Source of the DNA: Hydrogenophilales bacterium 16-64-40
Lineage (GTDB): Bacteria; Pseudomonadota; Gammaproteobacteria; Burkholderiales; Thiobacillaceae
NCBI GenBank assembly: GCA_002256995.1
Contig: NCGX01000003.1
Span: 62,001 to 126,000, forward strand
DNA: 64,000 bases
Direction of reading: 5' to 3'
Part shown: piece after piece, positions 1-64,000 of the stretch
Layout of the letters: the number at the start of each line of letters is the position of its first letter
Numbering within the stretch: position 1 is the stretch's first letter
The notes under the pieces: generated by a model
The model's database searches: none
Seen by the model: only the letters and a program-made list of their open reading frames with translations
Told to the model about the DNA's origin: nothing
Position numbers and translations under genes: made by a program

Positions 1-544
1 GTGCCAGCCGCAGGCGCCGCCAAACGTCCTCCTCGCTGATCAATCCAGCCTCGATCAGCTGGGCAAACAAAGGCGCACAGGCCGACGGCAAGTCGCGTCC
101 GGTGAACCACATGGCCACCGCCTCGCGCTGACGGCTGCGGTCACCCCGTGCCCATTCCGCACGATAGGCATAACACTGATGGGCCGCATCGGGCTTGGCC
201 AGACGCGGGTACTCCGCCAGATAGGCGGGCCAGGCTTCACGTGTGCCGAGCGACTTCAGCCAGTCGGCGCGCAGGGCTTCGGCCACGCGGCTGCCGGGAT
301 AGCGCGCCAGGAAATCGGCAATCCGGGCATCCCCGACGCCGCTCGTCAATGCCAGACGCCAGTATTCGACATAGGGTGACAGCACATGGTCGTCCGGAAC
401 ATTGCGCGCAGCGCGTTCCAGGTCAGCCAGCTTGCGCGCAGCAAATGCCTGCTGCGCCTGAAGCACGGCGTCGTCGCCCGGTGCTGCCCACACGGGCGTC
501 ACCGGCAACATCGCCAACAGGAAAAAACCGATTATTCGAAACAT
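1..544 (-). CDS. slt: Soluble lytic murein transglycosylase, N-terminal part (cut by window edge)
   Basis: The gene starts with ATG at 544 on the minus strand and runs off the left edge, so about 181 codons are visible. The first 20 residues form a signal peptide (hydrophobic core IIGFFLLAML, cleavage after VWA), which puts the protein in the periplasm. The rest is repeated alpha-helical sequence (for example SPYVEYWRLAL, RYPGSRVAEALRADWL), typical of the superhelical U domain of Slt70-type lytic transglycosylases. These enzymes cleave the MurNAc-GlcNAc bond of peptidoglycan. The catalytic lysozyme-like domain would lie beyond the window, so activity cannot be judged here. Confidence 0.82.
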   Translation of the reverse strand, partial: MFRIIGFFLLAMLPVTPVWAAPGDDAVLQAQQAFAARKLADLERAARNVPDDHVLSPYVEYWRLALTSGVGDARIADFLARYPGSRVAEALRADWLKSLGTREAWPAYLAEYPRLAKPDAAHQCYAYRAEWARGDRSRQREAVAMWFTGRDLPSACAPLFAQLIEAGLISEEDVWRRLRLA

Positions 545-678
545 GATACGAGGGTAACATGCGGCAACGGCGTGTCGCCTGGGCGAAATCCACCCGGCCT
601 CAGCCAGTTCATTTCCTCACGTCGAGCACCGTGTAAGCACTATAGTGGATCCTTCTTCCACGATTCGAGGGGCTCTCC

Positions 679-870
679 ATGACCGCCAACGTCGGCACCA
701 TTGACCGCGCCATCCGCATCCTTGCAGGCATCGCCCTCATCGCCTGGGTGGCTTTTTTCAATGGTCCGGTATGGGCCTGGATCGGCGTGCTGCCGCTCGC
801 CACCGGGCTGTTCAAGTTCTGCCCTGCTTACAGTCTGCTCGGTATCAACAGCTGCGGCATGAAGGCGTAA
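679..870 (+). CDS. DUF2892 (YgaP-type) small membrane protein
   Basis: 63-residue inner-membrane protein with the DUF2892 pattern: an amphipathic start (N-V-G-T-I-D-R-A-I-R), two membrane helices (about residues 12-28 and 31-48) and the family signature FKFCPAYSLLGINSC near the end. The family resembles the membrane part of E. coli YgaP, often fused to or beside rhodanese domains and linked to sulfur handling. Here it stands alone between divergent slt and convergent ilvA. A second family member lies at 60691-60909 beside a rhodanese. A short palindrome, CACTATAGTG, sits at 638-647 upstream. No strong promoter was recognised. Confidence 0.85.
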   Translation: MTANVGTIDRAIRILAGIALIAWVAFFNGPVWAWIGVLPLATGLFKFCPAYSLLGINSCGMKA

Positions 871-873
871 ATA

Positions 874-2391
874 TCAGGCGAGGAACAGCTTGTAGGCGGG
901 ATTGCGGGATTCGTCCCAATACCGGTAGCCCAGCCCGTCCAGAAAGGTCTGGAAGCTGGGCTTTTCTTTTTCCGGCACCTGAACACCGACCAGGATGCGG
1001 CCATAGTCCGCACCGTGGTTGCGGTAGTGGAACAGACTGATGTTCCAGCCGTGGCTCATGCTTTCCAGGAACTGCATCAGGGCGCCGGGACGCTCGGGGA
1101 ATTCGAAGCGGTACAGCACCTCGTTGACCGCCTCCGGCGCACGCCCACCAACCAGATGGCGAATGTGCAGTTTGGCCATCTCGTTGTCGGTGAGGTCAAG
1201 CGCTTCCAGCCCGTGACGCTTCAACAACTCGACCACGCGCGCGCCCTCGCCCGCGCCCGGCACCGACAGGCCGACGAACACGCGCGCCACCTTAGGGTCG
1301 GAATAGCGGTAGTTGAATTCGGTGATATTCCGCGCCCCCAGTAAACCGCAGAAAGTCTTGAAGCTGCCCGGCGTTTCGGGAATGGTCACCGCCAGCACGG
1401 CTTCCCGCTTCTCGCCAAGCTCGGCGCGCTCGGCGATGTGACGCAGGCGGTCGAAGTTCATGTTGGCGCCGGAGGCCACCGCGACCAGCGTCTTGCCCTT
1501 CAGTTTGTCGCCTGCGATCGCGGCCTTCATCCCGGCGATCGACAGCGCACCGGCCGGTTCCAGGATCGAACGGGTGTCCTCGAACACGTCCTTGATCGCC
1601 GCGCAAATCGCGTCATTGTTGACGCGGATGATTTCGTCGACATACAGCTGCGCCAGCCGGAAGGTTTCCTTGCCGACCGTTTTGACCGCCACGCCGTCGG
1701 CAAATATGCCCACGCGCGGCAGGGTGATGCGCTTGCCCTTGCACAGCGAGCGCGCCATGGCGTCCGCATCCTCGGGCTCGACGCCGATGATTTTGATTTC
1801 CGGACGCAGCCGCTTGATATAGGCCGCCATGCCGGCAATCAGCCCGCCGCCGCCAACTGGGATGTAGACCGAATGAATCGGGCCAGGATGCTGACGCAGC
1901 AATTCCATCGCCACAGTGCCCTGGCCGGCGATGACGTCGGGATCGTCGTAGGGATGGACGAAGGTCGCCTTCGCTTCCTTGGCGAGCGTGGTCGCGTGGA
2001 CGCAGGCCTCGTCGTAATTGTCGCCGTGCAGGATCACCTGCGCGCCGCGCGCGGCCACTGCATCGACCTTGATCTTGGGCGTGGTGGCCGGCATCACGAT
2101 GATGGCCTTCACGCCGAGCTTTTGCGCCGCCAGCGCCACCCCCTGCGCGTGGTTGCCGGCCGACGCCGCCACCACGCCGCGCGCCAGCTGGGCCTGCGTC
2201 AGCTTCGCCATCTTATTGTAGGCGCCACGGCACTTGAACGAAAACACCGGCTGCAGATCTTCGCGCTTCAGCAGAATCCGGTTGTTGAGACGGCGCGATA
2301 GATTGTGGGCCTCGTCGAGCGGGGTCTCCACCGCCACGTCGTAGACGCGCGAGGTGAGGATGCGTTCGAGGTAATCGTCAGGTGGGCTCAT
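874..2391 (-). CDS. ilvA: Threonine ammonia-lyase, biosynthetic
   Basis: PLP enzyme converting threonine to 2-oxobutanoate and ammonia, the first committed step of isoleucine synthesis, in the cytoplasm. The 505-residue length matches the long biosynthetic class. The catalytic domain has the PLP lysine in SFKCRGAYNK (K53), the substrate loop SAGNHAQG and the phosphate-binding loop PVGGGGLIAG. The C-terminal third carries two ACT-like domains for isoleucine feedback (VTIPETPGSFKTF and FPERPGALMQFL). ATG start at 2391. It is divergent from rpiA across an 80-bp gap. Confidence 0.97.
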   Translation of the reverse strand: MSPPDDYLERILTSRVYDVAVETPLDEAHNLSRRLNNRILLKREDLQPVFSFKCRGAYNKMAKLTQAQLARGVVAASAGNHAQGVALAAQKLGVKAIIVMPATTPKIKVDAVAARGAQVILHGDNYDEACVHATTLAKEAKATFVHPYDDPDVIAGQGTVAMELLRQHPGPIHSVYIPVGGGGLIAGMAAYIKRLRPEIKIIGVEPEDADAMARSLCKGKRITLPRVGIFADGVAVKTVGKETFRLAQLYVDEIIRVNNDAICAAIKDVFEDTRSILEPAGALSIAGMKAAIAGDKLKGKTLVAVASGANMNFDRLRHIAERAELGEKREAVLAVTIPETPGSFKTFCGLLGARNITEFNYRYSDPKVARVFVGLSVPGAGEGARVVELLKRHGLEALDLTDNEMAKLHIRHLVGGRAPEAVNEVLYRFEFPERPGALMQFLESMSHGWNISLFHYRNHGADYGRILVGVQVPEKEKPSFQTFLDGLGYRYWDESRNPAYKLFLA

Positions 2392-2411
2392 GGCGGCGGC
2401 GGGTGCGAGGT

Positions 2412-2440
2412 TTGTAAAAAGGGGGCGATGCCGCTATCTT
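2412..2440 (+). promoter_or_regulatory. Probable sigma-70 promoter of rpiA
   Basis: TTGTAA (2412-2417) and TATCTT (2435-2440) are separated by exactly 17 bp, and the -10 lies about 30 bp before the rpiA start. Four of six bases match consensus in each box. This lies in the 80-bp ilvA-rpiA divergent gap. No clear ilvA promoter could be picked out. Confidence 0.5.
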
Positions 2441-2471
2441 AGCGGGCTGCATCGAAATCGACGAAAACATC

Positions 2472-3128
2472 ATGACTCAAGACGAAATGAAGCAAGCCGT
2501 GGCACGTGCCGCGGTGGATTACGCGCGCGGCGGCATTGTCGGGGTCGGCACCGGCTCGACCGCCAACTATTTCATCGACGCGCTGGCCGAGGTCAAAGGC
2601 CGCATCGATGGCGCGGTGGCGAGTTCGGAAGCGACCGCCGCCCGCCTGAAAAGCCATGGCATCCAGGTGCTGGATCTCAACAGCGTGGGCGAGCTCGAGA
2701 TCTACGTCGACGGCGCCGACGAAATCACCGAACACTTCGCCATGATCAAGGGTGGCGGCGGCGCACTGACGCGCGAGAAGATCGTGGCGGCGTGCAGCAA
2801 GCAGTTCATCTGCATCGCCGACGAAAGCAAGCTGGTCGACGTGCTGGGAACATTCCCGCTGCCGGTCGAGGTGATCCCGATGGCGCGTTCCTACGTCGCG
2901 CGCGAACTGGTGAAACTGGGCGGGCAGCCCCGATTGCGGGAAGGCTTCACCACCGATAACGGCAACCTCATCCTCGACGTCTACGGCTTGTCGATTGTCG
3001 ACCCGGTGTCGCTGGAGACGGCGATCAATCACATCGTCGGCGTGGTCACCAACGGCCTGTTCGCGCGGCGCGGGGCGGATGTGCTGCTGCTGGGCACCGA
3101 ATCCGGCGTCAAGACTTACAAGCGGTAA
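2472..3128 (+). CDS. rpiA: Ribose-5-phosphate isomerase A
   Basis: Interconverts ribose 5-phosphate and ribulose 5-phosphate in the pentose phosphate and, if present, Calvin cycle. 218 residues, the usual length. Visible family motifs are [16 protein letters not shown] (phosphate loop), [25 protein letters not shown] (catalytic Asp cluster) and [12 protein letters not shown] (catalytic Glu and Lys). ATG at 2472. The gene converges on yacG with no spacer (yacG ends at 3129). Confidence 0.97.
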
Positions 3129-3338
3129 CTACTGCGGGTGCTCGTCTTCGTCGGGCGCTTCGCCGTCATCCAGCTTGGGCTCCACCGGCACCCGATACTT
3201 CTCGGTGGCCCACTGGCCCAGGTCGATCATTTTGCAGCGCTCGCTGCAAAACGGCTTCCAGCGATTCTCCGCTGTCCATTTCACGGCCGCACCGCATATC
3301 GGGCAACTGACAACGGGTAGTTTGGTAGCGGGTTTCAC
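3129..3338 (-). CDS. yacG: DNA gyrase inhibitor YacG (zinc-binding)
   Basis: 69-residue zinc-ribbon protein with the four cysteines in CPICG and [14 protein letters not shown], the YacG signature. E. coli YacG binds GyrB and inhibits gyrase. The C-terminal tail is acidic and disordered. The start is GTG at 3338, overlapping the zapD stop (GTGA), so the two are translationally coupled. The order coaE-zapD-yacG is a common beta/gamma-proteobacterial arrangement downstream of pilBCD. Confidence 0.92.
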
Positions 3339-4090
3339 AGGGTACAGAAGGTCAGGTCAAAGTCGATCGGCTGGGCGGTGCAGGCGCGCAGCTGCCCGGA
3401 TCCCGCAGGTACGAAGCGGATGTTGAGCATGTACTTGTTGGCGGATATCTCCGGCACGCACGGCAGATTGTCGCCCAGCGTGACGCGGATCAGCTGAGGA
3501 TTGCGCGATTCGAGCATGCGCTGATAGTGGCCATTGTCCACATGCTGCACTTCGGGCTGGCCACTGTCGCGCAGCAATCCCAGCACGATGTCGACCGCGG
3601 CACGGATGGACGAAAATGGCGCCAGCCAGCCCTGCAGTTGCTGCATGCGTTGTTCGGCCGGTTGGTGCTGCCAGTAATGGTAGGACGGCAGATCGAACTC
3701 GCACATCCCGCCCGGGATGGCCGCGCGCTGCTTGATGGCCATCAGCCAGTCATCTTCGCGCAGATGCTGGCCGACCTTGCCGGGCTGCTGATAAATGCCC
3801 TGGTGCGCCGACTCGATCGCCGCCAGCACTTTTTCCAGCGTCGCCCCCTGTACATGCGGATTGCCGCGCAGCGCCATCAATACGGCTTTTTGCCGGTCCA
3901 GCTCCTGCAACAGGTCGGATTTCAGGTCGGCGCGCGCCGCCACTTCAGCCATTTCGAACAAGCTCAGCAAGGCCGCATGATGCGCGTGCGGATCGGGCGA
4001 TGCGGCATAGGCATCGAAGCGTTCGAACAGACTCTCCAGCCGCAGCAAGGTGCGGATGCGTTCGCTCAGGGGATATTCGTAGTGGATCAC
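3335..4090 (-). CDS. zapD: Cell division protein ZapD (FtsZ-bundling)
   Basis: 251 residues, matching the DUF1342/ZapD family, whose members bind the FtsZ C-terminus and crosslink protofilaments at midcell. The N-terminus [16 protein letters not shown] is the family hallmark, followed by a helical domain and a beta-rich C-terminal half ending in FDLTFCTL. Its stop overlaps the yacG start. The start at 4090 leaves a 52-bp gap to coaE, so it probably belongs to the same transcript. Confidence 0.93.
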
Positions 4091-4142
4091 GCCGCGACGC
4101 GTTGGTTTGAATGCATCGATTGTCGCCGATTCATGCGGAAAA

Positions 4143-4751
4143 TCAAGGCGGCGCGGCGGCGGCCAGGGCCAGATAACGCTGGTGCAGCGCGGCCACTTCG
4201 GCCCGCAACGCCTCTAGGCTTACGGTATTGACGATGATATCGTCCGCCACCGCCAGGCGTTCGGCACGCCCGGCCTGCGCCGCGAGAATGGCTTTTATTT
4301 CGCCATGCGCGAGTCCGCTGCGCGCCATCACCCGCGCAATTTGCACCGCTTCCGGGCAGTCGACCACCAGCACGCGGTTCAGCACGTCCCGGTAGTCGCC
4401 GGTTTCAACCAGCAGGGGAATCACGATCAGCGCATAGGGCGCAGTCAGTGTAGCCAGCTTCAGCGCCACCCCCTGCCGGATACGCGGGTGCAGGATGGCT
4501 TCGAGCTGGTGCCGCGCGGCGCTGTCGGCAAATACGCGGCGGCGCAGCACAGCGCGGTCCAGCATGCCGTCTGCCTGCATCACCGTTGCGCCAAACGCCG
4601 CGCGGATCGCCTCCAGCGCCGCGCCGCCGGGCGCGGTCAGCTCGCGTGCGATGACGTCGGTATCGATCACTGGCACGCCCAGCGCGGCGAAGCAGTCGGC
4701 GACAGTCGACTTGCCCGATCCGATGCCGCCGGTGAGGCCGACCGCGAACAT
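4143..4751 (-). CDS. coaE: Dephospho-CoA kinase
   Basis: Catalyses the last step of CoA synthesis, ATP-dependent 3'-phosphorylation of dephospho-CoA. The P-loop GGIGSGKST lies at residues 8-16, followed by [14 protein letters not shown] and the LID-type region. 202 residues, the normal size. Its ATG overlaps the pilD stop by one base (TGATG), so it is coupled to the pilus operon, as in many proteobacteria. Confidence 0.95.
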
Positions 4752-5602
4752 CAGAATTGTGCGAGATAGGCTTGCGTCAGGTCGGCGCCAAAGAACAGCG
4801 CCACCAGCCCGCCACCGGCCAGGTAGGGCCCGAATGGAATCGGCACACGGCGGTCGTGCCTCACCAGCACGATCATCGCGATGCCGATCGCCGCGCCGAC
4901 CACCGACGACAGCAGCAGGGTGACGGGCAGCATCTGCCAGCCAAGCCAGGCGCCAATTGCCGCCAGCTGCTTGAAGTCGCCGTAGCCCATGCCGTCTTTG
5001 CCGGTGACGAGCTTAAACAGCCAGTACACCGACCACAGCACCCCGTAGCCGGCGATGGCGCCGATGACCGCATCCGTCAGGCTGGCGAAATGGCCGCCCA
5101 GGTTGAACAGCAGACCCAGCCACAACAGCGGCAGGGTGAGGCTGTCGGGCAGCAGGGTGGTGTCGAGGTCGATGAACGCCAACGCGACCAGGGTCCACAC
5201 CAGCAGCAGCGCGCCCAGCGTTTGCGCGCTGACACCCCACTTCCAGGCGACCGCCGCCGACAGCAGCGCGGTGAGCAATTCGACCAGGGGGTAGCGCGCG
5301 CCGATCGGCGCGCTGCATGCGGAGCAACGTCCGCGCAGCCACAGCCACGACAGTAGCGGGATGTTTTCCAGCGCGGTGATCCGGTGCCCACACTGGGGAC
5401 AGGCCGAACGCGGCACGGCGAGGTTGTAAGGTGGCGATTCTGCAGGCGTTTCGCCGCGCAGCTCGGCGCACTGCGCATGCCAGTCCGCCTCCATCATCTT
5501 TGGCAGACGATGGATGACGACGTTGAGAAAGCTGCCGACCAGCAGGCTGAATAAAAAAACCAGCCCGGTGAACAGGGCTGGTTCGGCGTGCAGCAGTTCC
5601 AT
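4751..5602 (-). CDS. pilD: Prepilin leader peptidase/N-methyltransferase
   Basis: Polytopic inner-membrane aspartic protease that cleaves and N-methylates type IV prepilins. 283 residues. The cytoplasmic zinc-binding loop has paired cysteines CPQCGH and CSACSAP, as in the bifunctional class. The catalytic aspartates are in the FIDLDTTLLPD and GYGDFKQLAAIGAW (GxGD-type) segments. About seven to eight membrane helices can be seen. The ATG overlaps the pilC stop. Confidence 0.95.
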   Translation of the reverse strand: MELLHAEPALFTGLVFLFSLLVGSFLNVVIHRLPKMMEADWHAQCAELRGETPAESPPYNLAVPRSACPQCGHRITALENIPLLSWLWLRGRCSACSAPIGARYPLVELLTALLSAAVAWKWGVSAQTLGALLLVWTLVALAFIDLDTTLLPDSLTLPLLWLGLLFNLGGHFASLTDAVIGAIAGYGVLWSVYWLFKLVTGKDGMGYGDFKQLAAIGAWLGWQMLPVTLLLSSVVGAAIGIAMIVLVRHDRRVPIPFGPYLAGGGLVALFFGADLTQAYLAQF

Positions 5603-6822
5603 CAGACGACCGAGCCCATCTTGAAGATCGGCAGGTACATGGCGATGACCATGCCGCCGATGAGCACGCCCAGCACCACCATGATGATCGGCTCCATCAG
5701 GCTGGACAGGGCCGCCACGGCGTCATCCACTTCGGCCTCGTAAAAGTCGGCCACCTTGCCGAGCATGGAGTCGAGCGCGCCGGATTCCTCGCCGATGGCG
5801 GTCATCTGCAGCACCATGTTGGGAAAGCGTCCGGAGTTCTGCATCGCCTGCGTCAGCGCCGTGCCGGTCGAGACTTCGCCGCGGATCTTTTGGGTGGCCT
5901 CGACGAACACCTGGTTGCCCGACGCCCCCCCCACGGATTCGAGCGCTTCGACCAGCGGCACGCCAGCGGCGAACATGGTGGCCAGCGTGCGCGTCCAGCG
6001 CGCAATGGTGGCCTTTTCGATCACCGCGCCAAAGATCGGCAACTTGAGCATGACGCGGTCCATGAACATCTGCACCTTGCGCGAGCGCTTCCAGGCCTGC
6101 AGCAAAGCATAAATGCCGCCACCGACGATGCCGAAAATCGCCCACCACCATTCGACGAAGAAGTCCGAGATGGCCATCACCACCAGGGTCGGTCCCGGCA
6201 AGTCGGCGCCAAAGCTGCTGAACAGGTCCTTGAACGCCGGAATCACGAAAATCATGATGATGGCAGTGATGACGAATGCCACCACGATGATGGAAACCGG
6301 GTAGAACAGCGCCGCCTTGATCTTGCTCTTGATGCCGAGGATTTTTTCCTTGTAGATCGCCAGCCGTTCAAGCACGCCGTCCAGAATACCGGCTGATTCG
6401 CCGGCGCCCACCAGGTTGCAGAACAGTGCATCGAAATACAGCGGATGACGCCCGAACGCCTGGGTGAGGCTGCTGCCCTTTTCGATGTCTGCCTTGATTT
6501 CGAGCAGCAGGCGCTGCATCGAGGGATTGGAATGCCCGCGTGCCACGATTTCAAACGATTGCAGCAACGGCACGCCGGCCTTCATCATGGTCGCCAACTG
6601 GCGGGTGAACAGGGTGACATCCTTGTCGGTGATGCGCTTGCCGCCTGAAAACAGGGTGCTCTGTTTCTTGACCTTGGTGACGGTGACGCCCTGCTTGCGC
6701 AGCAGGGAATTGACCACGGCTTCGCCGCCGGCCTGCATCTGGCCTTTGACCTTCTTGCCGCGCTTGTCCATGCCTTCCCACAGGAAAGTGGCGTCCTTGA
6801 GTGCCTTTGCCGCTGTAGCCAT
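5602..6822 (-). CDS. pilC: Type IV pilus inner-membrane platform protein
   Basis: 406-residue platform protein on which the PilB and PilT ATPases act. It shows two GspF repeats (about residues 70-200 and 275-400), each with a cytoplasmic helical bundle (LATMMKAGVPLLQSFE; LATMFAAGVPLVEALE) followed by membrane helices. The C-terminus ends in a long hydrophobic helix (PIIMVVLGVLIGGMVIAMYL). ATG at 6822, 12 bp after the pilB stop. The gene itself looks intact although the upstream pilB is broken. Confidence 0.96.
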   Translation of the reverse strand: MATAAKALKDATFLWEGMDKRGKKVKGQMQAGGEAVVNSLLRKQGVTVTKVKKQSTLFSGGKRITDKDVTLFTRQLATMMKAGVPLLQSFEIVARGHSNPSMQRLLLEIKADIEKGSSLTQAFGRHPLYFDALFCNLVGAGESAGILDGVLERLAIYKEKILGIKSKIKAALFYPVSIIVVAFVITAIIMIFVIPAFKDLFSSFGADLPGPTLVVMAISDFFVEWWWAIFGIVGGGIYALLQAWKRSRKVQMFMDRVMLKLPIFGAVIEKATIARWTRTLATMFAAGVPLVEALESVGGASGNQVFVEATQKIRGEVSTGTALTQAMQNSGRFPNMVLQMTAIGEESGALDSMLGKVADFYEAEVDDAVAALSSLMEPIIMVVLGVLIGGMVIAMYLPIFKMGSVV

Positions 6823-6834
6823 ACAGAATGTTCC

Positions 6835-8410
6835 TTATAGGTTGGTAACGGCCTCGACCTCTTCCAGCGAGGTGAGACCGGCTTTCACTTTCAACAATCC
6901 TGCCTGGCGCAGGTCGCGTACGCCCTCGCGCCTCGCCTGGTCGCCAATGTCGGATTCGTTGCCGCCTTTGATGATGATGCGCGTCATGGCGTCGGTGATC
7001 GGCATCACCTGATAGATGCCCACCCGACCCTTGTAGCCGGTGCCGCCACAGATGTCGCAGCCCACCGGTTTGTAGGGCTGCCAGGTGCCGTCCAGCAGGT
7101 CCTCGGTGAAGCCGGCCGCCAGCAGGGCTTCCTGCGGGATATCGGTCGGCTGCTTGCACGAACACAGCCGCCGCGCCAGCCGCTGTGCAGTGATCAGGAT
7201 CACCGAAGAGGCGACGTTGAATGGCGCCACCCCCATGTTGAGCAGGCGGGTCAGGGTGCCGGGCGCGTCGTTGGTGTGCAGGGTGGACATCACCATGTGG
7301 CCGGTTGCCGGGCAACTGGATTTCCGCCGGGTCTTCCGCCGTCGAAATGTTGACGTCGGGCTTGTTGAGGATGTTGAGGCAGGTATACAACGACACCGTC
7401 TTGCCGGAGCCGGTCGGGCCGGTCACCAGCACCATGCCGTAGGGGCGCTGGACGGCGTTCAGCAGCAGCTCCTTCTGCCACGGCTCGTAGCCCAGCGCCT
7501 CGATCCCCAGCTGCGCGCTGGCGGGGTCGAGAATCCGCATGACGATCTTTTCGCCATACAACGTGGGCAGGGTGCTGACCCGAAAATCGATGGCGCGGTT
7601 CTTCGACAGCACCATTTTCATACGGCCGTCCTGCGGCACGCGCTTCTCCGAGATGTCCAGCCGCGACAGCACCTTGATGCGCGAGGCAACTTTGTCCTTG
7701 ATCGCCATCGGCGGCTGCGCCACTTCGGACAGAATGCCGTCACGCCGGTACCGGATGCGGTAGTACTTTTCGTAGGGCTCGAAGTGGATGTCGGACGCGC
7801 CGAGATTGATGGCGTCGAGCATGATCTTCTGCAGGTAGCGCACCACCGGTGCGTCGTCGATTTCGATGCCGCCGGTGTCCTGCTGCGCGGCGGCGGCGCT
7901 TTCCTCGTCGGCGAAATCCAGGTTGAGGTCTTCGGCATTCAACACGGCCATCGTGTTGTCGTCGGCCTCGCCCGCTTTCTGGATCAGCTTGCCGAGCTTG
8001 TCGTCTTCGACCACCACCGGCTCCACCGCCTGCCCGGTCTGGAACTTCACCTCGTCCATCGCCTGCAGATGGGTCGGATCGGAGGTCGCCACATACAGCT
8101 TGTTGCCCCGCTGATACAGGGCAATCACGCGTCGTTTCTGCACCAGCTTGGGATCGAGCACGTCCTTCGGCAGGCTCTCGACATCCATCGCATTCAAGTC
8201 AAGGAAGGGGAAGCCGAACGAGACGGCCGCGAACTCGGCGACCTGGTCGGCCTTGAAGCGCTTTCCCTTGATGAGTTCGGTCACGAAAGACTCGCCCGAC
8301 TGGCTGGCGCGTTTCCATACGCCCTCGGCATCGTCCTCGGACAGCCAGCCATGGTTGACCATGGCACGCGCCAGCCCGGTTAAATTGTTGGTGTTTGTCA
8401 CAGCAGCCAT
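6835..8410 (-). pseudogene. pilB: Type IV pilus extension ATPase, disrupted by internal deletion and frameshift
   Basis: The first reading frame (from ATG 8410) encodes the N-terminal domain, the N2 domain and Walker A GPTGSGKT (residues 331-338) through [12 protein letters not shown] (residue 368). There the frame breaks at about 7306/7307. The match resumes in another frame at [13 protein letters not shown] and continues to the stop at 6835, including the CSC...CDIC zinc cysteines and the AQRLARRLC segment. Compared with the family, about 48 residues are absent, covering the FLRQDPDIIMVGEIRD region (Walker B and its glutamate). The frame change fits a loss of about 143 bp. As written, no functional ATPase would be made. 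A sequencing or assembly error is possible. Confidence 0.88.
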
Positions 8411-8508
8411 AGCTCGTTCCAGACAAGTCCCGCGTCAAATCGATCGTTGCCCGCCGCCGCCGGCAGACGGCAGTAGGGGATTCACAGGCCTTAACGGCGA
8501 TCTTTTGA

Positions 8509-9807
8509 CTAAATTGAGGGTTTTCCGGACGCGATGTCATTCGATGCCGGCACGCAGATGCGCGCCATCTTCACCGCCCGATCCTGGGTCTGCACGATTT
8601 CCACCGGAACGCCACCCAGCTTGATGCTCACCCCCGCCTCGGGAATGTCCTCGAATTGCTCCAGCAGCAGGCCATTCAGCGTTTTCGGCCCGTCCAGCGG
8701 CAATGACAGGCCGAGCTTGCGGTTCAGGTGGCGCAGCAGCACGGAGCCCTCGGCCAGCCAGCTGCCGTCCGCCTCACGCCGCAGATAACCCGTATCCGAC
8801 GGGGCCTGGGTGGTGAATTCGCCGACCATTTCTTCCAGCAGGTCTTCCAGCGTGACCAGTCCCTGCAGCTCGCCATATTCGTCGACCACCAGCGCGAGCC
8901 GCCGCCGCCCGCTCTGGAAGTTGCGCAACTGGGTGAACAAGGGCGTACCCGCCGGGACGAAATAGGGCTCCTCGAGGTTTTCCTTCAGCGTCTCCGGATC
9001 GAGTTCCTCGCCGGCCAGCGCGTGCAGCACCCGCCGCACATGCAGCACGCCGAGCAGGTTGTCGGACGAGCCGGCGTGCACCACCATCCGGGTGTGGTGG
9101 CTGGTGGAAATCTGCTGGCGCAGGCGCTCGGGGTCATCCTCGATATCGATCGCCTCGATCTGGTTGCGCGGCGTCATCACGTCGTCGACGGTGATGTCTT
9201 CCAGTTCCAGCAGGTTCACCAGAATCCGGTGGTGTTCGCGCGGCAGCACCCCGGACGATTCCAGCACGATGGTGCGCAACTCCGCCAGCCCGAGGCGGCT
9301 GCCGTGCCCGGGCTCGGGCGGCTTGATCCGCAGCAGCCACAGGATGCCCTGCACGAACAGGTTGACGAACCAGACCACCGGATACGTCAGCTTGAGCATC
9401 GGCGTCAGCACATATGCGGCCGGATAGGCGACCCGCTCGGGGTAGGATGAACCCAGCACCTTCGGCGTGACCTCGCTGAACACCAGAATCAGGAAGGTCA
9501 GCAGCAGGGTCGCCAGCGACAGCGCGAGGTCCGAATCTCCGAACAGGCGAATGGAAATGACCGTCGCCAGCGTCGCGGCGGCAATATTGACCAGATTGTT
9601 GCCGAGCAGAATCACGCCCAGCAGCTTGTCGGTCTGGTTCAGCAGCGCCAGGGTCAGGATCGCGCCGCGGTGGCCTGTTTCGGCGGCATGCCGCAGCCGG
9701 TAGCGGTTGATCGCCATCATGGCAGTTTCGGATGCGGAAAAGCCGGCCGACAGAAACAGCAGGCCCGCAAGCAGGCCGAACAGGGTATTGATAGAGAGGT
9801 TTTCCAA
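8509..9807 (-). CDS. CNNM/CorC (HlyC) family membrane protein with CBS pair
   Basis: Membrane protein with an N-terminal DUF21/CNNM domain (three to four helices, SASETAMMAINRYRLRHAAE), a CBS-domain pair (from about MTPRNQIEAIDIEDD) and a C-terminal CorC_HlyC domain (RREADGSWLAEGSVLLRHLN). Relatives are implicated in Mg2+/Co2+ efflux; the substrate here is unknown. I prefer the TTG at 9807 (AGGA spaced 7 bp upstream, protein of 432 residues beginning LENLSINTLFG). An upstream TTG at 9834 would add 9 residues but has no visible Shine-Dalgarno. Confidence 0.88.
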   Translation of the reverse strand: MENLSINTLFGLLAGLLFLSAGFSASETAMMAINRYRLRHAAETGHRGAILTLALLNQTDKLLGVILLGNNLVNIAAATLATVISIRLFGDSDLALSLATLLLTFLILVFSEVTPKVLGSSYPERVAYPAAYVLTPMLKLTYPVVWFVNLFVQGILWLLRIKPPEPGHGSRLGLAELRTIVLESSGVLPREHHRILVNLLELEDITVDDVMTPRNQIEAIDIEDDPERLRQQISTSHHTRMVVHAGSSDNLLGVLHVRRVLHALAGEELDPETLKENLEEPYFVPAGTPLFTQLRNFQSGRRRLALVVDEYGELQGLVTLEDLLEEMVGEFTTQAPSDTGYLRREADGSWLAEGSVLLRHLNRKLGLSLPLDGPKTLNGLLLEQFEDIPEAGVSIKLGGVPVEIVQTQDRAVKMARICVPASNDIASGKPSI

Positions 9808-9855
9808 AGGCGATTCCTGAAAAGGACGGCTCAACCATGCCGGCAGGCGGACACG

Positions 9856-10641
9856 TCAGCGCCCGAGTAGTACTTCCAGCACGAACTGGGTCCCCAGATA
9901 GGCCAGCAGCAGCAAGGTAAAGCCGGTGATCGTCCAGACCAGCGCCGTGCGCCCGCGCCAGCCGCGGAAATGGCGCCCGATCAGCAGGCCGCCGAACACC
10001 AACCAGGACAGGATGGCGAACACGACCTTGTGCGAAAACTGCAGCGGCGTGCCAAATAGCGCTTCCGAAAAGAACACCCCGCTGAACACCGCCAGGGTCA
10101 GCAGCACGAAGCCGACGCCGATGGTCTGAAACAGCATGGCTTCCAGCGTCAGCAGGGGGGGCGCTCCGTTTCGCAGCGAGGCGCCGCGATGCAGCTGTTT
10201 TTCCAGCATGGTCATCAGCACCGCATGCAGCGCCGCGACCGCCAGCAGGCCATAGGCGAGAAAAGACACCACAAGATGCGCGCGCAGCGCCAGCGCCTGC
10301 GAGTTGGGAATGACATGGGTGGCGGTGATGAACGCCATGGCCAGCACGGACAACGCCGCCAGCCCGCTCACCCAGGACTGCAGGCGCGCCAGCGGCGCGC
10401 CGTGGCTGGACAGCCAGTAGGTCAGCGCGGTCAGCCACAGGATCGTCGACAGGGAATTTCCGAACCCCAGCCGGATGTCGCCCTGCCCCAGCACCGACTG
10501 ATAAATCAACGCGCCGTGCGCCAGCAGAGCCAGCGGCAGCAGCCAGCGCACCGACGCGGCGGGCGGTGTGCGCTGCAGGCGCCAGGCCACCCAGCCATAC
10601 AGGCCGCTCACACATAAAGTAACCAGCAATAACGGAGACAT
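9856..10641 (-). CDS. CcsA/YpjD-like cytochrome c assembly-type membrane protein
   Basis: 261-residue polytopic membrane protein with eight or so helices and the CcsA/CcmC-type core: conserved His residues, the LALRAHLVVSFLAYGLLAVAALHAVLM segment (split here around two helices) and FSHKVVFAILSWLVFGGLLIGRHFRGWRGR. Relatives beside ffh are annotated as YpjD or as a cytochrome c assembly protein with possible haem handling. The tryptophan-rich WWD motif of true CcsA is not obvious, so a cytochrome-c role is inference. It is divergent from ffh with a 70-bp gap and sits just upstream of the CNNM gene on the same strand. Confidence 0.8.
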   Translation of the reverse strand: MSPLLLVTLCVSGLYGWVAWRLQRTPPAASVRWLLPLALLAHGALIYQSVLGQGDIRLGFGNSLSTILWLTALTYWLSSHGAPLARLQSWVSGLAALSVLAMAFITATHVIPNSQALALRAHLVVSFLAYGLLAVAALHAVLMTMLEKQLHRGASLRNGAPPLLTLEAMLFQTIGVGFVLLTLAVFSGVFFSEALFGTPLQFSHKVVFAILSWLVFGGLLIGRHFRGWRGRTALVWTITGFTLLLLAYLGTQFVLEVLLGR

Positions 10642-10711
10642 TCGTTAAAATGCAAATCTGAATTCAGCGAGCCCCATTATCCATGCCGCCCACGGCGGCA
10701 ACAAGGAAGCC

Positions 10712-12055
<1,344 letters not shown>

Positions 12056-12065
12056 TGCCTGCCCA

Positions 12066-12094
12066 CTGGCAAGTCGGGAGATTTTGGGTATAAT
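12066..12094 (+). promoter_or_regulatory. Promoter of the rpsP-rimM-trmD-rplS operon
   Basis: CTGGCA (12066-12071) and a perfect TATAAT (12089-12094) are spaced by 17 bp, 36 bp before the rpsP ATG. This is the best sigma-70 match in the window. Confidence 0.65.
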
Positions 12095-12129
12095 TCCCGG
12101 TTTTCTCCGTTTACCCGGTGGGTCAAATC

Positions 12130-12381
12130 ATGGTCGTTATTCGTCTTTCGCGCGGCGGCGCTAAAAACCGTCCCTTCTACAACGTGGTGGTGGCCGATTC
12201 GCGCTGCCGTCGTGACGGCCGCTTCATCGAGCGTGTCGGCTTCTACAATCCGGTCGCCGCTGCAGGTTCTGAAGCGCTGCGTCTGGATCAGGAACGCATC
12301 AGCTTCTGGACCGGCAACGGCGCGCAGCTGTCCGACACCGTCGCCCGCCTGGTCAAACAGAACAAGCCCGCTGCTGCCTGA
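12130..12381 (+). CDS. rpsP: 30S ribosomal protein S16
   Basis: 83-residue S16 with the family start [17 protein letters not shown] and the [22 protein letters not shown] segment. I choose ATG 12130 rather than the in-frame GTG at 12118, because S16 proteins begin MVxIRL. It is the first gene of the conserved rpsP-rimM-trmD-rplS operon. Its stop codon lies inside a perfect hairpin (12376-12393). Confidence 0.97.
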
Positions 12382-12393
12382 TTCCAATCAGGC
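12376..12393 (+). promoter_or_regulatory. mRNA hairpin at the rpsP stop, upstream of rimM
   Basis: GCCTGATT (12376-12383) is followed by its exact complement AATCAGGC (12386-12393) with two bases between. The stem spans the rpsP stop codon and ends 16 bases before the rimM TTG. There is no T-run, so it is not a terminator. In E. coli the same operon lowers rimM and trmD translation relative to the ribosomal proteins through mRNA structure, and this hairpin could act likewise (inference). Confidence 0.5.
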
Positions 12394-12409
12394 GAGCCGG
12401 TCAACACAC

Positions 12410-12916
12410 TTGAGCCAAGATAGCGACTGGGTCGTGATGGGGCGCATCGCCGCCCCGTTCGGCATCAAGGGCTGGGTCAAGGTGCAGACCTTCAGTGACG
12501 ACCCCGGCACGCTGATGGATTTTGAATCCTGGCGTATCGGCCGCGGCGAGCAGCAGGCGCAATTCACCGTTGAGGCCGTCCAGGATCACAGCAACACCCT
12601 GGTTGCCAAGCTGGTCGGCATCGACGACCGCGACGCGGCGTTCGCCCTGCGTGGTCAGGAAATCTCGGTGGCGCGCAGCGACTTGCCGCCGCCGCAGGAG
12701 AACGAGTTTTACTGGTCGGACTTGATCGGCCTGAAAGCCGTCAACCGCGAAGGTGTCGAACTCGGACTGGTGGACAGCCTATTGGAAACCGGCGCACACG
12801 ACGTGCTGGTGATCAAGGGCAAACGCGACCACCTGATTCCGTTCGTCGCGGCCTTCGTCGGCAAGGTCGACGTGGCAGGCGGCCAGATCGAGGTGGACTG
12901 GGGCGAAGATTACTAA
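12410..12916 (+). CDS. rimM: Ribosome maturation factor RimM
   Basis: 16S processing factor that binds S19 in the 30S head during assembly. 168 residues from TTG 12410. The N-terminal RimM barrel contains [20 protein letters not shown] and SFSDDP-like sequence, followed by the C-terminal PRC barrel ([37 protein letters not shown]). The longer open frame to 12212 is only the rpsP antiphase and is not used. Translation depends on a rare TTG start with a weak ribosome binding site. Confidence 0.93.
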
Positions 12917-12926
12917 GGAAGCAGGC

Positions 12927-13706
12927 GTGCGCTTCGATGCCATCACCCTCTTCCCCGAAATGTTCGATGCCGTGCTGGATTACGGCATCACCCGGCGGGC
13001 GCTGGATCGCGGGCTGTACCGGTTCAAGTCGTGGAATCCGCGCGACTTCACCGACGACCCACACCGCACCGTGGACGACCGCCCCTACGGCGGCGGCCCC
13101 GGCATGCTGATGCAGGCCGAACCGCTTGACCGCGCGCTGAATGCCGTACAGCAGGCGCTGGCCAGCGAGAATTTGACGCCGTGGGTGGTGCACTTTTCCC
13201 CCCGCGGCCTCCCGCTGACGCACCAGCGGATGATGGAACTGAAGGAAGCCGCGCTGAACCAAAATCGCGCACTGGTGTTGCTGTGCGGGCGCTATGAAGG
13301 GATCGACGAGCGCTTGTTGCAGCGCCGCGTGGACGAAGAACTCTCGCTCGGCGACTTTGTGCTGTCGGGCGGCGAACTCCCCGCGCTGGCACTCATGGAT
13401 GCGATCATCCGGCTGCTGCCGGGCGCGTTGAACGACGCTGATTCGGCGCTGGAAGACTCCTTCGCCAACGGCTTGCTCGACTGCCCGCACTACACCCGGC
13501 CCGAAGTCTGGCAGGGGATGGCGGTGCCGGAGGTGTTGAAAAGCGGCAACCACGCTGCGATCGCCCAGTGGCGATTGCAGCAGAGCCTGACGATTACGGC
13601 GGCCCATCGCCCCGACCTGCTGGCGAAACGCGGCTTGTCGAAGCAGGAACAGGAACTTCTTGTGGCGCACCCACCCGGTGCGCCACAGAAAAAAGCGGCC
13701 CGGTAA
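12927..13706 (+). CDS. trmD: tRNA (guanine-37-N1)-methyltransferase
   Basis: Trefoil-knot SAM enzyme that methylates G37 of tRNAs reading CNN and some other codons. 259 residues: [14 protein letters not shown] start, GGGPGM loop (56-60), and the knot motifs [14 protein letters not shown] and [14 protein letters not shown]. The start is GTG at 12927, ten bases after the rimM stop. The last codons contain a perfect 11-bp inverted repeat (13661-13687). Confidence 0.96.
13661..13687 (+). promoter_or_regulatory. Strong hairpin in the 3' end of trmD
   Basis: TGTGGCGCACC (13661-13671) pairs perfectly with GGTGCGCCACA (13677-13687) around a 5-base loop. It lies within the coding sequence of the last trmD residues and is followed by GAAAAAA rather than a T-run, so it should not terminate on the plus strand. 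It could stabilise or process the mRNA between trmD and rplS. Confidence 0.4.
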
Positions 13707-13796
13707 TCCCGGACCAATGTGAAACGGCGTGACGTCCGCCCGGCAGTCCAAACAGACCCGGTAGCGCACCTCTCCCGCCAGATGCAAGGAAACATC

Positions 13797-14186
13797 ATGA
13801 ACATCATCGAGCAACTCGAACAGGAAGAAATCGCCCGCCTGGGCAAAACCCTCCCCGACTTCGCCCCCGGCGACACCATCGTCGTTCAGGTAAAAGTGAA
13901 GGAAGGGACCCGCGAGCGTCTGCAGGCCTACGAAGGCGTCGTCATTGCCAAGCGCAATCGCGGCCTCAACTCCGCCTTCACCGTGCGCAAGATCTCGGCC
14001 GGCGAAGGCGTCGAGCGCACCTTCCAGACCCACTCGCCGCTGGTCGCCAGCGTCGAAGTCAAGCGCCGCGGCGACGTCCGCCGCGCCAAGCTGTACTACC
14101 TGCGCGAGCGCTCCGGCAAGTCCGCCCGCATCAAGGAAAAGCTGCCCGCCCGCAAGGTCAAGGCTGCAGCACCGACTGCCGGATAA
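13797..14186 (+). CDS. rplS: 50S ribosomal protein L19
   Basis: 129 residues starting [17 protein letters not shown], with the L19 core [37 protein letters not shown] and [20 protein letters not shown]. The ATG at 13797 has AAGGA nine bases upstream; an in-frame open stretch back to 13719 is non-coding leader. The strong start here contrasts with the TTG and GTG starts of rimM and trmD in the same operon. Confidence 0.97.
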
Positions 14187-14210
14187 GCAGTCTTCCTGCC
14201 GCCATGCAAA

Positions 14211-14236
14211 ACGCCCGCTTCATGCGGGCGTTTTTG
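14211..14236 (+). terminator. Intrinsic terminator after rplS
   Basis: CGCCCGC (14212-14218) and GCGGGCG (14224-14230) form a 7-bp stem with loop TTCAT, followed by TTTTT (14231-14235). It lies 25 bp after the rplS stop and closes the ribosomal operon. Confidence 0.88.
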
Positions 14237-14401
14237 CTTATCCTTTATCCTGTTGACGGCAGCGGACACCGCTACAGGCAGTGGCCTGAGCACGGCGCCG
14301 GATTTGAGGCACCAAGGACTAGAATGTCCCGATGACAAAACGCTGGATGGCGAGACGGGTGACCGGCGCGGGGCCATCGCCAGCGGCAATTAAACGACCA
14401 C

Positions 14402-15802
14402 GTGAAAACATATAGCCACATCCCCCCCAGCAACATCATGGATTTGCTGCTCGACGCGATCTGCGTTGTCGACGCGCGGGGATGCTTTGTTTTTGTCAGT
14501 GCCGCGGGCGAACGCATTTTCGGTTATACGCCGGCGGAAATGACCGGCAGGCCGATGATCGACTTCGTGTTCCCCGAGGATCGGGCGCGTACGCTGCAGG
14601 CGGTTGACAAGATTGTAGGCGGACAACCCCAGCCCCATTTCGAGAACCGCTATGTGCGCAAGGACGGCCAGATCGTCCATATCATGTGGTCAGCGCGCTG
14701 GTCGGAGACGGATCAAGTGCGGGTTGCCGTGGCGCGCGACGTGACGGAACGCAAGCGCGCCGAAACCATGCAGGCCGCACTCTATGCCATTTCCGAAGCA
14801 GCGCACTCAGCCGGGAACCTGATCGCTTTATTCGAGCACATTCATCAAATCATTGATGGATTGTTGCCTGCGGTCAATTTCTTCATCGCGCTCTACGATA
14901 AAAGCAAGGATGAGCTGACCTTTCCTTACTATGTCGACGAATACGATCAGGCCCCCGCCCCGCAAAAGCTGGATTCGGCGGTGCTGAGCGCACAGGTCAT
15001 CCGCACCGGACAAGTCCTGCTTTACACACCCGATAGCGGGGCGCCTCCACCCGGGCAGGTCCACCCTGCGGTTGGCCGGGATTCATTGAACTGGCTTGGC
15101 GTACCGCTCAAGGCAAAAAAGGGCGTCATCGGCGCCCTTGTGGTGAAGAACTATTGCGCTGAGACACGATATACCCAAAAGGATGTCGAACTGTTGCAAT
15201 TCGTCTCCGCCCAGATCGCGACGGCGATCGAGCGCAAGCAGATGGAAATCTGGCTGCAGCACATCGCGCGGCACGACCCGCTGACCGACCTGCCCAACCG
15301 CGAACTGTTCCATGACCGGCTGCAAACCGCGCTGCGCTGGGCACAGCGGAACCAGACGCTGCTGTCTCTGCTATACATCGATCTGGACAGGTTCAAGCAG
15401 GTCAACGATACCCTGGGGCATCCCATCGGCGATCTCCTGCTGCAGGAAGTCGCCCATCGCCTCAAGCAGTGCGTGCGTGAATCGGATACGGTTGGGCGCG
15501 TCGGGGGTGACGAGTTTTTGGTGCTGCTCCACGACATCCCCGTGCCGGAAGACGCCTTGGTGGTCGCCGAAAAAATCCGCGTCGCCCTCGGCCGGCGCTA
15601 TGACCTGGCCGATCAACGGGTGCATATTTCGCCGAGCATTGGTGTCGCGCTTTATCCCGCACACAGCGACGATTACAAGCAGCTGATCCGGTATGCTGAC
15701 GAAGCGATGTATGCGGCAAAAAAGAACGGCGGAAACCGGTTCAGGGTCACAGCCGGACCCCGCATCCGAAAATCCGGAAATGAGGGTGAATCCCTCGTCT
15801 AG
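14402..15802 (+). CDS. PAS-GAF-GGDEF diguanylate cyclase
   Basis: 466-residue cytoplasmic signalling protein with no membrane helices. A PAS domain (about residues 10-120; AEMTGRPMIDFVFPEDR, then VARDVTERKRAE) is followed by a GAF-like domain (about 125-275) and a GGDEF domain (about 295-450). The signature is intact as GGDEF, and RESD five residues before it is a complete RxxD inhibitory site, so cyclic-di-GMP synthesis with product inhibition is expected. There is no EAL domain. The start used is GTG 14402; ATG 14438 is an alternative. No operon partner; ogt follows after 9 bp. Confidence 0.9.
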   Translation: MKTYSHIPPSNIMDLLLDAICVVDARGCFVFVSAAGERIFGYTPAEMTGRPMIDFVFPEDRARTLQAVDKIVGGQPQPHFENRYVRKDGQIVHIMWSARWSETDQVRVAVARDVTERKRAETMQAALYAISEAAHSAGNLIALFEHIHQIIDGLLPAVNFFIALYDKSKDELTFPYYVDEYDQAPAPQKLDSAVLSAQVIRTGQVLLYTPDSGAPPPGQVHPAVGRDSLNWLGVPLKAKKGVIGALVVKNYCAETRYTQKDVELLQFVSAQIATAIERKQMEIWLQHIARHDPLTDLPNRELFHDRLQTALRWAQRNQTLLSLLYIDLDRFKQVNDTLGHPIGDLLLQEVAHRLKQCVRESDTVGRVGGDEFLVLLHDIPVPEDALVVAEKIRVALGRRYDLADQRVHISPSIGVALYPAHSDDYKQLIRYADEAMYAAKKNGGNRFRVTAGPRIRKSGNEGESLV

Positions 15803-15811
15803 AATGCCAGC

Positions 15812-16282
15812 ATGTCTACGTACGACGCCATCCTTGCTGCCCCGATATGTCGTCTCGGTGTCCGTTTCACCGGCGACGCGCTGACGCGGCTGGATTTCTT
15901 GCTTGCGGACACCCGCGCATCGACCCGGCTGGACCTGCGGGCGAGGCAGCTGGTGCGCGAACTCGATGCTTACTGGCACAATCCGGCCCACCCCATCGAC
16001 GTGCTGTTCGTGCCTGCCGGCACGCCCTTCCAGCTGCGGGTGTGGCACGCGCTGATGGCCATTCCGGCCGGCCAGCCCGCCACCTATGGCGCGCTGGCGA
16101 AACGGCTCGGTACCGCTGCACGCGCGGTGGGCCAGGCGTGCGGGGCGAATCCATTGCCCATTATCATCCCCTGCCACCGCGTGGTGGCGGCCAATGGGCT
16201 GGGGGGCTTCATGCATTCGGCCGCGGGCGCGCCGCTGGATGTCAAGACCTGGCTGCTAGCGCATGAACGACGCGCTGATTGA
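15812..16282 (+). CDS. ogt: Methylated-DNA--protein-cysteine methyltransferase
   Basis: Suicide repair protein that removes alkyl groups from O6 of guanine. 156 residues. The acceptor cysteine is C121 in IIPCHRVV, preceded by the helix-turn-helix recognition helix (TYGALAKRLGTAARAVGQA) with the arginine finger, and followed by ANGLGGF. The N-terminal domain is short and lacks Ada-type zinc cysteines, so this is Ogt rather than Ada. Its last 20 bases overlap xerD. Confidence 0.93.
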   Translation: MSTYDAILAAPICRLGVRFTGDALTRLDFLLADTRASTRLDLRARQLVRELDAYWHNPAHPIDVLFVPAGTPFQLRVWHALMAIPAGQPATYGALAKRLGTAARAVGQACGANPLPIIIPCHRVVAANGLGGFMHSAAGAPLDVKTWLLAHERRAD

Positions 16283-17153
16283 CCGGTTCTGCGATCATCT
16301 TTGGCTGGAAGACGGGCTGGCGGATCTGACGCTGGCCGCGTACCGGCGCGACCTGAAGACTTTCGCTGGCTGGCTGGAAAAAGAACGCGCACATCGCCTG
16401 GATGCGGCCGTGGCAGGCGATATCGAAGCCTATCTGGCGTGGCGCTTCGCCGGCCGCGCGCAACCGCGCAGCGCAGCGCGCTACACCTCGGCGCTGAAAC
16501 GCTTTTATCGCTATCTGCTGCGCGAAAACCTGATCGCCTTGGATCCCACGCTCAATCTCGACAGCCCCAAGCTGCCCCGCTCGCTGCCGAAGACGCTGAC
16601 CGAGGCCGACGTCGAACGCCTGCTCGACAGCGCCAACGTCAATACTCCGCTGGGCCTGCGCGACCGTGCGATGCTGGAAACGCTGTACGCCACGGGCTTG
16701 CGGGTGTCGGAACTGGTGGGGTTGAAGCTGACGGCGGTGAACCTCAACGACGGCGTGCTGCGGGTGACCGGCAAGGGCAACAAGGACCGGCTGGTGCCGC
16801 TGGGCGAGGAGGCGGTGCAGTGGCTCAAGCGCTACCTGGGGGAGTCGCGGCCACTGCTGCTGGAAAGGCAACTCTCGGATGCGGTGTTCGTGACCACACG
16901 CGGCGGCGGCATGACGCGGCAGGCGTTCTGGTATCTCATCAAGCGGCACGCGCGCGCCGCCGCGATCACCCGGCCGCTGTCGCCGCACACGCTGCGCCAC
17001 GCCTTTGCCACCCACCTGCTGAACCACGGCGCCGACCTGCGGGTGGTGCAGATGCTGCTCGGCCACAGCGACATTTCCACCACGCAGATCTACACCCACG
17101 TGGCGCGCGAACGGCTGAAGCAGCTCCACGCGGCCCACCATCCACGCGGTTGA
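16263..17153 (+). CDS. xerD: Site-specific tyrosine recombinase XerD
   Basis: Resolves chromosome dimers at dif together with XerC and FtsK. 296 residues. N-terminal SAM-like core-binding domain (1-95), then the catalytic domain with all active-site residues: R147 (ATGLRVSEL), K171 (TGKGNKD), H242 and R245 (PHTLRHAFATHLL), H268 (LLGHSD) and nucleophile Y277 (TQIYTHV). Conservation is closer to XerD than XerC. It overlaps the ogt 3' end. This is a housekeeping recombinase, not a phage integrase. Confidence 0.92.
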   Translation: MNDALIDRFCDHLWLEDGLADLTLAAYRRDLKTFAGWLEKERAHRLDAAVAGDIEAYLAWRFAGRAQPRSAARYTSALKRFYRYLLRENLIALDPTLNLDSPKLPRSLPKTLTEADVERLLDSANVNTPLGLRDRAMLETLYATGLRVSELVGLKLTAVNLNDGVLRVTGKGNKDRLVPLGEEAVQWLKRYLGESRPLLLERQLSDAVFVTTRGGGMTRQAFWYLIKRHARAAAITRPLSPHTLRHAFATHLLNHGADLRVVQMLLGHSDISTTQIYTHVARERLKQLHAAHHPRG

Positions 17154-17154
17154 C

Positions 17155-18165
17155 TCAGGCGGGCGTCTTGATCCGTTCCATCAGGTAACACAGGCAGTCC
17201 TGGCGGATCACCTGTTCGTCGCGCGTCAGCATCGCCGGCATCAACGGCTTCCTCAAGGTGATCTCGCCGCGGCTGTAATCGAACAGGCGGTCGCCGATCT
17301 CTGCGCCGTTTTCATCCAGCGCCTGTAGCCTGGCCGGACTGCCCGGCCGCACCCGGCCCAGCAGATCGCCGTGTTTCAGTTCGCGGAAATTGTAGTGATC
17401 CAGCTCGGGCACAAAGTCGATATCCGCGTCTGGCGCGACAAAACCGAAGCTGACCTGTTCCGGCACTTTGACTGTGGCCACGGTATGAAACAGGTCGACG
17501 TCATGCGGCGCCACCGGGTGCACCGGGAATTCGGACAGATGCAGGCAGGCTTCCATGAACGCTGCGGCATGCTCGACGCCGCCAGGCGTACCCGGCTTGC
17601 CGCACTCCAGCGTGACTGCCGGACACAACTCGGCGAAAGCGGCCGACTGCACGCCGCGCGGCCGGACGAAATAGACCACGATGCGCGAAAACAGCGTGGC
17701 AAGATGCAGAAAATCCTGGTCCATCCGGTTCACGCAGGCGTAATGCGGATTGAGACCGGTGTTGTTGTGGATGTCGATGCTGGCAAACACCTCGCGGGCG
17801 CGCATCGCGTCGACCACCTGCTGCATCATCGCCCGTTCGGCCGGATGCGCTTCGTCGCTGCCCGGCCATACCCGGTTGTAGTCGGGCTGGCCGTCAAGCC
17901 GGCGCTGGCCTGTCCGGGCCGCCTCGATGTTGCCGATGAACAGCGACAGCGCGCGCGGCAATTCGGCCGTCGCGTATTTATTCAGCACCGCTTGCGCCGC
18001 CAGCCAGCCGGTGTCCTCGTTGCCATGCAGCAACACCGAAGCAAACAGGGGCTGCGTGCGCCGGCCCGGCAGGTGGATCAGCGCCGGCCCCGGCAGCACT
18101 TCGCCCAGACGGGCGGCGGGCAGGTCGAGCAAGCCGGGCGGCACGGCGTCGTATTGCGTCAGCAT
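17155..18165 (-). CDS. M14/AspA-AstE family zinc deacylase
   Basis: Family of succinylglutamate desuccinylases and aspartoacylases, which hydrolyse N-acyl amino acids. Zinc ligands are visible in LLHGNEDTG (His, Glu) and ASIDIHNNTG (His), and the catalytic glutamate is in VTLECGKPG. 336 residues from ATG 18165, which overlaps the preceding gene's stop (TAATG) with GGA upstream; ATG 18177 is an alternative start. Tight coupling to the GCS2-type ligase suggests it removes or recycles a group that the ligase adds. The substrate is unknown. Confidence 0.8.
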   Translation of the reverse strand: MLTQYDAVPPGLLDLPAARLGEVLPGPALIHLPGRRTQPLFASVLLHGNEDTGWLAAQAVLNKYATAELPRALSLFIGNIEAARTGQRRLDGQPDYNRVWPGSDEAHPAERAMMQQVVDAMRAREVFASIDIHNNTGLNPHYACVNRMDQDFLHLATLFSRIVVYFVRPRGVQSAAFAELCPAVTLECGKPGTPGGVEHAAAFMEACLHLSEFPVHPVAPHDVDLFHTVATVKVPEQVSFGFVAPDADIDFVPELDHYNFRELKHGDLLGRVRPGSPARLQALDENGAEIGDRLFDYSRGEITLRKPLMPAMLTRDEQVIRQDCLCYLMERIKTPA

Positions 18166-19598
18166 TACAGGTTCCATTCATGCACCGGCGCACCGGCGCG
18201 CTGGTTGTCCAGATAATCGTCCGTCAGGCGGTGCAGGTCGCCGCCCACCCGCGCGAGTCGCTGCAACTGCCACGCCGCGCCGGTCTGGCCGCTGCGCACC
18301 CGGGCTTCTACGACCCCCAGATAATGCTCGATCTCGGCATCCGACAGACCGAAATCGCGCAGCCCCTGGCGCGCCAGCGGCAGCCCGATCTCGAGCAGCC
18401 AATCGCGCACGGGATAGCGCCGGCCATCCAGCCAGGTCAGCTCGGCCTGCAGCCCATGGCGGGCAGCGGCATAAAAGTTGGCGCGCGCGTCGGCAAACGG
18501 CAGGCCGGATTCGGCGGCACCCGGCTGCCGCGCCAGCGCATGCACCAGGCCGAAATACAGCGCGGCATTGGCCGTCATGTCCAGCACCGTCGGGCCGCTC
18601 GGCAGCACCCGCTGCTCCAGCCTGACATGGGCCTGCCCGGCGGCGTCGAAGCCGATCAGCGGGCGCACCCAGCGCCAGATGGCGCCATTGTGTAATCGCA
18701 GATGCGGAAAGCGTGCCGCCGCCTCGGCCTGCGGCATCGGCAGCAGCACCGGGTAGTGTTCGAGGTTTTCCTCGAACAGTTCCAGCGGACTGCGCGCGAC
18801 ATAGTCGCGCCCGAACGTCACCCGCCGCACGCTGGGCTCGGCCAGCCCGTTGTAGCCGCCCAGCTCCACCGACTGCTCGAACAGCGGCACCCGCGTTTCC
18901 TGCCACAGGCGCTGGCCGAACAAGAGCGGCGAATTGACCGCCGCCGCCAGCAGCGGCGCGCATGTGATCAGGGAGGCGTTGTAGTAGCGCCCCGCCAGAT
19001 CGAAGGGCACCTGCAGGTGCAGCTGGAACGAGGTGGTGGCGGCCTCCAGCATGACGTCCGGCCGACGCAGGTGAAGCTGGTCCGTGCCCTCGATGTCGAT
19101 GCGGATGGGCGCGCCGCCGCGCTGCTGCAGCACCTGCGCATTGAGCACGTCAAAGCGGTTCATTGCCGACATGTTGGCGAGGCACAGATCCTCGTCGCGG
19201 ATGGTCGGCAGGATGCCGATCATCGCCAGCACCGCATCCATGCCGTGCGCCACCCGCTGGCACCGGTCCCAGGTGGTCAGCAGGGACTCTTCCATGGCAG
19301 CCAGCACGCCCGCCCCCATCTCCAGCGGCGGTGCGTTCAGCTCGACGTTGAAACGCGACAGTTCGGGCACCACCAGCGGATCGCTCAGCGCACGCAGGTA
19401 GGCTTCGTTGATGGGATTGGGCCGGCCGGCATGATCGAGCAGCCAGGCCTCGAGTTCGAACCCGGCAACGTAGCGTACATCCGTGAACCCGCCGGACTGG
19501 GCAAACGACCGCAACGCCGCCGTTTCTCCTGCCAGCCGGGCGGAAAACTGCTCAAGGTCCGCTGCTGAAAAGCGGGTGCGATTGATTTCCTGTCCCAT
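18165..19598 (-). CDS. Glutamate-cysteine ligase family 2 (GCS2)-type carboxylate-amine ligase
   Basis: 477-residue ATP-dependent ligase-like protein. The N-terminal GCS2 features are VAGFELEAWLLD (metal-binding glutamates), SRFNVELNAPP and MSAMNRFDVLNAQVL, followed by GTDQLHLRRPDVMLEAATTS and a conserved core with NSPLLFGQRLWQETRVPLFEQ. Family members join glutamate to an amine such as cysteine. It is not the classic GshA type of enterobacteria, so a glutathione role is only possible. The next gene, an M14 deacylase, starts on its stop codon, and a second M14 gene lies 96 bp upstream. Confidence 0.75.
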   Translation of the reverse strand: MGQEINRTRFSAADLEQFSARLAGETAALRSFAQSGGFTDVRYVAGFELEAWLLDHAGRPNPINEAYLRALSDPLVVPELSRFNVELNAPPLEMGAGVLAAMEESLLTTWDRCQRVAHGMDAVLAMIGILPTIRDEDLCLANMSAMNRFDVLNAQVLQQRGGAPIRIDIEGTDQLHLRRPDVMLEAATTSFQLHLQVPFDLAGRYYNASLITCAPLLAAAVNSPLLFGQRLWQETRVPLFEQSVELGGYNGLAEPSVRRVTFGRDYVARSPLELFEENLEHYPVLLPMPQAEAAARFPHLRLHNGAIWRWVRPLIGFDAAGQAHVRLEQRVLPSGPTVLDMTANAALYFGLVHALARQPGAAESGLPFADARANFYAAARHGLQAELTWLDGRRYPVRDWLLEIGLPLARQGLRDFGLSDAEIEHYLGVVEARVRSGQTGAAWQLQRLARVGGDLHRLTDDYLDNQRAGAPVHEWNL

Positions 19599-19694
19599 GT
19601 GCGTTCGCGGGTCACCCCATCGGTTGTGGATCAGCCCTGACCATCATATCCGACCGTCTCTTTTATAGGCGAGACCGGCTGAAGCCGGGTGCGA

Positions 19695-20651
19695 TCACAC
19701 CCGCGTGCTGCGCTTGGCGAGGTAGTACCACTCCTGTCCCGGCAGGGCGTTGGGGTTGGGAAAGACGATATAACCATCGCTGTCCGCCACCACGAGGGCG
19801 CCGTCATGTCGCGTGCCGATGACTTCGCCCGCGTGCACCCGGTCGAAGCTGGACCAGCCGCGCGCAAAGGCATCCGCTGCATGGACGCGGTCGACGACCT
19901 GGTACAGGCGCAACGCCTCGGTGTCGGCCACGGGGACCGGCGCGGGCACGTCGCACAGCCGCAGATGCGCGAGCGTGTTGCGGATCGCGCGGTAGGCCAC
20001 TGCGGGGGCGGCCGGGTCGTCGTGCTGGCCGCATTCAAGCGTGAGCGCGATGCCGCCCTGCGCGCGCATGTATTCGGTCGTGCCCACCCCGTAATACACG
20101 TCGGCCTCGCGTGACGACGCGCCTGCCGCCAGGCGGCGCGCGACGCCGGCGGCGTAGGTGTCGAGCCAGCCATCGACGAAGCGGCGCACGCCCAGTCGCA
20201 GCGCCAGCGCGGTTTCCTCCGCCGCACGCGCGAACGGCTCCAGCGCGCCGCGGTTGTCCTGCGGCCCCAGCATGACGAAAGGCTGGCCGGCGGTATGGAA
20301 CGAATGCAGGTCGAGCAGCACATCGTGCTGTGCCAAGAGCGGGCACAGCCAGTTGGCGATGCGGTCCTCATACTCGGCCGGCACGTCGGTCGGCACCAGG
20401 TTGCGGTTGAGATTGCGGTCGCCCATGCGCTGTTTGCGGGCGTAGGCCAGCGGGTTGGCGACCGGGACGAAAGTGAGGCTGCCGGCGGCGACGCCCAACT
20501 GGCCGGATTCGATCTCACCTATCACCCGGCGAATCGCCTGAGTGCCGCAGATTTCGTTGCCGTGTACCGCGCCCAGCACGATGAGGCGCGCGCCGGGCGC
20601 ATGCCCGGTAAACGAGACGGACTGGAAATGCAGCGAATCGAGTTCACTCAT
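19695..20651 (-). CDS. Succinylglutamate desuccinylase/aspartoacylase family protein
   Basis: 318-residue M14-type zinc hydrolase. Zinc ligands are in GAVHGNEICGT (His, Glu) and LLDLHSFHTAG (His), with the catalytic glutamate in LTLECGQHDD. The C-terminal barrel ends VVADSDGYIVFPNP. The start at ATG 20651 overlaps the stop of the TauE-like gene (ATGA); the much longer open frame to 21182 only reads antiphase through that neighbour. It is homologous in fold to the deacylase at 17155-18165, but the two share only motif-level similarity, so they are not a recent duplication. Confidence 0.85.
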   Translation of the reverse strand: MSELDSLHFQSVSFTGHAPGARLIVLGAVHGNEICGTQAIRRVIGEIESGQLGVAAGSLTFVPVANPLAYARKQRMGDRNLNRNLVPTDVPAEYEDRIANWLCPLLAQHDVLLDLHSFHTAGQPFVMLGPQDNRGALEPFARAAEETALALRLGVRRFVDGWLDTYAAGVARRLAAGASSREADVYYGVGTTEYMRAQGGIALTLECGQHDDPAAPAVAYRAIRNTLAHLRLCDVPAPVPVADTEALRLYQVVDRVHAADAFARGWSSFDRVHAGEVIGTRHDGALVVADSDGYIVFPNPNALPGQEWYYLAKRSTRV

Positions 20652-21397
20652 ATGGACAGGGCCTTGAATAACAATGACACGCTCGACACCAGCAACAATA
20701 CGCCAACCAGCCGCGCCATCTGCGCCGGAGTGATCCCGACATGCACGCGCCCGCCCAGGTAGAGCGCGCCCAGCACGAGCGGCAGCGCGGCAAAAAACGC
20801 GACCCACACCGAAGCCGTCATCAGCAGCCCGGCCACCAGAAAGCTGCCGATTCGCGTCAGGCCCTCGGTGAAGAATAACGCCGAGAAGGTCGCCCGCAGT
20901 TCGCTCTTGTCGCGGATGCGGTGGCTCAGGTAGATGACATAGGGCGGCCCGCCGGTGCCAAACAAGGCGCCCACGGTGCCGCCGGTGAGCGAGGCCGGCA
21001 CGGCCCAGCCGCGCGAGATCAGCTTGTCGCCGTGGAGGTTGAGGAGGCTGCGCATGGCGAAGACGAAGACAAACGCGGCCAGCGCAATCAGCATCGGTTC
21101 GGGCGGCAGATTGACCAGCAGGCTGGTGCCCAGGATCACGCCCACGATGCCGAACGGAATCAGCACACCGACTTCGTCCCACTTCACGCGCTTGAAATTG
21201 AAGCCGCCGATCACGATCGACGCGGTGAAATCGAGCAGCAGGATCAAGGGCACGACGAATTGCAGCGGCAGAAACAAGGCCAGCAAGGGCACCGAGATCA
21301 GCCCCGAGCCGAAGCCGGTGATGCCGCGGATGAAATAGGCCACCAGCAGGATGGCCGCCGCGCTTGCAACAGGGCCGGCGGCGATCTGCTCAATCAC
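20648..21397 (-). CDS. TauE/SafE family sulfite/organosulfonate-type permease
   Basis: 249-residue membrane protein with about eight helices and two TauE repeats, marked by FIRGITGFGSGLISVPLLAL and GALFGTGGPPYVIYL. The family exports sulfite, sulfoacetate or related organic anions; the substrate here cannot be told. The start is GTG 21397, overlapping the folB stop (GTGA), and its own stop overlaps the deacylase start, so folB, this gene and the deacylase are coupled. Confidence 0.86.
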   Translation of the reverse strand: MIEQIAAGPVASAAAILLVAYFIRGITGFGSGLISVPLLALFLPLQFVVPLILLLDFTASIVIGGFNFKRVKWDEVGVLIPFGIVGVILGTSLLVNLPPEPMLIALAAFVFVFAMRSLLNLHGDKLISRGWAVPASLTGGTVGALFGTGGPPYVIYLSHRIRDKSELRATFSALFFTEGLTRIGSFLVAGLLMTASVWVAFFAALPLVLGALYLGGRVHVGITPAQMARLVGVLLLVSSVSLLFKALSI

Positions 21398-21756
21398 AGG
21401 CGCGCGCCGCGCTCGATGGTGATCCCCAATTCCTTGATGCCTGGCACAATGGCGAACTTGGTGACCGACACCTTCACCCACGGCGCGCCGAACTCATCGC
21501 GCACGATCGCGGCCACGTGCTCGGCGACCGATTCGACCAGCGTGATCGGCTGCGGCGCATGGTGCAGATAGTCCTTTACCCGCGTGGCCACCGCACCGTA
21601 ATCGATGGTGTCGGCGACGTTATCGGTGCCGCCGGCCTTGCTGTCAGGCAGCCCGATCTCCAGATCGAGCCGCACCGGCTGCGGCACTTTGCGTTCCCAC
21701 TCGTATATGCCGATAATCAGTTCGAGACGAAAGTCCCGCAGAAATAGAATATCCAT
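21394..21756 (-). CDS. folB: Dihydroneopterin aldolase
   Basis: Folate pathway enzyme cleaving dihydroneopterin to 6-hydroxymethyl-dihydropterin. 120 residues with the family start MDILFLRDFRLELIIGIYEWE, VADTIDYGAVATRV and LVESVAEHVAAIV (catalytic region). Divergent from plsY across a 59-bp gap, a pairing common in proteobacteria. Confidence 0.95.
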   Translation of the reverse strand: MDILFLRDFRLELIIGIYEWERKVPQPVRLDLEIGLPDSKAGGTDNVADTIDYGAVATRVKDYLHHAPQPITLVESVAEHVAAIVRDEFGAPWVKVSVTKFAIVPGIKELGITIERGARL

Positions 21757-21815
21757 TATTTATCCACGGCGCGGCCCCAAGGCCACCTCAAACCCGCTAT
21801 TTTACTGACTTCACT

Positions 21816-22418
21816 ATGATCACGCTGCTGTTTGTTGCTGCCGCCTATCTGCTGGGCTCGTTGTCGTTTGCCGTCATCGTCAGCCGCGCCATGCACCTGC
21901 CCGACCCACGCGAATACGGATCGGGCAACCCCGGTGCCACCAACATGCTGCGCAGCGGACGCAAGACGGCTGCCGTGCTGACGCTGCTCGGCGACGCGTT
22001 GAAAGGCTGGGTGGCGGTGGTACTGGCGCGTGCGCTGGCGCCGCAGTTCGGTCTCGACGACGGCATCGTGCTGCTGTGCGCGCTGGCCGTGTTCATCGGC
22101 CACCTGTACCCGGTGTTTTTCGGCTTCAAGGGCGGCAAGGGCGTCGCCACCGCGCTCGGCGTGCTGGTCGGCCTCAATCCCTGGCTCGGGCTGGCGTGTT
22201 TGCTGACCTGGCTGTTGATGGCCGGGGTGTTCCGCATTTCCTCGCTCGCCGCCGTGACCACCGCGGTGCTCGCCCCGGTCTACGCCGGGCTGCTGATGGG
22301 CTGGGAACGCACCGCGATTGCCGTGCTGGTGATCGCGCTGCTGCTGGTCTATCGTCATAAGCGCAACCTCATCAAACTGGTCAACGGCGAGGAAGGACGC
22401 ATCGGCGTCCGTTCCTGA
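21816..22418 (+). CDS. plsY: Acyl-phosphate glycerol-3-phosphate acyltransferase
   Basis: Integral membrane enzyme that makes lysophosphatidic acid from acyl-phosphate and glycerol 3-phosphate. 200 residues, five to six helices. The three PlsY motifs are visible: YLLGSLSFAVIVSR, YGSGNPGATNMLRSG and KGGKGVATALGVL. ATG at 21816. Confidence 0.95.
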   Translation: MITLLFVAAAYLLGSLSFAVIVSRAMHLPDPREYGSGNPGATNMLRSGRKTAAVLTLLGDALKGWVAVVLARALAPQFGLDDGIVLLCALAVFIGHLYPVFFGFKGGKGVATALGVLVGLNPWLGLACLLTWLLMAGVFRISSLAAVTTAVLAPVYAGLLMGWERTAIAVLVIALLLVYRHKRNLIKLVNGEEGRIGVRS

Positions 22419-22434
22419 CCCGGCCCCACGAAAT

Positions 22435-23235
22435 ATGGCCCTGTTCGACAAAACCATCGAGCACGCAAAGGACAGCCTCGCCGAGGTGTCGCGCGAGGCG
22501 ATCGACCGCGCCAGCGAGCGGCTGTCGGATGTCGTGAAGGACGGCGTCCTGCAGGCCGGCACCGAACTGAAGGATGTCATCTGGCGCGCCAGCCAGGAAA
22601 TCGACACCAAACTCGACAAGATTTCCGAGGAACTGCACGCGCAGCGCCAGTTCACCAAGGACGATGTGCGCGAAATGGTCGATTATGCGGGGGAAAGATT
22701 CGGCACCGTGCTGGACGCGCGCATCGTCCACGCCAAATCGGAAATCTCGGCGCTGGTGCAGGAAAAGGTCGAGTACTTCAAGCGCGAGATCGACAGCTTC
22801 TTCATCGAGCGGCAGCGCGACCTCGCGCGCGAGCGGCGGCGGCTGTTCATCAACGTCGCCATCGCCATCCTGGCGTCGCTTTCGCTCGGCTTCGTGTCCT
22901 GGCTGTACCACCAGTATCTGGGCGGCGGAATCGACGTGTTCGCCCTCTTTCGCATCGTGTTCGCCTCGCTGATGGGGGGCTATGCGGCCTACCTCGCGGT
23001 CAAGCTGCTGCGGCGCTGGCTGTTGATGTCGGAACACAAGAAGGACGCGCTATTTCTGGCCAGCCGCTACTGGGGCGTGCTGCGGCCGGAAAGCATTTTT
23101 GGCACACTTGTTCTGGTCTGCCTGATGGCGGTGCTGATCGGATTTTTACTGTTTCCGGAACAGATCGCGCAACTCACCGGCAGCGAAAAATGGCTCAAGG
23201 CCTTGCGCGAGGCCTACCCGATCTTTCAGCCTTGA
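22435..23235 (+). CDS. Coiled-coil membrane protein of unknown function
   Basis: 266 residues with no family I recognise. The first 140 residues are highly charged and heptad-like (EHAKDSLAEVSREAIDRASE, DTKLDKISEELHAQRQFTKD), predicting a long coiled coil. Three hydrophobic segments follow: about residues 142-163 (FINVAIAILASLSLGFVSWL), 170-192 and 222-243. A plausible topology is a cytoplasmic coiled coil anchored in the inner membrane. It starts 16 bp after plsY, so it may be cotranscribed, and it converges on tsaD. Confidence 0.7.
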   Translation: MALFDKTIEHAKDSLAEVSREAIDRASERLSDVVKDGVLQAGTELKDVIWRASQEIDTKLDKISEELHAQRQFTKDDVREMVDYAGERFGTVLDARIVHAKSEISALVQEKVEYFKREIDSFFIERQRDLARERRRLFINVAIAILASLSLGFVSWLYHQYLGGGIDVFALFRIVFASLMGGYAAYLAVKLLRRWLLMSEHKKDALFLASRYWGVLRPESIFGTLVLVCLMAVLIGFLLFPEQIAQLTGSEKWLKALREAYPIFQP

Positions 23236-23257
23236 ATCGGCGTGACCTGGCGGCCCG

Positions 23258-24271
23258 TCACACGGCGTCGAGCGTCGCCAGTTCCCAGCGCGGCTTGACC
23301 GCAAACGTCAGATCCGGCGTCGAACTCGCCTGCGTCACCAGCCGCTGCGCGCCGGCGTAGGCGATCATCGCGCCGTTGTCGGTGCAGAACTCCAGCCGCG
23401 GGTAGAACACGCTGATGCCGCGCGCCGCCGCCTCGCGCGTGAGCCGCTCGCGCAAGTGCGTGTTGGCGCCGACGCCGCCCGCCACCACCAGCCGCGTCGC
23501 GCCGCTGTGCGCACAGGCCGCCAGGCTTTTTTTCACCAGCACCTCCACCGCCGCGGCCTGGAACGCCGCCGCGATGTCCGCCGCCTCGCCCAGCCCGACC
23601 TTGCGCACCAGCGTCAACACCGCGGTCTTGAGGCCGGAAAAGCTGAAATCGAAGTCGCCCGAATTCAGCATCGGCCGCGGCAGGCTGAAGCGGCCGGCGT
23701 CGCCGGTGGCCGCCAGCGCCGACAGCGCGGGGCCGCCCGGATAGCCCAGCCCCAGCAGCTGGGCGGTCTTGTCGAAGGCCTCGCCCGCCGCGTCGTCGAG
23801 CGTCTCGCCCAGCAGGGTGTAGCGGCCGACGCCGGACACCAGCATCAGCTGGGTGTGCCCGCCCGACACCAGCAGGGCGACGAACGGGAATTCCGGCGGG
23901 GTATCGGAAATCAGCGGCGACAGCATGTGGCCTTCCAGGTGATGCACCCCGACCGCGGGGATATCCAGCGCAAACGCCAGCGCGCGCGCCATCCCGGCGC
24001 CCACCAGCAGGGCGCCGGCGAGCCCGGGCCCCTGCGTGTAAGCAATGCCATCGATATCGGCAAGAGTGCGGCCGCTCTCGGCCAGCACCTGGCGGGTCAA
24101 GGGCAACACCCGGCGGATGTGGTCGCGCGACGCCAGTTCCGGCACCACCCCGCCGTACGCGTTGTGCATCGCGATCTGCGAATACAGCGCATGCGCCAGC
24201 AAGCCGTGCGCGCTGTCATACAGCGCGACACCGGTTTCATCGCAGGAGGATTCGACACCAAGCACCAGCAT
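23258..24271 (-). CDS. tsaD: tRNA N6-adenosine threonylcarbamoyltransferase
   Basis: Catalytic subunit of the t6A-37 tRNA modification complex with TsaB, TsaE and TsaC product. 337 residues. The ASKHA fold is marked by [12 protein letters not shown], the metal-binding [20 protein letters not shown], and [18 protein letters not shown] at 24271. The 172-bp gap to the next plus-strand gene contains a TCGCCC-GATT-GGGCGA inverted repeat at 24322-24337 and a -10-like TAAAAT at 24372-24377. Confidence 0.97.
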
Positions 24272-24443
24272 AATCGGGGACAGTCAGACCAAAACATGCG
24301 CATGATAGCGCGGCCAGCCAATCGCCCGATTGGGCGACGAGGAATTCGGGCACCCGCATGCGCTTGTTTGGTAAAATCGCCGGTCGTTTCAGTTTATGCG
24401 GACGGGGCATTTCGCCGTGCTGCCACCATCCAAGGAAAGTCCC

Positions 24444-25787
24444 ATGTCGCACGATTCCATGCTGCCCCGCCCTGCCGAACGCTGCTGCGACGTCCTGGTG
24501 ATCGGCGGCGGCCCGGCCGGCTCGACCGCCGCCACCCTGCTGGCGGAAAAGGGCCACCGGGTCACGTTGCTGGAGAAGGCGCACCACCCGCGCTTCCACA
24601 TCGGCGAATCGCTGCTGCCGGCCAACCTGCCGCTGTTCGAGAAGCTGGGCGTGGGCGCCGAAATCGCGGCCATCGGCATGCAGAAGTGGGGGGCGGAATT
24701 CGTCTCCCCCTGGCACGAACACCGCCAGACCTTCGAGTTCGCCGACGCCTGGGACAAGTCGATGCCGCTCGCCTACCAGGTGCGCCGCTCCGAGTTCGAC
24801 GAAATCCTGATCCGCAACGCCGCGCGCAAAGGCGCCGACGTCATCGAAGGCTGCCGCGTGCGCGAGGTGGAATTCCTGCCGAACGATGCAGGCGCCCTCG
24901 TGCGGGCCGAACACGACGACGGCCGCAGCGAGACCTGGCAATGCCGCTTCCTCGTCGATGCCTCCGGCCGCGACACCTTCCTCGGCAACCGCTTCAAGGC
25001 CAAGCAGCGCAACCCCAAACACAACAGTTCCGCGCTCTACGGCCACTTCAGCGGCGCCCAGCGCAACACGGGCAACAAGGAAGGCCACATCAGCCTGTTC
25101 TGGTTCGAGCATGGCTGGTTCTGGTTCATCCCCCTTGCCGACGGCGCCACCAGCGTCGGTGCGGTGATCTGGCCCACCTGCCTGAAAACCCGACGGACAC
25201 CGGTGCGCGAGTTCTTCCTCGACCTCATTGCCACCTGTCCTGCCCTGGCCGCGCGGCTGAAGGACGCCGAACTCGTCTCGGAGGTGGACGCCACCGGCAA
25301 CTTTTCTTACAGCTGCGACCGCAGCCACGGCGCCGGCTACCTGCTGCTGGGCGACGCCTACGCCTTCATCGATCCTGTCTTTTCGTCCGGCGTCATGCTG
25401 GCGATGAACAGCGCCTTCGCCGGCGCCGAGGCGGTCGACACCTGCCTGCGCCAGCCGGACCAGGCGGCGCAGGCGCTCAAGCGTTTCGATCAGGCAGTGA
25501 AGCACGGGCCGAAGGAATTCTCCTGGTTCATCTACCGCATCACCAATCCCACCATGCGCGACCTGTTCATGTCGCCGCGCAACTACTTCCGGGTCAGGGA
25601 GGCGCTGCTGTCGGTGCTGGCCGGCGACATCTTCGGCAAGACGCCCATCTGGCGTTCGCTGCTGGTGTTCAAGGCGATCTATCACCTCACCTCGCTGGCC
25701 AACCTGCAGCGCACGGTGACGGCCTGGAAGCGCCGCAAGCTCAATATCCGCCCCCTGGACGAAGTAGAAGAGGCCGGCGCCCGATGA
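24444..25787 (+). CDS. FAD-dependent halogenase-like oxidoreductase (aryl-polyene cluster)
   Basis: 447-residue flavoprotein. The N-terminal Rossmann motif is VIGGGPAGST (19-28), followed by HIGESLLPANLPLFEKLG, a lysine (K81, QKWGAEF) at the position of the halogenase catalytic lysine, and the halogenase-type WFWFIP motif (225-230). Relatives are annotated as tryptophan halogenases and occur in xanthomonadin and flexirubin clusters. Halogenation of an aryl head group is therefore plausible but unproven; a hydroxylating monooxygenase remains possible. ATG 24444 has AAGGAAAG upstream. It is the first gene of a six-gene coupled unit, and its stop overlaps the chorismatase start. Confidence 0.83.
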   Translation: MSHDSMLPRPAERCCDVLVIGGGPAGSTAATLLAEKGHRVTLLEKAHHPRFHIGESLLPANLPLFEKLGVGAEIAAIGMQKWGAEFVSPWHEHRQTFEFADAWDKSMPLAYQVRRSEFDEILIRNAARKGADVIEGCRVREVEFLPNDAGALVRAEHDDGRSETWQCRFLVDASGRDTFLGNRFKAKQRNPKHNSSALYGHFSGAQRNTGNKEGHISLFWFEHGWFWFIPLADGATSVGAVIWPTCLKTRRTPVREFFLDLIATCPALAARLKDAELVSEVDATGNFSYSCDRSHGAGYLLLGDAYAFIDPVFSSGVMLAMNSAFAGAEAVDTCLRQPDQAAQALKRFDQAVKHGPKEFSWFIYRITNPTMRDLFMSPRNYFRVREALLSVLAGDIFGKTPIWRSLLVFKAIYHLTSLANLQRTVTAWKRRKLNIRPLDEVEEAGAR

Positions 25788-26863
25788 TGCCTGCGGAAGC
25801 GATTCTGCGGCTGGAGGTCCTGCCCGCGTCTCAGCTGTCCCGCCTGGCCGGGCAGGACAGCGTGCTGGGCGGCGCCTGCTTTTCCCATCCTGCCCGCTCG
25901 CTCGACGCGGGGGAGCTGCCGTTTCTGGCCGTGGACATGAGCCTGCCGGCCGGGGAGGAGGCGATCTGTGAAGTCTGGCATAGCCGCGAACCCCTGGCGT
26001 CCGGCCGGCACGGCCCCATCCGCTACCGTCAGGGCGAAACGCTGCTGTTCGGTTGCATCAGCCTGGACGAAACCGCGCCGCAGGATGCGCGTTCGCCGCT
26101 GCAGGCCACCACGGAGGCCGCCTACCAGGCCATCTTCGAGCTGCTGGAACTTCGCGGCTTTCATAGCGTCTTGCGTTTCTGGAACTACTTCCCCGAGATC
26201 AACCGGGAAAGCCATGCCGTGGAGCGCTACCGCCAGTTCAACATCGGCCGCCAGGATGCCTTCCTCGCCCACGGCCGCTCGGTCGTCGACAAGGTGCCCG
26301 CCGCCTGCGCCCTCGGCTCCGGCGGCGGCGGCCTCCACGTTGCCTTCCTGGCGACGCGCGCAAACGTGATCGGCGTCGAAAACCCGCGCCAGCTCAGCGC
26401 CTACCATTACCCCAGCCAATACGGCCCGCGCAGTCCGACCTTCGCGCGCGCCGGGCGGGTCAGGCTCGGCGGACGCGACATGCTGTTCATCTCCGGCACC
26501 GCCAGCATCGTCGGCCACCAGACCCTGCACCACGGCGATGTGGCGGCACAGACGCGGGAATGCCTGCACAACATCGCGGCCATCGTCGCCGAGGCCAACC
26601 GCCAGGCGCCGGGCGCCGGCTTCCGCCTCGACCAGCTGGCCTACAAGATCTATGTCCGTCATGCCGAGGACCTGGCCACGGTCCGCCGCGAAATGGCGCA
26701 ATTCATCGGCGCCCCGGTGTCGGCGGTGTTCCTGCAGGCCGACGTGTGCCGCGCGGAACTGCTGGTCGAAATCGAGGCCTCGGGCGGCCATGCCATCGGC
26801 CCTGGCTGGACGGATATTTCAACGGGGAACACGCCATGTCTGACTACCGTCGCCTTAGCCTGA
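25784..26863 (+). CDS. XanB2-like chorismatase (hydroxybenzoate-forming)
   Basis: 359 residues matching the FkbO/Hyg5/XanB2 chorismatase family, which converts chorismate to 3- or 4-hydroxybenzoate or a dihydrodiol plus pyruvate. Visible family segments are LRFWNYFPEIN, YRQFNIGRQDAF, GSGGGGLHVAFLATR, QLSAYHYPSQYGPRSP and FISGTASIVGHQTLHHGD. In Xanthomonas, XanB2 supplies 3-hydroxybenzoate as the xanthomonadin starter, which fits the polyene genes nearby. ATG 25784 overlaps the previous stop. An upstream open frame reaching back to 23456 is antisense to tsaD and not coding. Confidence 0.88.
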   Translation: MMPAEAILRLEVLPASQLSRLAGQDSVLGGACFSHPARSLDAGELPFLAVDMSLPAGEEAICEVWHSREPLASGRHGPIRYRQGETLLFGCISLDETAPQDARSPLQATTEAAYQAIFELLELRGFHSVLRFWNYFPEINRESHAVERYRQFNIGRQDAFLAHGRSVVDKVPAACALGSGGGGLHVAFLATRANVIGVENPRQLSAYHYPSQYGPRSPTFARAGRVRLGGRDMLFISGTASIVGHQTLHHGDVAAQTRECLHNIAAIVAEANRQAPGAGFRLDQLAYKIYVRHAEDLATVRREMAQFIGAPVSAVFLQADVCRAELLVEIEASGGHAIGPGWTDISTGNTPCLTTVALA

Positions 26864-27672
26864 CCGCGCTGCTGTTCGCCTGCTGCGCCGGCCACGCCTT
26901 CGCCGCTGAAAAACCCCTGTGGGAACTGGGCGCCGGCATCAGCGCCCTGTCCTTGCCGGACTATCGCGGTTCGGACCAGGCCAGCGTCTACGCCATTCCG
27001 TTTCCCTATCTCATCTATCGCGGCGAGTTTCTCAAGGCGGACCGGCACGGCATTCGCGGCACCTTCTTCGGCACCGACCGCATCGAACTCAATCTCAGTC
27101 TCGGCGCCTCGCTGCCGGTGAACAGCGACGACAACCGGGCGCGCCAGGGCATGCCCGACCTGCAGCCGACGGTGGAACTCGGCCCCTCGCTCGACCTCAA
27201 CCTGTGGCGCACCGCCGACCGGCGCACCCGGCTGGATCTGCGCCTGCCGGTCCGCACCGCCGTCACCGTAACAGGGGGGATGGACGACATCGGCTGGGTG
27301 TTTTCGCCGCGCCTCAACCTCGACATCACCGATGTCGCAGGGCTTGCCGGCTGGAACATGGGACTGCTCGCCGGCCCCATGTATGGCTCGGAACGCAACC
27401 ACGACTACTTCTATACGGTGGCGCCGCAATACGCCACCGCCGGCCGCCCGGCGTTCGACGCCAAGGGGGGCTACGCCGGCAGCCAGTTCATGATGTCGGT
27501 GTCGAAGCGCTACCCGAAATACTGGCTGGGCGCCTTTGCCCGCTGGGACAGCCTCAAGGGGGCCGCCTTCGCCGACAGCCCGCTGGTCAAAAGTGAAAAT
27601 TACTTTGCCGCCGGCGTCGGCATCGCCTGGATCCTCGGCGAGTCGTCCACCCATGTCGAGGCCGTCGAGTGA
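26836..27672 (+). CDS. MipA/OmpV family outer-membrane protein
   Basis: 278 residues with a signal peptide (LTALLFACCAGHAFA, cleaved before AEKPLWELG) and a beta-barrel-like C-terminus ending in AAGVGIAWIL. The MipA/OmpV pattern is seen in LPDYRGSDQASVYAIPFPYLIYRG. Family roles are outer-membrane permeability or scaffolding. Its start overlaps the chorismatase 3' end by 28 bp, with GGGGAAC as the ribosome binding site. Presence in a pigment cluster suggests a role at the outer membrane, where aryl polyenes reside (inference). Confidence 0.85.
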   Translation: MSDYRRLSLTALLFACCAGHAFAAEKPLWELGAGISALSLPDYRGSDQASVYAIPFPYLIYRGEFLKADRHGIRGTFFGTDRIELNLSLGASLPVNSDDNRARQGMPDLQPTVELGPSLDLNLWRTADRRTRLDLRLPVRTAVTVTGGMDDIGWVFSPRLNLDITDVAGLAGWNMGLLAGPMYGSERNHDYFYTVAPQYATAGRPAFDAKGGYAGSQFMMSVSKRYPKYWLGAFARWDSLKGAAFADSPLVKSENYFAAGVGIAWILGESSTHVEAVE

Positions 27673-28496
27673 ACGCACACCTGGCTTCGCTGCCCAGCCT
27701 GCCCCGGCGCTGGCTGCATCGGCTCTACGAATATTTCGCGCTGTGGTTCGGCCTGGCGCTGCTCGGCGCGATTTCGCTGACCTGGACGCTGCTCGCCGTG
27801 CCCCTCTATTACGTCCTGCCGAAGCGCTGGGCCGTCCCGCTCGGGCGCTGGGCCAGCACCACCGGCTTCAGGATTTATCTCGGCGCGCTGTCCCTCATCG
27901 GCGCCTGCCGCTTCGACCTGTCCGCGCTCGATTCGCTGCGCGATGAAGGCCCGATGATCGTCGCACCCAACCACCCCTGTCTGCTCGATGCCCTGATGGT
28001 CATCTCGCGCCTGCCCAACATGGCCTGCATCATGAAGGTCGACATCGTCGACAACGTCTTTCTCGGCGCAGGTGCCCGTCTGGCGGGCTACATCCGCAAC
28101 GACGCGCAATTGAGCATGATCAGGCAGTCCGTCGCCGAGCTGAAAAGCGGCAGCCAGCTGCTGATCTTCCCCGAAGGCACCCGCACCACCCGCTGGCCGG
28201 TCAACGCCTGCAAGGGCACCGCCGCGCTCATCGCGAGCCGGGCGCGGGTGCCGATCCAGACCGTGTTCATCGAGACCGATTCGGCCTACCTCGGCAAGGG
28301 CTGGCCGCTGTTCCGCCGCCCGCCGATGCCGATCACCTATCGCATCCGCCTCGGCCGCCGCTTCGCGCCGCAGGAAAAGGCCGGAACCTTCACTGAAGAC
28401 CTCGAGCGCTACTTCATCGATGAGCTGCACGATGCCCCGCACTTCCTGCCGCCCGACGCCCCGCAGGCCGCCGAATCCCGTGCGGCCCGGCTCTGA
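27669..28496 (+). CDS. 1-acyl-glycerol-3-phosphate-type acyltransferase (PlsC-like)
   Basis: 275 residues. An N-terminal membrane anchor (about residues 18-45) precedes the PlsC domain with NHPCLLDA (HxxxxD catalytic motif) and IFPEGTRTT (motif III). In aryl-polyene clusters such acyltransferases are thought to load the polyene onto a lipid or sugar acceptor. The GTG start overlaps the preceding stop (GTGA), and its own stop overlaps the next start. Confidence 0.87.
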   Translation: MNAHLASLPSLPRRWLHRLYEYFALWFGLALLGAISLTWTLLAVPLYYVLPKRWAVPLGRWASTTGFRIYLGALSLIGACRFDLSALDSLRDEGPMIVAPNHPCLLDALMVISRLPNMACIMKVDIVDNVFLGAGARLAGYIRNDAQLSMIRQSVAELKSGSQLLIFPEGTRTTRWPVNACKGTAALIASRARVPIQTVFIETDSAYLGKGWPLFRRPPMPITYRIRLGRRFAPQEKAGTFTEDLERYFIDELHDAPHFLPPDAPQAAESRAARL

Positions 28497-29281
28497 TGTC
28501 GCCTGACGCGAAGGTTTCCGCCAGCCACCTGGTGCTGATCCCCAGCTATAACCCGGGTCCCCAGGTCTACGAAACGGTGCGCGCCGCGCGTGCCCAGTGG
28601 GCGCCGGTGTGGGTGGTGGTGGACGGCAGCACCGACGGCACCGCCGCCGGCCTGCTGGAGATGGCGGCGAACGACCCGCAGCTGAAAGCGCTGGTGCTGC
28701 CCGCAAACGGCGGCAAGGGCGCTGCGGTGCTGCACGGCCTGGATCTCGCCGCGCAGCAGGGTTTCACCCACGCGCTGACGATGGACTCCGACGGCCAGCA
28801 CCCGGCCGACCTCATTCCGGCCTTCATGGCCGCCTCGCAACAGGCACCCGAGGCGATGGTCCTCGGCAAGCCCGTGTTCGATGCCGATGCCCCCGCGCTG
28901 CGGGTGCAGGGTCGCAAGATCTCCAACGGCTGGGCCAACCTGGAAACCCTGTGGGCGGGCATCGGTGATTCGCTCTACGGCTTTCGCGTCTATCCGATCG
29001 AGCCCCTGCGCCAGGTGATGCGCGGCCAGCGCTGGATGCGCCGCTTCGACTTCGATCCCGAGGCCGTGGTGCGCCTGTGCTGGCGCGGCGTGCGCCCGAT
29101 CAATCTGCCCGCGCCGGTGAAATACCTGCGCGCCGACGAAGGTGGCGTTTCCCACTTCAACTACCTGCGCGACAACACCCTGCTCACCTGGATGCACCTG
29201 CGGCTGATGCTGGGTTTCCTGCTGCGCGTGCCGCTTCTTTTGCTGCGGCGCCTAAATACTCGTCGGTCAAACACTCCATGA
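28496..29281 (+). CDS. Family 2 glycosyltransferase
   Basis: 261 residues, GT-A fold: LVLIPSYNPGPQVYETV start, VVVDGSTDGTAAGL, and the DxD-type metal site in LTMDSDGQHPADLIP. The C-terminus has a hydrophobic stretch (LRLMLGFLLRVPLLLL) that may associate with the membrane. Within this cluster it probably glycosylates the polyene or its lipid acceptor. ATG in TGATG overlap with the acyltransferase. Confidence 0.88.
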   Translation: MSPDAKVSASHLVLIPSYNPGPQVYETVRAARAQWAPVWVVVDGSTDGTAAGLLEMAANDPQLKALVLPANGGKGAAVLHGLDLAAQQGFTHALTMDSDGQHPADLIPAFMAASQQAPEAMVLGKPVFDADAPALRVQGRKISNGWANLETLWAGIGDSLYGFRVYPIEPLRQVMRGQRWMRRFDFDPEAVVRLCWRGVRPINLPAPVKYLRADEGGVSHFNYLRDNTLLTWMHLRLMLGFLLRVPLLLLRRLNTRRSNTP

Positions 29282-30051
29282 AAAACACCCCCGATTCATC
29301 CGCGCAAGCCGTGCATGCCCCGCATCCGCCCCTCACCGGCTACTACGCCAGCGAACAGGAACGGCGCGGTTACGTCGGCAAGCTGTTCGACAGCACCGCC
29401 TCCGACTACGACCGCATCGACCGCCTGCTCGCGCTGGGCAGCGGCCCTTGGTACCGCAATCAGGCGCTGCAGCGGGCGGGCTTGAAACCCGGCATGCGCA
29501 TCGTCGACATCGGCGTCGGCACCGGTCTGGTCGCGCGCGAAGCCGTCAAGCTGGTGGGCGACCCCGCCCTGGTGGTGGGCGTCGACCCCAGCATCGGCAT
29601 GATGTCGCAAGCCCATTTGCCCGGCGTCCAGCTCATCGAAGGACGCGCGGAAGCGATCCCGTTCCCCGATGCCAGCTTCGACTTCCTCAGCATGGGCTAC
29701 GCACTGCGCCACATCGGCGACCTGTCGGCCGCCTTCAGCGAATTCCATCGCGTCCTCAAGCCCGGCGGCCGCCTTTGCCTGCTCGAGATCACCAAGCCGG
29801 AGCGCGCCTGGAGCCAGGCGCTGCTCAAGGTCTACATGCGCGGCGTCGTGCCAGTGCTGGCCCGAATGATCGGCAGCAGCGCCGAGTCGGCCAAGCTGTG
29901 GCGCTACTACTGGGACACCATCGAGGCCTGTGTGCCGCCGAGCGGGGTGATCGATACGCTGGAGGCTGCGGGTTTTGCCGGGGTAAACCGGCATATTGAA
30001 AGCCGGGCGCTGTCGATTCTGGGGGAGTATCAGGCGGTCAAGCCGGGTTGA
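29278..30051 (+). CDS. Class I SAM-dependent methyltransferase (UbiE-like)
   Basis: 257 residues. SAM-binding motif I is VDIGVGTGLVA, with VVGVDPS, IEGRAEAIPFPDASFD and a UbiE-like C-terminus (RYYWDTIEACVPPSGVID). Aryl-polyene clusters usually hold one methyltransferase that O- or C-methylates the aryl head, the likely role here. A ubiquinone role is less likely given the context. ATG 29278 overlaps the glycosyltransferase stop (ATGA); it is the last gene of the plus arm. Confidence 0.86.
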   Translation: MKNTPDSSAQAVHAPHPPLTGYYASEQERRGYVGKLFDSTASDYDRIDRLLALGSGPWYRNQALQRAGLKPGMRIVDIGVGTGLVAREAVKLVGDPALVVGVDPSIGMMSQAHLPGVQLIEGRAEAIPFPDASFDFLSMGYALRHIGDLSAAFSEFHRVLKPGGRLCLLEITKPERAWSQALLKVYMRGVVPVLARMIGSSAESAKLWRYYWDTIEACVPPSGVIDTLEAAGFAGVNRHIESRALSILGEYQAVKPG

Positions 30052-30212
30052 GTTGCAACCGTCGTCTGCGAGCGAGACAAGTTTGCGGCAGTATGGGACA
30101 GCGACGAAGATGCCGTTTACGATCAGCTATAAAAGAAAGGGTAGTATCAGGCTGCACCTAAACCAGTTGGTCGGTGCCCCCAGAAATTTAATGCTCACAC
30201 AGGAGAATCCGT

Positions 30213-30404
30213 ATGCCTCTGATTAACTTGGTCATCGTCTTAATCGTGGTTGGCGTGCTGCTTTGGCTCGTCAATACCTACATACCCATGGATCGAAAAA
30301 TCAAAAACATCCTGAATATTGTCGTAGTCATAGTTGTTGTGATATGGCTGCTGCAGGTGTTCGGCGTGTTGGGATCGATGGACAGCATACGTGTCGGCGG
30401 CTGA
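30213..30404 (+). CDS. Thivi_2564-type small membrane protein
   Basis: 63 residues with two hydrophobic helices (INLVIVLIVVGVLLWLVNTY and ILNIVVVIVVVIWLLQVFGV) joined by the conserved MDRKIKN turn. The pattern matches a widespread uncharacterised family of tiny membrane proteins. AGGAG lies 8 bp before ATG 30213. Its base composition is lower in GC than the pigment genes on both sides. The 161-bp leader (30052-30212) is also AT-richer and holds a TATAAA at about 30127. Confidence 0.8.
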   Translation: MPLINLVIVLIVVGVLLWLVNTYIPMDRKIKNILNIVVVIVVVIWLLQVFGVLGSMDSIRVGG

Positions 30405-30470
30405 CGACTAAGGGGGTCACCGTCGCAATCAGCCGTACGTGCGATGACCTAGCGCGCTCAGACCGGAATT

Positions 30471-30522
30471 AAAGGGGCAGCTTCGCAGAGTTTTTATTGC
30501 GAAGCTGGCCCCTTTATTTTTT
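30471..30522 (+). terminator. Intrinsic terminator
   Basis: AAAGGGGCAGCTTCGCA (30471-30487) pairs with TGCGAAGCTGGCCCCTTT (30498-30515) with one bulge, followed by a TTTTTT run. It is placed 66 bp after the small membrane gene and just outside the left repeat arm. The A-rich 5' side would let it work on both strands. Confidence 0.85.
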
Positions 30523-30527
30523 GGTCA

Positions 30528-30863
30528 TTGCGAGCGCAGCGAAGCAATCCAGTCAGAGAATCAGCGCGAAGCACGTTGCGTGTGAAACCTTCGTTGCGCT
30601 ACTGACCGTTGGCCGGGGGTAGCCCGGCGGCTAGTCACTTTTCTTGTCTCGCCAAGAAAAGTAACCAAAAGAAGGCGACCCCGACATCCACGAAACCCCG
30701 AAAATCGAGCCTGCCGGGTGGGCGGCAAAGAACTCGCCCCGCTTTTGTTTGTATTTCGAAGGTGAGCGGGGCTCAAACACCTTTGCCGCTGATCCACCCG
30801 ACAGGCTCAATTTTCGGCGTGGCTGAGAGGGGAGGAAAGTCAAAACCAGGGCGGTGATGACTG
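30528..30863 (+). repeat. Dispersed repeat, left inverted arm
   Basis: Begins TTGCGAGCGCAGCGAAGCAA and ends CCAGGGCGGTGATGACTG. It matches the reverse complement of 31634-31963 along its whole length with scattered substitutions and small indels. An internal hairpin (ACTTTTCTTG...CAAGAAAAGT) lies at about 30637-30662. The open frames it creates (containing SHFSCLAKKSNQKKATP) are the kind often mis-annotated as proteins and are not genes. Confidence 0.9.
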
Positions 30864-30935
30864 GATAACTTGAGTGCTTATGTTGCGATATACACCGACG
30901 CTATGTCCTTCGAGCATGGCACCCTAAGATGGCAT

Positions 30936-31553
30936 CTATAGTGCCATCGCCCAGTCATTCTCACGAATGATCGCAATCTCAAATTCACCAGATTCCGCCA
31001 TCTCAGCTGCTCTCTGAATCTTGCGTCCGAAGTTTGATTCGATCCATGCAGGTGAAGCCCTTGAGCCGATAACTAAATAGTTGGTTTTCTTGGTGACGTT
31101 ATCGCCGGTTAAACCACCCCTAAGTTCTGTGGCTTTATGGCAGGCATTACGGGTGCCAAACATGAACTCACCAGTCATGACAAAGATGTTGTCACTGAAA
31201 ACGACTGTCGGGTCATCATCAAAAACTCGTGCAATAGGTTCTGGCAACGTTGCTCCTGTTTTCCAGAATTCATTACCTGAAATTTCAGATAGAGATTTCA
31301 GCAAATGATCCCTTTCATCCTGCGTCAAAACACCGTCGGATAATGCTTCTCGAATTAGCCTGTGAATAATATTCGCAGGGTAAACAGTTTTTAGTTGCTC
31401 GTTTTCTTGTAACCAAGCCGAGAGAAAGTGAACTTCACTGTCGTGCAACTGGCCGTCACATACAACTCCATTAACGATGCCCATTAGCTGATTTAGGGAG
31501 CGTGTAATCAGACGCTGATGGATTGAGGCATCTATGGATATGTTGTTAGTCAT
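30936..31553 (-). CDS. TerB-like/BRCT domain protein
   Basis: 205 residues from ATG 31553 (a TTG at 31586 would add 11). The N-terminal half is helical and resembles a TerB-type module (MGIVNGVVCDGQLHDSEVHF, LSDGVLTQDERDHLL with acidic repeats). The C-terminal half is a BRCT domain like that of bacterial DNA ligase (IFVMTGEFMFGTRN, VTKKTNYLVIGSRASPAW), which usually binds DNA ends or phosphoprotein. The GC content is visibly lower than its neighbours and it lies inside inverted repeats, so horizontal origin is likely. Function is unknown; a DNA-repair or element-maintenance role is speculation. Confidence 0.82.
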   Translation of the reverse strand: MTNNISIDASIHQRLITRSLNQLMGIVNGVVCDGQLHDSEVHFLSAWLQENEQLKTVYPANIIHRLIREALSDGVLTQDERDHLLKSLSEISGNEFWKTGATLPEPIARVFDDDPTVVFSDNIFVMTGEFMFGTRNACHKATELRGGLTGDNVTKKTNYLVIGSRASPAWIESNFGRKIQRAAEMAESGEFEIAIIRENDWAMAL

Positions 31554-31633
31554 AACAAGCTCGCAGAAGACAGATAGAGTGGCCAAGTAACCTAAATAGC
31601 TTGGTCAGCAGCTTGGATAGTAATCTGGAGCTT

Positions 31634-31963
31634 CAGTCATCGCCACCCTGGTTTTGACTTCCCCCCTCTCAGCCACGCCGAAAATCGAGTCTGCCGGGTG
31701 GATCAGCGGCAAAGGTGTCTGAGCCCCGCTCACCTTCGAAATACAAATAAAGCGGGGCGAGTTCTTTGCCGCCCACCCGGCTGGCTCGATTTTCGGGGTT
31801 TCGTGGATGGCGGGGTCGCCTTCTTTTGGTTACTTTTCTTGGCGAGACAAGAAAAGTGACTAGCCGCCGGGCTACCCCCGGCCAACGGTCAGTAGCCCTG
31901 CGAAGGTTTACGCAACGTGCTTCACGCCAATCCTCTGACTGGATTGCTTCGCTGCGCTCGCAA
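31634..31963 (-). repeat. Dispersed repeat, right inverted arm
   Basis: Reverse-complement partner of 30528-30863, running from CAGTCATCGCCACC to CGCTGCGCTCGCAA. Differences from the left arm are small, for example a shortened run near the outer end and TTATTTG against TTTGTTTG in the middle. It ends 26 bp before the stop of the antiporter gene. Confidence 0.9.
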
Positions 31964-31989
31964 AGAAGGACGAAGCGAGCGGATACGCC

Positions 31990-33306
31990 TCAATGCCGCC
32001 CCGCAACAACCACCCCCATCTTCGGCAACCACCGCCGCAACCCCGGCGTCGTAATCACCGTGCTGAAAATCGCCATCAGCACCAACATGGTGAACACCTG
32101 CTGCGAGATCACGCCAAGATCAAAACCGACGTTGATGACGATCAGTTCCATCAGCGCGCGGGTGTTCATCATGATGCCTATCACCTTGCCCTCGTGGTGC
32201 GACATCCCGGCCCAGCGCGCAGCAATATAGCTGCCACCGAACTTGCCCAAAGTGGCCAGGGCAATCAGCAGCCCACACCAGCCCCACGCCTCAACCGAAT
32301 CGAGGCCGCCGACGTTTGTGCGCAGCCCGGTGTAGGTGAAGAAGATGGGCAGGAAGAAGACCATGACGAAATGGCCGATGCGTTCCTTCCATGCCTCGAT
32401 CAGTTCGTGCTCGTCGTGCAGGATCACGCCCATCATGAAGCCGCCGAAGATGGCGAAGATGCCGAGTTGGTAGGTGGTCATCGCCGAGACGAAGATGGCG
32501 GCGAGCAGGATGCCGAGCAGGTTGTGGGTGAGCTTGCCGCGCCCGGCCTTCTCGCCCACCGGAACAGGCTTCGCCTGGCTGGCACGGATCACGCGCTTCA
32601 TCAGCGGCCGCACGACAAACCACCAGGTGGCGAAAAACACCCCGACCAGCGTCACCTTGAAGGCGAAGGCGGCGGCGCTGAATTCGGCCAGGGCGAGCGC
32701 GGTGATGAGCGCGAGCAGCAGCCAGCCGATGACGTCGTTGATGGCGGCGGCGCTGATGGCGATGACGCCGATCGGCAGGCGGGTGATCTTGAACTCCATC
32801 ATGATGCGACCGAGGATGGGCAAGGCGGTGATGGAGAAGGCGGTGGCGATGAACAAGGACGTGGCGAGCGGGTTGATGCCGGGCGAGAGCAGCGGCGCGC
32901 TGAGCCAGCCGAAACCGAAGCCGAGCGCGAAGGGCGCGACCATGCTGGCGCTCGCGATGAGGGCGACGGCGCGGCGGTTGCTGCGCGCGGTCAGGTGGGC
33001 GAAATCGAATTCCAGGCCGATCTGGAACATCAGCAGCACCAGGCCGATCTGCGACAGCATCTGCATCGGCGCCGCCGGCGTCGAGTGAAATACATACTGG
33101 AACAGGTCGGGGGCGAGCAGTCCGAACAGCGACGGCCCCAGCAGGATACCGACGATGATCTCGCCCACCGCCGGCGACTGGCCGACGCGCTGCGCCAGTT
33201 CGCCGCCGAGGCGGGCAGCGAGCACAATCAGCGTCAGTTGCAGCAGGGTGAAGAACAGCAGCGCCTCGGTCTGGTGGACCGCGAGGGCGTGGATCGGCGG
33301 GATCAA
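31990..33306 (-). CDS. Cation:proton antiporter (CPA2/Kef-type)
   Basis: 438-residue membrane protein with about twelve helices. CPA2 features are VGEIIVGILLGPSLFG, FQIGLEFDFAHL and AAAINDVIGWLLLALI, the last with the ion-binding Asp-containing helix. There is no C-terminal TrkA-N domain. The start is TTG 33306, overlapping the ketoreductase stop; the longer open frame to 34062 runs antiphase through that gene. Its place as the last gene of the minus arm suggests cotranscription with the pigment genes, although a link to the pathway is not obvious. Confidence 0.85.
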   Translation of the reverse strand: MIPPIHALAVHQTEALLFFTLLQLTLIVLAARLGGELAQRVGQSPAVGEIIVGILLGPSLFGLLAPDLFQYVFHSTPAAPMQMLSQIGLVLLMFQIGLEFDFAHLTARSNRRAVALIASASMVAPFALGFGFGWLSAPLLSPGINPLATSLFIATAFSITALPILGRIMMEFKITRLPIGVIAISAAAINDVIGWLLLALITALALAEFSAAAFAFKVTLVGVFFATWWFVVRPLMKRVIRASQAKPVPVGEKAGRGKLTHNLLGILLAAIFVSAMTTYQLGIFAIFGGFMMGVILHDEHELIEAWKERIGHFVMVFFLPIFFTYTGLRTNVGGLDSVEAWGWCGLLIALATLGKFGGSYIAARWAGMSHHEGKVIGIMMNTRALMELIVINVGFDLGVISQQVFTMLVLMAIFSTVITTPGLRRWLPKMGVVVAGRH

Positions 33307-34022
33307 ATCATGCCGCCATTGACCGAGATGATCTGGCCGCTGATGTAGCTCGCCTGCTCCGAGGCGAGAAAGCCGACCAGGTCCGCCACCTCTTCGGGAC
33401 GGCCGGCGCGCTTCATCGGCACCATGCCCGCGATGGCTTTGGCGTCGAAAACGCCGTCGATCATCTCGGTCTGGATGATGCCCGGCGCCACGGCGTTGAC
33501 CGTCACCCCGCGGCTGGCGAGTTCCAGCGACAGCGATTTGGTGGCGGCGTGCAGCGCCCCCTTGGCGGCCGAATAGTTGACCTGGCCGCGGTTGCCTGTG
33601 AGTCCGGCGATGGAGGTGATGTTGACGATGCGCCCCCAGCGGCTGCGCAGCATCGGCAGCGTCAGCGGCTGGGTGACGTTGAAGAAACCGGAAAGCGACA
33701 CATCCAGCACGCGGTGCCACTGCGCCGCGCTCATGCCGGGGAAGACGGCGTCGTCGTGGATGCCGGCGTTGTTCACCAGCACCTGGATCGGCGTGTCGGC
33801 AATGAGTGCTTCGAGTGTGGCGCGGCTGCTGTCGGCGTCGGTGACGTCGAAGGCGATGGCCTCGGCCTGGCCGCCGCCCGTCTTGATTTCCTCGGCCAGC
33901 GTTTGCGCTTTCACCAGGTTGCGGTTGGCGTGGATGTAGACGTAACAGCCGTCGGCGGCGAGGCGGCGGCAGATTGCCGAACCGATGCCGCCGCTGCCGC
34001 CGGTGACGAGCGCGCGTTTCAT
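33303..34022 (-). CDS. 3-oxoacyl-ACP reductase (FabG-like ketoreductase of polyene cluster)
   Basis: 239-residue short-chain dehydrogenase with NADP motif GGSGGIGSAI (8-17), NNAG, and catalytic S137, Y150 and K154 (NYSAAK). The polyene pathway needs a ketoreductase to act with the dehydratases at each extension, and aryl-polyene clusters contain a FabG-like enzyme at the equivalent place beside KS and COG4706 dehydratase genes. ATG 34022 overlaps the dehydratase stop. Confidence 0.92.
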   Translation of the reverse strand: MKRALVTGGSGGIGSAICRRLAADGCYVYIHANRNLVKAQTLAEEIKTGGGQAEAIAFDVTDADSSRATLEALIADTPIQVLVNNAGIHDDAVFPGMSAAQWHRVLDVSLSGFFNVTQPLTLPMLRSRWGRIVNITSIAGLTGNRGQVNYSAAKGALHAATKSLSLELASRGVTVNAVAPGIIQTEMIDGVFDAKAIAGMVPMKRAGRPEEVADLVGFLASEQASYISGQIISVNGGMI

Positions 34023-34483
34023 GTTTGATCTCCCTGTTTGTCGGCGTCCAGTACCGCCGCATCCAGTATCACCGCAGCCCGGCCGCTGAGCAGTTCGCGA
34101 CCGGCGGCGCTGACGCGAAAGCCATAAAGGATGGTGTTGCCGTCGCCCGACAGGCGCTCCGCCTCGATGTCGAGGTCGGCGGCGATGTCATCCAGCCGCG
34201 CGACATATAGTTCGACGCTGCGCACGCTGGCCAGATAGCCGGCGCGCGGTGCGGCGTCGGCCGCCGCCAGCAGCGCGCCGTGGGCGGCCATGGCCTGCGC
34301 GGCGTATTCGATGCCGCAAGCGGCGCCGAGGCGGTCGTGTGCGCGCAGCGGGTTGGCGGCATCGCGGTGGCTGCTTGCGGTGCAGCGGATGCGCTGCGTG
34401 TCCCAGTCGGTGACAGCGTCGAGCAGGCACATGCTGCCCTGGTGCGGCAGGTGGGCGAGCAGCCAGGCGTGGTCTAGCGACAT
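34019..34483 (-). CDS. 3-hydroxyacyl-ACP dehydratase, hotdog fold (COG4706-like)
   Basis: 154 residues resembling the ApeP-type hotdog dehydratase: LLAHLPHQGSMCLLD (active-site His region) and GIEYAAQAMAAHGAL (helix with the acidic catalytic residue). In aryl-polyene systems this class works as a heteromer with a second small dehydratase, the likely partner being 41925-42254. It overlaps fabG by four bases, and its start lies inside the 3' end of the upstream gene. Confidence 0.85.
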   Translation of the reverse strand: MSLDHAWLLAHLPHQGSMCLLDAVTDWDTQRIRCTASSHRDAANPLRAHDRLGAACGIEYAAQAMAAHGALLAAADAAPRAGYLASVRSVELYVARLDDIAADLDIEAERLSGDGNTILYGFRVSAAGRELLSGRAAVILDAAVLDADKQGDQT

Positions 34484-35271
34484 GCTTCGATCTCCACTGC
34501 CAGACTGAGCGGCGCCAAGTAGTCCAGAACGACCTTCCCGCCCTCCCCGCGCGCCAGGGTCTGCAGCAGTGGCAGCCCGCGCGCGCAGGGAATGGCGCGG
34601 CGCAGCGCTTCGAGCCCAGGCTCGGCCAGCGCATCGGGCGCGGCGTCATCAAGGCTGAGTTCGATCCGCGCCAGCGATTGCGCGCTGCGTTCGGGCATCA
34701 GCGCCAGCGCAATGCCGAAGGCGGCGGGGAGCGGACGCTTGGCGTGAAGCGGTTCGGGATAGGGCATGTCGTAGGTGACCAGCAGCGTGCCCCAGCCCTC
34801 GACCGCGACCTGGGTCAGCGCTTCCAGCAGGCCGGCGCCGAAGCTGCCGTCGTGGGCGCACAGCACCGTGGCCGGGGTCATGGCGCCGGAGGCGATGCCC
34901 CAGTAGCCCGCCGGGGCATTGTGCACCGAGTTGTGGAAGCGGGTCGGCGAGATGCTGCGGTCGTTGGAAGCCAGCGTCTTGCAGATGGCGTCGCAGTTGT
35001 CGTTGTCGGCACCGGAGGAGGAAAACACCGCGGCCAGTTGCCGGGCATCGAGCTGTCCGGCAGCGCAGGCTTCCTGCGCCACCGCCAGCGCGACCTTGAT
35101 CGCGAGTCCGGTGCGGCGGCGCTCGGCCGGGGGCAGCGACGGCGGCGCGGCGACGGTGAGGGGGCGCGATTCGTAGGGGATGGTGCCCGCCAGGATGGGC
35201 CGCGCCGCGAGCCAGTTGTCGAGTCCCGGGCCGACCAGGCCGATGCCGTCGAGATAGGCGATGAGCTTCAT
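34474..35271 (-). CDS. Ketosynthase-like partner (chain-length-factor type)
   Basis: 265 residues resembling the N-terminal half of beta-ketoacyl synthases (ketoacyl-synt_2 type): LAAVFSSSGADNDNC, SPTRFHNSVHNAPAGYWGIA. It lacks the canonical TACSS active-site segment and the two histidines, so it is probably a non-catalytic or chain-length-factor subunit paired with the ketosynthase encoded just upstream. ATG 35271 overlaps that gene's stop. The long open frame to 36264 is antiphase through the ketosynthase gene. Confidence 0.8.
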   Translation of the reverse strand: MKLIAYLDGIGLVGPGLDNWLAARPILAGTIPYESRPLTVAAPPSLPPAERRRTGLAIKVALAVAQEACAAGQLDARQLAAVFSSSGADNDNCDAICKTLASNDRSISPTRFHNSVHNAPAGYWGIASGAMTPATVLCAHDGSFGAGLLEALTQVAVEGWGTLLVTYDMPYPEPLHAKRPLPAAFGIALALMPERSAQSLARIELSLDDAAPDALAEPGLEALRRAIPCARGLPLLQTLARGEGGKVVLDYLAPLSLAVEIEACR

Positions 35272-36467
35272 TGCGCGCGCCCCAGGATCAGGCTGCAGTT
35301 GGTGCCGCCGAATCCGAACGAGTTGCTGAGCACCCGGCGCGGCGCGACTTCCCGGTTCGCGGTCAGGTACTGGACGGGTATGCCCGGATCGACGCGACGC
35401 GTGTTGACCCCGCCCGGCAGGAAGCCCTGCTGCAGCGCCAGCGCGCTGATGACCGCCTCCAGCCCACCGGCCGCCCCCAGGGTGTGGCCGGTCGCGCCCT
35501 TGGTCGAACTGCACGGCACGGTATCGCCGAACAGGGCCGCGACCGCCCTGCCCTCCGCGGCATCGTTGCTCGGCGTTGCGGTGCCGTGCAGGTTGATGTA
35601 GTCGATGTCGGCAGGCTGCAGGCCCGCAGCCTTGAGTGCGGATTCCATCGCCATGCGCGCGCCCAGGCCTTCCGGGTGCGGCGACGACATGTGGTGGGCG
35701 TCGCTCGATTCGCCCGCGCCCAAGAGCAGCACGGCATCGGCATCGAGGCTGGCAGCCGGACGCTCCAGCAAAATGAAGGCCGCCGCTTCGCCGATGGAGA
35801 GGCCGCTGCGGTCGGCGTCGTAGGGGCGGCAGGGTTCGGACGAGAGCAGCTCCAGCGAGTTGAAGCCGTAGAGCGTGGTCAGGCACAAGGAGTCGACGCC
35901 GCCGACGATGGCGGCGTCGATCACGCCGGCGGCGATCATCCGCGCCGCCGAGGCGAACACCTTGGCGCTCGACGAGCAGGCGGTGGAGACCACCACGGCG
36001 GGGCCTTCCAGGTTGAAGGCGCTGCGCACGAAGTCGGCCACCGAATAGGTGTTGTGCGTGGTGCGATAGATGAAGTCGTCCGGCAGCGCGCCGGTTGACG
36101 GGTCGCGGCGGCGGTACGCCTGCTCGGTCTGCAGAATGCCAGAGGTGCTGGTGCCGAGCAGCACGCCCACCCGGCGCCGGCCGTAGCGCGCGGCGGCGGC
36201 GCCGACGGCGGCATTGAAGCCATCCTGACGCAGCCCCAGGTAGGCGAGACGGTTGTTGCGGCATTCGTATTCGGCGAGGCTGGCCGGCAAGGGCGCCTCG
36301 TCCACGCCGGCCACTTCGCCGATGTACGTTGCCAGGTCGGTCACCGTCGCGAAGGCGCAGGGCACGAGCTCGCTCTTTTGCGCAAGCAGGGCGGCCAAGG
36401 TTGGCGCCAGGCCGTGGCCGAGGCAGCTTGCAGCCGTGAAATGGGAAAGCCAGAGCGAATTCAACAC
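35268..36467 (-). CDS. Beta-ketoacyl-ACP synthase (FabF-like ketosynthase)
   Basis: 399 residues from GTG 36467, which has GGGA about nine bases upstream; TTG 36476 is possible but lacks that spacing. The catalytic triad is intact: C164 (STACSSS), H294 (NLHGTATPSND) and H328 (KGATGHTLG). It should catalyse malonyl-ACP condensation in polyene chain growth. Only one complete ketosynthase is present in the cluster. It lies 27 bp after the PAP2 stop on the same strand. Confidence 0.92.
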   Translation of the reverse strand: MLNSLWLSHFTAASCLGHGLAPTLAALLAQKSELVPCAFATVTDLATYIGEVAGVDEAPLPASLAEYECRNNRLAYLGLRQDGFNAAVGAAAARYGRRRVGVLLGTSTSGILQTEQAYRRRDPSTGALPDDFIYRTTHNTYSVADFVRSAFNLEGPAVVVSTACSSSAKVFASAARMIAAGVIDAAIVGGVDSLCLTTLYGFNSLELLSSEPCRPYDADRSGLSIGEAAAFILLERPAASLDADAVLLLGAGESSDAHHMSSPHPEGLGARMAMESALKAAGLQPADIDYINLHGTATPSNDAAEGRAVAALFGDTVPCSSTKGATGHTLGAAGGLEAVISALALQQGFLPGGVNTRRVDPGIPVQYLTANREVAPRRVLSNSFGFGGTNCSLILGRAQ

Positions 36468-36494
36468 GTCAACCAATCCCGATACAGTGAGTTT

Positions 36495-37250
36495 TCAGTC
36501 AATTCCACAACCAGTTTCCTTCAGATCCGGCCCGGTGCGAGTTGCGCAGGCAGGGCTGCGCAGCGACAGCCAGGCTGCCACCCCGCCCAGCATGAGACCA
36601 CCCCACACATCCACCGCCACATGCTGGCGGGTGGCGAGGGTGGAATAGATGATGCCGATGCACCACAGCCAATTGACCAGCCGACTCCAACGCGGCGCAC
36701 CGAATCGACGCAGCAGCTGACCGAGCCAAATCCCCGAAAACAAGGCCGTGGCGACATGCAGCGAAGGGAAGGCATTGCCTGCGGCATCGACGTTTTTAAG
36801 GAACTCCACGCCGGGATGTCGGGCCCAGTCGATCTCGGCTGCGGGGACCGCGGTGGGCCAGAAGTAGAAAACAATCAGCCCCAAAAGGCAGGTTCCGCCC
36901 ATCGCCATGCCATAGCGATAGAGTTCGCGTCGCGTTGCGAGCAATGCCGGCGGCAGGGAAACATACACCCACAGTGAAACATACAGCGGCATCGCCCACG
37001 GCTGAAAACTGATCATCTGATCCAGCCAGGTGATCGGCATCACCGTGGTGGGGTAGGCCGGGACTTTGAGCACGTAGAAATACGCGCCGAAAAACAGGCC
37101 GATGAAAAGCGGGATGCCTATGTTTTTCAGATACACATGCTGGATGATGGCTGCGGCAATCTGCCGGTACCAGGGCGTTGGCTGACTGTTTTTCAAGGCC
37201 TGTTCTCCCGGCTGCGGCAGCGCCGACGCGTTGCGTGGTGTGCTGTTCAT
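36495..37250 (-). CDS. PAP2-superfamily membrane phosphatase
   Basis: 251 residues with about six helices. The PAP2 motifs AFPSLHVATALFSG and TRQHVAVDVWGG (catalytic His) are clear; the first motif (KxxxxxxRP) is degenerate. It resembles the Aur1-like PAP2 group that acts on lipid phosphates or transfers phospho-head groups. Within the pigment cluster it might dephosphorylate or transfer a lipid carrier (inference). ATG 37250 overlaps the deacetylase stop. Confidence 0.84.
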   Translation of the reverse strand: MNSTPRNASALPQPGEQALKNSQPTPWYRQIAAAIIQHVYLKNIGIPLFIGLFFGAYFYVLKVPAYPTTVMPITWLDQMISFQPWAMPLYVSLWVYVSLPPALLATRRELYRYGMAMGGTCLLGLIVFYFWPTAVPAAEIDWARHPGVEFLKNVDAAGNAFPSLHVATALFSGIWLGQLLRRFGAPRWSRLVNWLWCIGIIYSTLATRQHVAVDVWGGLMLGGVAAWLSLRSPACATRTGPDLKETGCGID

Positions 37251-38050
37251 GAAAGTGCGTCTCGCAAACGGACAAAACGCAGTCCGGCGGCGGCGGCCGC
37301 TTCCAGCACCGCAGGCAGCACGTCGAGAATAACCGGCGTGCCCCCCGGTGTCCGGGCAGCATTGCCGTCGTGCAGCAGCAAAATGGCGCCGCCCCGCAGC
37401 TCATGCAGCAGCGCATGCTTGACCCTCGCGGCGTCGCCGATGCGGGTGTCGAACCCCCGCGCCGACCAGCTGGCGAGCGTCAAGCCGAGTCGCGCCAGCA
37501 CGGGATCGAGAAAGGGATTGCGCAAGCCGGCAGGGGCACGAAAGAACACCGGGCGCTGGCCGGTAATCAGGCCGAGGGTGCCTTGTGCGGCCTCCAGTTC
37601 GCGCAGGAAACCGCGCGGGCCCTGCAGGGCAAAATGATGGCGGTGATGCTGGCTGTGGTTTTCCACGGCATGGCCACGGCGGACAATTTCCCGGCAGACA
37701 TCCGGGTAGCGTGCCGCTGTTTCGCCGACACAGAAAAAGGTGGCGCGTGCGGCATGGCGATCCAGAATGTCCAGCACCTGCGGGGTGACGAGAGGGTCGG
37801 GGCCGTCGTCGATGGTGAGGGCGATTTCATTCCTGGCCGCTGCGGCGGCGGGCAGCCGCGTCCAGTTCGGCCCCAGCCAGTTGCTGCGCGGCCACAAGCC
37901 GACCGCGGTCAGCAGCAGGTGGTTGATGACCACGGCGCCCAGCGCCCAGCGCCATTGCGCGGGTTCGGCGATCACGGCCACCAAGGCCAGCCCATGCAGC
38001 GCGACGGATGCGCGGATCAGCAGGCTGGGATGCCAGGCGGGGTCACGCAT
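37247..38050 (-). CDS. Polysaccharide deacetylase family protein
   Basis: NodB-domain protein, 267 residues from ATG 38050, which overlaps the exporter stop; ATG 38065 is an alternative start. Two hydrophobic N-terminal helices precede the catalytic domain with TIDDGPDPLVTP (Asp pair) and RGHAVENHSQHH (metal His pair), and it ends ILLLHDG. Substrates are N- or O-acetylated sugars. A deacetylase next to a glycosyltransferase and PAP2 protein suggests processing of a sugar-lipid carrier, but no substrate is known. Confidence 0.85.
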   Translation of the reverse strand: MRDPAWHPSLLIRASVALHGLALVAVIAEPAQWRWALGAVVINHLLLTAVGLWPRSNWLGPNWTRLPAAAAARNEIALTIDDGPDPLVTPQVLDILDRHAARATFFCVGETAARYPDVCREIVRRGHAVENHSQHHRHHFALQGPRGFLRELEAAQGTLGLITGQRPVFFRAPAGLRNPFLDPVLARLGLTLASWSARGFDTRIGDAARVKHALLHELRGGAILLLHDGNAARTPGGTPVILDVLPAVLEAAAAAGLRFVRLRDALS

Positions 38051-40409
38051 GACTGGATCCCGCATCGGCTTGGCGGGCAAAAACCGCCGCATAGAACAAG
38101 GCCAGGATGACACCCGGGGCGACGGTCACGCCCAGCGCCTGCAGGATGGAGACGTCGGAAAACGCGAGCAGGCCAAAACCCGCGACGGTGGTGAGGCTGG
38201 CAAACAGCATCGAGGCCAGCGTGCGCGGCAGGATCGGCGTGCGCGGATCGGGCCGATCAAAAAACAGGGCGTAATTGGAGCCCACTGCGGCCACCAGCAG
38301 CAAGCCCACCAGATGCAGAATGATCATTTGCTGGCCAAACAGGCTCAATCCCGCCGTGACGGTGACGACCGCAGCGGCCAGCGGCGCGATGATGCGCAGC
38401 ACGCGCATGGGCGAGCGAAAAACCACGAGCAGCAACGCGACAATGGCGACCAGCCCGCCGAGCGACAGCGCAATGGCTTCGCGCAGGTAGCCGGAATACA
38501 GGCGATCCGACTCGGCCTTCATGTCGACGAACAGCACATCGGGGATTGCGCTCAAAGCAGCGCGGATAGGCTCGGCATCGATGCTGCCCCCCTCGGGCGC
38601 GGTCAGCGGCAACAAGGCACGCCATTGCCCGTGTTGCTGGATGAGCAGGGCATCGACCGCCATCGCCATCGAGGTCTGCTGCAGGTCGCTTGCCTGCAGC
38701 AAACGCTGGCTGCGCGCGACGGCGGCGTCGGCCAGAAACGGCGTAAACAGTTGCGCACGCACCGGCAGGCCCTGGACGGCTTGCGCCAGGTGTGTTTCCA
38801 GCACGGGTCGAGGAGGCAGACTGGCCTGGCGTGCGCGTTGCGTGGCCAGGCTGGGAAGGTAATGGCTCGGGCTTTCAAATCCGGCCAGTTCGCCTTGCTC
38901 GACGAGTGTCTGCAGCAACGTGGAAACCCGCTCGGCGGCGCGCAAGACGGATTCCTGATTGGCACCGGATACGACGACCAGGTAGCGCACATCCGGCGCC
39001 CCCATGTCGGCACGCAAGCGGGTATCGAGTTCCACATCCGCTTGCGACACCGGGCTGAGTGACGCGATTGTGTCATCCCACAAACTGGCGCGGTTGTTGA
39101 CCACGATGGCGCAGGCCGCCAGCACCACGATCGCTGCAGGCCAGCGCAGGGCTGCCGCGCCCTGGACCACGCGGGACAGGGTGAGCCCGACGGCCGATAA
39201 ATCATGGATGCGGAAGTTGGCGGGCAACAATGAAGGCAGGACGAAGCGCGTCACCGTTGCGGCCGCGATCAGCCCGGCAATCGCATACAAGCCGAGTTGC
39301 GCCAGGCCGGGAAAGCCGGACAGCAGCAGCGAGGCAAAACCGGCTATCGACGTCAGCACACCGAGGCGGATAGTGGGCCAGAAGCGCTTGATCCAGTTTT
39401 GATGATCCGCCCGGTTCTGTTCCGATTGCACAAACAGGTAGATCGAATAATCCACGGCCTCGCCGATCAGGGCGGTGCCGAATCCCAGGGTGATGCCGTG
39501 CACCGCGCCAAAGCCCAGGCTGACCGCCGCAATGCCGGCCAGCGCACCGCTGACAACGGGCAGCAAGCCCAACGCCAGGGCGCTGAAGGAACGGTAAACG
39601 AGCAGGAGCAGCGTGGCGATGAGGGCAAGGCTGATGATGGAGAGCCGGGTGACTTGGCGCTTGATGGTGTCGCGCGACGTCACCGAAAACACACCGGGGC
39701 CGGTCATCACCAGTTGGGCGGAGGCGGTCGCGCCGGGGGTTTGGTCCAACGCCTGGTCGAATGCCTGCCGGATGGCGGCCATGGCGAACTGCTGGGCATC
39801 GGTATCGCCCCCCGCTGCATGCGTTTGCATCAGCAGCAAGGCGCGCGTGCCATCGCGCGATGCCCATGCCCCCTCCACCAGTTTCGGCTGGGTGCCGCTG
39901 TCGAGCTGCTCGAGCAACTGCAGCATTTCCCCGGTCGGGTCGCGCGGCAGCAGGGATTTGACCAGCAGTCCGGCGGGCGAGGCCAGCAGGTCGATGCTGT
40001 CGCTCAGGGCGGCATGGAGGCCATCTGCGCTAAAGCGCCCAGGCGTCACGGCCGGGCTCAACAGGTAACGATTGTCGAACAGGAGAGCACGGTCGCGCTC
40101 GCTGTTGACCGGCTCGCCATTATTGACGCTGACAAATGTTGGGTCGGCGCGCAGACGCTGGGCGACTTGCCTGGAAAGCCGGGCGCGGGTGGGGGCGTCG
40201 GCGCCTTCGATGCCCACCAGAATCAGGCGCGAGGCGAGGCCGTCCTGGAGTTGATCCATGAGCAGCTGCTGCTCGGGCGTGGGGCTGCGCGGCAAGAAAG
40301 CCGACAAGTCGGTGGTGAAATGGGTGCGGCTGATGACGACGACACAAGCCAACAAAAAAATCAGCCAAAGCATGATGGCAGCGAGGCCGCGGCGGCGCGG
40401 GTGGATCAT
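38043..40409 (-). CDS. MMPL/RND-type exporter (COG4258-like)
   Basis: 788-residue membrane protein with duplicated MMPL halves, each with one helix, a large periplasmic loop (about 45-250 and 440-610) and a helical bundle (for example HGITLGFGTALIGEAVDYSIYLF). Aryl-polyene and xanthomonadin clusters carry such an exporter with a LolA-like partner, which is encoded immediately upstream. Probable role is moving the polyene or its lipid conjugate toward the outer membrane. Confidence 0.9.
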   Translation of the reverse strand: MIHPRRRGLAAIMLWLIFLLACVVVISRTHFTTDLSAFLPRSPTPEQQLLMDQLQDGLASRLILVGIEGADAPTRARLSRQVAQRLRADPTFVSVNNGEPVNSERDRALLFDNRYLLSPAVTPGRFSADGLHAALSDSIDLLASPAGLLVKSLLPRDPTGEMLQLLEQLDSGTQPKLVEGAWASRDGTRALLLMQTHAAGGDTDAQQFAMAAIRQAFDQALDQTPGATASAQLVMTGPGVFSVTSRDTIKRQVTRLSIISLALIATLLLLVYRSFSALALGLLPVVSGALAGIAAVSLGFGAVHGITLGFGTALIGEAVDYSIYLFVQSEQNRADHQNWIKRFWPTIRLGVLTSIAGFASLLLSGFPGLAQLGLYAIAGLIAAATVTRFVLPSLLPANFRIHDLSAVGLTLSRVVQGAAALRWPAAIVVLAACAIVVNNRASLWDDTIASLSPVSQADVELDTRLRADMGAPDVRYLVVVSGANQESVLRAAERVSTLLQTLVEQGELAGFESPSHYLPSLATQRARQASLPPRPVLETHLAQAVQGLPVRAQLFTPFLADAAVARSQRLLQASDLQQTSMAMAVDALLIQQHGQWRALLPLTAPEGGSIDAEPIRAALSAIPDVLFVDMKAESDRLYSGYLREAIALSLGGLVAIVALLLVVFRSPMRVLRIIAPLAAAVVTVTAGLSLFGQQMIILHLVGLLLVAAVGSNYALFFDRPDPRTPILPRTLASMLFASLTTVAGFGLLAFSDVSILQALGVTVAPGVILALFYAAVFARQADAGSSHA

Positions 40410-41002
40410 TAAGGCGTCGCCTGCTGTTCGATGGTCATCAGCGAGCGGTCGCCGTCAGCCTGGAGAATCTCGACGCTGCGTACCACATTCCGGCCCCCCT
40501 CCATCCGGATGCGGGCGATGACGGCACTGACCTTGGGGTCGAGCGGGGTGAGCACCAGGGTCCAGCGTTCCTGGCCGCCGTCCAGGGCCAGATGGTAGAC
40601 CTGCTCCAGGGCCTGGAGGTCGCCGGCCAGTGTGGCGCGAATGCTCTCGATCATGCCGGCCACCTCCGGGTAGTCCTTCAGCTGCAGCACGTGTTTGCGG
40701 CGGCCGCGTTCGAGGGTGAGGGTGCCGCCGTCAAGCACCATGGTCTCGGGCTTCGGTTTCAGGGTGCGCTTTTCCAGGCGGGCCGGCGCGATAAACAGCA
40801 ATTCGCCGGAAGACTCGATCGGCTGCTCGAGAATGGAAATGGTTTTTGTCTCGGTGAAGGTGGCCGCGCCTTGCGGGTGCTTCGCCAGCCCGGCCATGAG
40901 CTGGGCGATGCTCAGCGGTACGGCCTGAGCGAGGGGGCTGAACAGCAGCGCCAGCCAGACCAGGGCACATCGTCGAAAGTGGGGTCGCGTGAGTCGGGTC
41001 AT
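40409..41002 (-). CDS. LolA-like outer-membrane carrier protein of polyene cluster
   Basis: 197 residues with a signal peptide (LVWLALLFSPLAQA, then VPLSIAQL). The LolA-type fold is suggested by ATFTETKTISILEQPIESSGELLF and by alternating strands, with HVLQLKDYPEVAGMIESIRA in the middle. It would chaperone a hydrophobic molecule across the periplasm, supplied by the MMPL exporter whose start overlaps its stop. ATG 41002 is preferred over the upstream in-frame ATG at 41086, since it fits the signal peptide and follows the previous stop. Confidence 0.85.
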   Translation of the reverse strand: MTRLTRPHFRRCALVWLALLFSPLAQAVPLSIAQLMAGLAKHPQGAATFTETKTISILEQPIESSGELLFIAPARLEKRTLKPKPETMVLDGGTLTLERGRRKHVLQLKDYPEVAGMIESIRATLAGDLQALEQVYHLALDGGQERWTLVLTPLDPKVSAVIARIRMEGGRNVVRSVEILQADGDRSLMTIEQQATP

Positions 41003-41004
41003 GT

Positions 41005-41928
41005 TTAGGCGACATCCTTGGGGCGCCAGAAATCGAAGAAGTTGAACCAGTTGTAGGGGGCGGCGCGGCACTGGCGTTCCAGACAAGCCGCGTAGGCGGT
41101 CACGGCGGAACGGACGGCGGCATCGCGGTCGCTCCGTTCGAGCTCGCTGAAATCGGCCAGCCGCTCGAAGTGGATGGCATAGCGATTGCTGCCCAGGTAG
41201 AGGCCGCTCATGAACAGCACCGGTCGCCTCAGCATGGCGGCCAGGCGCATGGGCCCGACCGGAAACTCGGCGTCCGCTCCCAGGAAGGGGACGCGCAGGG
41301 TCGGATCGCCGCCGAGGGTGCGGTCGCTCAGCACACCGAGCACCATGCCCTGGTCAAGGCAGCCCTGCACCCGCAGCATCGAATCGAGCTGCCCCAAGGG
41401 GATGATGTCCTGCACCGCCGCCGGGTTGATGGCGGCCAGCGCGGCATTGAGCTTGCGGGCGTTTTCCTCATACATGACCATGACCACCCTGAGACCCGGC
41501 TGGCGGCGGCCGATGGCGCGCACCACCTCGAAGCTGCCCATGTGCGCGCCCAACAGGATGGCGCCGCGCCCGATGGCCAGCACCTCCTGGACGACATCCT
41601 CGCCATGCACCTCCACCTGAAACAGATCGAAACGCCCATTGAGCAGAAAGAGCCGGTCGTGGATGGTTGAGGCAAAGCTGTGGAAGTGCCGGAACACGTC
41701 GGCAAATGAGGGTTCCCGATCCAGCGCCCGGCGCAGATAGGCACGCGAGGCGGCCTTGGCTGCGGGCGCGAAAAGCAAAAAATAAAGGCTGATGCCGGCC
41801 AGGACAAAACGGGCGGGGGTACGACCCAGGCGAAGGGAGATCCAGGTCATCACGCGCAGCATGGTCCGATTGCTGCGCTCGGGGCGCCGGATCCACTCCG
41901 CTTGCTGCGAGATTTCCGGTGTGGTCAT
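41005..41928 (-). CDS. LpxL/HtrB-like acyltransferase (COG4261-like)
   Basis: 307 residues with the lysophospholipid/lipid A acyltransferase pattern: an N-terminal membrane segment (RFVLAGISLYFLLFAPAA), LLGAHMGSFEVV (HxxxxxE catalytic motif) and FLGADAEFPVGPMRLAAML. Family members move acyl chains from ACP to lipid A-type acceptors. In this cluster it may transfer the completed polyene to a lipid. It overlaps the dehydratase start by four bases. Confidence 0.88.
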   Translation of the reverse strand: MTTPEISQQAEWIRRPERSNRTMLRVMTWISLRLGRTPARFVLAGISLYFLLFAPAAKAASRAYLRRALDREPSFADVFRHFHSFASTIHDRLFLLNGRFDLFQVEVHGEDVVQEVLAIGRGAILLGAHMGSFEVVRAIGRRQPGLRVVMVMYEENARKLNAALAAINPAAVQDIIPLGQLDSMLRVQGCLDQGMVLGVLSDRTLGGDPTLRVPFLGADAEFPVGPMRLAAMLRRPVLFMSGLYLGSNRYAIHFERLADFSELERSDRDAAVRSAVTAYAACLERQCRAAPYNWFNFFDFWRPKDVA

Positions 41929-42254
41929 GCCGGGGCCGCTGGCGAAAAAACAACGCTGCCGCTGGCCACGCCGCGCTCGTTGCCATGGCTGTCCCTACAG
42001 CGGATCTCAAAGCGGAAGCCGCCGGCCGGCGATTCGGGGGCGTGCAGGGTGAGGGACTCACCGGGCTGGACCGGACTGTGGAACTTCACCGACTTGAGTT
42101 GCCAACCCCCATCCTGCCCGCCCAATTGCGCCGCTAGCGCATGCAGCGCCTCATCCAGCAGTACGACGCCGGGAAGGATGGGCTGACCGGGAAAGTGTCC
42201 GGCATAGGCGCGATGGTCGGCGGCGACGGGCAGCGGAATGACATGATCGCTCAT
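41925..42254 (-). CDS. Small hotdog dehydratase (ApeI-like)
   Basis: 109 residues. Family segments are YAGHFPGQPILPGVVLLDEA (active-site His and Gly-rich turn of FabZ/FabA-type dehydratases) and VKFHSPVQPGESLTL. It probably forms a dehydratase pair with 34019-34483. ATG 42254 overlaps the ligase stop by four bases. Confidence 0.86.
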   Translation of the reverse strand: MSDHVIPLPVAADHRAYAGHFPGQPILPGVVLLDEALHALAAQLGGQDGGWQLKSVKFHSPVQPGESLTLHAPESPAGGFRFEIRCRDSHGNERGVASGSVVFSPAAPA

Positions 42255-43615
42255 GCCGGCATCCTGGCTTGGGCCTGCAGGATGGCCAGCAGGTCCTGGG
42301 TGATCTGGCCGGGGAGCTTGCCGGTGGCATTGCGCGGCAGGGCCTCGACGAACAGCAGCGGGCGCGGCAGAAAAACGGGGTCGATGCGCTCGCGCAAGGC
42401 CTGGATCAGCTCAGCCGGAGTGAGGCCGGGGGCGACCACCAGGGCGGTGAGGCGGCCGATGCGATCCGCGCTGTCCTCGCGGGGCAGCACGAAGACGCCG
42501 TCCTGCACCCCCGGGATGGCGTTCAGCTGGTGGTTGAGGCAGGCCAGCGAGGTGCGCTTGCCTGCGATGTTGACCAGGTCGGCATGCCGACCATGCAGCA
42601 GGAAGGTGGTGGACAGCGGGCCGTCGCCGGTGAGTTCGATGACATCGGAAAGACCGGTCGGGCTGTCGATGTGGCCGCCCTCGGCCCACAACGTCGGTCC
42701 CTCGCGGCGCAGCTGGATGTCCGCCAGCGTGTGCCATTCGAGGCCGGCCGCGGTGCGCCGCGAGGCGAGTTGCCCGGTCTCGGTGCAGCCGTAGATCTCG
42801 TGCAGCGGCGCGCCGAACCGGGACTCGGCCTCACGGGCCAGGTCCTGCGACAGCGGGGCGGTGGCCGAGAGAAGCTGGTCGGCCGCCGGCAGCGTGGCCT
42901 GCTCCGCGAGCAGGCCACGCAGGTGGTAAGGGGTGGTGACCAGCATGCGCGGGCGCGGCAGACTCGCCAGGGTGGCGCAGATGTCCGCCGGGTAGAAGGG
43001 CCGTCCGGCATGCAGCGCGGCGCCGCTTTGCAGCGGCATCAGGACGGTCGACTCCAGGCCGTACATGTGCTGCGGCGGAACGGTGCCGAGGATGGCATGA
43101 TCCGCGCCGATGCCCAGGCGTTGTGCTTCCGCGCGCACGTTGCGCACCAGGCTGCCCCAGCGCTTGACATGCGGCACCGGCACGCCGGTGGAGCCGGAAG
43201 TAAAGACCTGGGCGACGACCTGCGCGCAATCGATCTCGGGAATGGCCGGGTTGGCCACAACCGGCATCGATTCGGGATAGCGAAAGGTGGGCAGATCCGC
43301 GCCCGCGTCCTGATCGACGATGCAAAAAACATCCGGGGCGATGCGCTGCATCTGCCGGACCATCTCCGGCGTATGGGTGGAGGGCAGCAGACTGACCCGG
43401 CCGCTGACGACGCAGGCCGCCAGGGCAACGGTGAAATGGTAGCGGTCGCCGCACAGGTTGAGCACATGACGCCCCGGCGGCAACTGGCTGGCGACGTGCT
43501 CGACCTCGCCCAGAAACTGCCTGACGCTGACCGGCGTGTTGCCGCGCCAGGCCATGACGGCATCGTGACGGCAATGGGCGACGAGCGGCAGCGTGGCCAT
43601 GGACGGCAGGAGCAC
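42251..43615 (-). CDS. AMP-dependent ligase activating the aryl starter
   Basis: 454-residue ANL-superfamily enzyme. The phosphate loop is TSGSTGVP (139-146), with YGCTETGQLASR (adenylate motif) and C-terminal RNATGKLPGQ (catalytic lysine). Aryl-polyene ligases adenylate a hydroxybenzoate or hydroxycinnamate and load it onto ACP, matching the chorismatase product expected here. The GTG start at 43615 has a weak ribosome binding site; ATG 43600 is an alternative. Confidence 0.9.
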   Translation of the reverse strand: MLLPSMATLPLVAHCRHDAVMAWRGNTPVSVRQFLGEVEHVASQLPPGRHVLNLCGDRYHFTVALAACVVSGRVSLLPSTHTPEMVRQMQRIAPDVFCIVDQDAGADLPTFRYPESMPVVANPAIPEIDCAQVVAQVFTSGSTGVPVPHVKRWGSLVRNVRAEAQRLGIGADHAILGTVPPQHMYGLESTVLMPLQSGAALHAGRPFYPADICATLASLPRPRMLVTTPYHLRGLLAEQATLPAADQLLSATAPLSQDLAREAESRFGAPLHEIYGCTETGQLASRRTAAGLEWHTLADIQLRREGPTLWAEGGHIDSPTGLSDVIELTGDGPLSTTFLLHGRHADLVNIAGKRTSLACLNHQLNAIPGVQDGVFVLPREDSADRIGRLTALVVAPGLTPAELIQALRERIDPVFLPRPLLFVEALPRNATGKLPGQITQDLLAILQAQARMPA

Positions 43616-43618
43616 AGC

Positions 43619-44281
43619 TTAGAGGGGACCGGAAGGCGCGCCCGGTCTCTTCCAGTACGCACGCACGCCGTCCATGATGCTGTGTTTTTTCTGGTGCGGC
43701 AGCTTGCGCCGGCGAATCTGGAATTCGACGACGAACATCAGCAGGATCAGCGGAAAAGAGAGGAAGTTGGCGAAAATCGACCACACCTCGATGCCGGCAA
43801 ACAAAAACAAAGCGCTGGAAACCAGGCTGATCGCCAGAAGAAACAGCGTCCACGCCAGGGTGACCTGGCGCGAATAACGGACCTCCTCCGGCGACAGGCT
43901 GCCGTGGACCATTTCGGCAAAATGGGTGCACAAGGGTTGCCGTCCGCGCGCCAGGGTGACGCCGAACACGGCGGCCAGCATGACATAGGTGCCCGCGTGC
44001 TGGAGGAAATAGACCCAGCTAAAATTGCGCTCCAGCACGCCCCAGAACCCCCACAGCAGCCCGCCCACGACAGCACACAGCAACACCATGGCCGGCCGCA
44101 TGGGCGAACGCCAGGTCAGCCACAACAGGATGGCGAGAGAAGGCGCCAGAGAGACCGCCACTCCCAGCGACGGGAAGGTGGTGGCCGCCTTAGTTGCGCT
44201 GTAATGCGCCAGCACGGGATAGGCAATGCACGCGGCGGCGATGACGACCCAGCGGACCGCGCTTGACAGGGTCAAATTCAT
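43619..44281 (-). CDS. Inner-membrane protein of polyene cluster (COG4648-like)
   Basis: 220 residues with six or seven membrane helices (AVRWVVIAAACIAYPVLAHY and AMVLLCAVVGGLLWGFWGVL among them) and a basic C-terminal tail. It resembles an uncharacterised membrane family recurrent in aryl-polyene clusters. No catalytic motif is visible. Its ATG overlaps the ACP stop (ATGA). Confidence 0.8.
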   Translation of the reverse strand: MNLTLSSAVRWVVIAAACIAYPVLAHYSATKAATTFPSLGVAVSLAPSLAILLWLTWRSPMRPAMVLLCAVVGGLLWGFWGVLERNFSWVYFLQHAGTYVMLAAVFGVTLARGRQPLCTHFAEMVHGSLSPEEVRYSRQVTLAWTLFLLAISLVSSALFLFAGIEVWSIFANFLSFPLILLMFVVEFQIRRRKLPHQKKHSIMDGVRAYWKRPGAPSGPL

Positions 44282-44547
44282 TTTTCCCGGTTGGCCGCGA
44301 TATGCCGGGTCAGGCTGGCGAGCGAACTGAAGATGCTGACGTTGTCCGCGTTATCGGCTCGCAACTGGAATCCGAAACGCTTGGAAACAACCAGGGCCAC
44401 CTCCAGAATGTCGATGGAGTCGAGCCCGAGCCCCTCGCCGTAAAGGGAGGCGTCGGGCTGAATCTCTTCCGGGCTGACGTCGAGGTTCAGGGTGGAGACG
44501 ATGAGGCTGGCGACTTCGTCTTGCAATTCAGGGCTGGTATCGGGCAT
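44278..44547 (-). CDS. Acyl carrier protein of polyene cluster
   Basis: 89-residue ACP. The phosphopantetheine attachment serine is S44 in GLDSIDILEVALV. Helices I-III and the acidic composition are typical. It is the first gene of the minus arm and the only ACP in the cluster. It should carry both the aryl starter and the growing polyene. ATG 44547 lies about 52 bases after a TATAAT box. Confidence 0.92.
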   Translation of the reverse strand: MPDTSPELQDEVASLIVSTLNLDVSPEEIQPDASLYGEGLGLDSIDILEVALVVSKRFGFQLRADNADNVSIFSSLASLTRHIAANREK

Positions 44548-44577
44548 GGCGATTCACTTCAATAGGGGATCAGGCAA

Positions 44578-44605
44578 CCCGATGATATCGGGCGACGCCA
44601 TTATA
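44578..44605 (-). promoter_or_regulatory. Minus-arm promoter with inverted repeat
   Basis: On the minus strand TATAAT occupies 44605-44600. Just downstream, around the expected +1, is CCCGAT (44578-44583), GAT, ATCGGG (44587-44592), a perfect 6-bp inverted repeat. The -35 hexamer is poor, suggesting activation or repression through an operator. This is the only clear promoter upstream of the fourteen-gene minus arm. Confidence 0.45.
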
Positions 44606-44923
44606 TTAGGTAAGCCGTCTACCCGACGCGTGCCTGAAGAAGTGCGGCGAGCCAGAACCGGGGGCACCGATCGCGCCACCCCCATCTTGCAAACTGCGGC
44701 AGGTGTACCCCACACGCAACAGCGCCGCTTCCATTTTGGAACCGGGCCAGTCGCAGGCCCGGGCACGGAGAACGCATAGGACGACGGCGGCAAAGCCGGC
44801 ACCGCCATGAATTCATTGGTGTTTTTTATTTTATCCTCCCAGCAGGGACAGTGCGACAAACCCTGGCAGCCTATCGCCCCCCCCCTTTTCCCGATGCCGA
44901 ACGGAGCGGAAACAGGATTGCGC

Positions 44924-44952
44924 TGGAAAAAATCGTGCGGGCTTGCTATTAT
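44924..44952 (+). promoter_or_regulatory. Probable rpsU promoter
   Basis: TGGAAA (44924-44929) and TATTAT (44947-44952) are separated by 17 bp, with the -10 ending 49 bp before the rpsU ATG. Confidence 0.45.
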
Positions 44953-45001
44953 TCTCGTTTTTCCAGTTCACAGGAAGCTTTCCCGGAAGCCCCCTTTAAA
45001 T

Positions 45002-45214
45002 ATGCCCCACGTCAAAGTCAAAGAAAACGAGCCGTTCGATGTCGCCTTGCGCCGCTTCAAGCGTTCAATCGAAAAAGTCGGCCTCCTGACCGAACTGCGC
45101 GCCCGCACGTTCTACGAGAAGCCCACCGCCGAACGCAAGCGCAAGCTCGCCGCAGCGGTCAAGCGTCAGAGCAAGCGCCTGCGCGGCCAGCAACTCCCCC
45201 CCAAGATGTATTGA
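45002..45214 (+). CDS. rpsU: 30S ribosomal protein S21
   Basis: 70 residues, start [20 protein letters not shown] and basic C-terminus [20 protein letters not shown]. First gene of the macromolecular synthesis operon rpsU-yqeY-dnaG-rpoD. ATG at 45002. Confidence 0.97.
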
Positions 45215-45257
45215 TTCTGCGTCAACGCAGAATCGCCCTCTCGTAAAAAGCCCACGC

Positions 45258-45704
45258 ATGTCGCTCAAGGCTCGCTTCACTGACGACATGAAGGCGGCCA
45301 TGCGCGCCAAAGAGGCGGTACGCCTCGGCACGATTCGCCTGCTCCTGGCTGCGATCAAGCAGAAAGAAATCGACGAGCGCATCGAGTTGGACGACGCTGC
45401 AGTCAGCAGCATCGTCGAAAAACTCATCAAGCAGCGCCGCGATTCAATCAGCCAGTTTGAGGCGGCCGGCCGGGATGACCTGGTGGCAACGGAGCAGGCC
45501 GAACTGAGCATCCTGCAGGCCTATCTGCCCGAACCGTTTTCCGTTGCCGAAGTCGAAGCCGCAGTCGCGGCAGCGATCGCCGAATCCGGCGCCGCCAGCG
45601 CAAAGGACATGGGCAAGGTCATGGGCCTGCTGAAGGCTCGCCTTGCCGGCCGCGCCGACATGGGCCAGGTGTCCGCGCTGATCAAATCCCGCCTCGCAAG
45701 CTGA
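45258..45704 (+). CDS. yqeY: GatB/YqeY domain-containing protein
   Basis: 148 residues. The YqeY helical domain is seen from MSLKARFTDDMKAAMRAKEA through IEKLIKQRRDSISQFEAAGR-like sequence to the C-terminal DMGKVMGLLKARLAGRADM, which resembles the tail of GatB. Function is uncertain: a tRNA-associated or amidotransferase-related role is proposed for the family. Placement between rpsU and dnaG is conserved in many bacteria. Confidence 0.93.
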   Translation: MSLKARFTDDMKAAMRAKEAVRLGTIRLLLAAIKQKEIDERIELDDAAVSSIVEKLIKQRRDSISQFEAAGRDDLVATEQAELSILQAYLPEPFSVAEVEAAVAAAIAESGAASAKDMGKVMGLLKARLAGRADMGQVSALIKSRLAS

Positions 45705-45744
45705 CTCCCACCCGGCGCCCGCCCGGGTTTATCATGCGGCTGCC

Positions 45745-47439
45745 ATGATCCCGCGCGATTTCATCGACACCCTGCTCGCCCGCGTCGACATCGTCGACGT
45801 CATCGACCGGCGCGTGCCGCTGAAAAAAGCCGGACAGAACTATCAGGCCTGCTGTCCTTTCCACAGCGAAAAAACCCCCTCCTTCACGGTCAGTCCGACC
45901 AAGCAGTTCTACCACTGCTTCGGCTGCGGCGCGCACGGCTCCGCGATCGGCTTCCTGATCGAATACGAGCATATGGGGTTTCCCGACGCGGTGGCGGCGC
46001 TGGCGCAGGACGTCGGCCTGCCGGTGCCCGAGTCCGGCGAACCCGACCGCCCCAGACCACCGCCAGCATTATGGGAAGCGCTGGAACTGGCCGCCCAGTT
46101 CTACAAGAAACAGCTCAAGCAGACGCCGCGCGCAATCGACTACCTGAAGCAGCGCGGGCTGACCGGCGCCATCGCCGCCCGCTACGGCATCGGCTACGCG
46201 CCGGACGGCTCGCCGTTGAAGCAGGTCTTTCCCGATTACACAGCGGACGCCCTTGCCGCATCGGGCCTGGTGATCGACGGCGACCGCGGGCGCTACGACC
46301 GCTTTCGCGACCGCATCATGTTTCCGATCCGCAACATCAAGGGCCAGATCGTCGGCTTCGGCGGACGCGTGCTCGACCAGGGCGAGCCCAAATACCTCAA
46401 TTCGCCGGAAACCCTCCTGTTTCACAAGGGCTCGGAGCTATACGGCCTGTTCGAAGCGCGCGCGGCGATCAAGGCGGCCGGACGCGCCATCGTGGTCGAA
46501 GGCTACATGGATGTGGTGGCGCTGGCGCAGCATGGGGTGGAATTTGCCGTGGCGGCGCTGGGCACCGCCACCACGCCGATCCATGCGCGCACCCTGCTGC
46601 GCCACACCGACCATCTGATCTTCGCCTTCGATGGCGACAAGGCCGGGCGCAAGGCCGCCTGGCGCGCGCTCGAAAACACGCTGGAATCGCTGCAGGATGG
46701 CAAGGATGTCAGCTTCCTGTTCCTGCCCGAAGGCGAAGATCCCGACAGCTATATCCGCACCAACGGCCAGGCCGCCTTTCTGCATCTGCTGGACACCGAT
46801 ACGCTGCCGCTCTCCGCCTTTCTGGTGCGCGAACTGTCACGCGGCCGCAAACTCGACAGTCAGGAAGGCCGCGCCGCGCTGATCAAGGACGCGAAGCCGC
46901 TGCTGGAGAAAATCGCCGCGCCGCTGCTGGCCCGCTTGATCCAGCGGCAGATCGCCGAACTCGCAAACCTGCAGGCCGACGAGTTCGGCCTCATGGGGGT
47001 CAGGCCCAGCGCCACCCGCCGGACGGCGCTGCGGCCGCAGCGCCGTCCGGCACCCTCGCGGGTGCGCAGCCTGGCCCGCACGCTGCTGATGAACCCGCAG
47101 CGCGTTGCCGAAGTCGATCCCTGCTGGCTCGATGCAAACGACCCGCTGAGCCGCCGCATGGGCGAACTGATGGCCTGGCTGCGTGAGGTTGGCCCGCTCA
47201 AACCACAGACGCTCAGCGTTATCGCCCAAGGCACTGAACTCGCGCCCTTGGTCGATGAACTGATGACGGATTTACTTGACAAAGATGATAGCTGGGACTG
47301 GAACGCGGAATTCGACGGCGCGGTCAAACAGTTGCGTGACGACTGGCAGCGCCGCCGCTGGCAGGAACTGGCCGCACGGCCGTTAAGCAGTTTGAGTATC
47401 AGCGAACGCCAGGAATTAATCGAACTGGCACGCTCCTAG
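45745..47439 (+). CDS. dnaG: DNA primase
   Basis: 564 residues. Zinc-binding domain with C37, H40, C58 and C61 (CCPFHSEKTPSF; YHCFGCGAHG), Toprim core with VVEGYMDVVAL and FAFDGDKAGRKA (acidic metal ligands), and a C-terminal DnaB-binding region (about 430-564) that is diverged, as is usual. It synthesises RNA primers at the fork. ATG 45745. Confidence 0.96.
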   Translation: MIPRDFIDTLLARVDIVDVIDRRVPLKKAGQNYQACCPFHSEKTPSFTVSPTKQFYHCFGCGAHGSAIGFLIEYEHMGFPDAVAALAQDVGLPVPESGEPDRPRPPPALWEALELAAQFYKKQLKQTPRAIDYLKQRGLTGAIAARYGIGYAPDGSPLKQVFPDYTADALAASGLVIDGDRGRYDRFRDRIMFPIRNIKGQIVGFGGRVLDQGEPKYLNSPETLLFHKGSELYGLFEARAAIKAAGRAIVVEGYMDVVALAQHGVEFAVAALGTATTPIHARTLLRHTDHLIFAFDGDKAGRKAAWRALENTLESLQDGKDVSFLFLPEGEDPDSYIRTNGQAAFLHLLDTDTLPLSAFLVRELSRGRKLDSQEGRAALIKDAKPLLEKIAAPLLARLIQRQIAELANLQADEFGLMGVRPSATRRTALRPQRRPAPSRVRSLARTLLMNPQRVAEVDPCWLDANDPLSRRMGELMAWLREVGPLKPQTLSVIAQGTELAPLVDELMTDLLDKDDSWDWNAEFDGAVKQLRDDWQRRRWQELAARPLSSLSISERQELIELARS

Positions 47440-47452
47440 CTTGCCAGAAACG

Positions 47453-47482
47453 CCGGGGCGAAGCCCCGGTTTGCGGTATAAT
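47453..47482 (+). promoter_or_regulatory. dnaG 3' hairpin overlapping the rpoD promoter region
   Basis: CCGGGGC (47453-47459), loop GAA, GCCCCGG (47463-47469) forms a perfect 7-bp stem 14 bp after the dnaG stop, followed by only TTT. A perfect TATAAT lies at 47477-47482, with no good -35 since that position falls in the stem. The site could both attenuate dnaG read-through and start rpoD transcription. Confidence 0.45.
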
Positions 47483-47549
47483 TGCCGGTTGTTTTTGAAC
47501 GTTTTTTCCTGCCCGCGCGCTTCGCACCGGGCAGAACCTGAGCGGAGAT

Positions 47550-49499
<1,950 letters not shown>

Positions 49500-49506
49500 G
49501 CGTCCC

Positions 49507-49535
49507 GCCCCGCTCACCGCGGGGCTTTCAATTTT
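49507..49535 (+). terminator. Intrinsic terminator after rpoD
   Basis: GCCCCGC (49507-49513) and GCGGGGC (49519-49525) form a 7-bp stem with a 5-base loop, followed by TTTCAATTTT. It ends one base before the tRNA gene. Confidence 0.82.
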
Positions 49536-49536
49536 C

Positions 49537-49613
<77 letters not shown>

Positions 49614-49665
49614 TTTAACCCAGCATCAGCGATAATCTCTCCCATAAAAACAAGGGGAGTGACTG

Positions 49666-50250
49666 ATGGAAGGGGAAGCCAGAAAACCCGGCGAGCGCCG
49701 TTTGCAAATTCTGCAAACGCTGGCTGCAATGCTGCAGGAACCCAAACCGGAAAAAATCACCACGGCGGCACTTGCGGCACGCGTCGGGGTGTCGGAAGCG
49801 GCGCTGTATCGCCATTTCGCCAGCAAGGCGCAGATGTATGAAGGCCTGATCGAATTCATCGAACAGACGCTTTTGGGGCTGATTGCGCGCATCACGGCCG
49901 ATATGCCGTCGCCGGCCGCCCAGATCGAGGCCATTCTCGGCATGCTGCTGAACTTTGCGGAGAAGAATCCGGGGATGACGCGGGTGCTGATCGGCGACGC
50001 GCTGGTGCACGAAAACGAGCGACTGCAAAAACGCATCAACCAATTACACGACCGCATCGAGGCACAGTTGCGGCAATGCCTGCGCTTTTGCGGCGACCGC
50101 CAGTCCGAACTCAGCGCGCCGCTGGCCAACCTGTTGCAATGCGTGGTGGTGGGGCGCTGGCACCAGTTTGCCAAGAGCGGGTTTACCCGTGCCCCGGGCG
50201 GCGACATCCCACTATTGCTGTCACGCCTGCTTGACGTTCACCCGGCCTGA
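49666..50250 (+). CDS. slmA: Nucleoid occlusion factor SlmA (TetR family)
   Basis: 194 residues. The N-terminal TetR helix-turn-helix is TTAALAARVGVSEAALYRHF, followed by the FtsZ-binding region EGLIEFIEQTLLGLIARI and RINQLHDRIEAQLRQCLR, both closely matching SlmA. It blocks FtsZ assembly over nucleoid DNA. AAGGGGAG precedes ATG 49666. It converges with moeB, overlapping its 3' end by 13 bp. Confidence 0.9.
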   Translation: MEGEARKPGERRLQILQTLAAMLQEPKPEKITTAALAARVGVSEAALYRHFASKAQMYEGLIEFIEQTLLGLIARITADMPSPAAQIEAILGMLLNFAEKNPGMTRVLIGDALVHENERLQKRINQLHDRIEAQLRQCLRFCGDRQSELSAPLANLLQCVVVGRWHQFAKSGFTRAPGGDIPLLLSRLLDVHPA

Positions 50251-51008
50251 ACAGCGGCTTGCCCGCACACCGGGCAGGCCGGGTCGCGCGGCACTTTCAT
50301 CACGCGGGCGGCGGCCTGCAGGGCATCCCACAGCAGCAGCCGGCCGATCATGGGTTCGCCCGCCCAGGCCAGAAACTTCAGCGCTTCCAACGCCTGCATC
50401 GCGCCGATGACGCCGACCAGCGGCGAAAACACGCCCGCTTCGGCGCAACGCAATTCGGGCTCGTCGGCGTGGTCAGGGAACAGGCAGTGATAGCAGGGGC
50501 TGTTGGCGCGGCTGGAATCAAAAACTGCCAACTGTCCGGAAAACCCGATCGCCGCGCCCGACACCAGCGGCTTGCCCAACGCCACGCAGGCGCGGTTGAC
50601 GGCATGCCGGGTGGCGAAGTTGTCCGACGCATCGACCACCAGATCGACCACTGCCACCGCCTCAAGCAAGGCGGCATTCGCCAGCATTTGAGTCATCGGC
50701 CGCACGTCGATTTGCGGGTTGATGGCGCGCACGCTGCGGGCCAGCGAATCAGCCTTGTATTCGCCGATCGCCGCCGTGGAATGGCCGATCTGGCGCTGTA
50801 AATTAGTGAGGTCGACGGTATCGCCGTCCGCCAACACCAGCCGCCCCACCCCCGCCGCCCCCAGATACAGCGCCACCGGGCATCCCAGGCCGCCGGCGCC
50901 GACGATCAGCACCGCGGCGTCGCAGATGCGTGCCTGTCCGGCCACGCCGATTTCCGGCAGCAGGATGTGTCGGCTGTAGCGCAGCAGCAGGTCGTCGGTC
51001 AGTTCCAT
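50238..51008 (-). CDS. moeB: Molybdopterin-synthase adenylyltransferase (ThiF/MoeB/HesA family)
   Basis: 256 residues. The ATP-binding motif is VLIVGAGGLGCPVALYLGAAG, with DLTNLQRQ and two zinc CxxC pairs (CYHC; CPVC). It adenylates the C-terminal glycine of MoaD, or ThiS in some species, so the partner could be molybdopterin or thiamine synthesis. No rhodanese domain. Gene order moeB-hypothetical-ctpA-envC-gpmI is typical of betaproteobacteria. Confidence 0.92.
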   Translation of the reverse strand: MELTDDLLLRYSRHILLPEIGVAGQARICDAAVLIVGAGGLGCPVALYLGAAGVGRLVLADGDTVDLTNLQRQIGHSTAAIGEYKADSLARSVRAINPQIDVRPMTQMLANAALLEAVAVVDLVVDASDNFATRHAVNRACVALGKPLVSGAAIGFSGQLAVFDSSRANSPCYHCLFPDHADEPELRCAEAGVFSPLVGVIGAMQALEALKFLAWAGEPMIGRLLLWDALQAAARVMKVPRDPACPVCGQAAVQAG

Positions 51009-51023
51009 GGGGGCGCCGGAGCG

Positions 51024-51419
51024 TTATTTATATCCGCGCCACTCTTCCGGCGTGTCGTCACGGTCGCCATGCAAATGGCGCTCGTAGACATTGATGAAGG
51101 CCTGCTGGGATTTGATGTCCGGTTCGTCGGCCGCGACGTTGCGCCGCTGCACGCTCTCGCTGAAGTAGGCCAGCGCGCGCCTGAGCTTGCTGAGCAGGCT
51201 GTTGTCGAGATGGAAGCCCTGACTCGCGAGCGCCATTTCCAGGCTTTCCAGGGTGTATTCGCAGATGTGATAGCGCACCAGCAGGCAGTTACCCTGAGGA
51301 CCGACCGTCACCACCAGTCCATCCAATCCTTCGAGCAAAATCAGCGCGCGCTCCGCCTGCCCTGCCGGCACGTCATGGAAAACGATTTCGCGGATTTTTT
51401 CGAGGTCACACGGGCGCAT
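51024..51419 (-). CDS. Conserved hypothetical protein
   Basis: 131 residues from ATG 51419; ATG 51434 would add 5. No recognised domain. It is soluble, starts MRPCDLEKIREIVFHDVP, and contains a repeat-like pair of short alpha/beta units (LEGLDGLVVTVGPQGNCLLV; CEYTLESLEMALASQGFHL) and an acidic C-terminal tail. It is 15 bp from moeB, likely in one transcript. Function unknown. Confidence 0.7.
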   Translation of the reverse strand: MRPCDLEKIREIVFHDVPAGQAERALILLEGLDGLVVTVGPQGNCLLVRYHICEYTLESLEMALASQGFHLDNSLLSKLRRALAYFSESVQRRNVAADEPDIKSQQAFINVYERHLHGDRDDTPEEWRGYK

Positions 51420-51500
51420 GGCACACCAAGTCAAACAACACTTTGCTCAGTATAGCGCTGCCGTTGCCGCTGTGGCGGCATCGCAGCCACAGCAGCTTTG

Positions 51501-52919
51501 TCAGCGGCCCTGCATAATCTGCAGGCCTTTCAGCAGGTTCAGCGCCTGATTCATCTGGAAATCGTTCTTCGAGACAATTTCGCCCGGTTCCAGTGCTACC
51601 GGCTTTTTGTCCTCGTCGTTCCTGCCCGGCTTGTCCGCCGGCGCCTTCTTGATGGTGTCCCCCGGCTTATCCGTGGGGGCGGCGGGTTCGTCGCCCGCAG
51701 GATTGGCCAGGTGCTTGTCGAGATCGGCTTCGCGAAGGCCGAAACCATTCTCCGATTCCGGCATTGCCGGGTCTTCCACCACGATGTCGGGCTCGATGCC
51801 CTTGGCTTGAATGGAGCGTCCATTCGGTGTGTAGTAGCGCGCGGTGGTGAGCTTGATCGCCGTGCCGTTGCCGATCGGCAGGATGGTCTGCACCGACCCC
51901 TTGCCGAAGGTGCGGGTGCCCATGACGATCGCACGCTTGTGATCCTGCAGCGCACCCGCCACGATTTCAGATGCCGAGGCCGATCCCATGTTGACCAGCA
52001 CCACCATCGGCACGCTCTTCACGCCCTCCGGCAGGTTTTTCAGGTAATCGGCCTGCATTGGCCGCAGATAATGTTCACGGCTGGCCGTCAGCCGCATCTT
52101 GGCGTCTTCGCTGCGACCCTCGGTATACACCACCAGGCTGTCGGGCTTGACGAACGCAGCGGTCACCGCGACCGCGCCATTCAGCAAGCCGCCCGGATCG
52201 TTGCGCAGATCCAGAATCAGCCCCTTCAACGGCGCCTTGTTGTCCTTGTAGAGATTATTCAATGACTCGGCCAGCAGTTCGCCGGTGTGTTCCTGAAACT
52301 GCGTCACGCGCACGTAACCGTAGCCGGGGTCGACCAGCGTGGACTTCACACTGCGAATCTTGATGACCGCGCGGGTCAGGGTCAGCACGATCGGCTGCGC
52401 CGCATCCTTGCGCGCGATGGTGAGCTTGATGCTCGTTCCCGGCTTGCCGCGCATCCGCTTCACAGCATCGTTCAGCGTCATGCCCTTCACCGGCGTATCG
52501 TCGAGCTTGATGATCAGGTCGCCCGGCTTGACTCCGGCCTTGAAGGCGGGCGTATCCTCGATCGGCGAGACGACCTTGACGAAGCCGTCTTCCATGCCGA
52601 CTTCGATGCCGAGGCCGCCGAACTCGCCCTGGGTGCCGACCTGCAGATCCTTGAACCCCTCGACATCCAGATACGCGGAGTGCGGATCCAGCCCGGTCAG
52701 CATGCCGGTGATCGCTTCGGTGATGAGCTTTTTGTCCTCGACCGGCTCGACGTAATCGCTCTTGATGCGGGCAAACACATCGGTAAAGGCGCGCAGTTCC
52801 GCGACCGGCAGCGCGGTCGCCGCATCCTTGTCGGCGATCGCCGACAGGTTGACCGTCAGCGCTGCGCCGGCCAGCAGGCCGGCCAGACCGACGAGTACGA
52901 ATTTCGCCTTTTGTGTCAT
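51501..52919 (-). CDS. ctpA: Carboxyl-terminal protease CtpA (S41 family)
   Basis: 472 residues. N-terminal signal anchor (FVLVGLAGLLAGAALTV), PDZ domain about 100-175 (VVSPIEDTPAFKAGVKPGD), and the S41 core with catalytic serine in NMGSASASEIVAGAL (about 315) and lysine in TFGKGSVQ (K340). The C-terminal tail is proline/lysine-rich and disordered. It processes periplasmic and peptidoglycan-linked proteins. It ends 82 bp before the hypothetical gene and starts 2 bp from the envC stop. Confidence 0.95.
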   Translation of the reverse strand: MTQKAKFVLVGLAGLLAGAALTVNLSAIADKDAATALPVAELRAFTDVFARIKSDYVEPVEDKKLITEAITGMLTGLDPHSAYLDVEGFKDLQVGTQGEFGGLGIEVGMEDGFVKVVSPIEDTPAFKAGVKPGDLIIKLDDTPVKGMTLNDAVKRMRGKPGTSIKLTIARKDAAQPIVLTLTRAVIKIRSVKSTLVDPGYGYVRVTQFQEHTGELLAESLNNLYKDNKAPLKGLILDLRNDPGGLLNGAVAVTAAFVKPDSLVVYTEGRSEDAKMRLTASREHYLRPMQADYLKNLPEGVKSVPMVVLVNMGSASASEIVAGALQDHKRAIVMGTRTFGKGSVQTILPIGNGTAIKLTTARYYTPNGRSIQAKGIEPDIVVEDPAMPESENGFGLREADLDKHLANPAGDEPAAPTDKPGDTIKKAPADKPGRNDEDKKPVALEPGEIVSKNDFQMNQALNLLKGLQIMQGR

Positions 52920-52920
52920 C

Positions 52921-54165
52921 TCACTTCACCCACAGGAGGGGATTAACAGGACGGCTTTGATGCCGCATTTCGAAATACAGGCCGGTGTCGGGTTGGCCGC
53001 CACTGTTGCCGACCGTGGCGATGGGATCGCCAGGCTGAACCCGTTCGCCCACCTGCTTATACAGACTTTCATTATTGCTGTACAGGCTCATATAGCCCTC
53101 GCCGTGGTCGACAATAATCAGGTTGCCAAAGCCGCGCAGCCACTCGGAAAACACCACTTGCCCGGAAGCGATCGCCTTCACCACCGTGCCCTCGGCCGCA
53201 CGAATGAACAGGCCTTTCCAACTGACGCCGCCGCCTTCTCTCTGAGCACCGAAGCGGTTCATCAGTTCCCCGGCGACGGGGAGCCGCAGCGAGCCTTTCA
53301 ACCCGGAGAACGGCTTGGCGGAGCGAAACGCCACCGGTGTTTCGGTGTTGACGCCCAGGCCACGGCGCGGCTGGCTGGCCGCGCGCTTGTCGGTTTTTGG
53401 GTTTTTTTGCGCCTGCTGTGCGCGTGCGCGCGCCGCTTCACGTGCCGCCTGCTGCGCCATCACTCGGTTGAGGCGCTCCACCAGCTGCGTCAAGCGGCGC
53501 TCGTCGCGCTTGAGGTTGGAAATTTCGCGCTGCTGCTTTTTGATTTGCACCGACAGTTTTTGCAGGACCTGTTCGCGTGCGCGCTTGTCGGCCAGCAATT
53601 TCTTTTGCTCGGCTTCGCGGTCCATCTGCAGCTGGGTCAGCTCGGCCGACTTTTGTTCGGTTTGCTGTTGCAGCGCGGCCAGTTGTGCCAAGTCGGCCCG
53701 CAGGACCTCGATCGTCTCGTGCTGGGCCCGCGACAGGTGCGTCAGATAACGCAGATCGCGCGCGGTCTGGTTTGGGTCACCGCCGTTGAGCATGAGTTTG
53801 AGCGCATCGCCCTGACCGCGCTGGTGGGCGGCCTTGAGCGCCCGGGCGAGGTGGGCCTGCTGCTGGCGGATGCGCGTCTCGGTCGCGTCAGTCTGTTGCC
53901 GCAGTGCCTGCAAATCAGTCTGGGCACGCTGGCGTTCGTCATCCAGCTGGCGCAATTGGCGCACCGCACCACTGATCGCGCGTTCGGATTGGCGTAGCTC
54001 GTCGGCCGCTTCCCGACGATTCGCCTGCGTGCTGCGAAACTCCTTTTGCAAGGTTTGCAGGCGCTGCTTGAGGGAATCGAGTTCGGATTGCTTGCGATCG
54101 GCCTGGTTGGCGCTAGCGTACAGCGGCCAGACCAGCAGCAGGACGAGAAATGGTCTGAAGTTCAC
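52921..54165 (-). CDS. envC: Murein hydrolase activator EnvC (degenerate M23/LytM)
   Basis: 414 residues. Signal peptide (FLVLLLVWPLYASA), long coiled coil (about 25-260, many Gln/Arg heptads) and a C-terminal LytM domain. The M23 zinc and catalytic residues are missing: the usual HKGIDI-type segment reads SWKGLFIRA and the HxH site reads YSNNES. As in E. coli EnvC it should therefore activate amidases at the septum rather than cut peptidoglycan itself. GTG start at 54165. Gene order gpmI-envC-ctpA is conserved. Confidence 0.93.
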   Translation of the reverse strand: MNFRPFLVLLLVWPLYASANQADRKQSELDSLKQRLQTLQKEFRSTQANRREAADELRQSERAISGAVRQLRQLDDERQRAQTDLQALRQQTDATETRIRQQQAHLARALKAAHQRGQGDALKLMLNGGDPNQTARDLRYLTHLSRAQHETIEVLRADLAQLAALQQQTEQKSAELTQLQMDREAEQKKLLADKRAREQVLQKLSVQIKKQQREISNLKRDERRLTQLVERLNRVMAQQAAREAARARAQQAQKNPKTDKRAASQPRRGLGVNTETPVAFRSAKPFSGLKGSLRLPVAGELMNRFGAQREGGGVSWKGLFIRAAEGTVVKAIASGQVVFSEWLRGFGNLIIVDHGEGYMSLYSNNESLYKQVGERVQPGDPIATVGNSGGQPDTGLYFEMRHQSRPVNPLLWVK

Positions 54166-54195
54166 CCTAATGAGCTTACCCGAACTCCACCCGCT

Positions 54196-55737
54196 TTACT
54201 CAAATTGCACGAGGGCTTCGCCGGTCATTTCAGTAGGGGGCGGCAGGCCCATCATTTTCAGCAGGGTCGGGCTGATGTCTTCGAGTGCCCCGGTTTCCGC
54301 CAGCGTGGCCGGGCGCCGCCCAACGTAAATCAAAGGGACCAGGTTGAGGGTGTGCGCGGTATGCGCCTGCCCGGTTTCGGTGTCGCGCATCAATTCGGCA
54401 TTGCCGTGGTCGGCGGTTATCAAGACTTCGCCGCCGCGCGCCAACTGCGCTTCCACCACCCGGCCGAGGCAGGTGTCGACCGTTTCGATCGCCTTGATGG
54501 CGGCCTCCAGGTCGCCGGTGTGCCCGACCATGTCCGGGTTGGCATAGTTGCAGACGATGACGTCATATTGCTTGCTCTCGATCGCAGCAACCAATTTTTC
54601 GGTCACCTCGAAAGCGCTCATTTCGGGCTTCATGTCGTAGGTGGCGACGTCCGGCGACGGCACCAGCACCCGGTCTTCGCCGGGGAAAGAGACTTCCTCG
54701 CCGCCGTTGAAAAAGAAGGTGACGTGCGGATATTTCTCGGTTTCGGCGATGCGCAGTTGGCGCAAGCCGAGTTGGGCGATGTACTCGCCGAGACCGTTCT
54801 TGATGCGCTCGGGCGGGAATGCCACCGAAACCGCAAAGTCATCGCTGTAACCGGTCAGGGTGCAGTAGGTGGCCAGGCGCGGTGTGACCTCACGTTCAAA
54901 TTCGCTGAAATCGCGCTCGATGAACGGCCGCGACAGCTGACGCGCGCGGTCGGAGCGGAAGTTGAGGAAGATCACCGAATCGCCGTCTTCCATTTTCACG
55001 GGTTTGCCGTCCGGCGGCAGGATCGCTGTGGCCTTGACAAACTCGTCACTCTCGCCGCGCGCGTAGGCGGCTTCCAGGCCAGCCTGCGGACTCTCCGCCA
55101 TGAATTCGGCGCGACCTTGAGTCAGCAGGTCGTAGGCTGACTGGACCCGCTGCCAGCGGCGGTCGCGGTCCATCGCAAAGTAGCGGCCGATCATCGACGC
55201 GATATGACCGACGCCGGTCTGCTCGATTTTTTCGTTCAGCCGACGCAGATAGACCTCGGCACTTTTCGGTGGCGTGTCGCGTCCGTCCAGGAAAACATGC
55301 AGGCACACCTTGTTCAGCCCTTCGCGCACTGCCAGATCGAGCAGCGCGTGGAAGTGCAGCTCATGGCTGTGCACCCCACCGTCCGACAGCAGGCCCAGCA
55401 CGTGCAGGGTCTTGCCGTTGTCGCGTGCCAGGTGCACGGCATTCAGCAGGGCGGGATTGGTATAGAAATAGCCGGACTCGATGGCACGGTCGATGCGAGT
55501 GAATTCCTGATACACCACACGCCCGGCACCGATATTCAGATGCCCCACCTCGGAATTGCCCATTTGTCCCTTGGGCAGACCCACCTCAGATTCCGACGCA
55601 TGGATGAGCGTGTGCGGATGGTGTTTCCACAACCGATCCCAATTAGGCTTGCTGGCCTGGGCGATTGCATTGTCGGCGCGTTCCGCACGGCAACCAAAAC
55701 CGTCAAGGATGATAAGGAGAACCGGCAAGGTCTTCAT
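54196..55737 (-). CDS. gpmI: 2,3-bisphosphoglycerate-independent phosphoglycerate mutase
   Basis: 513 residues, the usual length. The nucleophile is S62 in GNSEVGHLNIG. Metal-binding segments near the ends are LDGFGCR and ITADHGNAE. It interconverts 3- and 2-phosphoglycerate with Mn2+. ATG 55737. A 168-bp AT-rich divergent gap separates it from the ArsR-type regulator. Confidence 0.96.
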   Translation of the reverse strand: MKTLPVLLIILDGFGCRAERADNAIAQASKPNWDRLWKHHPHTLIHASESEVGLPKGQMGNSEVGHLNIGAGRVVYQEFTRIDRAIESGYFYTNPALLNAVHLARDNGKTLHVLGLLSDGGVHSHELHFHALLDLAVREGLNKVCLHVFLDGRDTPPKSAEVYLRRLNEKIEQTGVGHIASMIGRYFAMDRDRRWQRVQSAYDLLTQGRAEFMAESPQAGLEAAYARGESDEFVKATAILPPDGKPVKMEDGDSVIFLNFRSDRARQLSRPFIERDFSEFEREVTPRLATYCTLTGYSDDFAVSVAFPPERIKNGLGEYIAQLGLRQLRIAETEKYPHVTFFFNGGEEVSFPGEDRVLVPSPDVATYDMKPEMSAFEVTEKLVAAIESKQYDVIVCNYANPDMVGHTGDLEAAIKAIETVDTCLGRVVEAQLARGGEVLITADHGNAELMRDTETGQAHTAHTLNLVPLIYVGRRPATLAETGALEDISPTLLKMMGLPPPTEMTGEALVQFE

Positions 55738-55755
55738 GAAAAATATTTATATAAC

Positions 55756-55802
55756 CTGACTCGTTTTTGTGGAATCATTTTAATATATGCGTGATTTCTA
55801 AT
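55756..55802 (+). promoter_or_regulatory. Probable promoter region of the ArsR-type regulator
   Basis: CTGACT (55756-55761) and TTTAAT (55779-55784) are spaced by 17 bp on the plus strand. Downstream TTCTAAT at 55796-55802 matches a half-site of the palindrome before the RND operon, and GGAATCA (55771-55777) with TGATTTC (55792-55798) forms an imperfect dyad. Autoregulation is plausible but unproven. Confidence 0.4.
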
Positions 55803-55905
55803 CTATACACAACGTGCAATATTGCCCGAAATATGCCGTGCGTGGCGGGCGTTTCCACCCCGGAAGCCGACCGCGTCAGGGTATGACACGAATAGGACCG
55901 AGGTT

Positions 55906-56235
55906 ATGAATATGGCAGCAGACTGGGACGAAGTGGATCTCATGGACAAGGACGAGCACATCGAGCAGGCCTCGCGTGCAATGAAGGCCATGTCGCATCC
56001 GCTGCGCCTGAAAATTCTCTGCGTGCTGGGCGACAAGGAAATCAGCGTGCAGGAAATTGTCGACCACGTCGGCACCTCGCAGAGCAACATCTCGCAGCAC
56101 CTCGCCATCCTGCGCGACAAGGGCGTGCTGCGAACCCGCAAGGTCGCCAACCGCGTGTACTACCGCGTCGGCGACACCCGCACGCTGAAGTTGCTGGGCA
56201 TGATGCGCGACGTATTTTGCGGCTTCGCCAAGTAA
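55906..56235 (+). CDS. ArsR-family regulator with dithiol persulfide-sensor pattern
   Basis: 109 residues. Winged helix: AMSHPLRLKILCVLG (helix before the motif), VQEIVDHVGTSQSNISQHLAIL recognition helix region and RKVANRVYYRVGD wing. Only two cysteines, C39 (LKILCVL) and C105 (RDVFCGF), in the same positions as in YgaV, BigR and SqrR, where they form a disulfide or tetrasulfide upon reacting with sulfide or persulfide. There are no canonical ArsR metal ligands. ATG 55906 with GAGG upstream. It lies next to an efflux and sulfur-redox operon, its probable target. Confidence 0.85.
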   Translation: MNMAADWDEVDLMDKDEHIEQASRAMKAMSHPLRLKILCVLGDKEISVQEIVDHVGTSQSNISQHLAILRDKGVLRTRKVANRVYYRVGDTRTLKLLGMMRDVFCGFAK

Positions 56236-56365
56236 ATCCCCGCAAGCTAGTCCCATCGGCAGCGCAGGCCCGGCTACGCGCAAGCGTGTCGGGCCTTTGT
56301 TTATGGTGCATACTAAAAAAACAGTCACGCCGGTGCAATTCGCCTCAGAAGCACCACCCAAGCGC

Positions 56366-56397
56366 TTGAATAAAATGATAAATTAGAATATTCTAAT
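56366..56397 (+). promoter_or_regulatory. Operator-promoter of the RND/rhodanese operon
   Basis: TTGAAT (-35, 56366-56371) and TATTCT (-10, 56389-56394) are spaced by 17 bp. A perfect 16-bp palindrome ATTAGAATATTCTAAT (56382-56397) covers the -10. The position predicts that a bound ArsR-type repressor blocks RNA polymerase. Confidence 0.7.
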
Positions 56398-56421
56398 GAA
56401 CGCTTTTCTGGAGGTTTCCCT

Positions 56422-57462
56422 GTGCTGAACCCCGCCCGCTTGCTGGCCTGCCTCATTCTTGCCGCCCCATCCGCCTGGGCGGCCCTGCCTTTCGACACCG
56501 TTCCCGTTAAATACCAGACTGCCGATACCGGCTACTCAACCGAAGCCATCGTCGAGGCCGTCAAGCAGTCCACCATCGCGGCGCAAGTCACCGGACGCGT
56601 GTCGGCGGTCAATTTTGACGCGGGCGATTTCGTCAAGGCAGGCGCGGTCATCGTCCGGCTTTCCGCCCAGGAACTGTCGGCCGCTGTGGCTGGCAGCCAG
56701 GCGCAGGTAGCGCAGGCCAATGCCACGCTGGCCAATGCCCGCGCCAACTATCAGCGCCAGCAGCAGCTTTTTCAGCAGAAATTCATCAGTCAGGCCGCAC
56801 TCGACCGCGCCACTGCCGAGTTTCGGGCCGCCGAGGCGGCAGCACGCGCTGCTCGCGCCGGCGTCGGCCAGACCGCGGCGGTGAGCGGCTACACCGTGAT
56901 CACCGCGCCGTATTCGGGCGTGGTTGCCGCCCGCCACGTGGAAGTGGGCGAAACGGTCGCGCCCGGCACCCCGCTGATGACCGGCTTCGACCCCAAAGAC
57001 ATGCGGGTCATTGCCAACGTCCCGCAGTACAAGCTGGCGGAGATCAAGGCCGCGCCGCGCGTTGCAGTCGAGATCCCCTCGCTCAACAAATGGATCGACG
57101 CCACCGGCATCACCGTGCTGCCGTCCGCGGATGTGGCCACCCACACGGTCAAGGTACGGATCGACCTGCCGGCCAGTCTGGAAGGCGTCATCCCCGGAAT
57201 GTATGCCCGTGCGCATTTTTCGGTGGGCAGCGCGCGCAAACTCACCATCCCGTCGACCGCGGTGGTGCACCGCTCCGAGCTCACCGCGGTGTACGTGGTC
57301 AAAGACGACAGGGTAAGCCTGCGGCAGATCCGCCTCGGCACGCCCAATGGCCGCGGGCAGATTGAAGTGCTCGCCGGCCTCAATCCGGGCGACGTCATTG
57401 CGCTCGATCCGGTCAAGGCGGGGATTTACGCCAAAAGCACCGCCAACCAGCCCGCGAAATAA
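56422..57462 (+). CDS. RND efflux pump periplasmic adaptor subunit
   Basis: 346 residues. Signal peptide (LLACLILAAPSAWA) without lipobox cysteine, biotinyl-lipoyl halves (QSTIAAQVTGRVSAVNFDAG and GYTVITAPYSGVVAARHVEVG) around a short alpha-hairpin, then beta-barrel and membrane-proximal domains. GTG 56422 with CTGGAGG upstream. It would link the RND pump to an outer-membrane channel; no TolC gene is in the window. Confidence 0.92.
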   Translation: MLNPARLLACLILAAPSAWAALPFDTVPVKYQTADTGYSTEAIVEAVKQSTIAAQVTGRVSAVNFDAGDFVKAGAVIVRLSAQELSAAVAGSQAQVAQANATLANARANYQRQQQLFQQKFISQAALDRATAEFRAAEAAARAARAGVGQTAAVSGYTVITAPYSGVVAARHVEVGETVAPGTPLMTGFDPKDMRVIANVPQYKLAEIKAAPRVAVEIPSLNKWIDATGITVLPSADVATHTVKVRIDLPASLEGVIPGMYARAHFSVGSARKLTIPSTAVVHRSELTAVYVVKDDRVSLRQIRLGTPNGRGQIEVLAGLNPGDVIALDPVKAGIYAKSTANQPAK

Positions 57463-57474
57463 ACGGAGACGCGC

Positions 57475-60400
57475 ATGGGACTCTCCGGACGCACCGCCCG
57501 CTTCTTCCTCACGTCCCAGCTGACCCCGCTGATCGCGCTGATCGCGGCGCTGCTGGGCCTGTTCGCCATCATGGTCACGCCGCGCGAGGAAGAACCGCAG
57601 ATCAACGTGACCATGGCCAACGTGTTCATCCCCTTCCCCGGCGCTTCGGCACGGGACGTGGAAGCGCTGGTCGCCACACCCGCCGAACAGGTGCTGTCGC
57701 AGATCGCCGGCATCGAGCACATCTATTCGGTGTCCAAGCCGGGCATGGCGGTGCTGACCGTGCAGTACCTGGTGGGGCAGGACCGCACGCAGGCCCTGGT
57801 GCGGCTGTACGACACCATTCAGGCCAACCGCGACTGGGTGTCGCCCGAGCTCGGCGTCGGGGAACCCATCATCAAGCCGCTCGGCATCGACGACGTGCCC
57901 ATCGTCACCGTGACCCTGTGGACGCGCGACGAGACGCGCGGCGCCTACGAGCTGGAGCAGGTGGCGCACGCCGCGGAAATCGAGCTGAAGCGCATCGCCG
58001 GCACGCGCGAAGTCACCACCCTCGGTGGCCCCGGCCGCGCGGTGCGGGTGCTGATGGACCCCGACCGGATGGCGGCCTTCAAGGTGTCGGCACAGGACAT
58101 CCGCGACGCGCTGCAGGTGTCCAACGCGGCGCAGCCGACAGGCACGCTGGTGTCGGGCAACCAGGAAATACTGGTGCAGACCGGCACCTTTCTCACCGGC
58201 GCCGATGACGTCAAGCAACTGGTGGTCGGCGTGTCGCAGGGTCGTCCGGTCTACATGACGGACGTGACCAGCGTCGTTTCCGGCCCCGACCAGCCGACGC
58301 GTTATGTCTGGCACGCCCCGGGCGCGGGCAGCCCGCACCAGGCCGACCAGGGCCAGACCTTCCCGGCGGTGACACTGGCCATCTCCAAAAAAGCAGGCGA
58401 AAACGCGGTCGACGTTGCCGAAAAGGTGATCGAGCGCGTGAACTCGCTGCATGGCAGCATCCTGCCCGAGGGGGTCGAGGTCAGCGTCACCCGCAACTAC
58501 GGCGCCACCGCCGACGACAAGGCAAAAAAACTGATCCAGAAGCTGATCTTCGCCACCGGCTCGGTGGTGCTGCTGGTGCTGTTCGCCATCGGCCGCCGCG
58601 AGGCGCTGATCGTCGGCGCAGCGGTGCTGCTGACGCTGGCGGCCACCCTGTTCGCCTCGTGGGCGTGGGGCTTCACGCTTAACCGGGTGTCGCTGTTCGC
58701 GCTGATTTTCTCGATCGGCATCCTGGTCGACGACGCCATCGTGGTGGTGGAGAACATCCACCGCCGCATGGGGCTGGACCACGACGGTCTCGAGGCCATC
58801 ATTCCGCGCGCGGTCGACGAGGTGGGCGGCCCGACCATCCTCGCCACCTTCACCGTGATCGCCGCGCTCTTGCCGATGGCCTTCGTCTCCGGCCTGATGG
58901 GGCCGTACATGAGCCCGATCCCGATCAACGCCTCGATCGGCATGCTGATTTCGCTGGCGATCGCCTTCGTCATCACGCCCTGGCTGGCCCTGCGGCTCAT
59001 CAAGCAGGCGCCGCACGGCGCCCCCGAAGCGGGCGACAACAAGCTGCTCGCCCTGTTCCGCAAGCGTCTCGCGCCCTTCCTGCGCGGCACCGAAGGCCGC
59101 GGCGCGCGCCGCATGCTGTGGCTGGGCATCGGGCTGGCCATCCTCATTTCGGTCGCGCTGCCGGCGGTGCAGCTGGTCATCATGAAAATGCTGCCGTTCG
59201 ACAACAAGTCTGAATTCCAGATCATCGTCGACCTGCCGGTCGGCACGCCGCTGGAAAAAACCGCTCAGGTGCTCGCGGAAATGGGCGCGGCCGTTGCCGC
59301 CGCGCCCGAGGTCACCGACTATCAGGCCTATGCCGGCACCGCGGCGCCGATCAACTTCAACGGCCTGGTGCGGCAGTATTACCTGCGTTCCGGCCCCGAG
59401 GTCGGCGACCTGCAGGTGAACCTGGTCGACAAGCACGAACGCGACCGCAAGAGCCACGACATCGCGCAGGCGCTCCGCCCCGCCGTCGAAGCCATCGCGA
59501 AGAAACATGGCGCCGACGTCAAGGTGGTCGAAGTGCCGCCCGGGCCGCCGGTGATGTCGCCCATCGTCGCCGAAATCTACGGCCCCGACTACGACGCACA
59601 GATGCAGGTCGCCAAGCAGGTACGCGCGGTGTTCGAGAAGACCGATGGCATCGTCGCCATCGACGACACGGTGGAGGACGACGCCCAGCGCTTCGTGCTG
59701 CGCGTGCTGCAGAACAAGGCGGCGCTGGCGGGGGTGGCACAAAAGGATATCGTCGAGGCGATGAAGATGGGGCTGGCCGGCGATAACGTCACTCCCATCC
59801 ACGGCAGCGGCGCCAAATACGAAGTTCCGGTGCGCATCACCCTGCCGCCGGCGCGCCAGAGCGAAATCGGCGAACTGCTGAAGCTCACCGTGCGCGGCAA
59901 CAACGGCAATCTGGTGCCGCTGTCCGAGCTGGTGGAAGTGATGCCGAGCGCGCGCGAAAAGACCATTTATCACAAGAACCTGCTGCCGGTGGTGTTCGTG
60001 CTCGGCGACACCGGTGGCGTGCTGGATTCGCCGCTCTACGGCCTGTTCGGCATGCGCGGGGACTTGAAGGACATGGCGCTTGAACAGGGTGGCACGCTGT
60101 CCGAGTATTTCATCCGCCAGCCCGCCGACCCCTATGCCGGCTTCAGTCTGAAGTGGGACGGTGAATGGCAGGTGACCTACGAGACCTTCCGCGACATGGG
60201 CCTGGCGTATGCTTTCGGGCTGATGCTGATCTACATCCTGGTGGTGGCGCAGTTCAAGAGCTATCTCACACCGCTCGTCATCATGGCGCCGATCCCGCTC
60301 ACCGTCATCGGCGTGATGCCGGGCCACGCCCTGCTCGGCGTCCAGTTCACCGCCACCTCGATGATCGGCATGATTGCGCTGGCCGGCATCATCGTGCGCA

Positions 60401-60675
60401 ACTCCATCCTGCTGGTCGACTTCATCAACCAGCAGGTCGCCGAGGGCATGGCGTTCCAGGAAGCCGTGATCCAGGCCGGCGCCACCCGCGCCAAGCCCAT
60501 CGTGCTGACCGGCGCCGCGGCCATGATGGGGGCCTTCTTCATCCTCGACGACCCGATTTTCTCGGGTCTCGCAGTATCCTTGATCTTCGGCATTTTCGTT
60601 TCCACCCTGCTCACGCTGGTGGTGATTCCGGTGCTGTATTACGCAGCCAATTTCCGCAAATTTCCGTCTCACTAA
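57475..60675 (+). CDS. RND efflux transporter permease subunit
   Basis: 1066 residues with twelve helices and two large periplasmic loops. The fourth helix contains the proton-relay aspartates GILVDDAIVVVENIHRRMG, as in AcrB. The C-terminal repeat ends TLVVIPVLYYAANFRK. Sequence does not tell substrate; the downstream rhodanese and thiol genes suggest sulfur-related or thiol-reactive toxicants. A 1.6-kb-scale antisense open frame across this gene is a GC artefact. Confidence 0.95.
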   Translation: MGLSGRTARFFLTSQLTPLIALIAALLGLFAIMVTPREEEPQINVTMANVFIPFPGASARDVEALVATPAEQVLSQIAGIEHIYSVSKPGMAVLTVQYLVGQDRTQALVRLYDTIQANRDWVSPELGVGEPIIKPLGIDDVPIVTVTLWTRDETRGAYELEQVAHAAEIELKRIAGTREVTTLGGPGRAVRVLMDPDRMAAFKVSAQDIRDALQVSNAAQPTGTLVSGNQEILVQTGTFLTGADDVKQLVVGVSQGRPVYMTDVTSVVSGPDQPTRYVWHAPGAGSPHQADQGQTFPAVTLAISKKAGENAVDVAEKVIERVNSLHGSILPEGVEVSVTRNYGATADDKAKKLIQKLIFATGSVVLLVLFAIGRREALIVGAAVLLTLAATLFASWAWGFTLNRVSLFALIFSIGILVDDAIVVVENIHRRMGLDHDGLEAIIPRAVDEVGGPTILATFTVIAALLPMAFVSGLMGPYMSPIPINASIGMLISLAIAFVITPWLALRLIKQAPHGAPEAGDNKLLALFRKRLAPFLRGTEGRGARRMLWLGIGLAILISVALPAVQLVIMKMLPFDNKSEFQIIVDLPVGTPLEKTAQVLAEMGAAVAAAPEVTDYQAYAGTAAPINFNGLVRQYYLRSGPEVGDLQVNLVDKHERDRKSHDIAQALRPAVEAIAKKHGADVKVVEVPPGPPVMSPIVAEIYGPDYDAQMQVAKQVRAVFEKTDGIVAIDDTVEDDAQRFVLRVLQNKAALAGVAQKDIVEAMKMGLAGDNVTPIHGSGAKYEVPVRITLPPARQSEIGELLKLTVRGNNGNLVPLSELVEVMPSAREKTIYHKNLLPVVFVLGDTGGVLDSPLYGLFGMRGDLKDMALEQGGTLSEYFIRQPADPYAGFSLKWDGEWQVTYETFRDMGLAYAFGLMLIYILVVAQFKSYLTPLVIMAPIPLTVIGVMPGHALLGVQFTATSMIGMIALAGIIVRNSILLVDFINQQVAEGMAFQEAVIQAGATRAKPIVLTGAAAMMGAFFILDDPIFSGLAVSLIFGIFVSTLLTLVVIPVLYYAANFRKFPSH

Positions 60676-60690
60676 ATCAGGAGTCTTACC

Positions 60691-60909
60691 ATGACCGTTG
60701 AACGCCTCGTCCGCATCATTGCCGGTTCTTTCATCATGCTGTCGCTTGCGCTGGCGCATTTCTCCGGCAATGTCGACATGACCCAGATCTCGTGGCTGTG
60801 GTTCACCGCCTTCGTCGGCTTCAATCTGTTCCAGTCCGGCATCACGCGTTTCTGCCCGATGGACATCATGCTGAAAAAGGCCGGCGTGAAAACCGGCTGC
60901 GGCCTGTAA
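60691..60909 (+). CDS. DUF2892 (YgaP-type) membrane protein
   Basis: 72 residues with two helices (IIAGSFIMLSLALAHF; WLWFTAFVGFNLFQSG) and the family signature GITRFCPMDIMLKKAGVKTGC. In E. coli YgaP this kind of membrane domain is fused to a rhodanese; here the rhodanese is the next gene. 15 bp from the RND gene with a clear ribosome binding site (AGGAG). Confidence 0.9.
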   Translation: MTVERLVRIIAGSFIMLSLALAHFSGNVDMTQISWLWFTAFVGFNLFQSGITRFCPMDIMLKKAGVKTGCGL

Positions 60910-60922
60910 GCGGGAAACACTC

Positions 60923-61339
60923 ATGGACATGCAATTCCTGCAGGACAACTGGATGCTGGTGGCGCTGGCGGTGGTTTCGGGCGCCATGCTGGCCTGGTCC
61001 CTTATCGGCGGCAAACTCTCCGGCGTGGAGCAGGCCGACACGCTGAAAGCCACTCGGCTGTACAACGACGACGCGCTGGTGCTCGATGTGCGCGAGGACA
61101 AGGAATATGCGGCCGGCCACATCCCCAAGGCAAAGCACATTCCGCTCGGCCAGCTGGCCGGCCGCCTCAAGGAGCTCGAAAAATTCAAGACCAAGCCGAT
61201 CCTGGTCACCTGCCGCAGCGGCCAGCGCTCGGCACGCGCCTGCGGCATGCTGAAAAAAGCCGGCTTCGAAACCGTGTACAACCAGGCAGGCGGCATCATC
61301 GCGTGGGAACGCGCCAATCTGCCTGTCACCCAGAAATAA
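60923..61339 (+). CDS. Rhodanese-like sulfurtransferase with membrane anchor
   Basis: 138 residues. N-terminal hydrophobic anchor (WMLVALAVVSGAMLAWSLIG), then a single rhodanese domain with DVREDKEYAAGHIPKA and active-site C97 in CRSGQR (97-102). It would carry persulfide sulfur in the cytoplasm near the membrane. It lies 13 bp after DUF2892 and 10 bp before grxC. Confidence 0.92.
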   Translation: MDMQFLQDNWMLVALAVVSGAMLAWSLIGGKLSGVEQADTLKATRLYNDDALVLDVREDKEYAAGHIPKAKHIPLGQLAGRLKELEKFKTKPILVTCRSGQRSARACGMLKKAGFETVYNQAGGIIAWERANLPVTQK

Positions 61340-61349
61340 GGAGCCTCCC

Positions 61350-61613
61350 ATGGCCAAAGTCGTGATGTACTGCACTGCCGTCTGCCCCTACTGCGTTGCT
61401 GCCGAGCGCCTGCTCAAAAGCCGCGGCGTGACCGATATCGAGAAGATCCGCATCGATCTCGACCCGGCGAAGCAGGCAGAAATGATCGCGCGCTCCGGCG
61501 GCCGCCGCAGCGTGCCGCAGGTGTTCATCGGCGACACTCACGTCGGCGGTTTCGACGACACCTCGGCGCTGGACGCAGCGGGCGAACTGGTGCCGTTGCT
61601 CGCCCGCGCCTGA
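61350..61613 (+). CDS. grxC: Glutaredoxin 3
   Basis: 87 residues. The active site is CPYC (12-15), a dithiol type, followed by RSGGRRSVPQVFIGDTHVGG with the cis-proline and glutathione-binding region. It reduces disulfides and glutathione mixed disulfides. Part of the rhodanese operon. Confidence 0.94.
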   Translation: MAKVVMYCTAVCPYCVAAERLLKSRGVTDIEKIRIDLDPAKQAEMIARSGGRRSVPQVFIGDTHVGGFDDTSALDAAGELVPLLARA

Positions 61614-61697
61614 TTCTTACGCCTTGCCGGCGTGCGCTTGAATTTTTAGCGCGCGCCGCCATCCTGAAGGACAGATCGTTCGCTTCAAGGAGACCCA

Positions 61698-62126
61698 ATG
61701 GAACTTGCCTGCCCCCACTGTCTCGCCGTCAACCGCGTGCCGGACGACCGCCTGGCCGACGCGCCCAAATGCGGCCAATGCGGCTCACCGCTGCTGCCCG
61801 GCAAGCCGGTTGACCTCACCGCAGACAGTTTCGACCGCTTCATCGCGAAGGCCGGCCTGCCGGTGCTGGTCGACTTCTGGGCCGACTGGTGCGGCCCGTG
61901 CAAGATGATGGCGCCGATCTTCCAGCAGGTGGCGGCCGAGATGGGCGCCCGCGTGCGTTTCGCCAAGGTCGACACCGAAGCGCATCCGCAGGTGTCGATG
62001 CGCCACCACATCAAAGGCATCCCCAGCCTGATCCTGTTCAAGAACGGCGCTGAAGCGGCGCGCACCTCGGGCGCGATGGAAGCCCATGCACTCAAGCGCT
62101 GGCTGGCGTCACAAGGCATTCAATAA
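61698..62126 (+). CDS. trxC: Thioredoxin 2 (zinc-containing)
   Basis: 142 residues. An N-terminal zinc ribbon with C5, C8, C25 and C28 (CPHC; CGQC) precedes a thioredoxin fold with WCGPCK (CGPC 65-68). E. coli trxC is oxidative-stress induced. AAGGAG before ATG 61698. An 84-bp gap to grxC could hold its own promoter. Confidence 0.95.
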   Translation: MELACPHCLAVNRVPDDRLADAPKCGQCGSPLLPGKPVDLTADSFDRFIAKAGLPVLVDFWADWCGPCKMMAPIFQQVAAEMGARVRFAKVDTEAHPQVSMRHHIKGIPSLILFKNGAEAARTSGAMEAHALKRWLASQGIQ

Positions 62127-62190
62127 GCCCGTGTAAAATGCACCGCATTCCCGGGGCACAGGCTCCGGTTTTCTTGTTCAGGGAGCCCTC

Positions 62191-62649
62191 ATGACCGACG
62201 CGCAACAACCCGTTTTCAATATCGAAAAACTCTACGTCAAGGATCTGTCGCTGGAAGTCCCCAACGCGCCCGCCATTTACCTGGAGCGCGAGGCGCCGCA
62301 GATCGACGTCAACATGTCGACCGAAAGCCGCGCGCTGGGCGAAGACATGTACCACACCAGCATCACCGTCACCGTCACCGCCAAGATCGGCGACAAGACC
62401 ATGTTCCTGGTCGAATGCACCCAGGGGGGCGTCTTCCGCATCCAGAACGTGCCGCAGGACCAGATTCCGATGGTGCTTGGCATCGGCTGCCCCAACATCG
62501 TCTTCCCGTATCTGCGCGAGGCGGTATCCGACGTGGTGATCCGCGCCGGCTTCCCGCCGCTGTTGCTGAACCCGGTCAATTTCGAGGCCCTGTTCCATCA
62601 ACAACAGCAGGCGCAGCAGCAACAGGCCGCGCCCGAGCAGACGCATTGA
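62191..62649 (+). CDS. secB: Protein-export chaperone SecB
   Basis: 152 residues. Hallmark YVKDLSLEVPNAP, and TMFLVECTQGGVFRIQNVP and GIGCPNIVFPYLREAVSDVV in the beta-sheet and SecA-binding regions. A Gln-rich C-terminal tail replaces the zinc-linked helix of enterobacterial SecB. It keeps precursors unfolded for SecA. ATG 62191. Confidence 0.95.
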   Translation: MTDAQQPVFNIEKLYVKDLSLEVPNAPAIYLEREAPQIDVNMSTESRALGEDMYHTSITVTVTAKIGDKTMFLVECTQGGVFRIQNVPQDQIPMVLGIGCPNIVFPYLREAVSDVVIRAGFPPLLLNPVNFEALFHQQQQAQQQQAAPEQTH

Positions 62650-62663
62650 GGCCGAGGCATTCA

Positions 62664-63122
62664 TTGAAAAAGCGCCTGCGCCCGATCAGTCTGTGCCTCG
62701 CGACCGGCCTGCTGCTCACGCTGGCGCACCCCGCCTGGGCGCTTGAATACCGCAGCACAGGACGCGCCGCCCTGCTCTACGACGCGCCCTCGACCGCGGC
62801 CAGCAAGATCGCCATCGCGGGCAGCGGCCTGCCGCTTGAAGTCGTCGTCGACACCGATGTCTGGGTCAAGGTGCGCGACCCGAGCGGCCGCCTGGCCTGG
62901 GTCGAGAAATCCGCCCTCGGCGGCGCAAAAACCGTCATGATCAAGGCCGACGCCAGCGTCGTCCGGCAACAGCCGCGCGCCGACGCCGAGGTTGTGTTCC
63001 GTGCCGAACGCGGCCTCCTGCTTGAAATCGCGGGCGAAGCCAACCCCTACGGCTGGCTGCCGGTGCGGCATGCCGACGGCCTCGCCGGCTGGCTGCCTGC
63101 ACACGAGGCATGGGGTAGGTGA
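62664..63122 (+). CDS. SH3-domain periplasmic protein
   Basis: 152 residues from TTG 62664, preceded by GAGGCCGAGG; the longer open frame to 62415 is antiphase in secB. Signal peptide (LCLATGLLLTLAHPAWA), then two bacterial SH3-like repeats (LLYDAPSTAASKIAIAGSGL; ADASVVRQQPRADAEVVF with GWLPVRHADGLAGW). Probably peptidoglycan- or protein-binding in the periplasm. Between secB and gpsA, a common neighbour arrangement. Confidence 0.82.
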   Translation: MKKRLRPISLCLATGLLLTLAHPAWALEYRSTGRAALLYDAPSTAASKIAIAGSGLPLEVVVDTDVWVKVRDPSGRLAWVEKSALGGAKTVMIKADASVVRQQPRADAEVVFRAERGLLLEIAGEANPYGWLPVRHADGLAGWLPAHEAWGR

Positions 63123-63133
63123 AACCAGCGACG

Positions 63134-64000
63134 ATGAGACTGTCTGTACTCGGCGCCGGCGCCTGGGGCACCGCCCTGGCGGCCAGTTGGGCACCGCACC
63201 ATGCGGTCACCCTGTGGGGGCGCAACGCGGTCGAGCTCGACACCATGCGCGCGAGCCGCGTCAACCACCGCTACCTGCCCGACTGCCCGTTGCCGGACGC
63301 CCTGCAATTCAACCCGGATTTCAATGCCGTCGTCGATGCGGCCGAGCTCATCGTCATCGCCGTTCCAACGTGCGGCCTGCGCCCCACCCTGGCTGCGCTG
63401 GCCGCCCGCCCCCACCTGCCGCCGCTGGTCTGGGTGTGCAAGGGCTTCGAGCATGGCAGCCGCAAACTGCCGCATCAGCTCATTGCCGAACTGCTCCCTA
63501 CGCACACGCAAACGGGTGTGCTGTCCGGCCCCAGCTTTGCCCAGGAAGTGGCACAGGGCTACCCCACCGCGCTCACCCTCGCCGCCAACGACAGCGAACT
63601 GGCACAGCACCTCGCTGAGGCGCTGTCCGCCCAGCGCCTGCGCATCTACGCGCACGACGACGTGATCGGGGTCGAACTCGGCGGCGCGCTGAAGAACGTC
63701 ATGGCGATTGCCGCGGGCATCTGCGACGGCCTCAAGCTCGGCCACAACGCGCGCGCCGCGCTCATTACCCGCGGACTGGCCGAAATGACCCGCCTCGGCG
63801 TCGAGCTCGGTGGCCGCTTCGAAACCTTCATGGGATTGTCCGGCCTCGGCGACCTCATCCTCACCACCACCGGCGATCTCTCGCGCAACCGCCAGGTCGG
63901 CCTGCGGCTGGCGCGCGGCCAGACGCTCGACACGATCCTTGCCGAACTCGGCCACGTCGCCGAAGGCGTTTCCACCGCACCCGAAGTCGCCGCGCTCGCC
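63134..64000 (+). CDS. gpsA: Glycerol-3-phosphate dehydrogenase [NAD(P)+], partial
   Basis: The first 289 codons are present; the 3' end lies beyond the window. NAD(P)-binding motif VLGAGAWGTALA (5-16), then the catalytic domain with VCKGFE, LSGPSFAQEVA and LGGALKNVMAIAAG (lysine). It reduces dihydroxyacetone phosphate for phospholipid synthesis, and its product is the PlsY substrate. ATG 63134. Confidence 0.95.
   Translation, partial: MRLSVLGAGAWGTALAASWAPHHAVTLWGRNAVELDTMRASRVNHRYLPDCPLPDALQFNPDFNAVVDAAELIVIAVPTCGLRPTLAALAARPHLPPLVWVCKGFEHGSRKLPHQLIAELLPTHTQTGVLSGPSFAQEVAQGYPTALTLAANDSELAQHLAEALSAQRLRIYAHDDVIGVELGGALKNVMAIAAGICDGLKLGHNARAALITRGLAEMTRLGVELGGRFETFMGLSGLGDLILTTTGDLSRNRQVGLRLARGQTLDTILAELGHVAEGVSTAPEVAALA

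Follow-up and report, generated by a model that had tools for sequence, protein, structure and literature searches.

A probable xanthomonadin/arcuflavin-type aryl-polyene gene cluster in a Thiobacillus-like bacterium

Described pigment systems and the present locus

Of the systems described so far, the nearest to the locus reported here is the set of arc genes in Azoarcus sp. BH72, which is responsible for the pigment arcuflavin. Arcuflavin is an ester of a dialkylresorcinol, and disruption of arcK or arcT gives colourless mutants (PMC3949708). The arc loci list one ketosynthase and its partner, while darJ belongs to the dialkylresorcinol (dar) locus (PMC3949708). In Xanthomonas, xanthomonadin I is dibrominated (PMC3949708), and two species have a halogenase gene within their clusters, according to the available text of PMC3691225.

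The cluster lies in a window of 64,000 nucleotides, meaning the whole stretch of DNA that was analysed, and positions below refer to this window. It is very probably a xanthomonadin/arcuflavin-type aryl-polyene cluster contained in a single locus and following the route proposed below, and its gene set looks complete for a pathway of this type. Compared with Azoarcus by annotation only, it has counterparts of arcA-E, G-K, M, N and P-V (PMC3949708 Table 1), covering a halogenase, chorismatase, MipA, acyltransferase, glycosyltransferase, antiporter, ketoreductase, two dehydratases, methyltransferase, ketosynthase N-terminal-domain protein, ketosynthase, deacetylase, exporter, LolA, another acyltransferase, ligase, arcU and acyl carrier protein (ACP). 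Counterparts of arcF, arcL, arcO and the arcW/arcX regulators were not recognised among the cluster genes, and a PAP2 gene is present here that is a difference from arc. Whereas the Azoarcus genes occupy two unlinked loci and include dar genes, here there is one locus and dar genes were not found.

Going by the papers' descriptions, the Xanthomonas xan/pig system shares the chorismatase (forming 3-hydroxybenzoate there), type II FAS/PKS-like synthesis, a halogenase gene and the lack of a dialkylresorcinol; bromination is established in Xanthomonas and is a possibility for our cluster. As far as the available text of PMC3691225 describes it, the yellow locus of Lysobacter enzymogenes shares a ketosynthase, a chain-length-factor (CLF)-like protein, two dehydratases, an ACP, a ketoreductase, a lipoprotein carrier and a XanB2 homologue, and differs from ours in having no halogenase gene. 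The aryl-polyene (APE) clusters known from E. coli CFT073 and Xenorhabdus doucetiae have, in the available descriptions, a set in common with ours of ketosynthase/CLF, ApeI/ApeP-like dehydratases, ligase, ACP, LolA-like and RND proteins; where they have ApeG, ours has a membrane protein. Unlike these clusters, ours has no ApeR-like initiating ketosynthase that we could find, and family models called no separate thioesterase among its genes; conversely, neither a chorismatase nor a halogenase is listed for CFT073 in the available portion of its table, rows A to Q.

Gene content and layout

The genes form two convergent arms, one on the plus strand (24444-30051) and one on the minus strand (44547-31990), which meet at a gap (30052-31989). 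All five plus-arm junctions overlap (by 4, 28, 4, 1 and 4 bases), as do 9 of 13 in the minus arm (by 1-10 bases), the remaining 4 being gaps of 2-18 bases. The original prediction spoke of overlaps of 1-28 bases at most junctions, and with both arms taken together 14 of 18 do overlap. Outside the cluster, the figure is 8 of 33 same-strand neighbour pairs when all 49 listed open reading frames are used (Fisher p 3e-4 against the cluster); restricting this control to 38 of the 49 gives 5 of 29 pairs (p 6e-5), so that the full set provides the weaker contrast, which still holds. The predicted two-arm build is borne out in this genome but is not a constant arrangement, as in relatives the arms may be joined or on separate contigs. 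The predicted gene families were all found in place, the second dehydratase being recognised only through a family profile. Genes beyond those predicted are the MipA protein, NodB-like deacetylase, PAP2 protein and Na/H exchanger described below, and a low-GC gene in the central gap (30936-31586; GC 0.447, compared with 0.673 and 0.664 for the arms).

The plus arm begins with an arcA-like FAD-dependent halogenase (24444..25787; Pfam Trp_halogenase, 100 bits). It matches the halogenase of PDB entry 3e1t with an E-value of 1e-56, and its lysine aligns with that of 3e1t. The motif set and lysine of flavin-dependent halogenases (FAD glycine motif, WxWxIP, F-x-x-P-x-x-S-x-G and the catalytic lysine) are present and are kept in 30 of 30 aligned homologues. 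Next is an arcB-like chorismatase of the FkbO/Hyg5/XanB2 family (25784..26863; PF21168, 135 bits; PDB 5ag3, E 9e-54). Both identifications agree with the original prediction at the Pfam level, although the chorismatase falls under the NCBIfam TIGR04444 cut-off. Using subfamily residues from the available text of PMC7170507, which we mapped onto the alignment, the chorismatase agrees with the 5ag3 chain in having Gly, Cys and Glu; the FkbO residues are Ala, Ala and Glu. The former are residues named for 3-hydroxybenzoate-forming enzymes, an assignment that does not separate the Hyg5 and XanB2 types and that concerns a protein with 256.8 bits against a TIGR04444 cut-off of 325. The product of a chorismatase cannot be predicted accurately from sequence alone (PMC3949708).

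The rest of the plus arm encodes an arcC-like MipA/OmpV outer-membrane protein (26836..27672; PF06629, 146 bits), an arcD-like lysophospholipid-type acyltransferase (27669..28496; PF01553, 52 bits), an arcE-like family 2 glycosyltransferase (28496..29281; PF00535, 66 bits) and a UbiE-like methyltransferase that is a candidate for arcM (29278..30051; PF01209, 107 bits).

The minus arm encodes an arcV-like ACP (44278..44547; NF006617, 133.5 bits with a cut-off of 70), an arcT-like AMP-dependent ligase of presumed aryl-ACP specificity (42251..43615; PF00501, 78 bits) and an arcH/ApeQ-like ketoreductase of the FabG type (33303..34022; NF004200, 366 bits with a cut-off of 273). The arcK/ApeO-like ketosynthase (35268..36476; NF006618, 561 bits with a cut-off of 407), whose TTG start is uncertain, has 6qsp_A as its best solved relative (E 1e-77), and its truncated arcJ/ApeC-like partner, or chain-length factor (34474..35271; PF13723, 86 bits), matches 7f28_A and 6qsp_B. 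The first dehydratase, ApeI- and arcS-like, passes its model narrowly (41925..42254; PF22818, 28.9 bits with a cut-off of 28.5). The second, ApeP- and arcI-like (34019..34483), scores 14.8 as a single sequence, under the cut-off of 27; PF22817 is matched in 4 of 24 family members at E 0.01, and the family profile finds 6qsr_B at 2e-13. The original prediction depended on homology of the minus-arm genes to Ape/Xan proteins, and the matches of the ketosynthase, its partner and both dehydratases leave it standing. Parts of an APE cluster that are found here are the ketosynthase with a truncated partner (NF006618; 6qsp chains A and B), the ApeI-like and (by family profile only) ApeP-like dehydratases and, by family models, the ACP, AMP ligase, ketoreductase, LolA-like carrier and RND/MMPL exporter.

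The minus arm also encodes an arcG-like Na+/H+ exchanger (31990..33294; PF00999, 166 bits), a PAP2-family membrane phosphatase (36495..37250; PF01569, 47 bits), an arcN-like NodB-type polysaccharide deacetylase (37247..38050; PF01522, 96 bits), an arcP/ApeM-like MMPL/RND-type exporter (38043..40409; PF03176, 61 bits), an arcQ/ApeL-like periplasmic LolA-type carrier (40409..41002; PF19574, 71 bits; 56 bits against the flexirubin LolA2 model, under its cut-off of 125) and an arcR-like, LpxL-type acyltransferase (41005..41928; PF03279, 40 bits). A membrane protein (43619..44281) matched no Pfam family above cut-off and is assigned to the arcU/ApeG position by location only; its homologue adjoins the ACP in all seven of the compared loci that show an ACP.

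Proposed route and alternative products

From these genes, the product looks like a yellow membrane pigment, a xanthomonadin-like aryl polyene. The chorismatase would form 3-hydroxybenzoate, which the ligase would load onto the cluster ACP. The ketosynthase and its partner would then elongate it with malonyl units supplied by primary metabolism, each of which would become a conjugated double bond through the action of the ketoreductase and two dehydratases. Capping of the phenol would be the task of the methyltransferase, and the halogenase might add bromine or chlorine to the phenol while it is bound to the ACP. Attachment of the acid to a lipid of the envelope would fall to the acyltransferases and glycosyltransferase; the MMPL exporter, together with the LolA-like carrier, would bring the pigment to the outer membrane. 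There it could quench radicals and, as the original prediction suggested, might protect the cell against oxidative stress.

Many of these parts belong to fatty-acid-synthesis families, as would be expected of a lipid- or fatty-acid-modifying cluster with no relation to pigments. We give that reading almost no credence: the ketosynthase and partner match both 6qsp chains, the locus includes a chorismatase as well as an AMP ligase, and the parallel clusters of Azoarcus (PMC3949708) and Lysobacter (available text of PMC3691225) are proven pigment loci. Only slightly better placed, and still very unlikely, is that the same cluster makes a flexirubin/arcuflavin-like dialkylresorcinol ester, as does Azoarcus, whose arc genes are the closest set (PMC3949708). 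Here the dar genes for the dialkylresorcinol half were not found, in that a genome-wide search gave one ACP_syn_III_C protein and no second FabH-type enzyme; DarB would presumably match this Pfam family. The single protein sits in the order plsX-fabH-fabD-fabG (plsX, fabD and fabG were identified by visual inspection of the open reading frames) and, judged by these neighbours, is the housekeeping fatty-acid FabH, which makes a dar-type ester unlikely, and we rejected it as the product. For comparison, darB is tabled as a 3-oxoacyl-ACP synthase (PMC3949708). Since the assembly has 68 contigs and an estimated completeness of 100%, a gene missed by the assembly is unlikely, yet possible. A separate initiating ketosynthase encoded elsewhere was likewise rejected: a genome search, with a query from locus L071 that is itself only taken as ApeR-like, gave two matches, the cluster ketosynthase and one beside the fab operon that we take as FabF.

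Azoarcus has arcA, annotated as a halogenase, but its arcuflavin was assigned as non-brominated (PMC3949708), so halogenation cannot be assumed; two related genomes, G006 and G071, gave no halogenase in the searches made but retain the other cluster genes. An ordinary non-halogenated product, with the FAD enzyme either inactive on the pigment or acting as a hydroxylase, has a little under an even chance. Against it, the halogenase motifs and aligned lysine are invariant in the homologues, and Xanthomonas offers a precedent in its dibrominated pigment and halogenase genes. The enzyme also co-occurs strongly with the pathway: of the 35 class genomes that carry this halogenase, 33 also have the ketosynthase, compared with 76 of 369 overall (uncorrected for relatedness). 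Bearing on the reading as a pigment cluster, at least two of eight pigment genes adjoin the halogenase at 55 of 80 named halogenase loci, and the chorismatase does so at 40, both in its favour; counting against it, at 17 of the 80 none of the eight, nor the chorismatase, was found alongside. We regard halogenation of the pigment by the cluster enzyme as evenly balanced.

Chromosomal site among relatives

The host was predicted to be a sulfur-oxidising betaproteobacterium, and this fits the two first-listed named halogenase relatives, metagenome-assembled genomes of Hydrogenophilales (90%) and Thiobacillaceae (81%); others with no finer name than Proteobacteria (82%) and Chromatiaceae (79%) are about as close. 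The cluster is flanked by tsaD on the left and rpsU-yqeY-dnaG-rpoD on the right, and occupies the tsaD / rpsU-dnaG-rpoD junction, which E. coli has as well. In the genomes of the genus examined, this junction contains the present cluster, a version without head-group genes, a different aryl-polyene cluster or nothing. The pathway type is already known; a site with differing pigment genes among related species is the unexpected part. Terminal repeats were not borne out: no 12-mers, direct or inverted, are common to the two boundary stretches.

A slot general to the class was rejected: among the matches listed, ketosynthase and tsaD lie within 25 kb of each other in 0 of 31 genomes outside the genus, a count made by eye that covers 31 of the 75 other ketosynthase-bearing genomes (the remaining 44 fall outside it) and in which draft contigs may hide neighbours. 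Tentatively, and at somewhat less than an even chance, we suggest a joint reading in which the junction is a pigment-cassette exchange slot within the genus and these sulfur oxidisers, by virtue of the halogenase, make halogenated aryl polyenes. Whole clusters of different chemistry would replace each other beside an intact rpsU upstream region, the cassettes being a halogenated 3-hydroxybenzoate type, a type free of the head module and a divergent one-strand type.

A proven pigment pathway is now extended to a Thiobacillus-like lineage. This lineage provides a natural comparison set, with members that have the halogenase, members in which none was found as far as the searches went and one (G062) in which chorismatase was not found either, so that the role of the 'halogenase' in clusters outside Xanthomonas becomes directly testable. 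The changing content of one conserved junction also offers a modest clue to the way in which such clusters spread.

Gene content and layout of the cluster

When the window is translated and scanned against Pfam, NCBIfam and PDB sequences, the cluster comprises six genes on the plus arm (24444-30051) and 14 on the minus arm (44547-31990). The gene families named in the original prediction of a xanthomonadin-type aryl-polyene cluster are present across the two arms, together with MipA, PAP2, a NodB-like deacetylase and an Na/H exchanger, which it did not list. The two arms do converge, with a 1.9 kb gap between them, and the gene overlap described at most junctions holds for 14 of the 18 same-strand junctions. 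As a control, 8 of 33 same-strand pairs among the 49 listed ORFs outside the cluster overlap (p 3e-4 versus the cluster); in a smaller control that leaves out 11 of these ORFs, 5 of 29 pairs do. The gap has a GC content of 0.508, versus 0.673 and 0.664 in the arms, and contains one low-GC gene (30936-31586, minus strand; GC 0.447) whose sole match is a weak one to BRCT (E 0.13) and which looks like a later insertion. In a relative, G046, the homologous arms finish about 80 bases from each other.

The ketosynthase (35268-36476, minus strand) scores 561 bits against NF006618 (cut-off 407), with 6qsp_A as its top solved relative, and its short partner (34474-35271, minus strand) matches 7f28_A and 6qsp_B. 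We take 6qsp and 6qsr to be Xenorhabdus aryl-polyene complexes. The first dehydratase (41925-42254, minus strand) narrowly passes the Pfam ApeI-like model (28.9, cut-off 28.5). The second (34019-34483, minus strand) has no match at E 0.001 in the family scan, and as a single sequence gives a weak ApeP-like match (0.022) under the cut-off. PF22817 is matched by 4 of the 24 aligned members of its family at E 0.01, and the family profile reaches 6qsr_B at 2e-13. In the window the partner and second dehydratase genes overlap where a relative, G084, has a DUF559 gene between them (L067 13006-13365).

Membership of the cluster in a known pigment family is well supported. According to the portion of PMC3949708 consulted, Azoarcus has a parallel gene set at two unlinked loci, each required for pigment; likeness to Azoarcus itself was judged by annotation, and the order of its first locus is seen by sequence in Dechloromonas and Azonexus relatives (L095, L104). 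The search of the window's genome did not reveal a dialkylresorcinol half: the sole FabH-type protein found there lies within a plsX-fabH-fabD-fabG order (neighbours named by eye). Comparison with the E. coli gene table covered rows A to Q in the available part of PMC8253772.

Halogenase, chorismatase and the head group

The halogenase (24444-25787, plus strand) matches Pfam Trp_halogenase at 100 bits, and its top solved relatives are halogenases, with 3e1t, presumably CndH, first and PltA among them. Because the substrates of PltA and CndH are known or presumed to be carrier-bound, we favor, by analogy, a phenol bound to the ACP (44278-44547, minus strand) as the likely substrate. In an alignment of the window's enzyme with 29 others that we picked from 49 loci (47-91% identity), the FAD-motif glycines, W-x-W-x-I-P and F-x-x-P-x-x-S-x-G are invariant in 30/30, as is the lysine that lines up with the 3e1t lysine. 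The excerpted text of PMC8407142 gives the halogenase motifs as WxWxIP and 'Fx.Px.Sx.G', the latter interpreted here as F-x-x-P-x-x-S-x-G. Counting against halogenation, the Azoarcus pigment is assigned as non-brominated despite the annotated halogenase arcA (PMC3949708, in part). A halogenase is present in the clusters of two Xanthomonas species and Lysobacter is without one, as given in the consulted section of PMC3691225. We consider the predicted halogenation step plausible.

Linkage was counted at 80 named halogenase loci, the top 80 of at least 592, some of them shortened by contig ends. Forty have a chorismatase, which in 36 of the 80 directly adjoins the halogenase on the same strand, and 55 have at least two of eight pigment genes. 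Neither chorismatase nor any of the eight was found within the available flanks of 17 loci (L086, L098, L114, L119, L121, L123, L125, L126, L131, L134, L140, L141, L144, L147, L148, L153 and L155), eight of which have Variovorax titles. The ketosynthase is found in 33 of the 35 halogenase genomes of the class sample versus 76 of 369 overall, counts that ignore relatedness.

The chorismatase (25784-26863, plus strand) can be aligned with 5ag3/5a3k and FkbO; 5ag3 is, by our own assignment, Hyg5. The Gly in 'SGTAS', the Cys in 'DVCR' and the Glu of 'VEIE' are common to the chorismatase and the 5ag3 chain, and FkbO has Ala, Ala and Glu there. The available part of PMC7170507 describes two Gly and one Cys for the 3-hydroxybenzoate-forming subfamily and a catalytic Glu; we mapped one of the two Gly, the Cys and the Glu onto the alignment. 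3-Hydroxybenzoate is still a predicted product, because the chorismatase scores under the TIGR04444 cut-off and the product cannot be predicted accurately from an alignment alone, as stated in the excerpt of PMC3949708.

The site between tsaD and rpsU

The tsaD gene adjoins rpsU-dnaG-rpoD in E. coli K-12, and the whole window cluster sits inside this junction (edges 24272-24443 and 44548-45001). At the thresholds used, 32 of the 56 genus genomes have the ketosynthase, 31 the chorismatase and 54 tsaD; the halogenase is in 20 of 39 genus genomes of the family sample (the window's counted; the G017 copy is a fragment). At least 15 of the 56, the window counted, have halogenase, chorismatase or ketosynthase no more than 25 kb from tsaD, a figure read by eye from the gene positions and a lower bound owing to draft contigs.

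For comparison, 20 regions from 13 genomes were fetched and annotated; those of G477 and G469 end short of tsaD. G084 carries the same cluster in the slot. The G062 slot (L059 4863-7041) holds the cluster without halogenase, chorismatase, MipA, methyltransferase and antiporter, and that of G058 (L061 4190-16392) a different aryl-polyene cluster, on one strand only, with 33-63% identity where it matches and its own O-methyltransferase (Methyltransf_2-type); chorismatase and halogenase were not found in it. The site is empty in all three fetched genomes where no ketosynthase was found (G033, G069 and G053): none of the cluster genes separates tsaD from rpsU there. By eye, the window and the empty G069 and G053 sites are nearly identical just upstream of rpsU, a stretch that the insertion therefore left intact. 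One cluster may have been replaced by another in the slot; independent insertions and losses there would fit too. Ketosynthase and tsaD were found together in none of the 31 class genomes outside the genus with both places listed, and thus there is no sign of the slot being general. In a more distant MAG (L092; rpoD 70% identical), the rpsU-yqeY-dnaG-rpoD group has pigment genes at its rpoD end.

The cluster is located outside the slot in G046, G040 and G056. An extra ketosynthase stands directly upstream of the ACP in G040 (L071 4114-5370) and G056 (L078 1349-2284), and is possibly an ApeR-like initiator; none was found in the window's genome. The arms of G006 (L065/L066) and G071 (L076/L077) are on different contigs, resembling the two-locus arrangement of Azoarcus, and no halogenase was found in either genome, making both possible natural halogenase-free relatives. 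Given these variants, each arm behaves as a separable module and the genes for the head group as an optional part.
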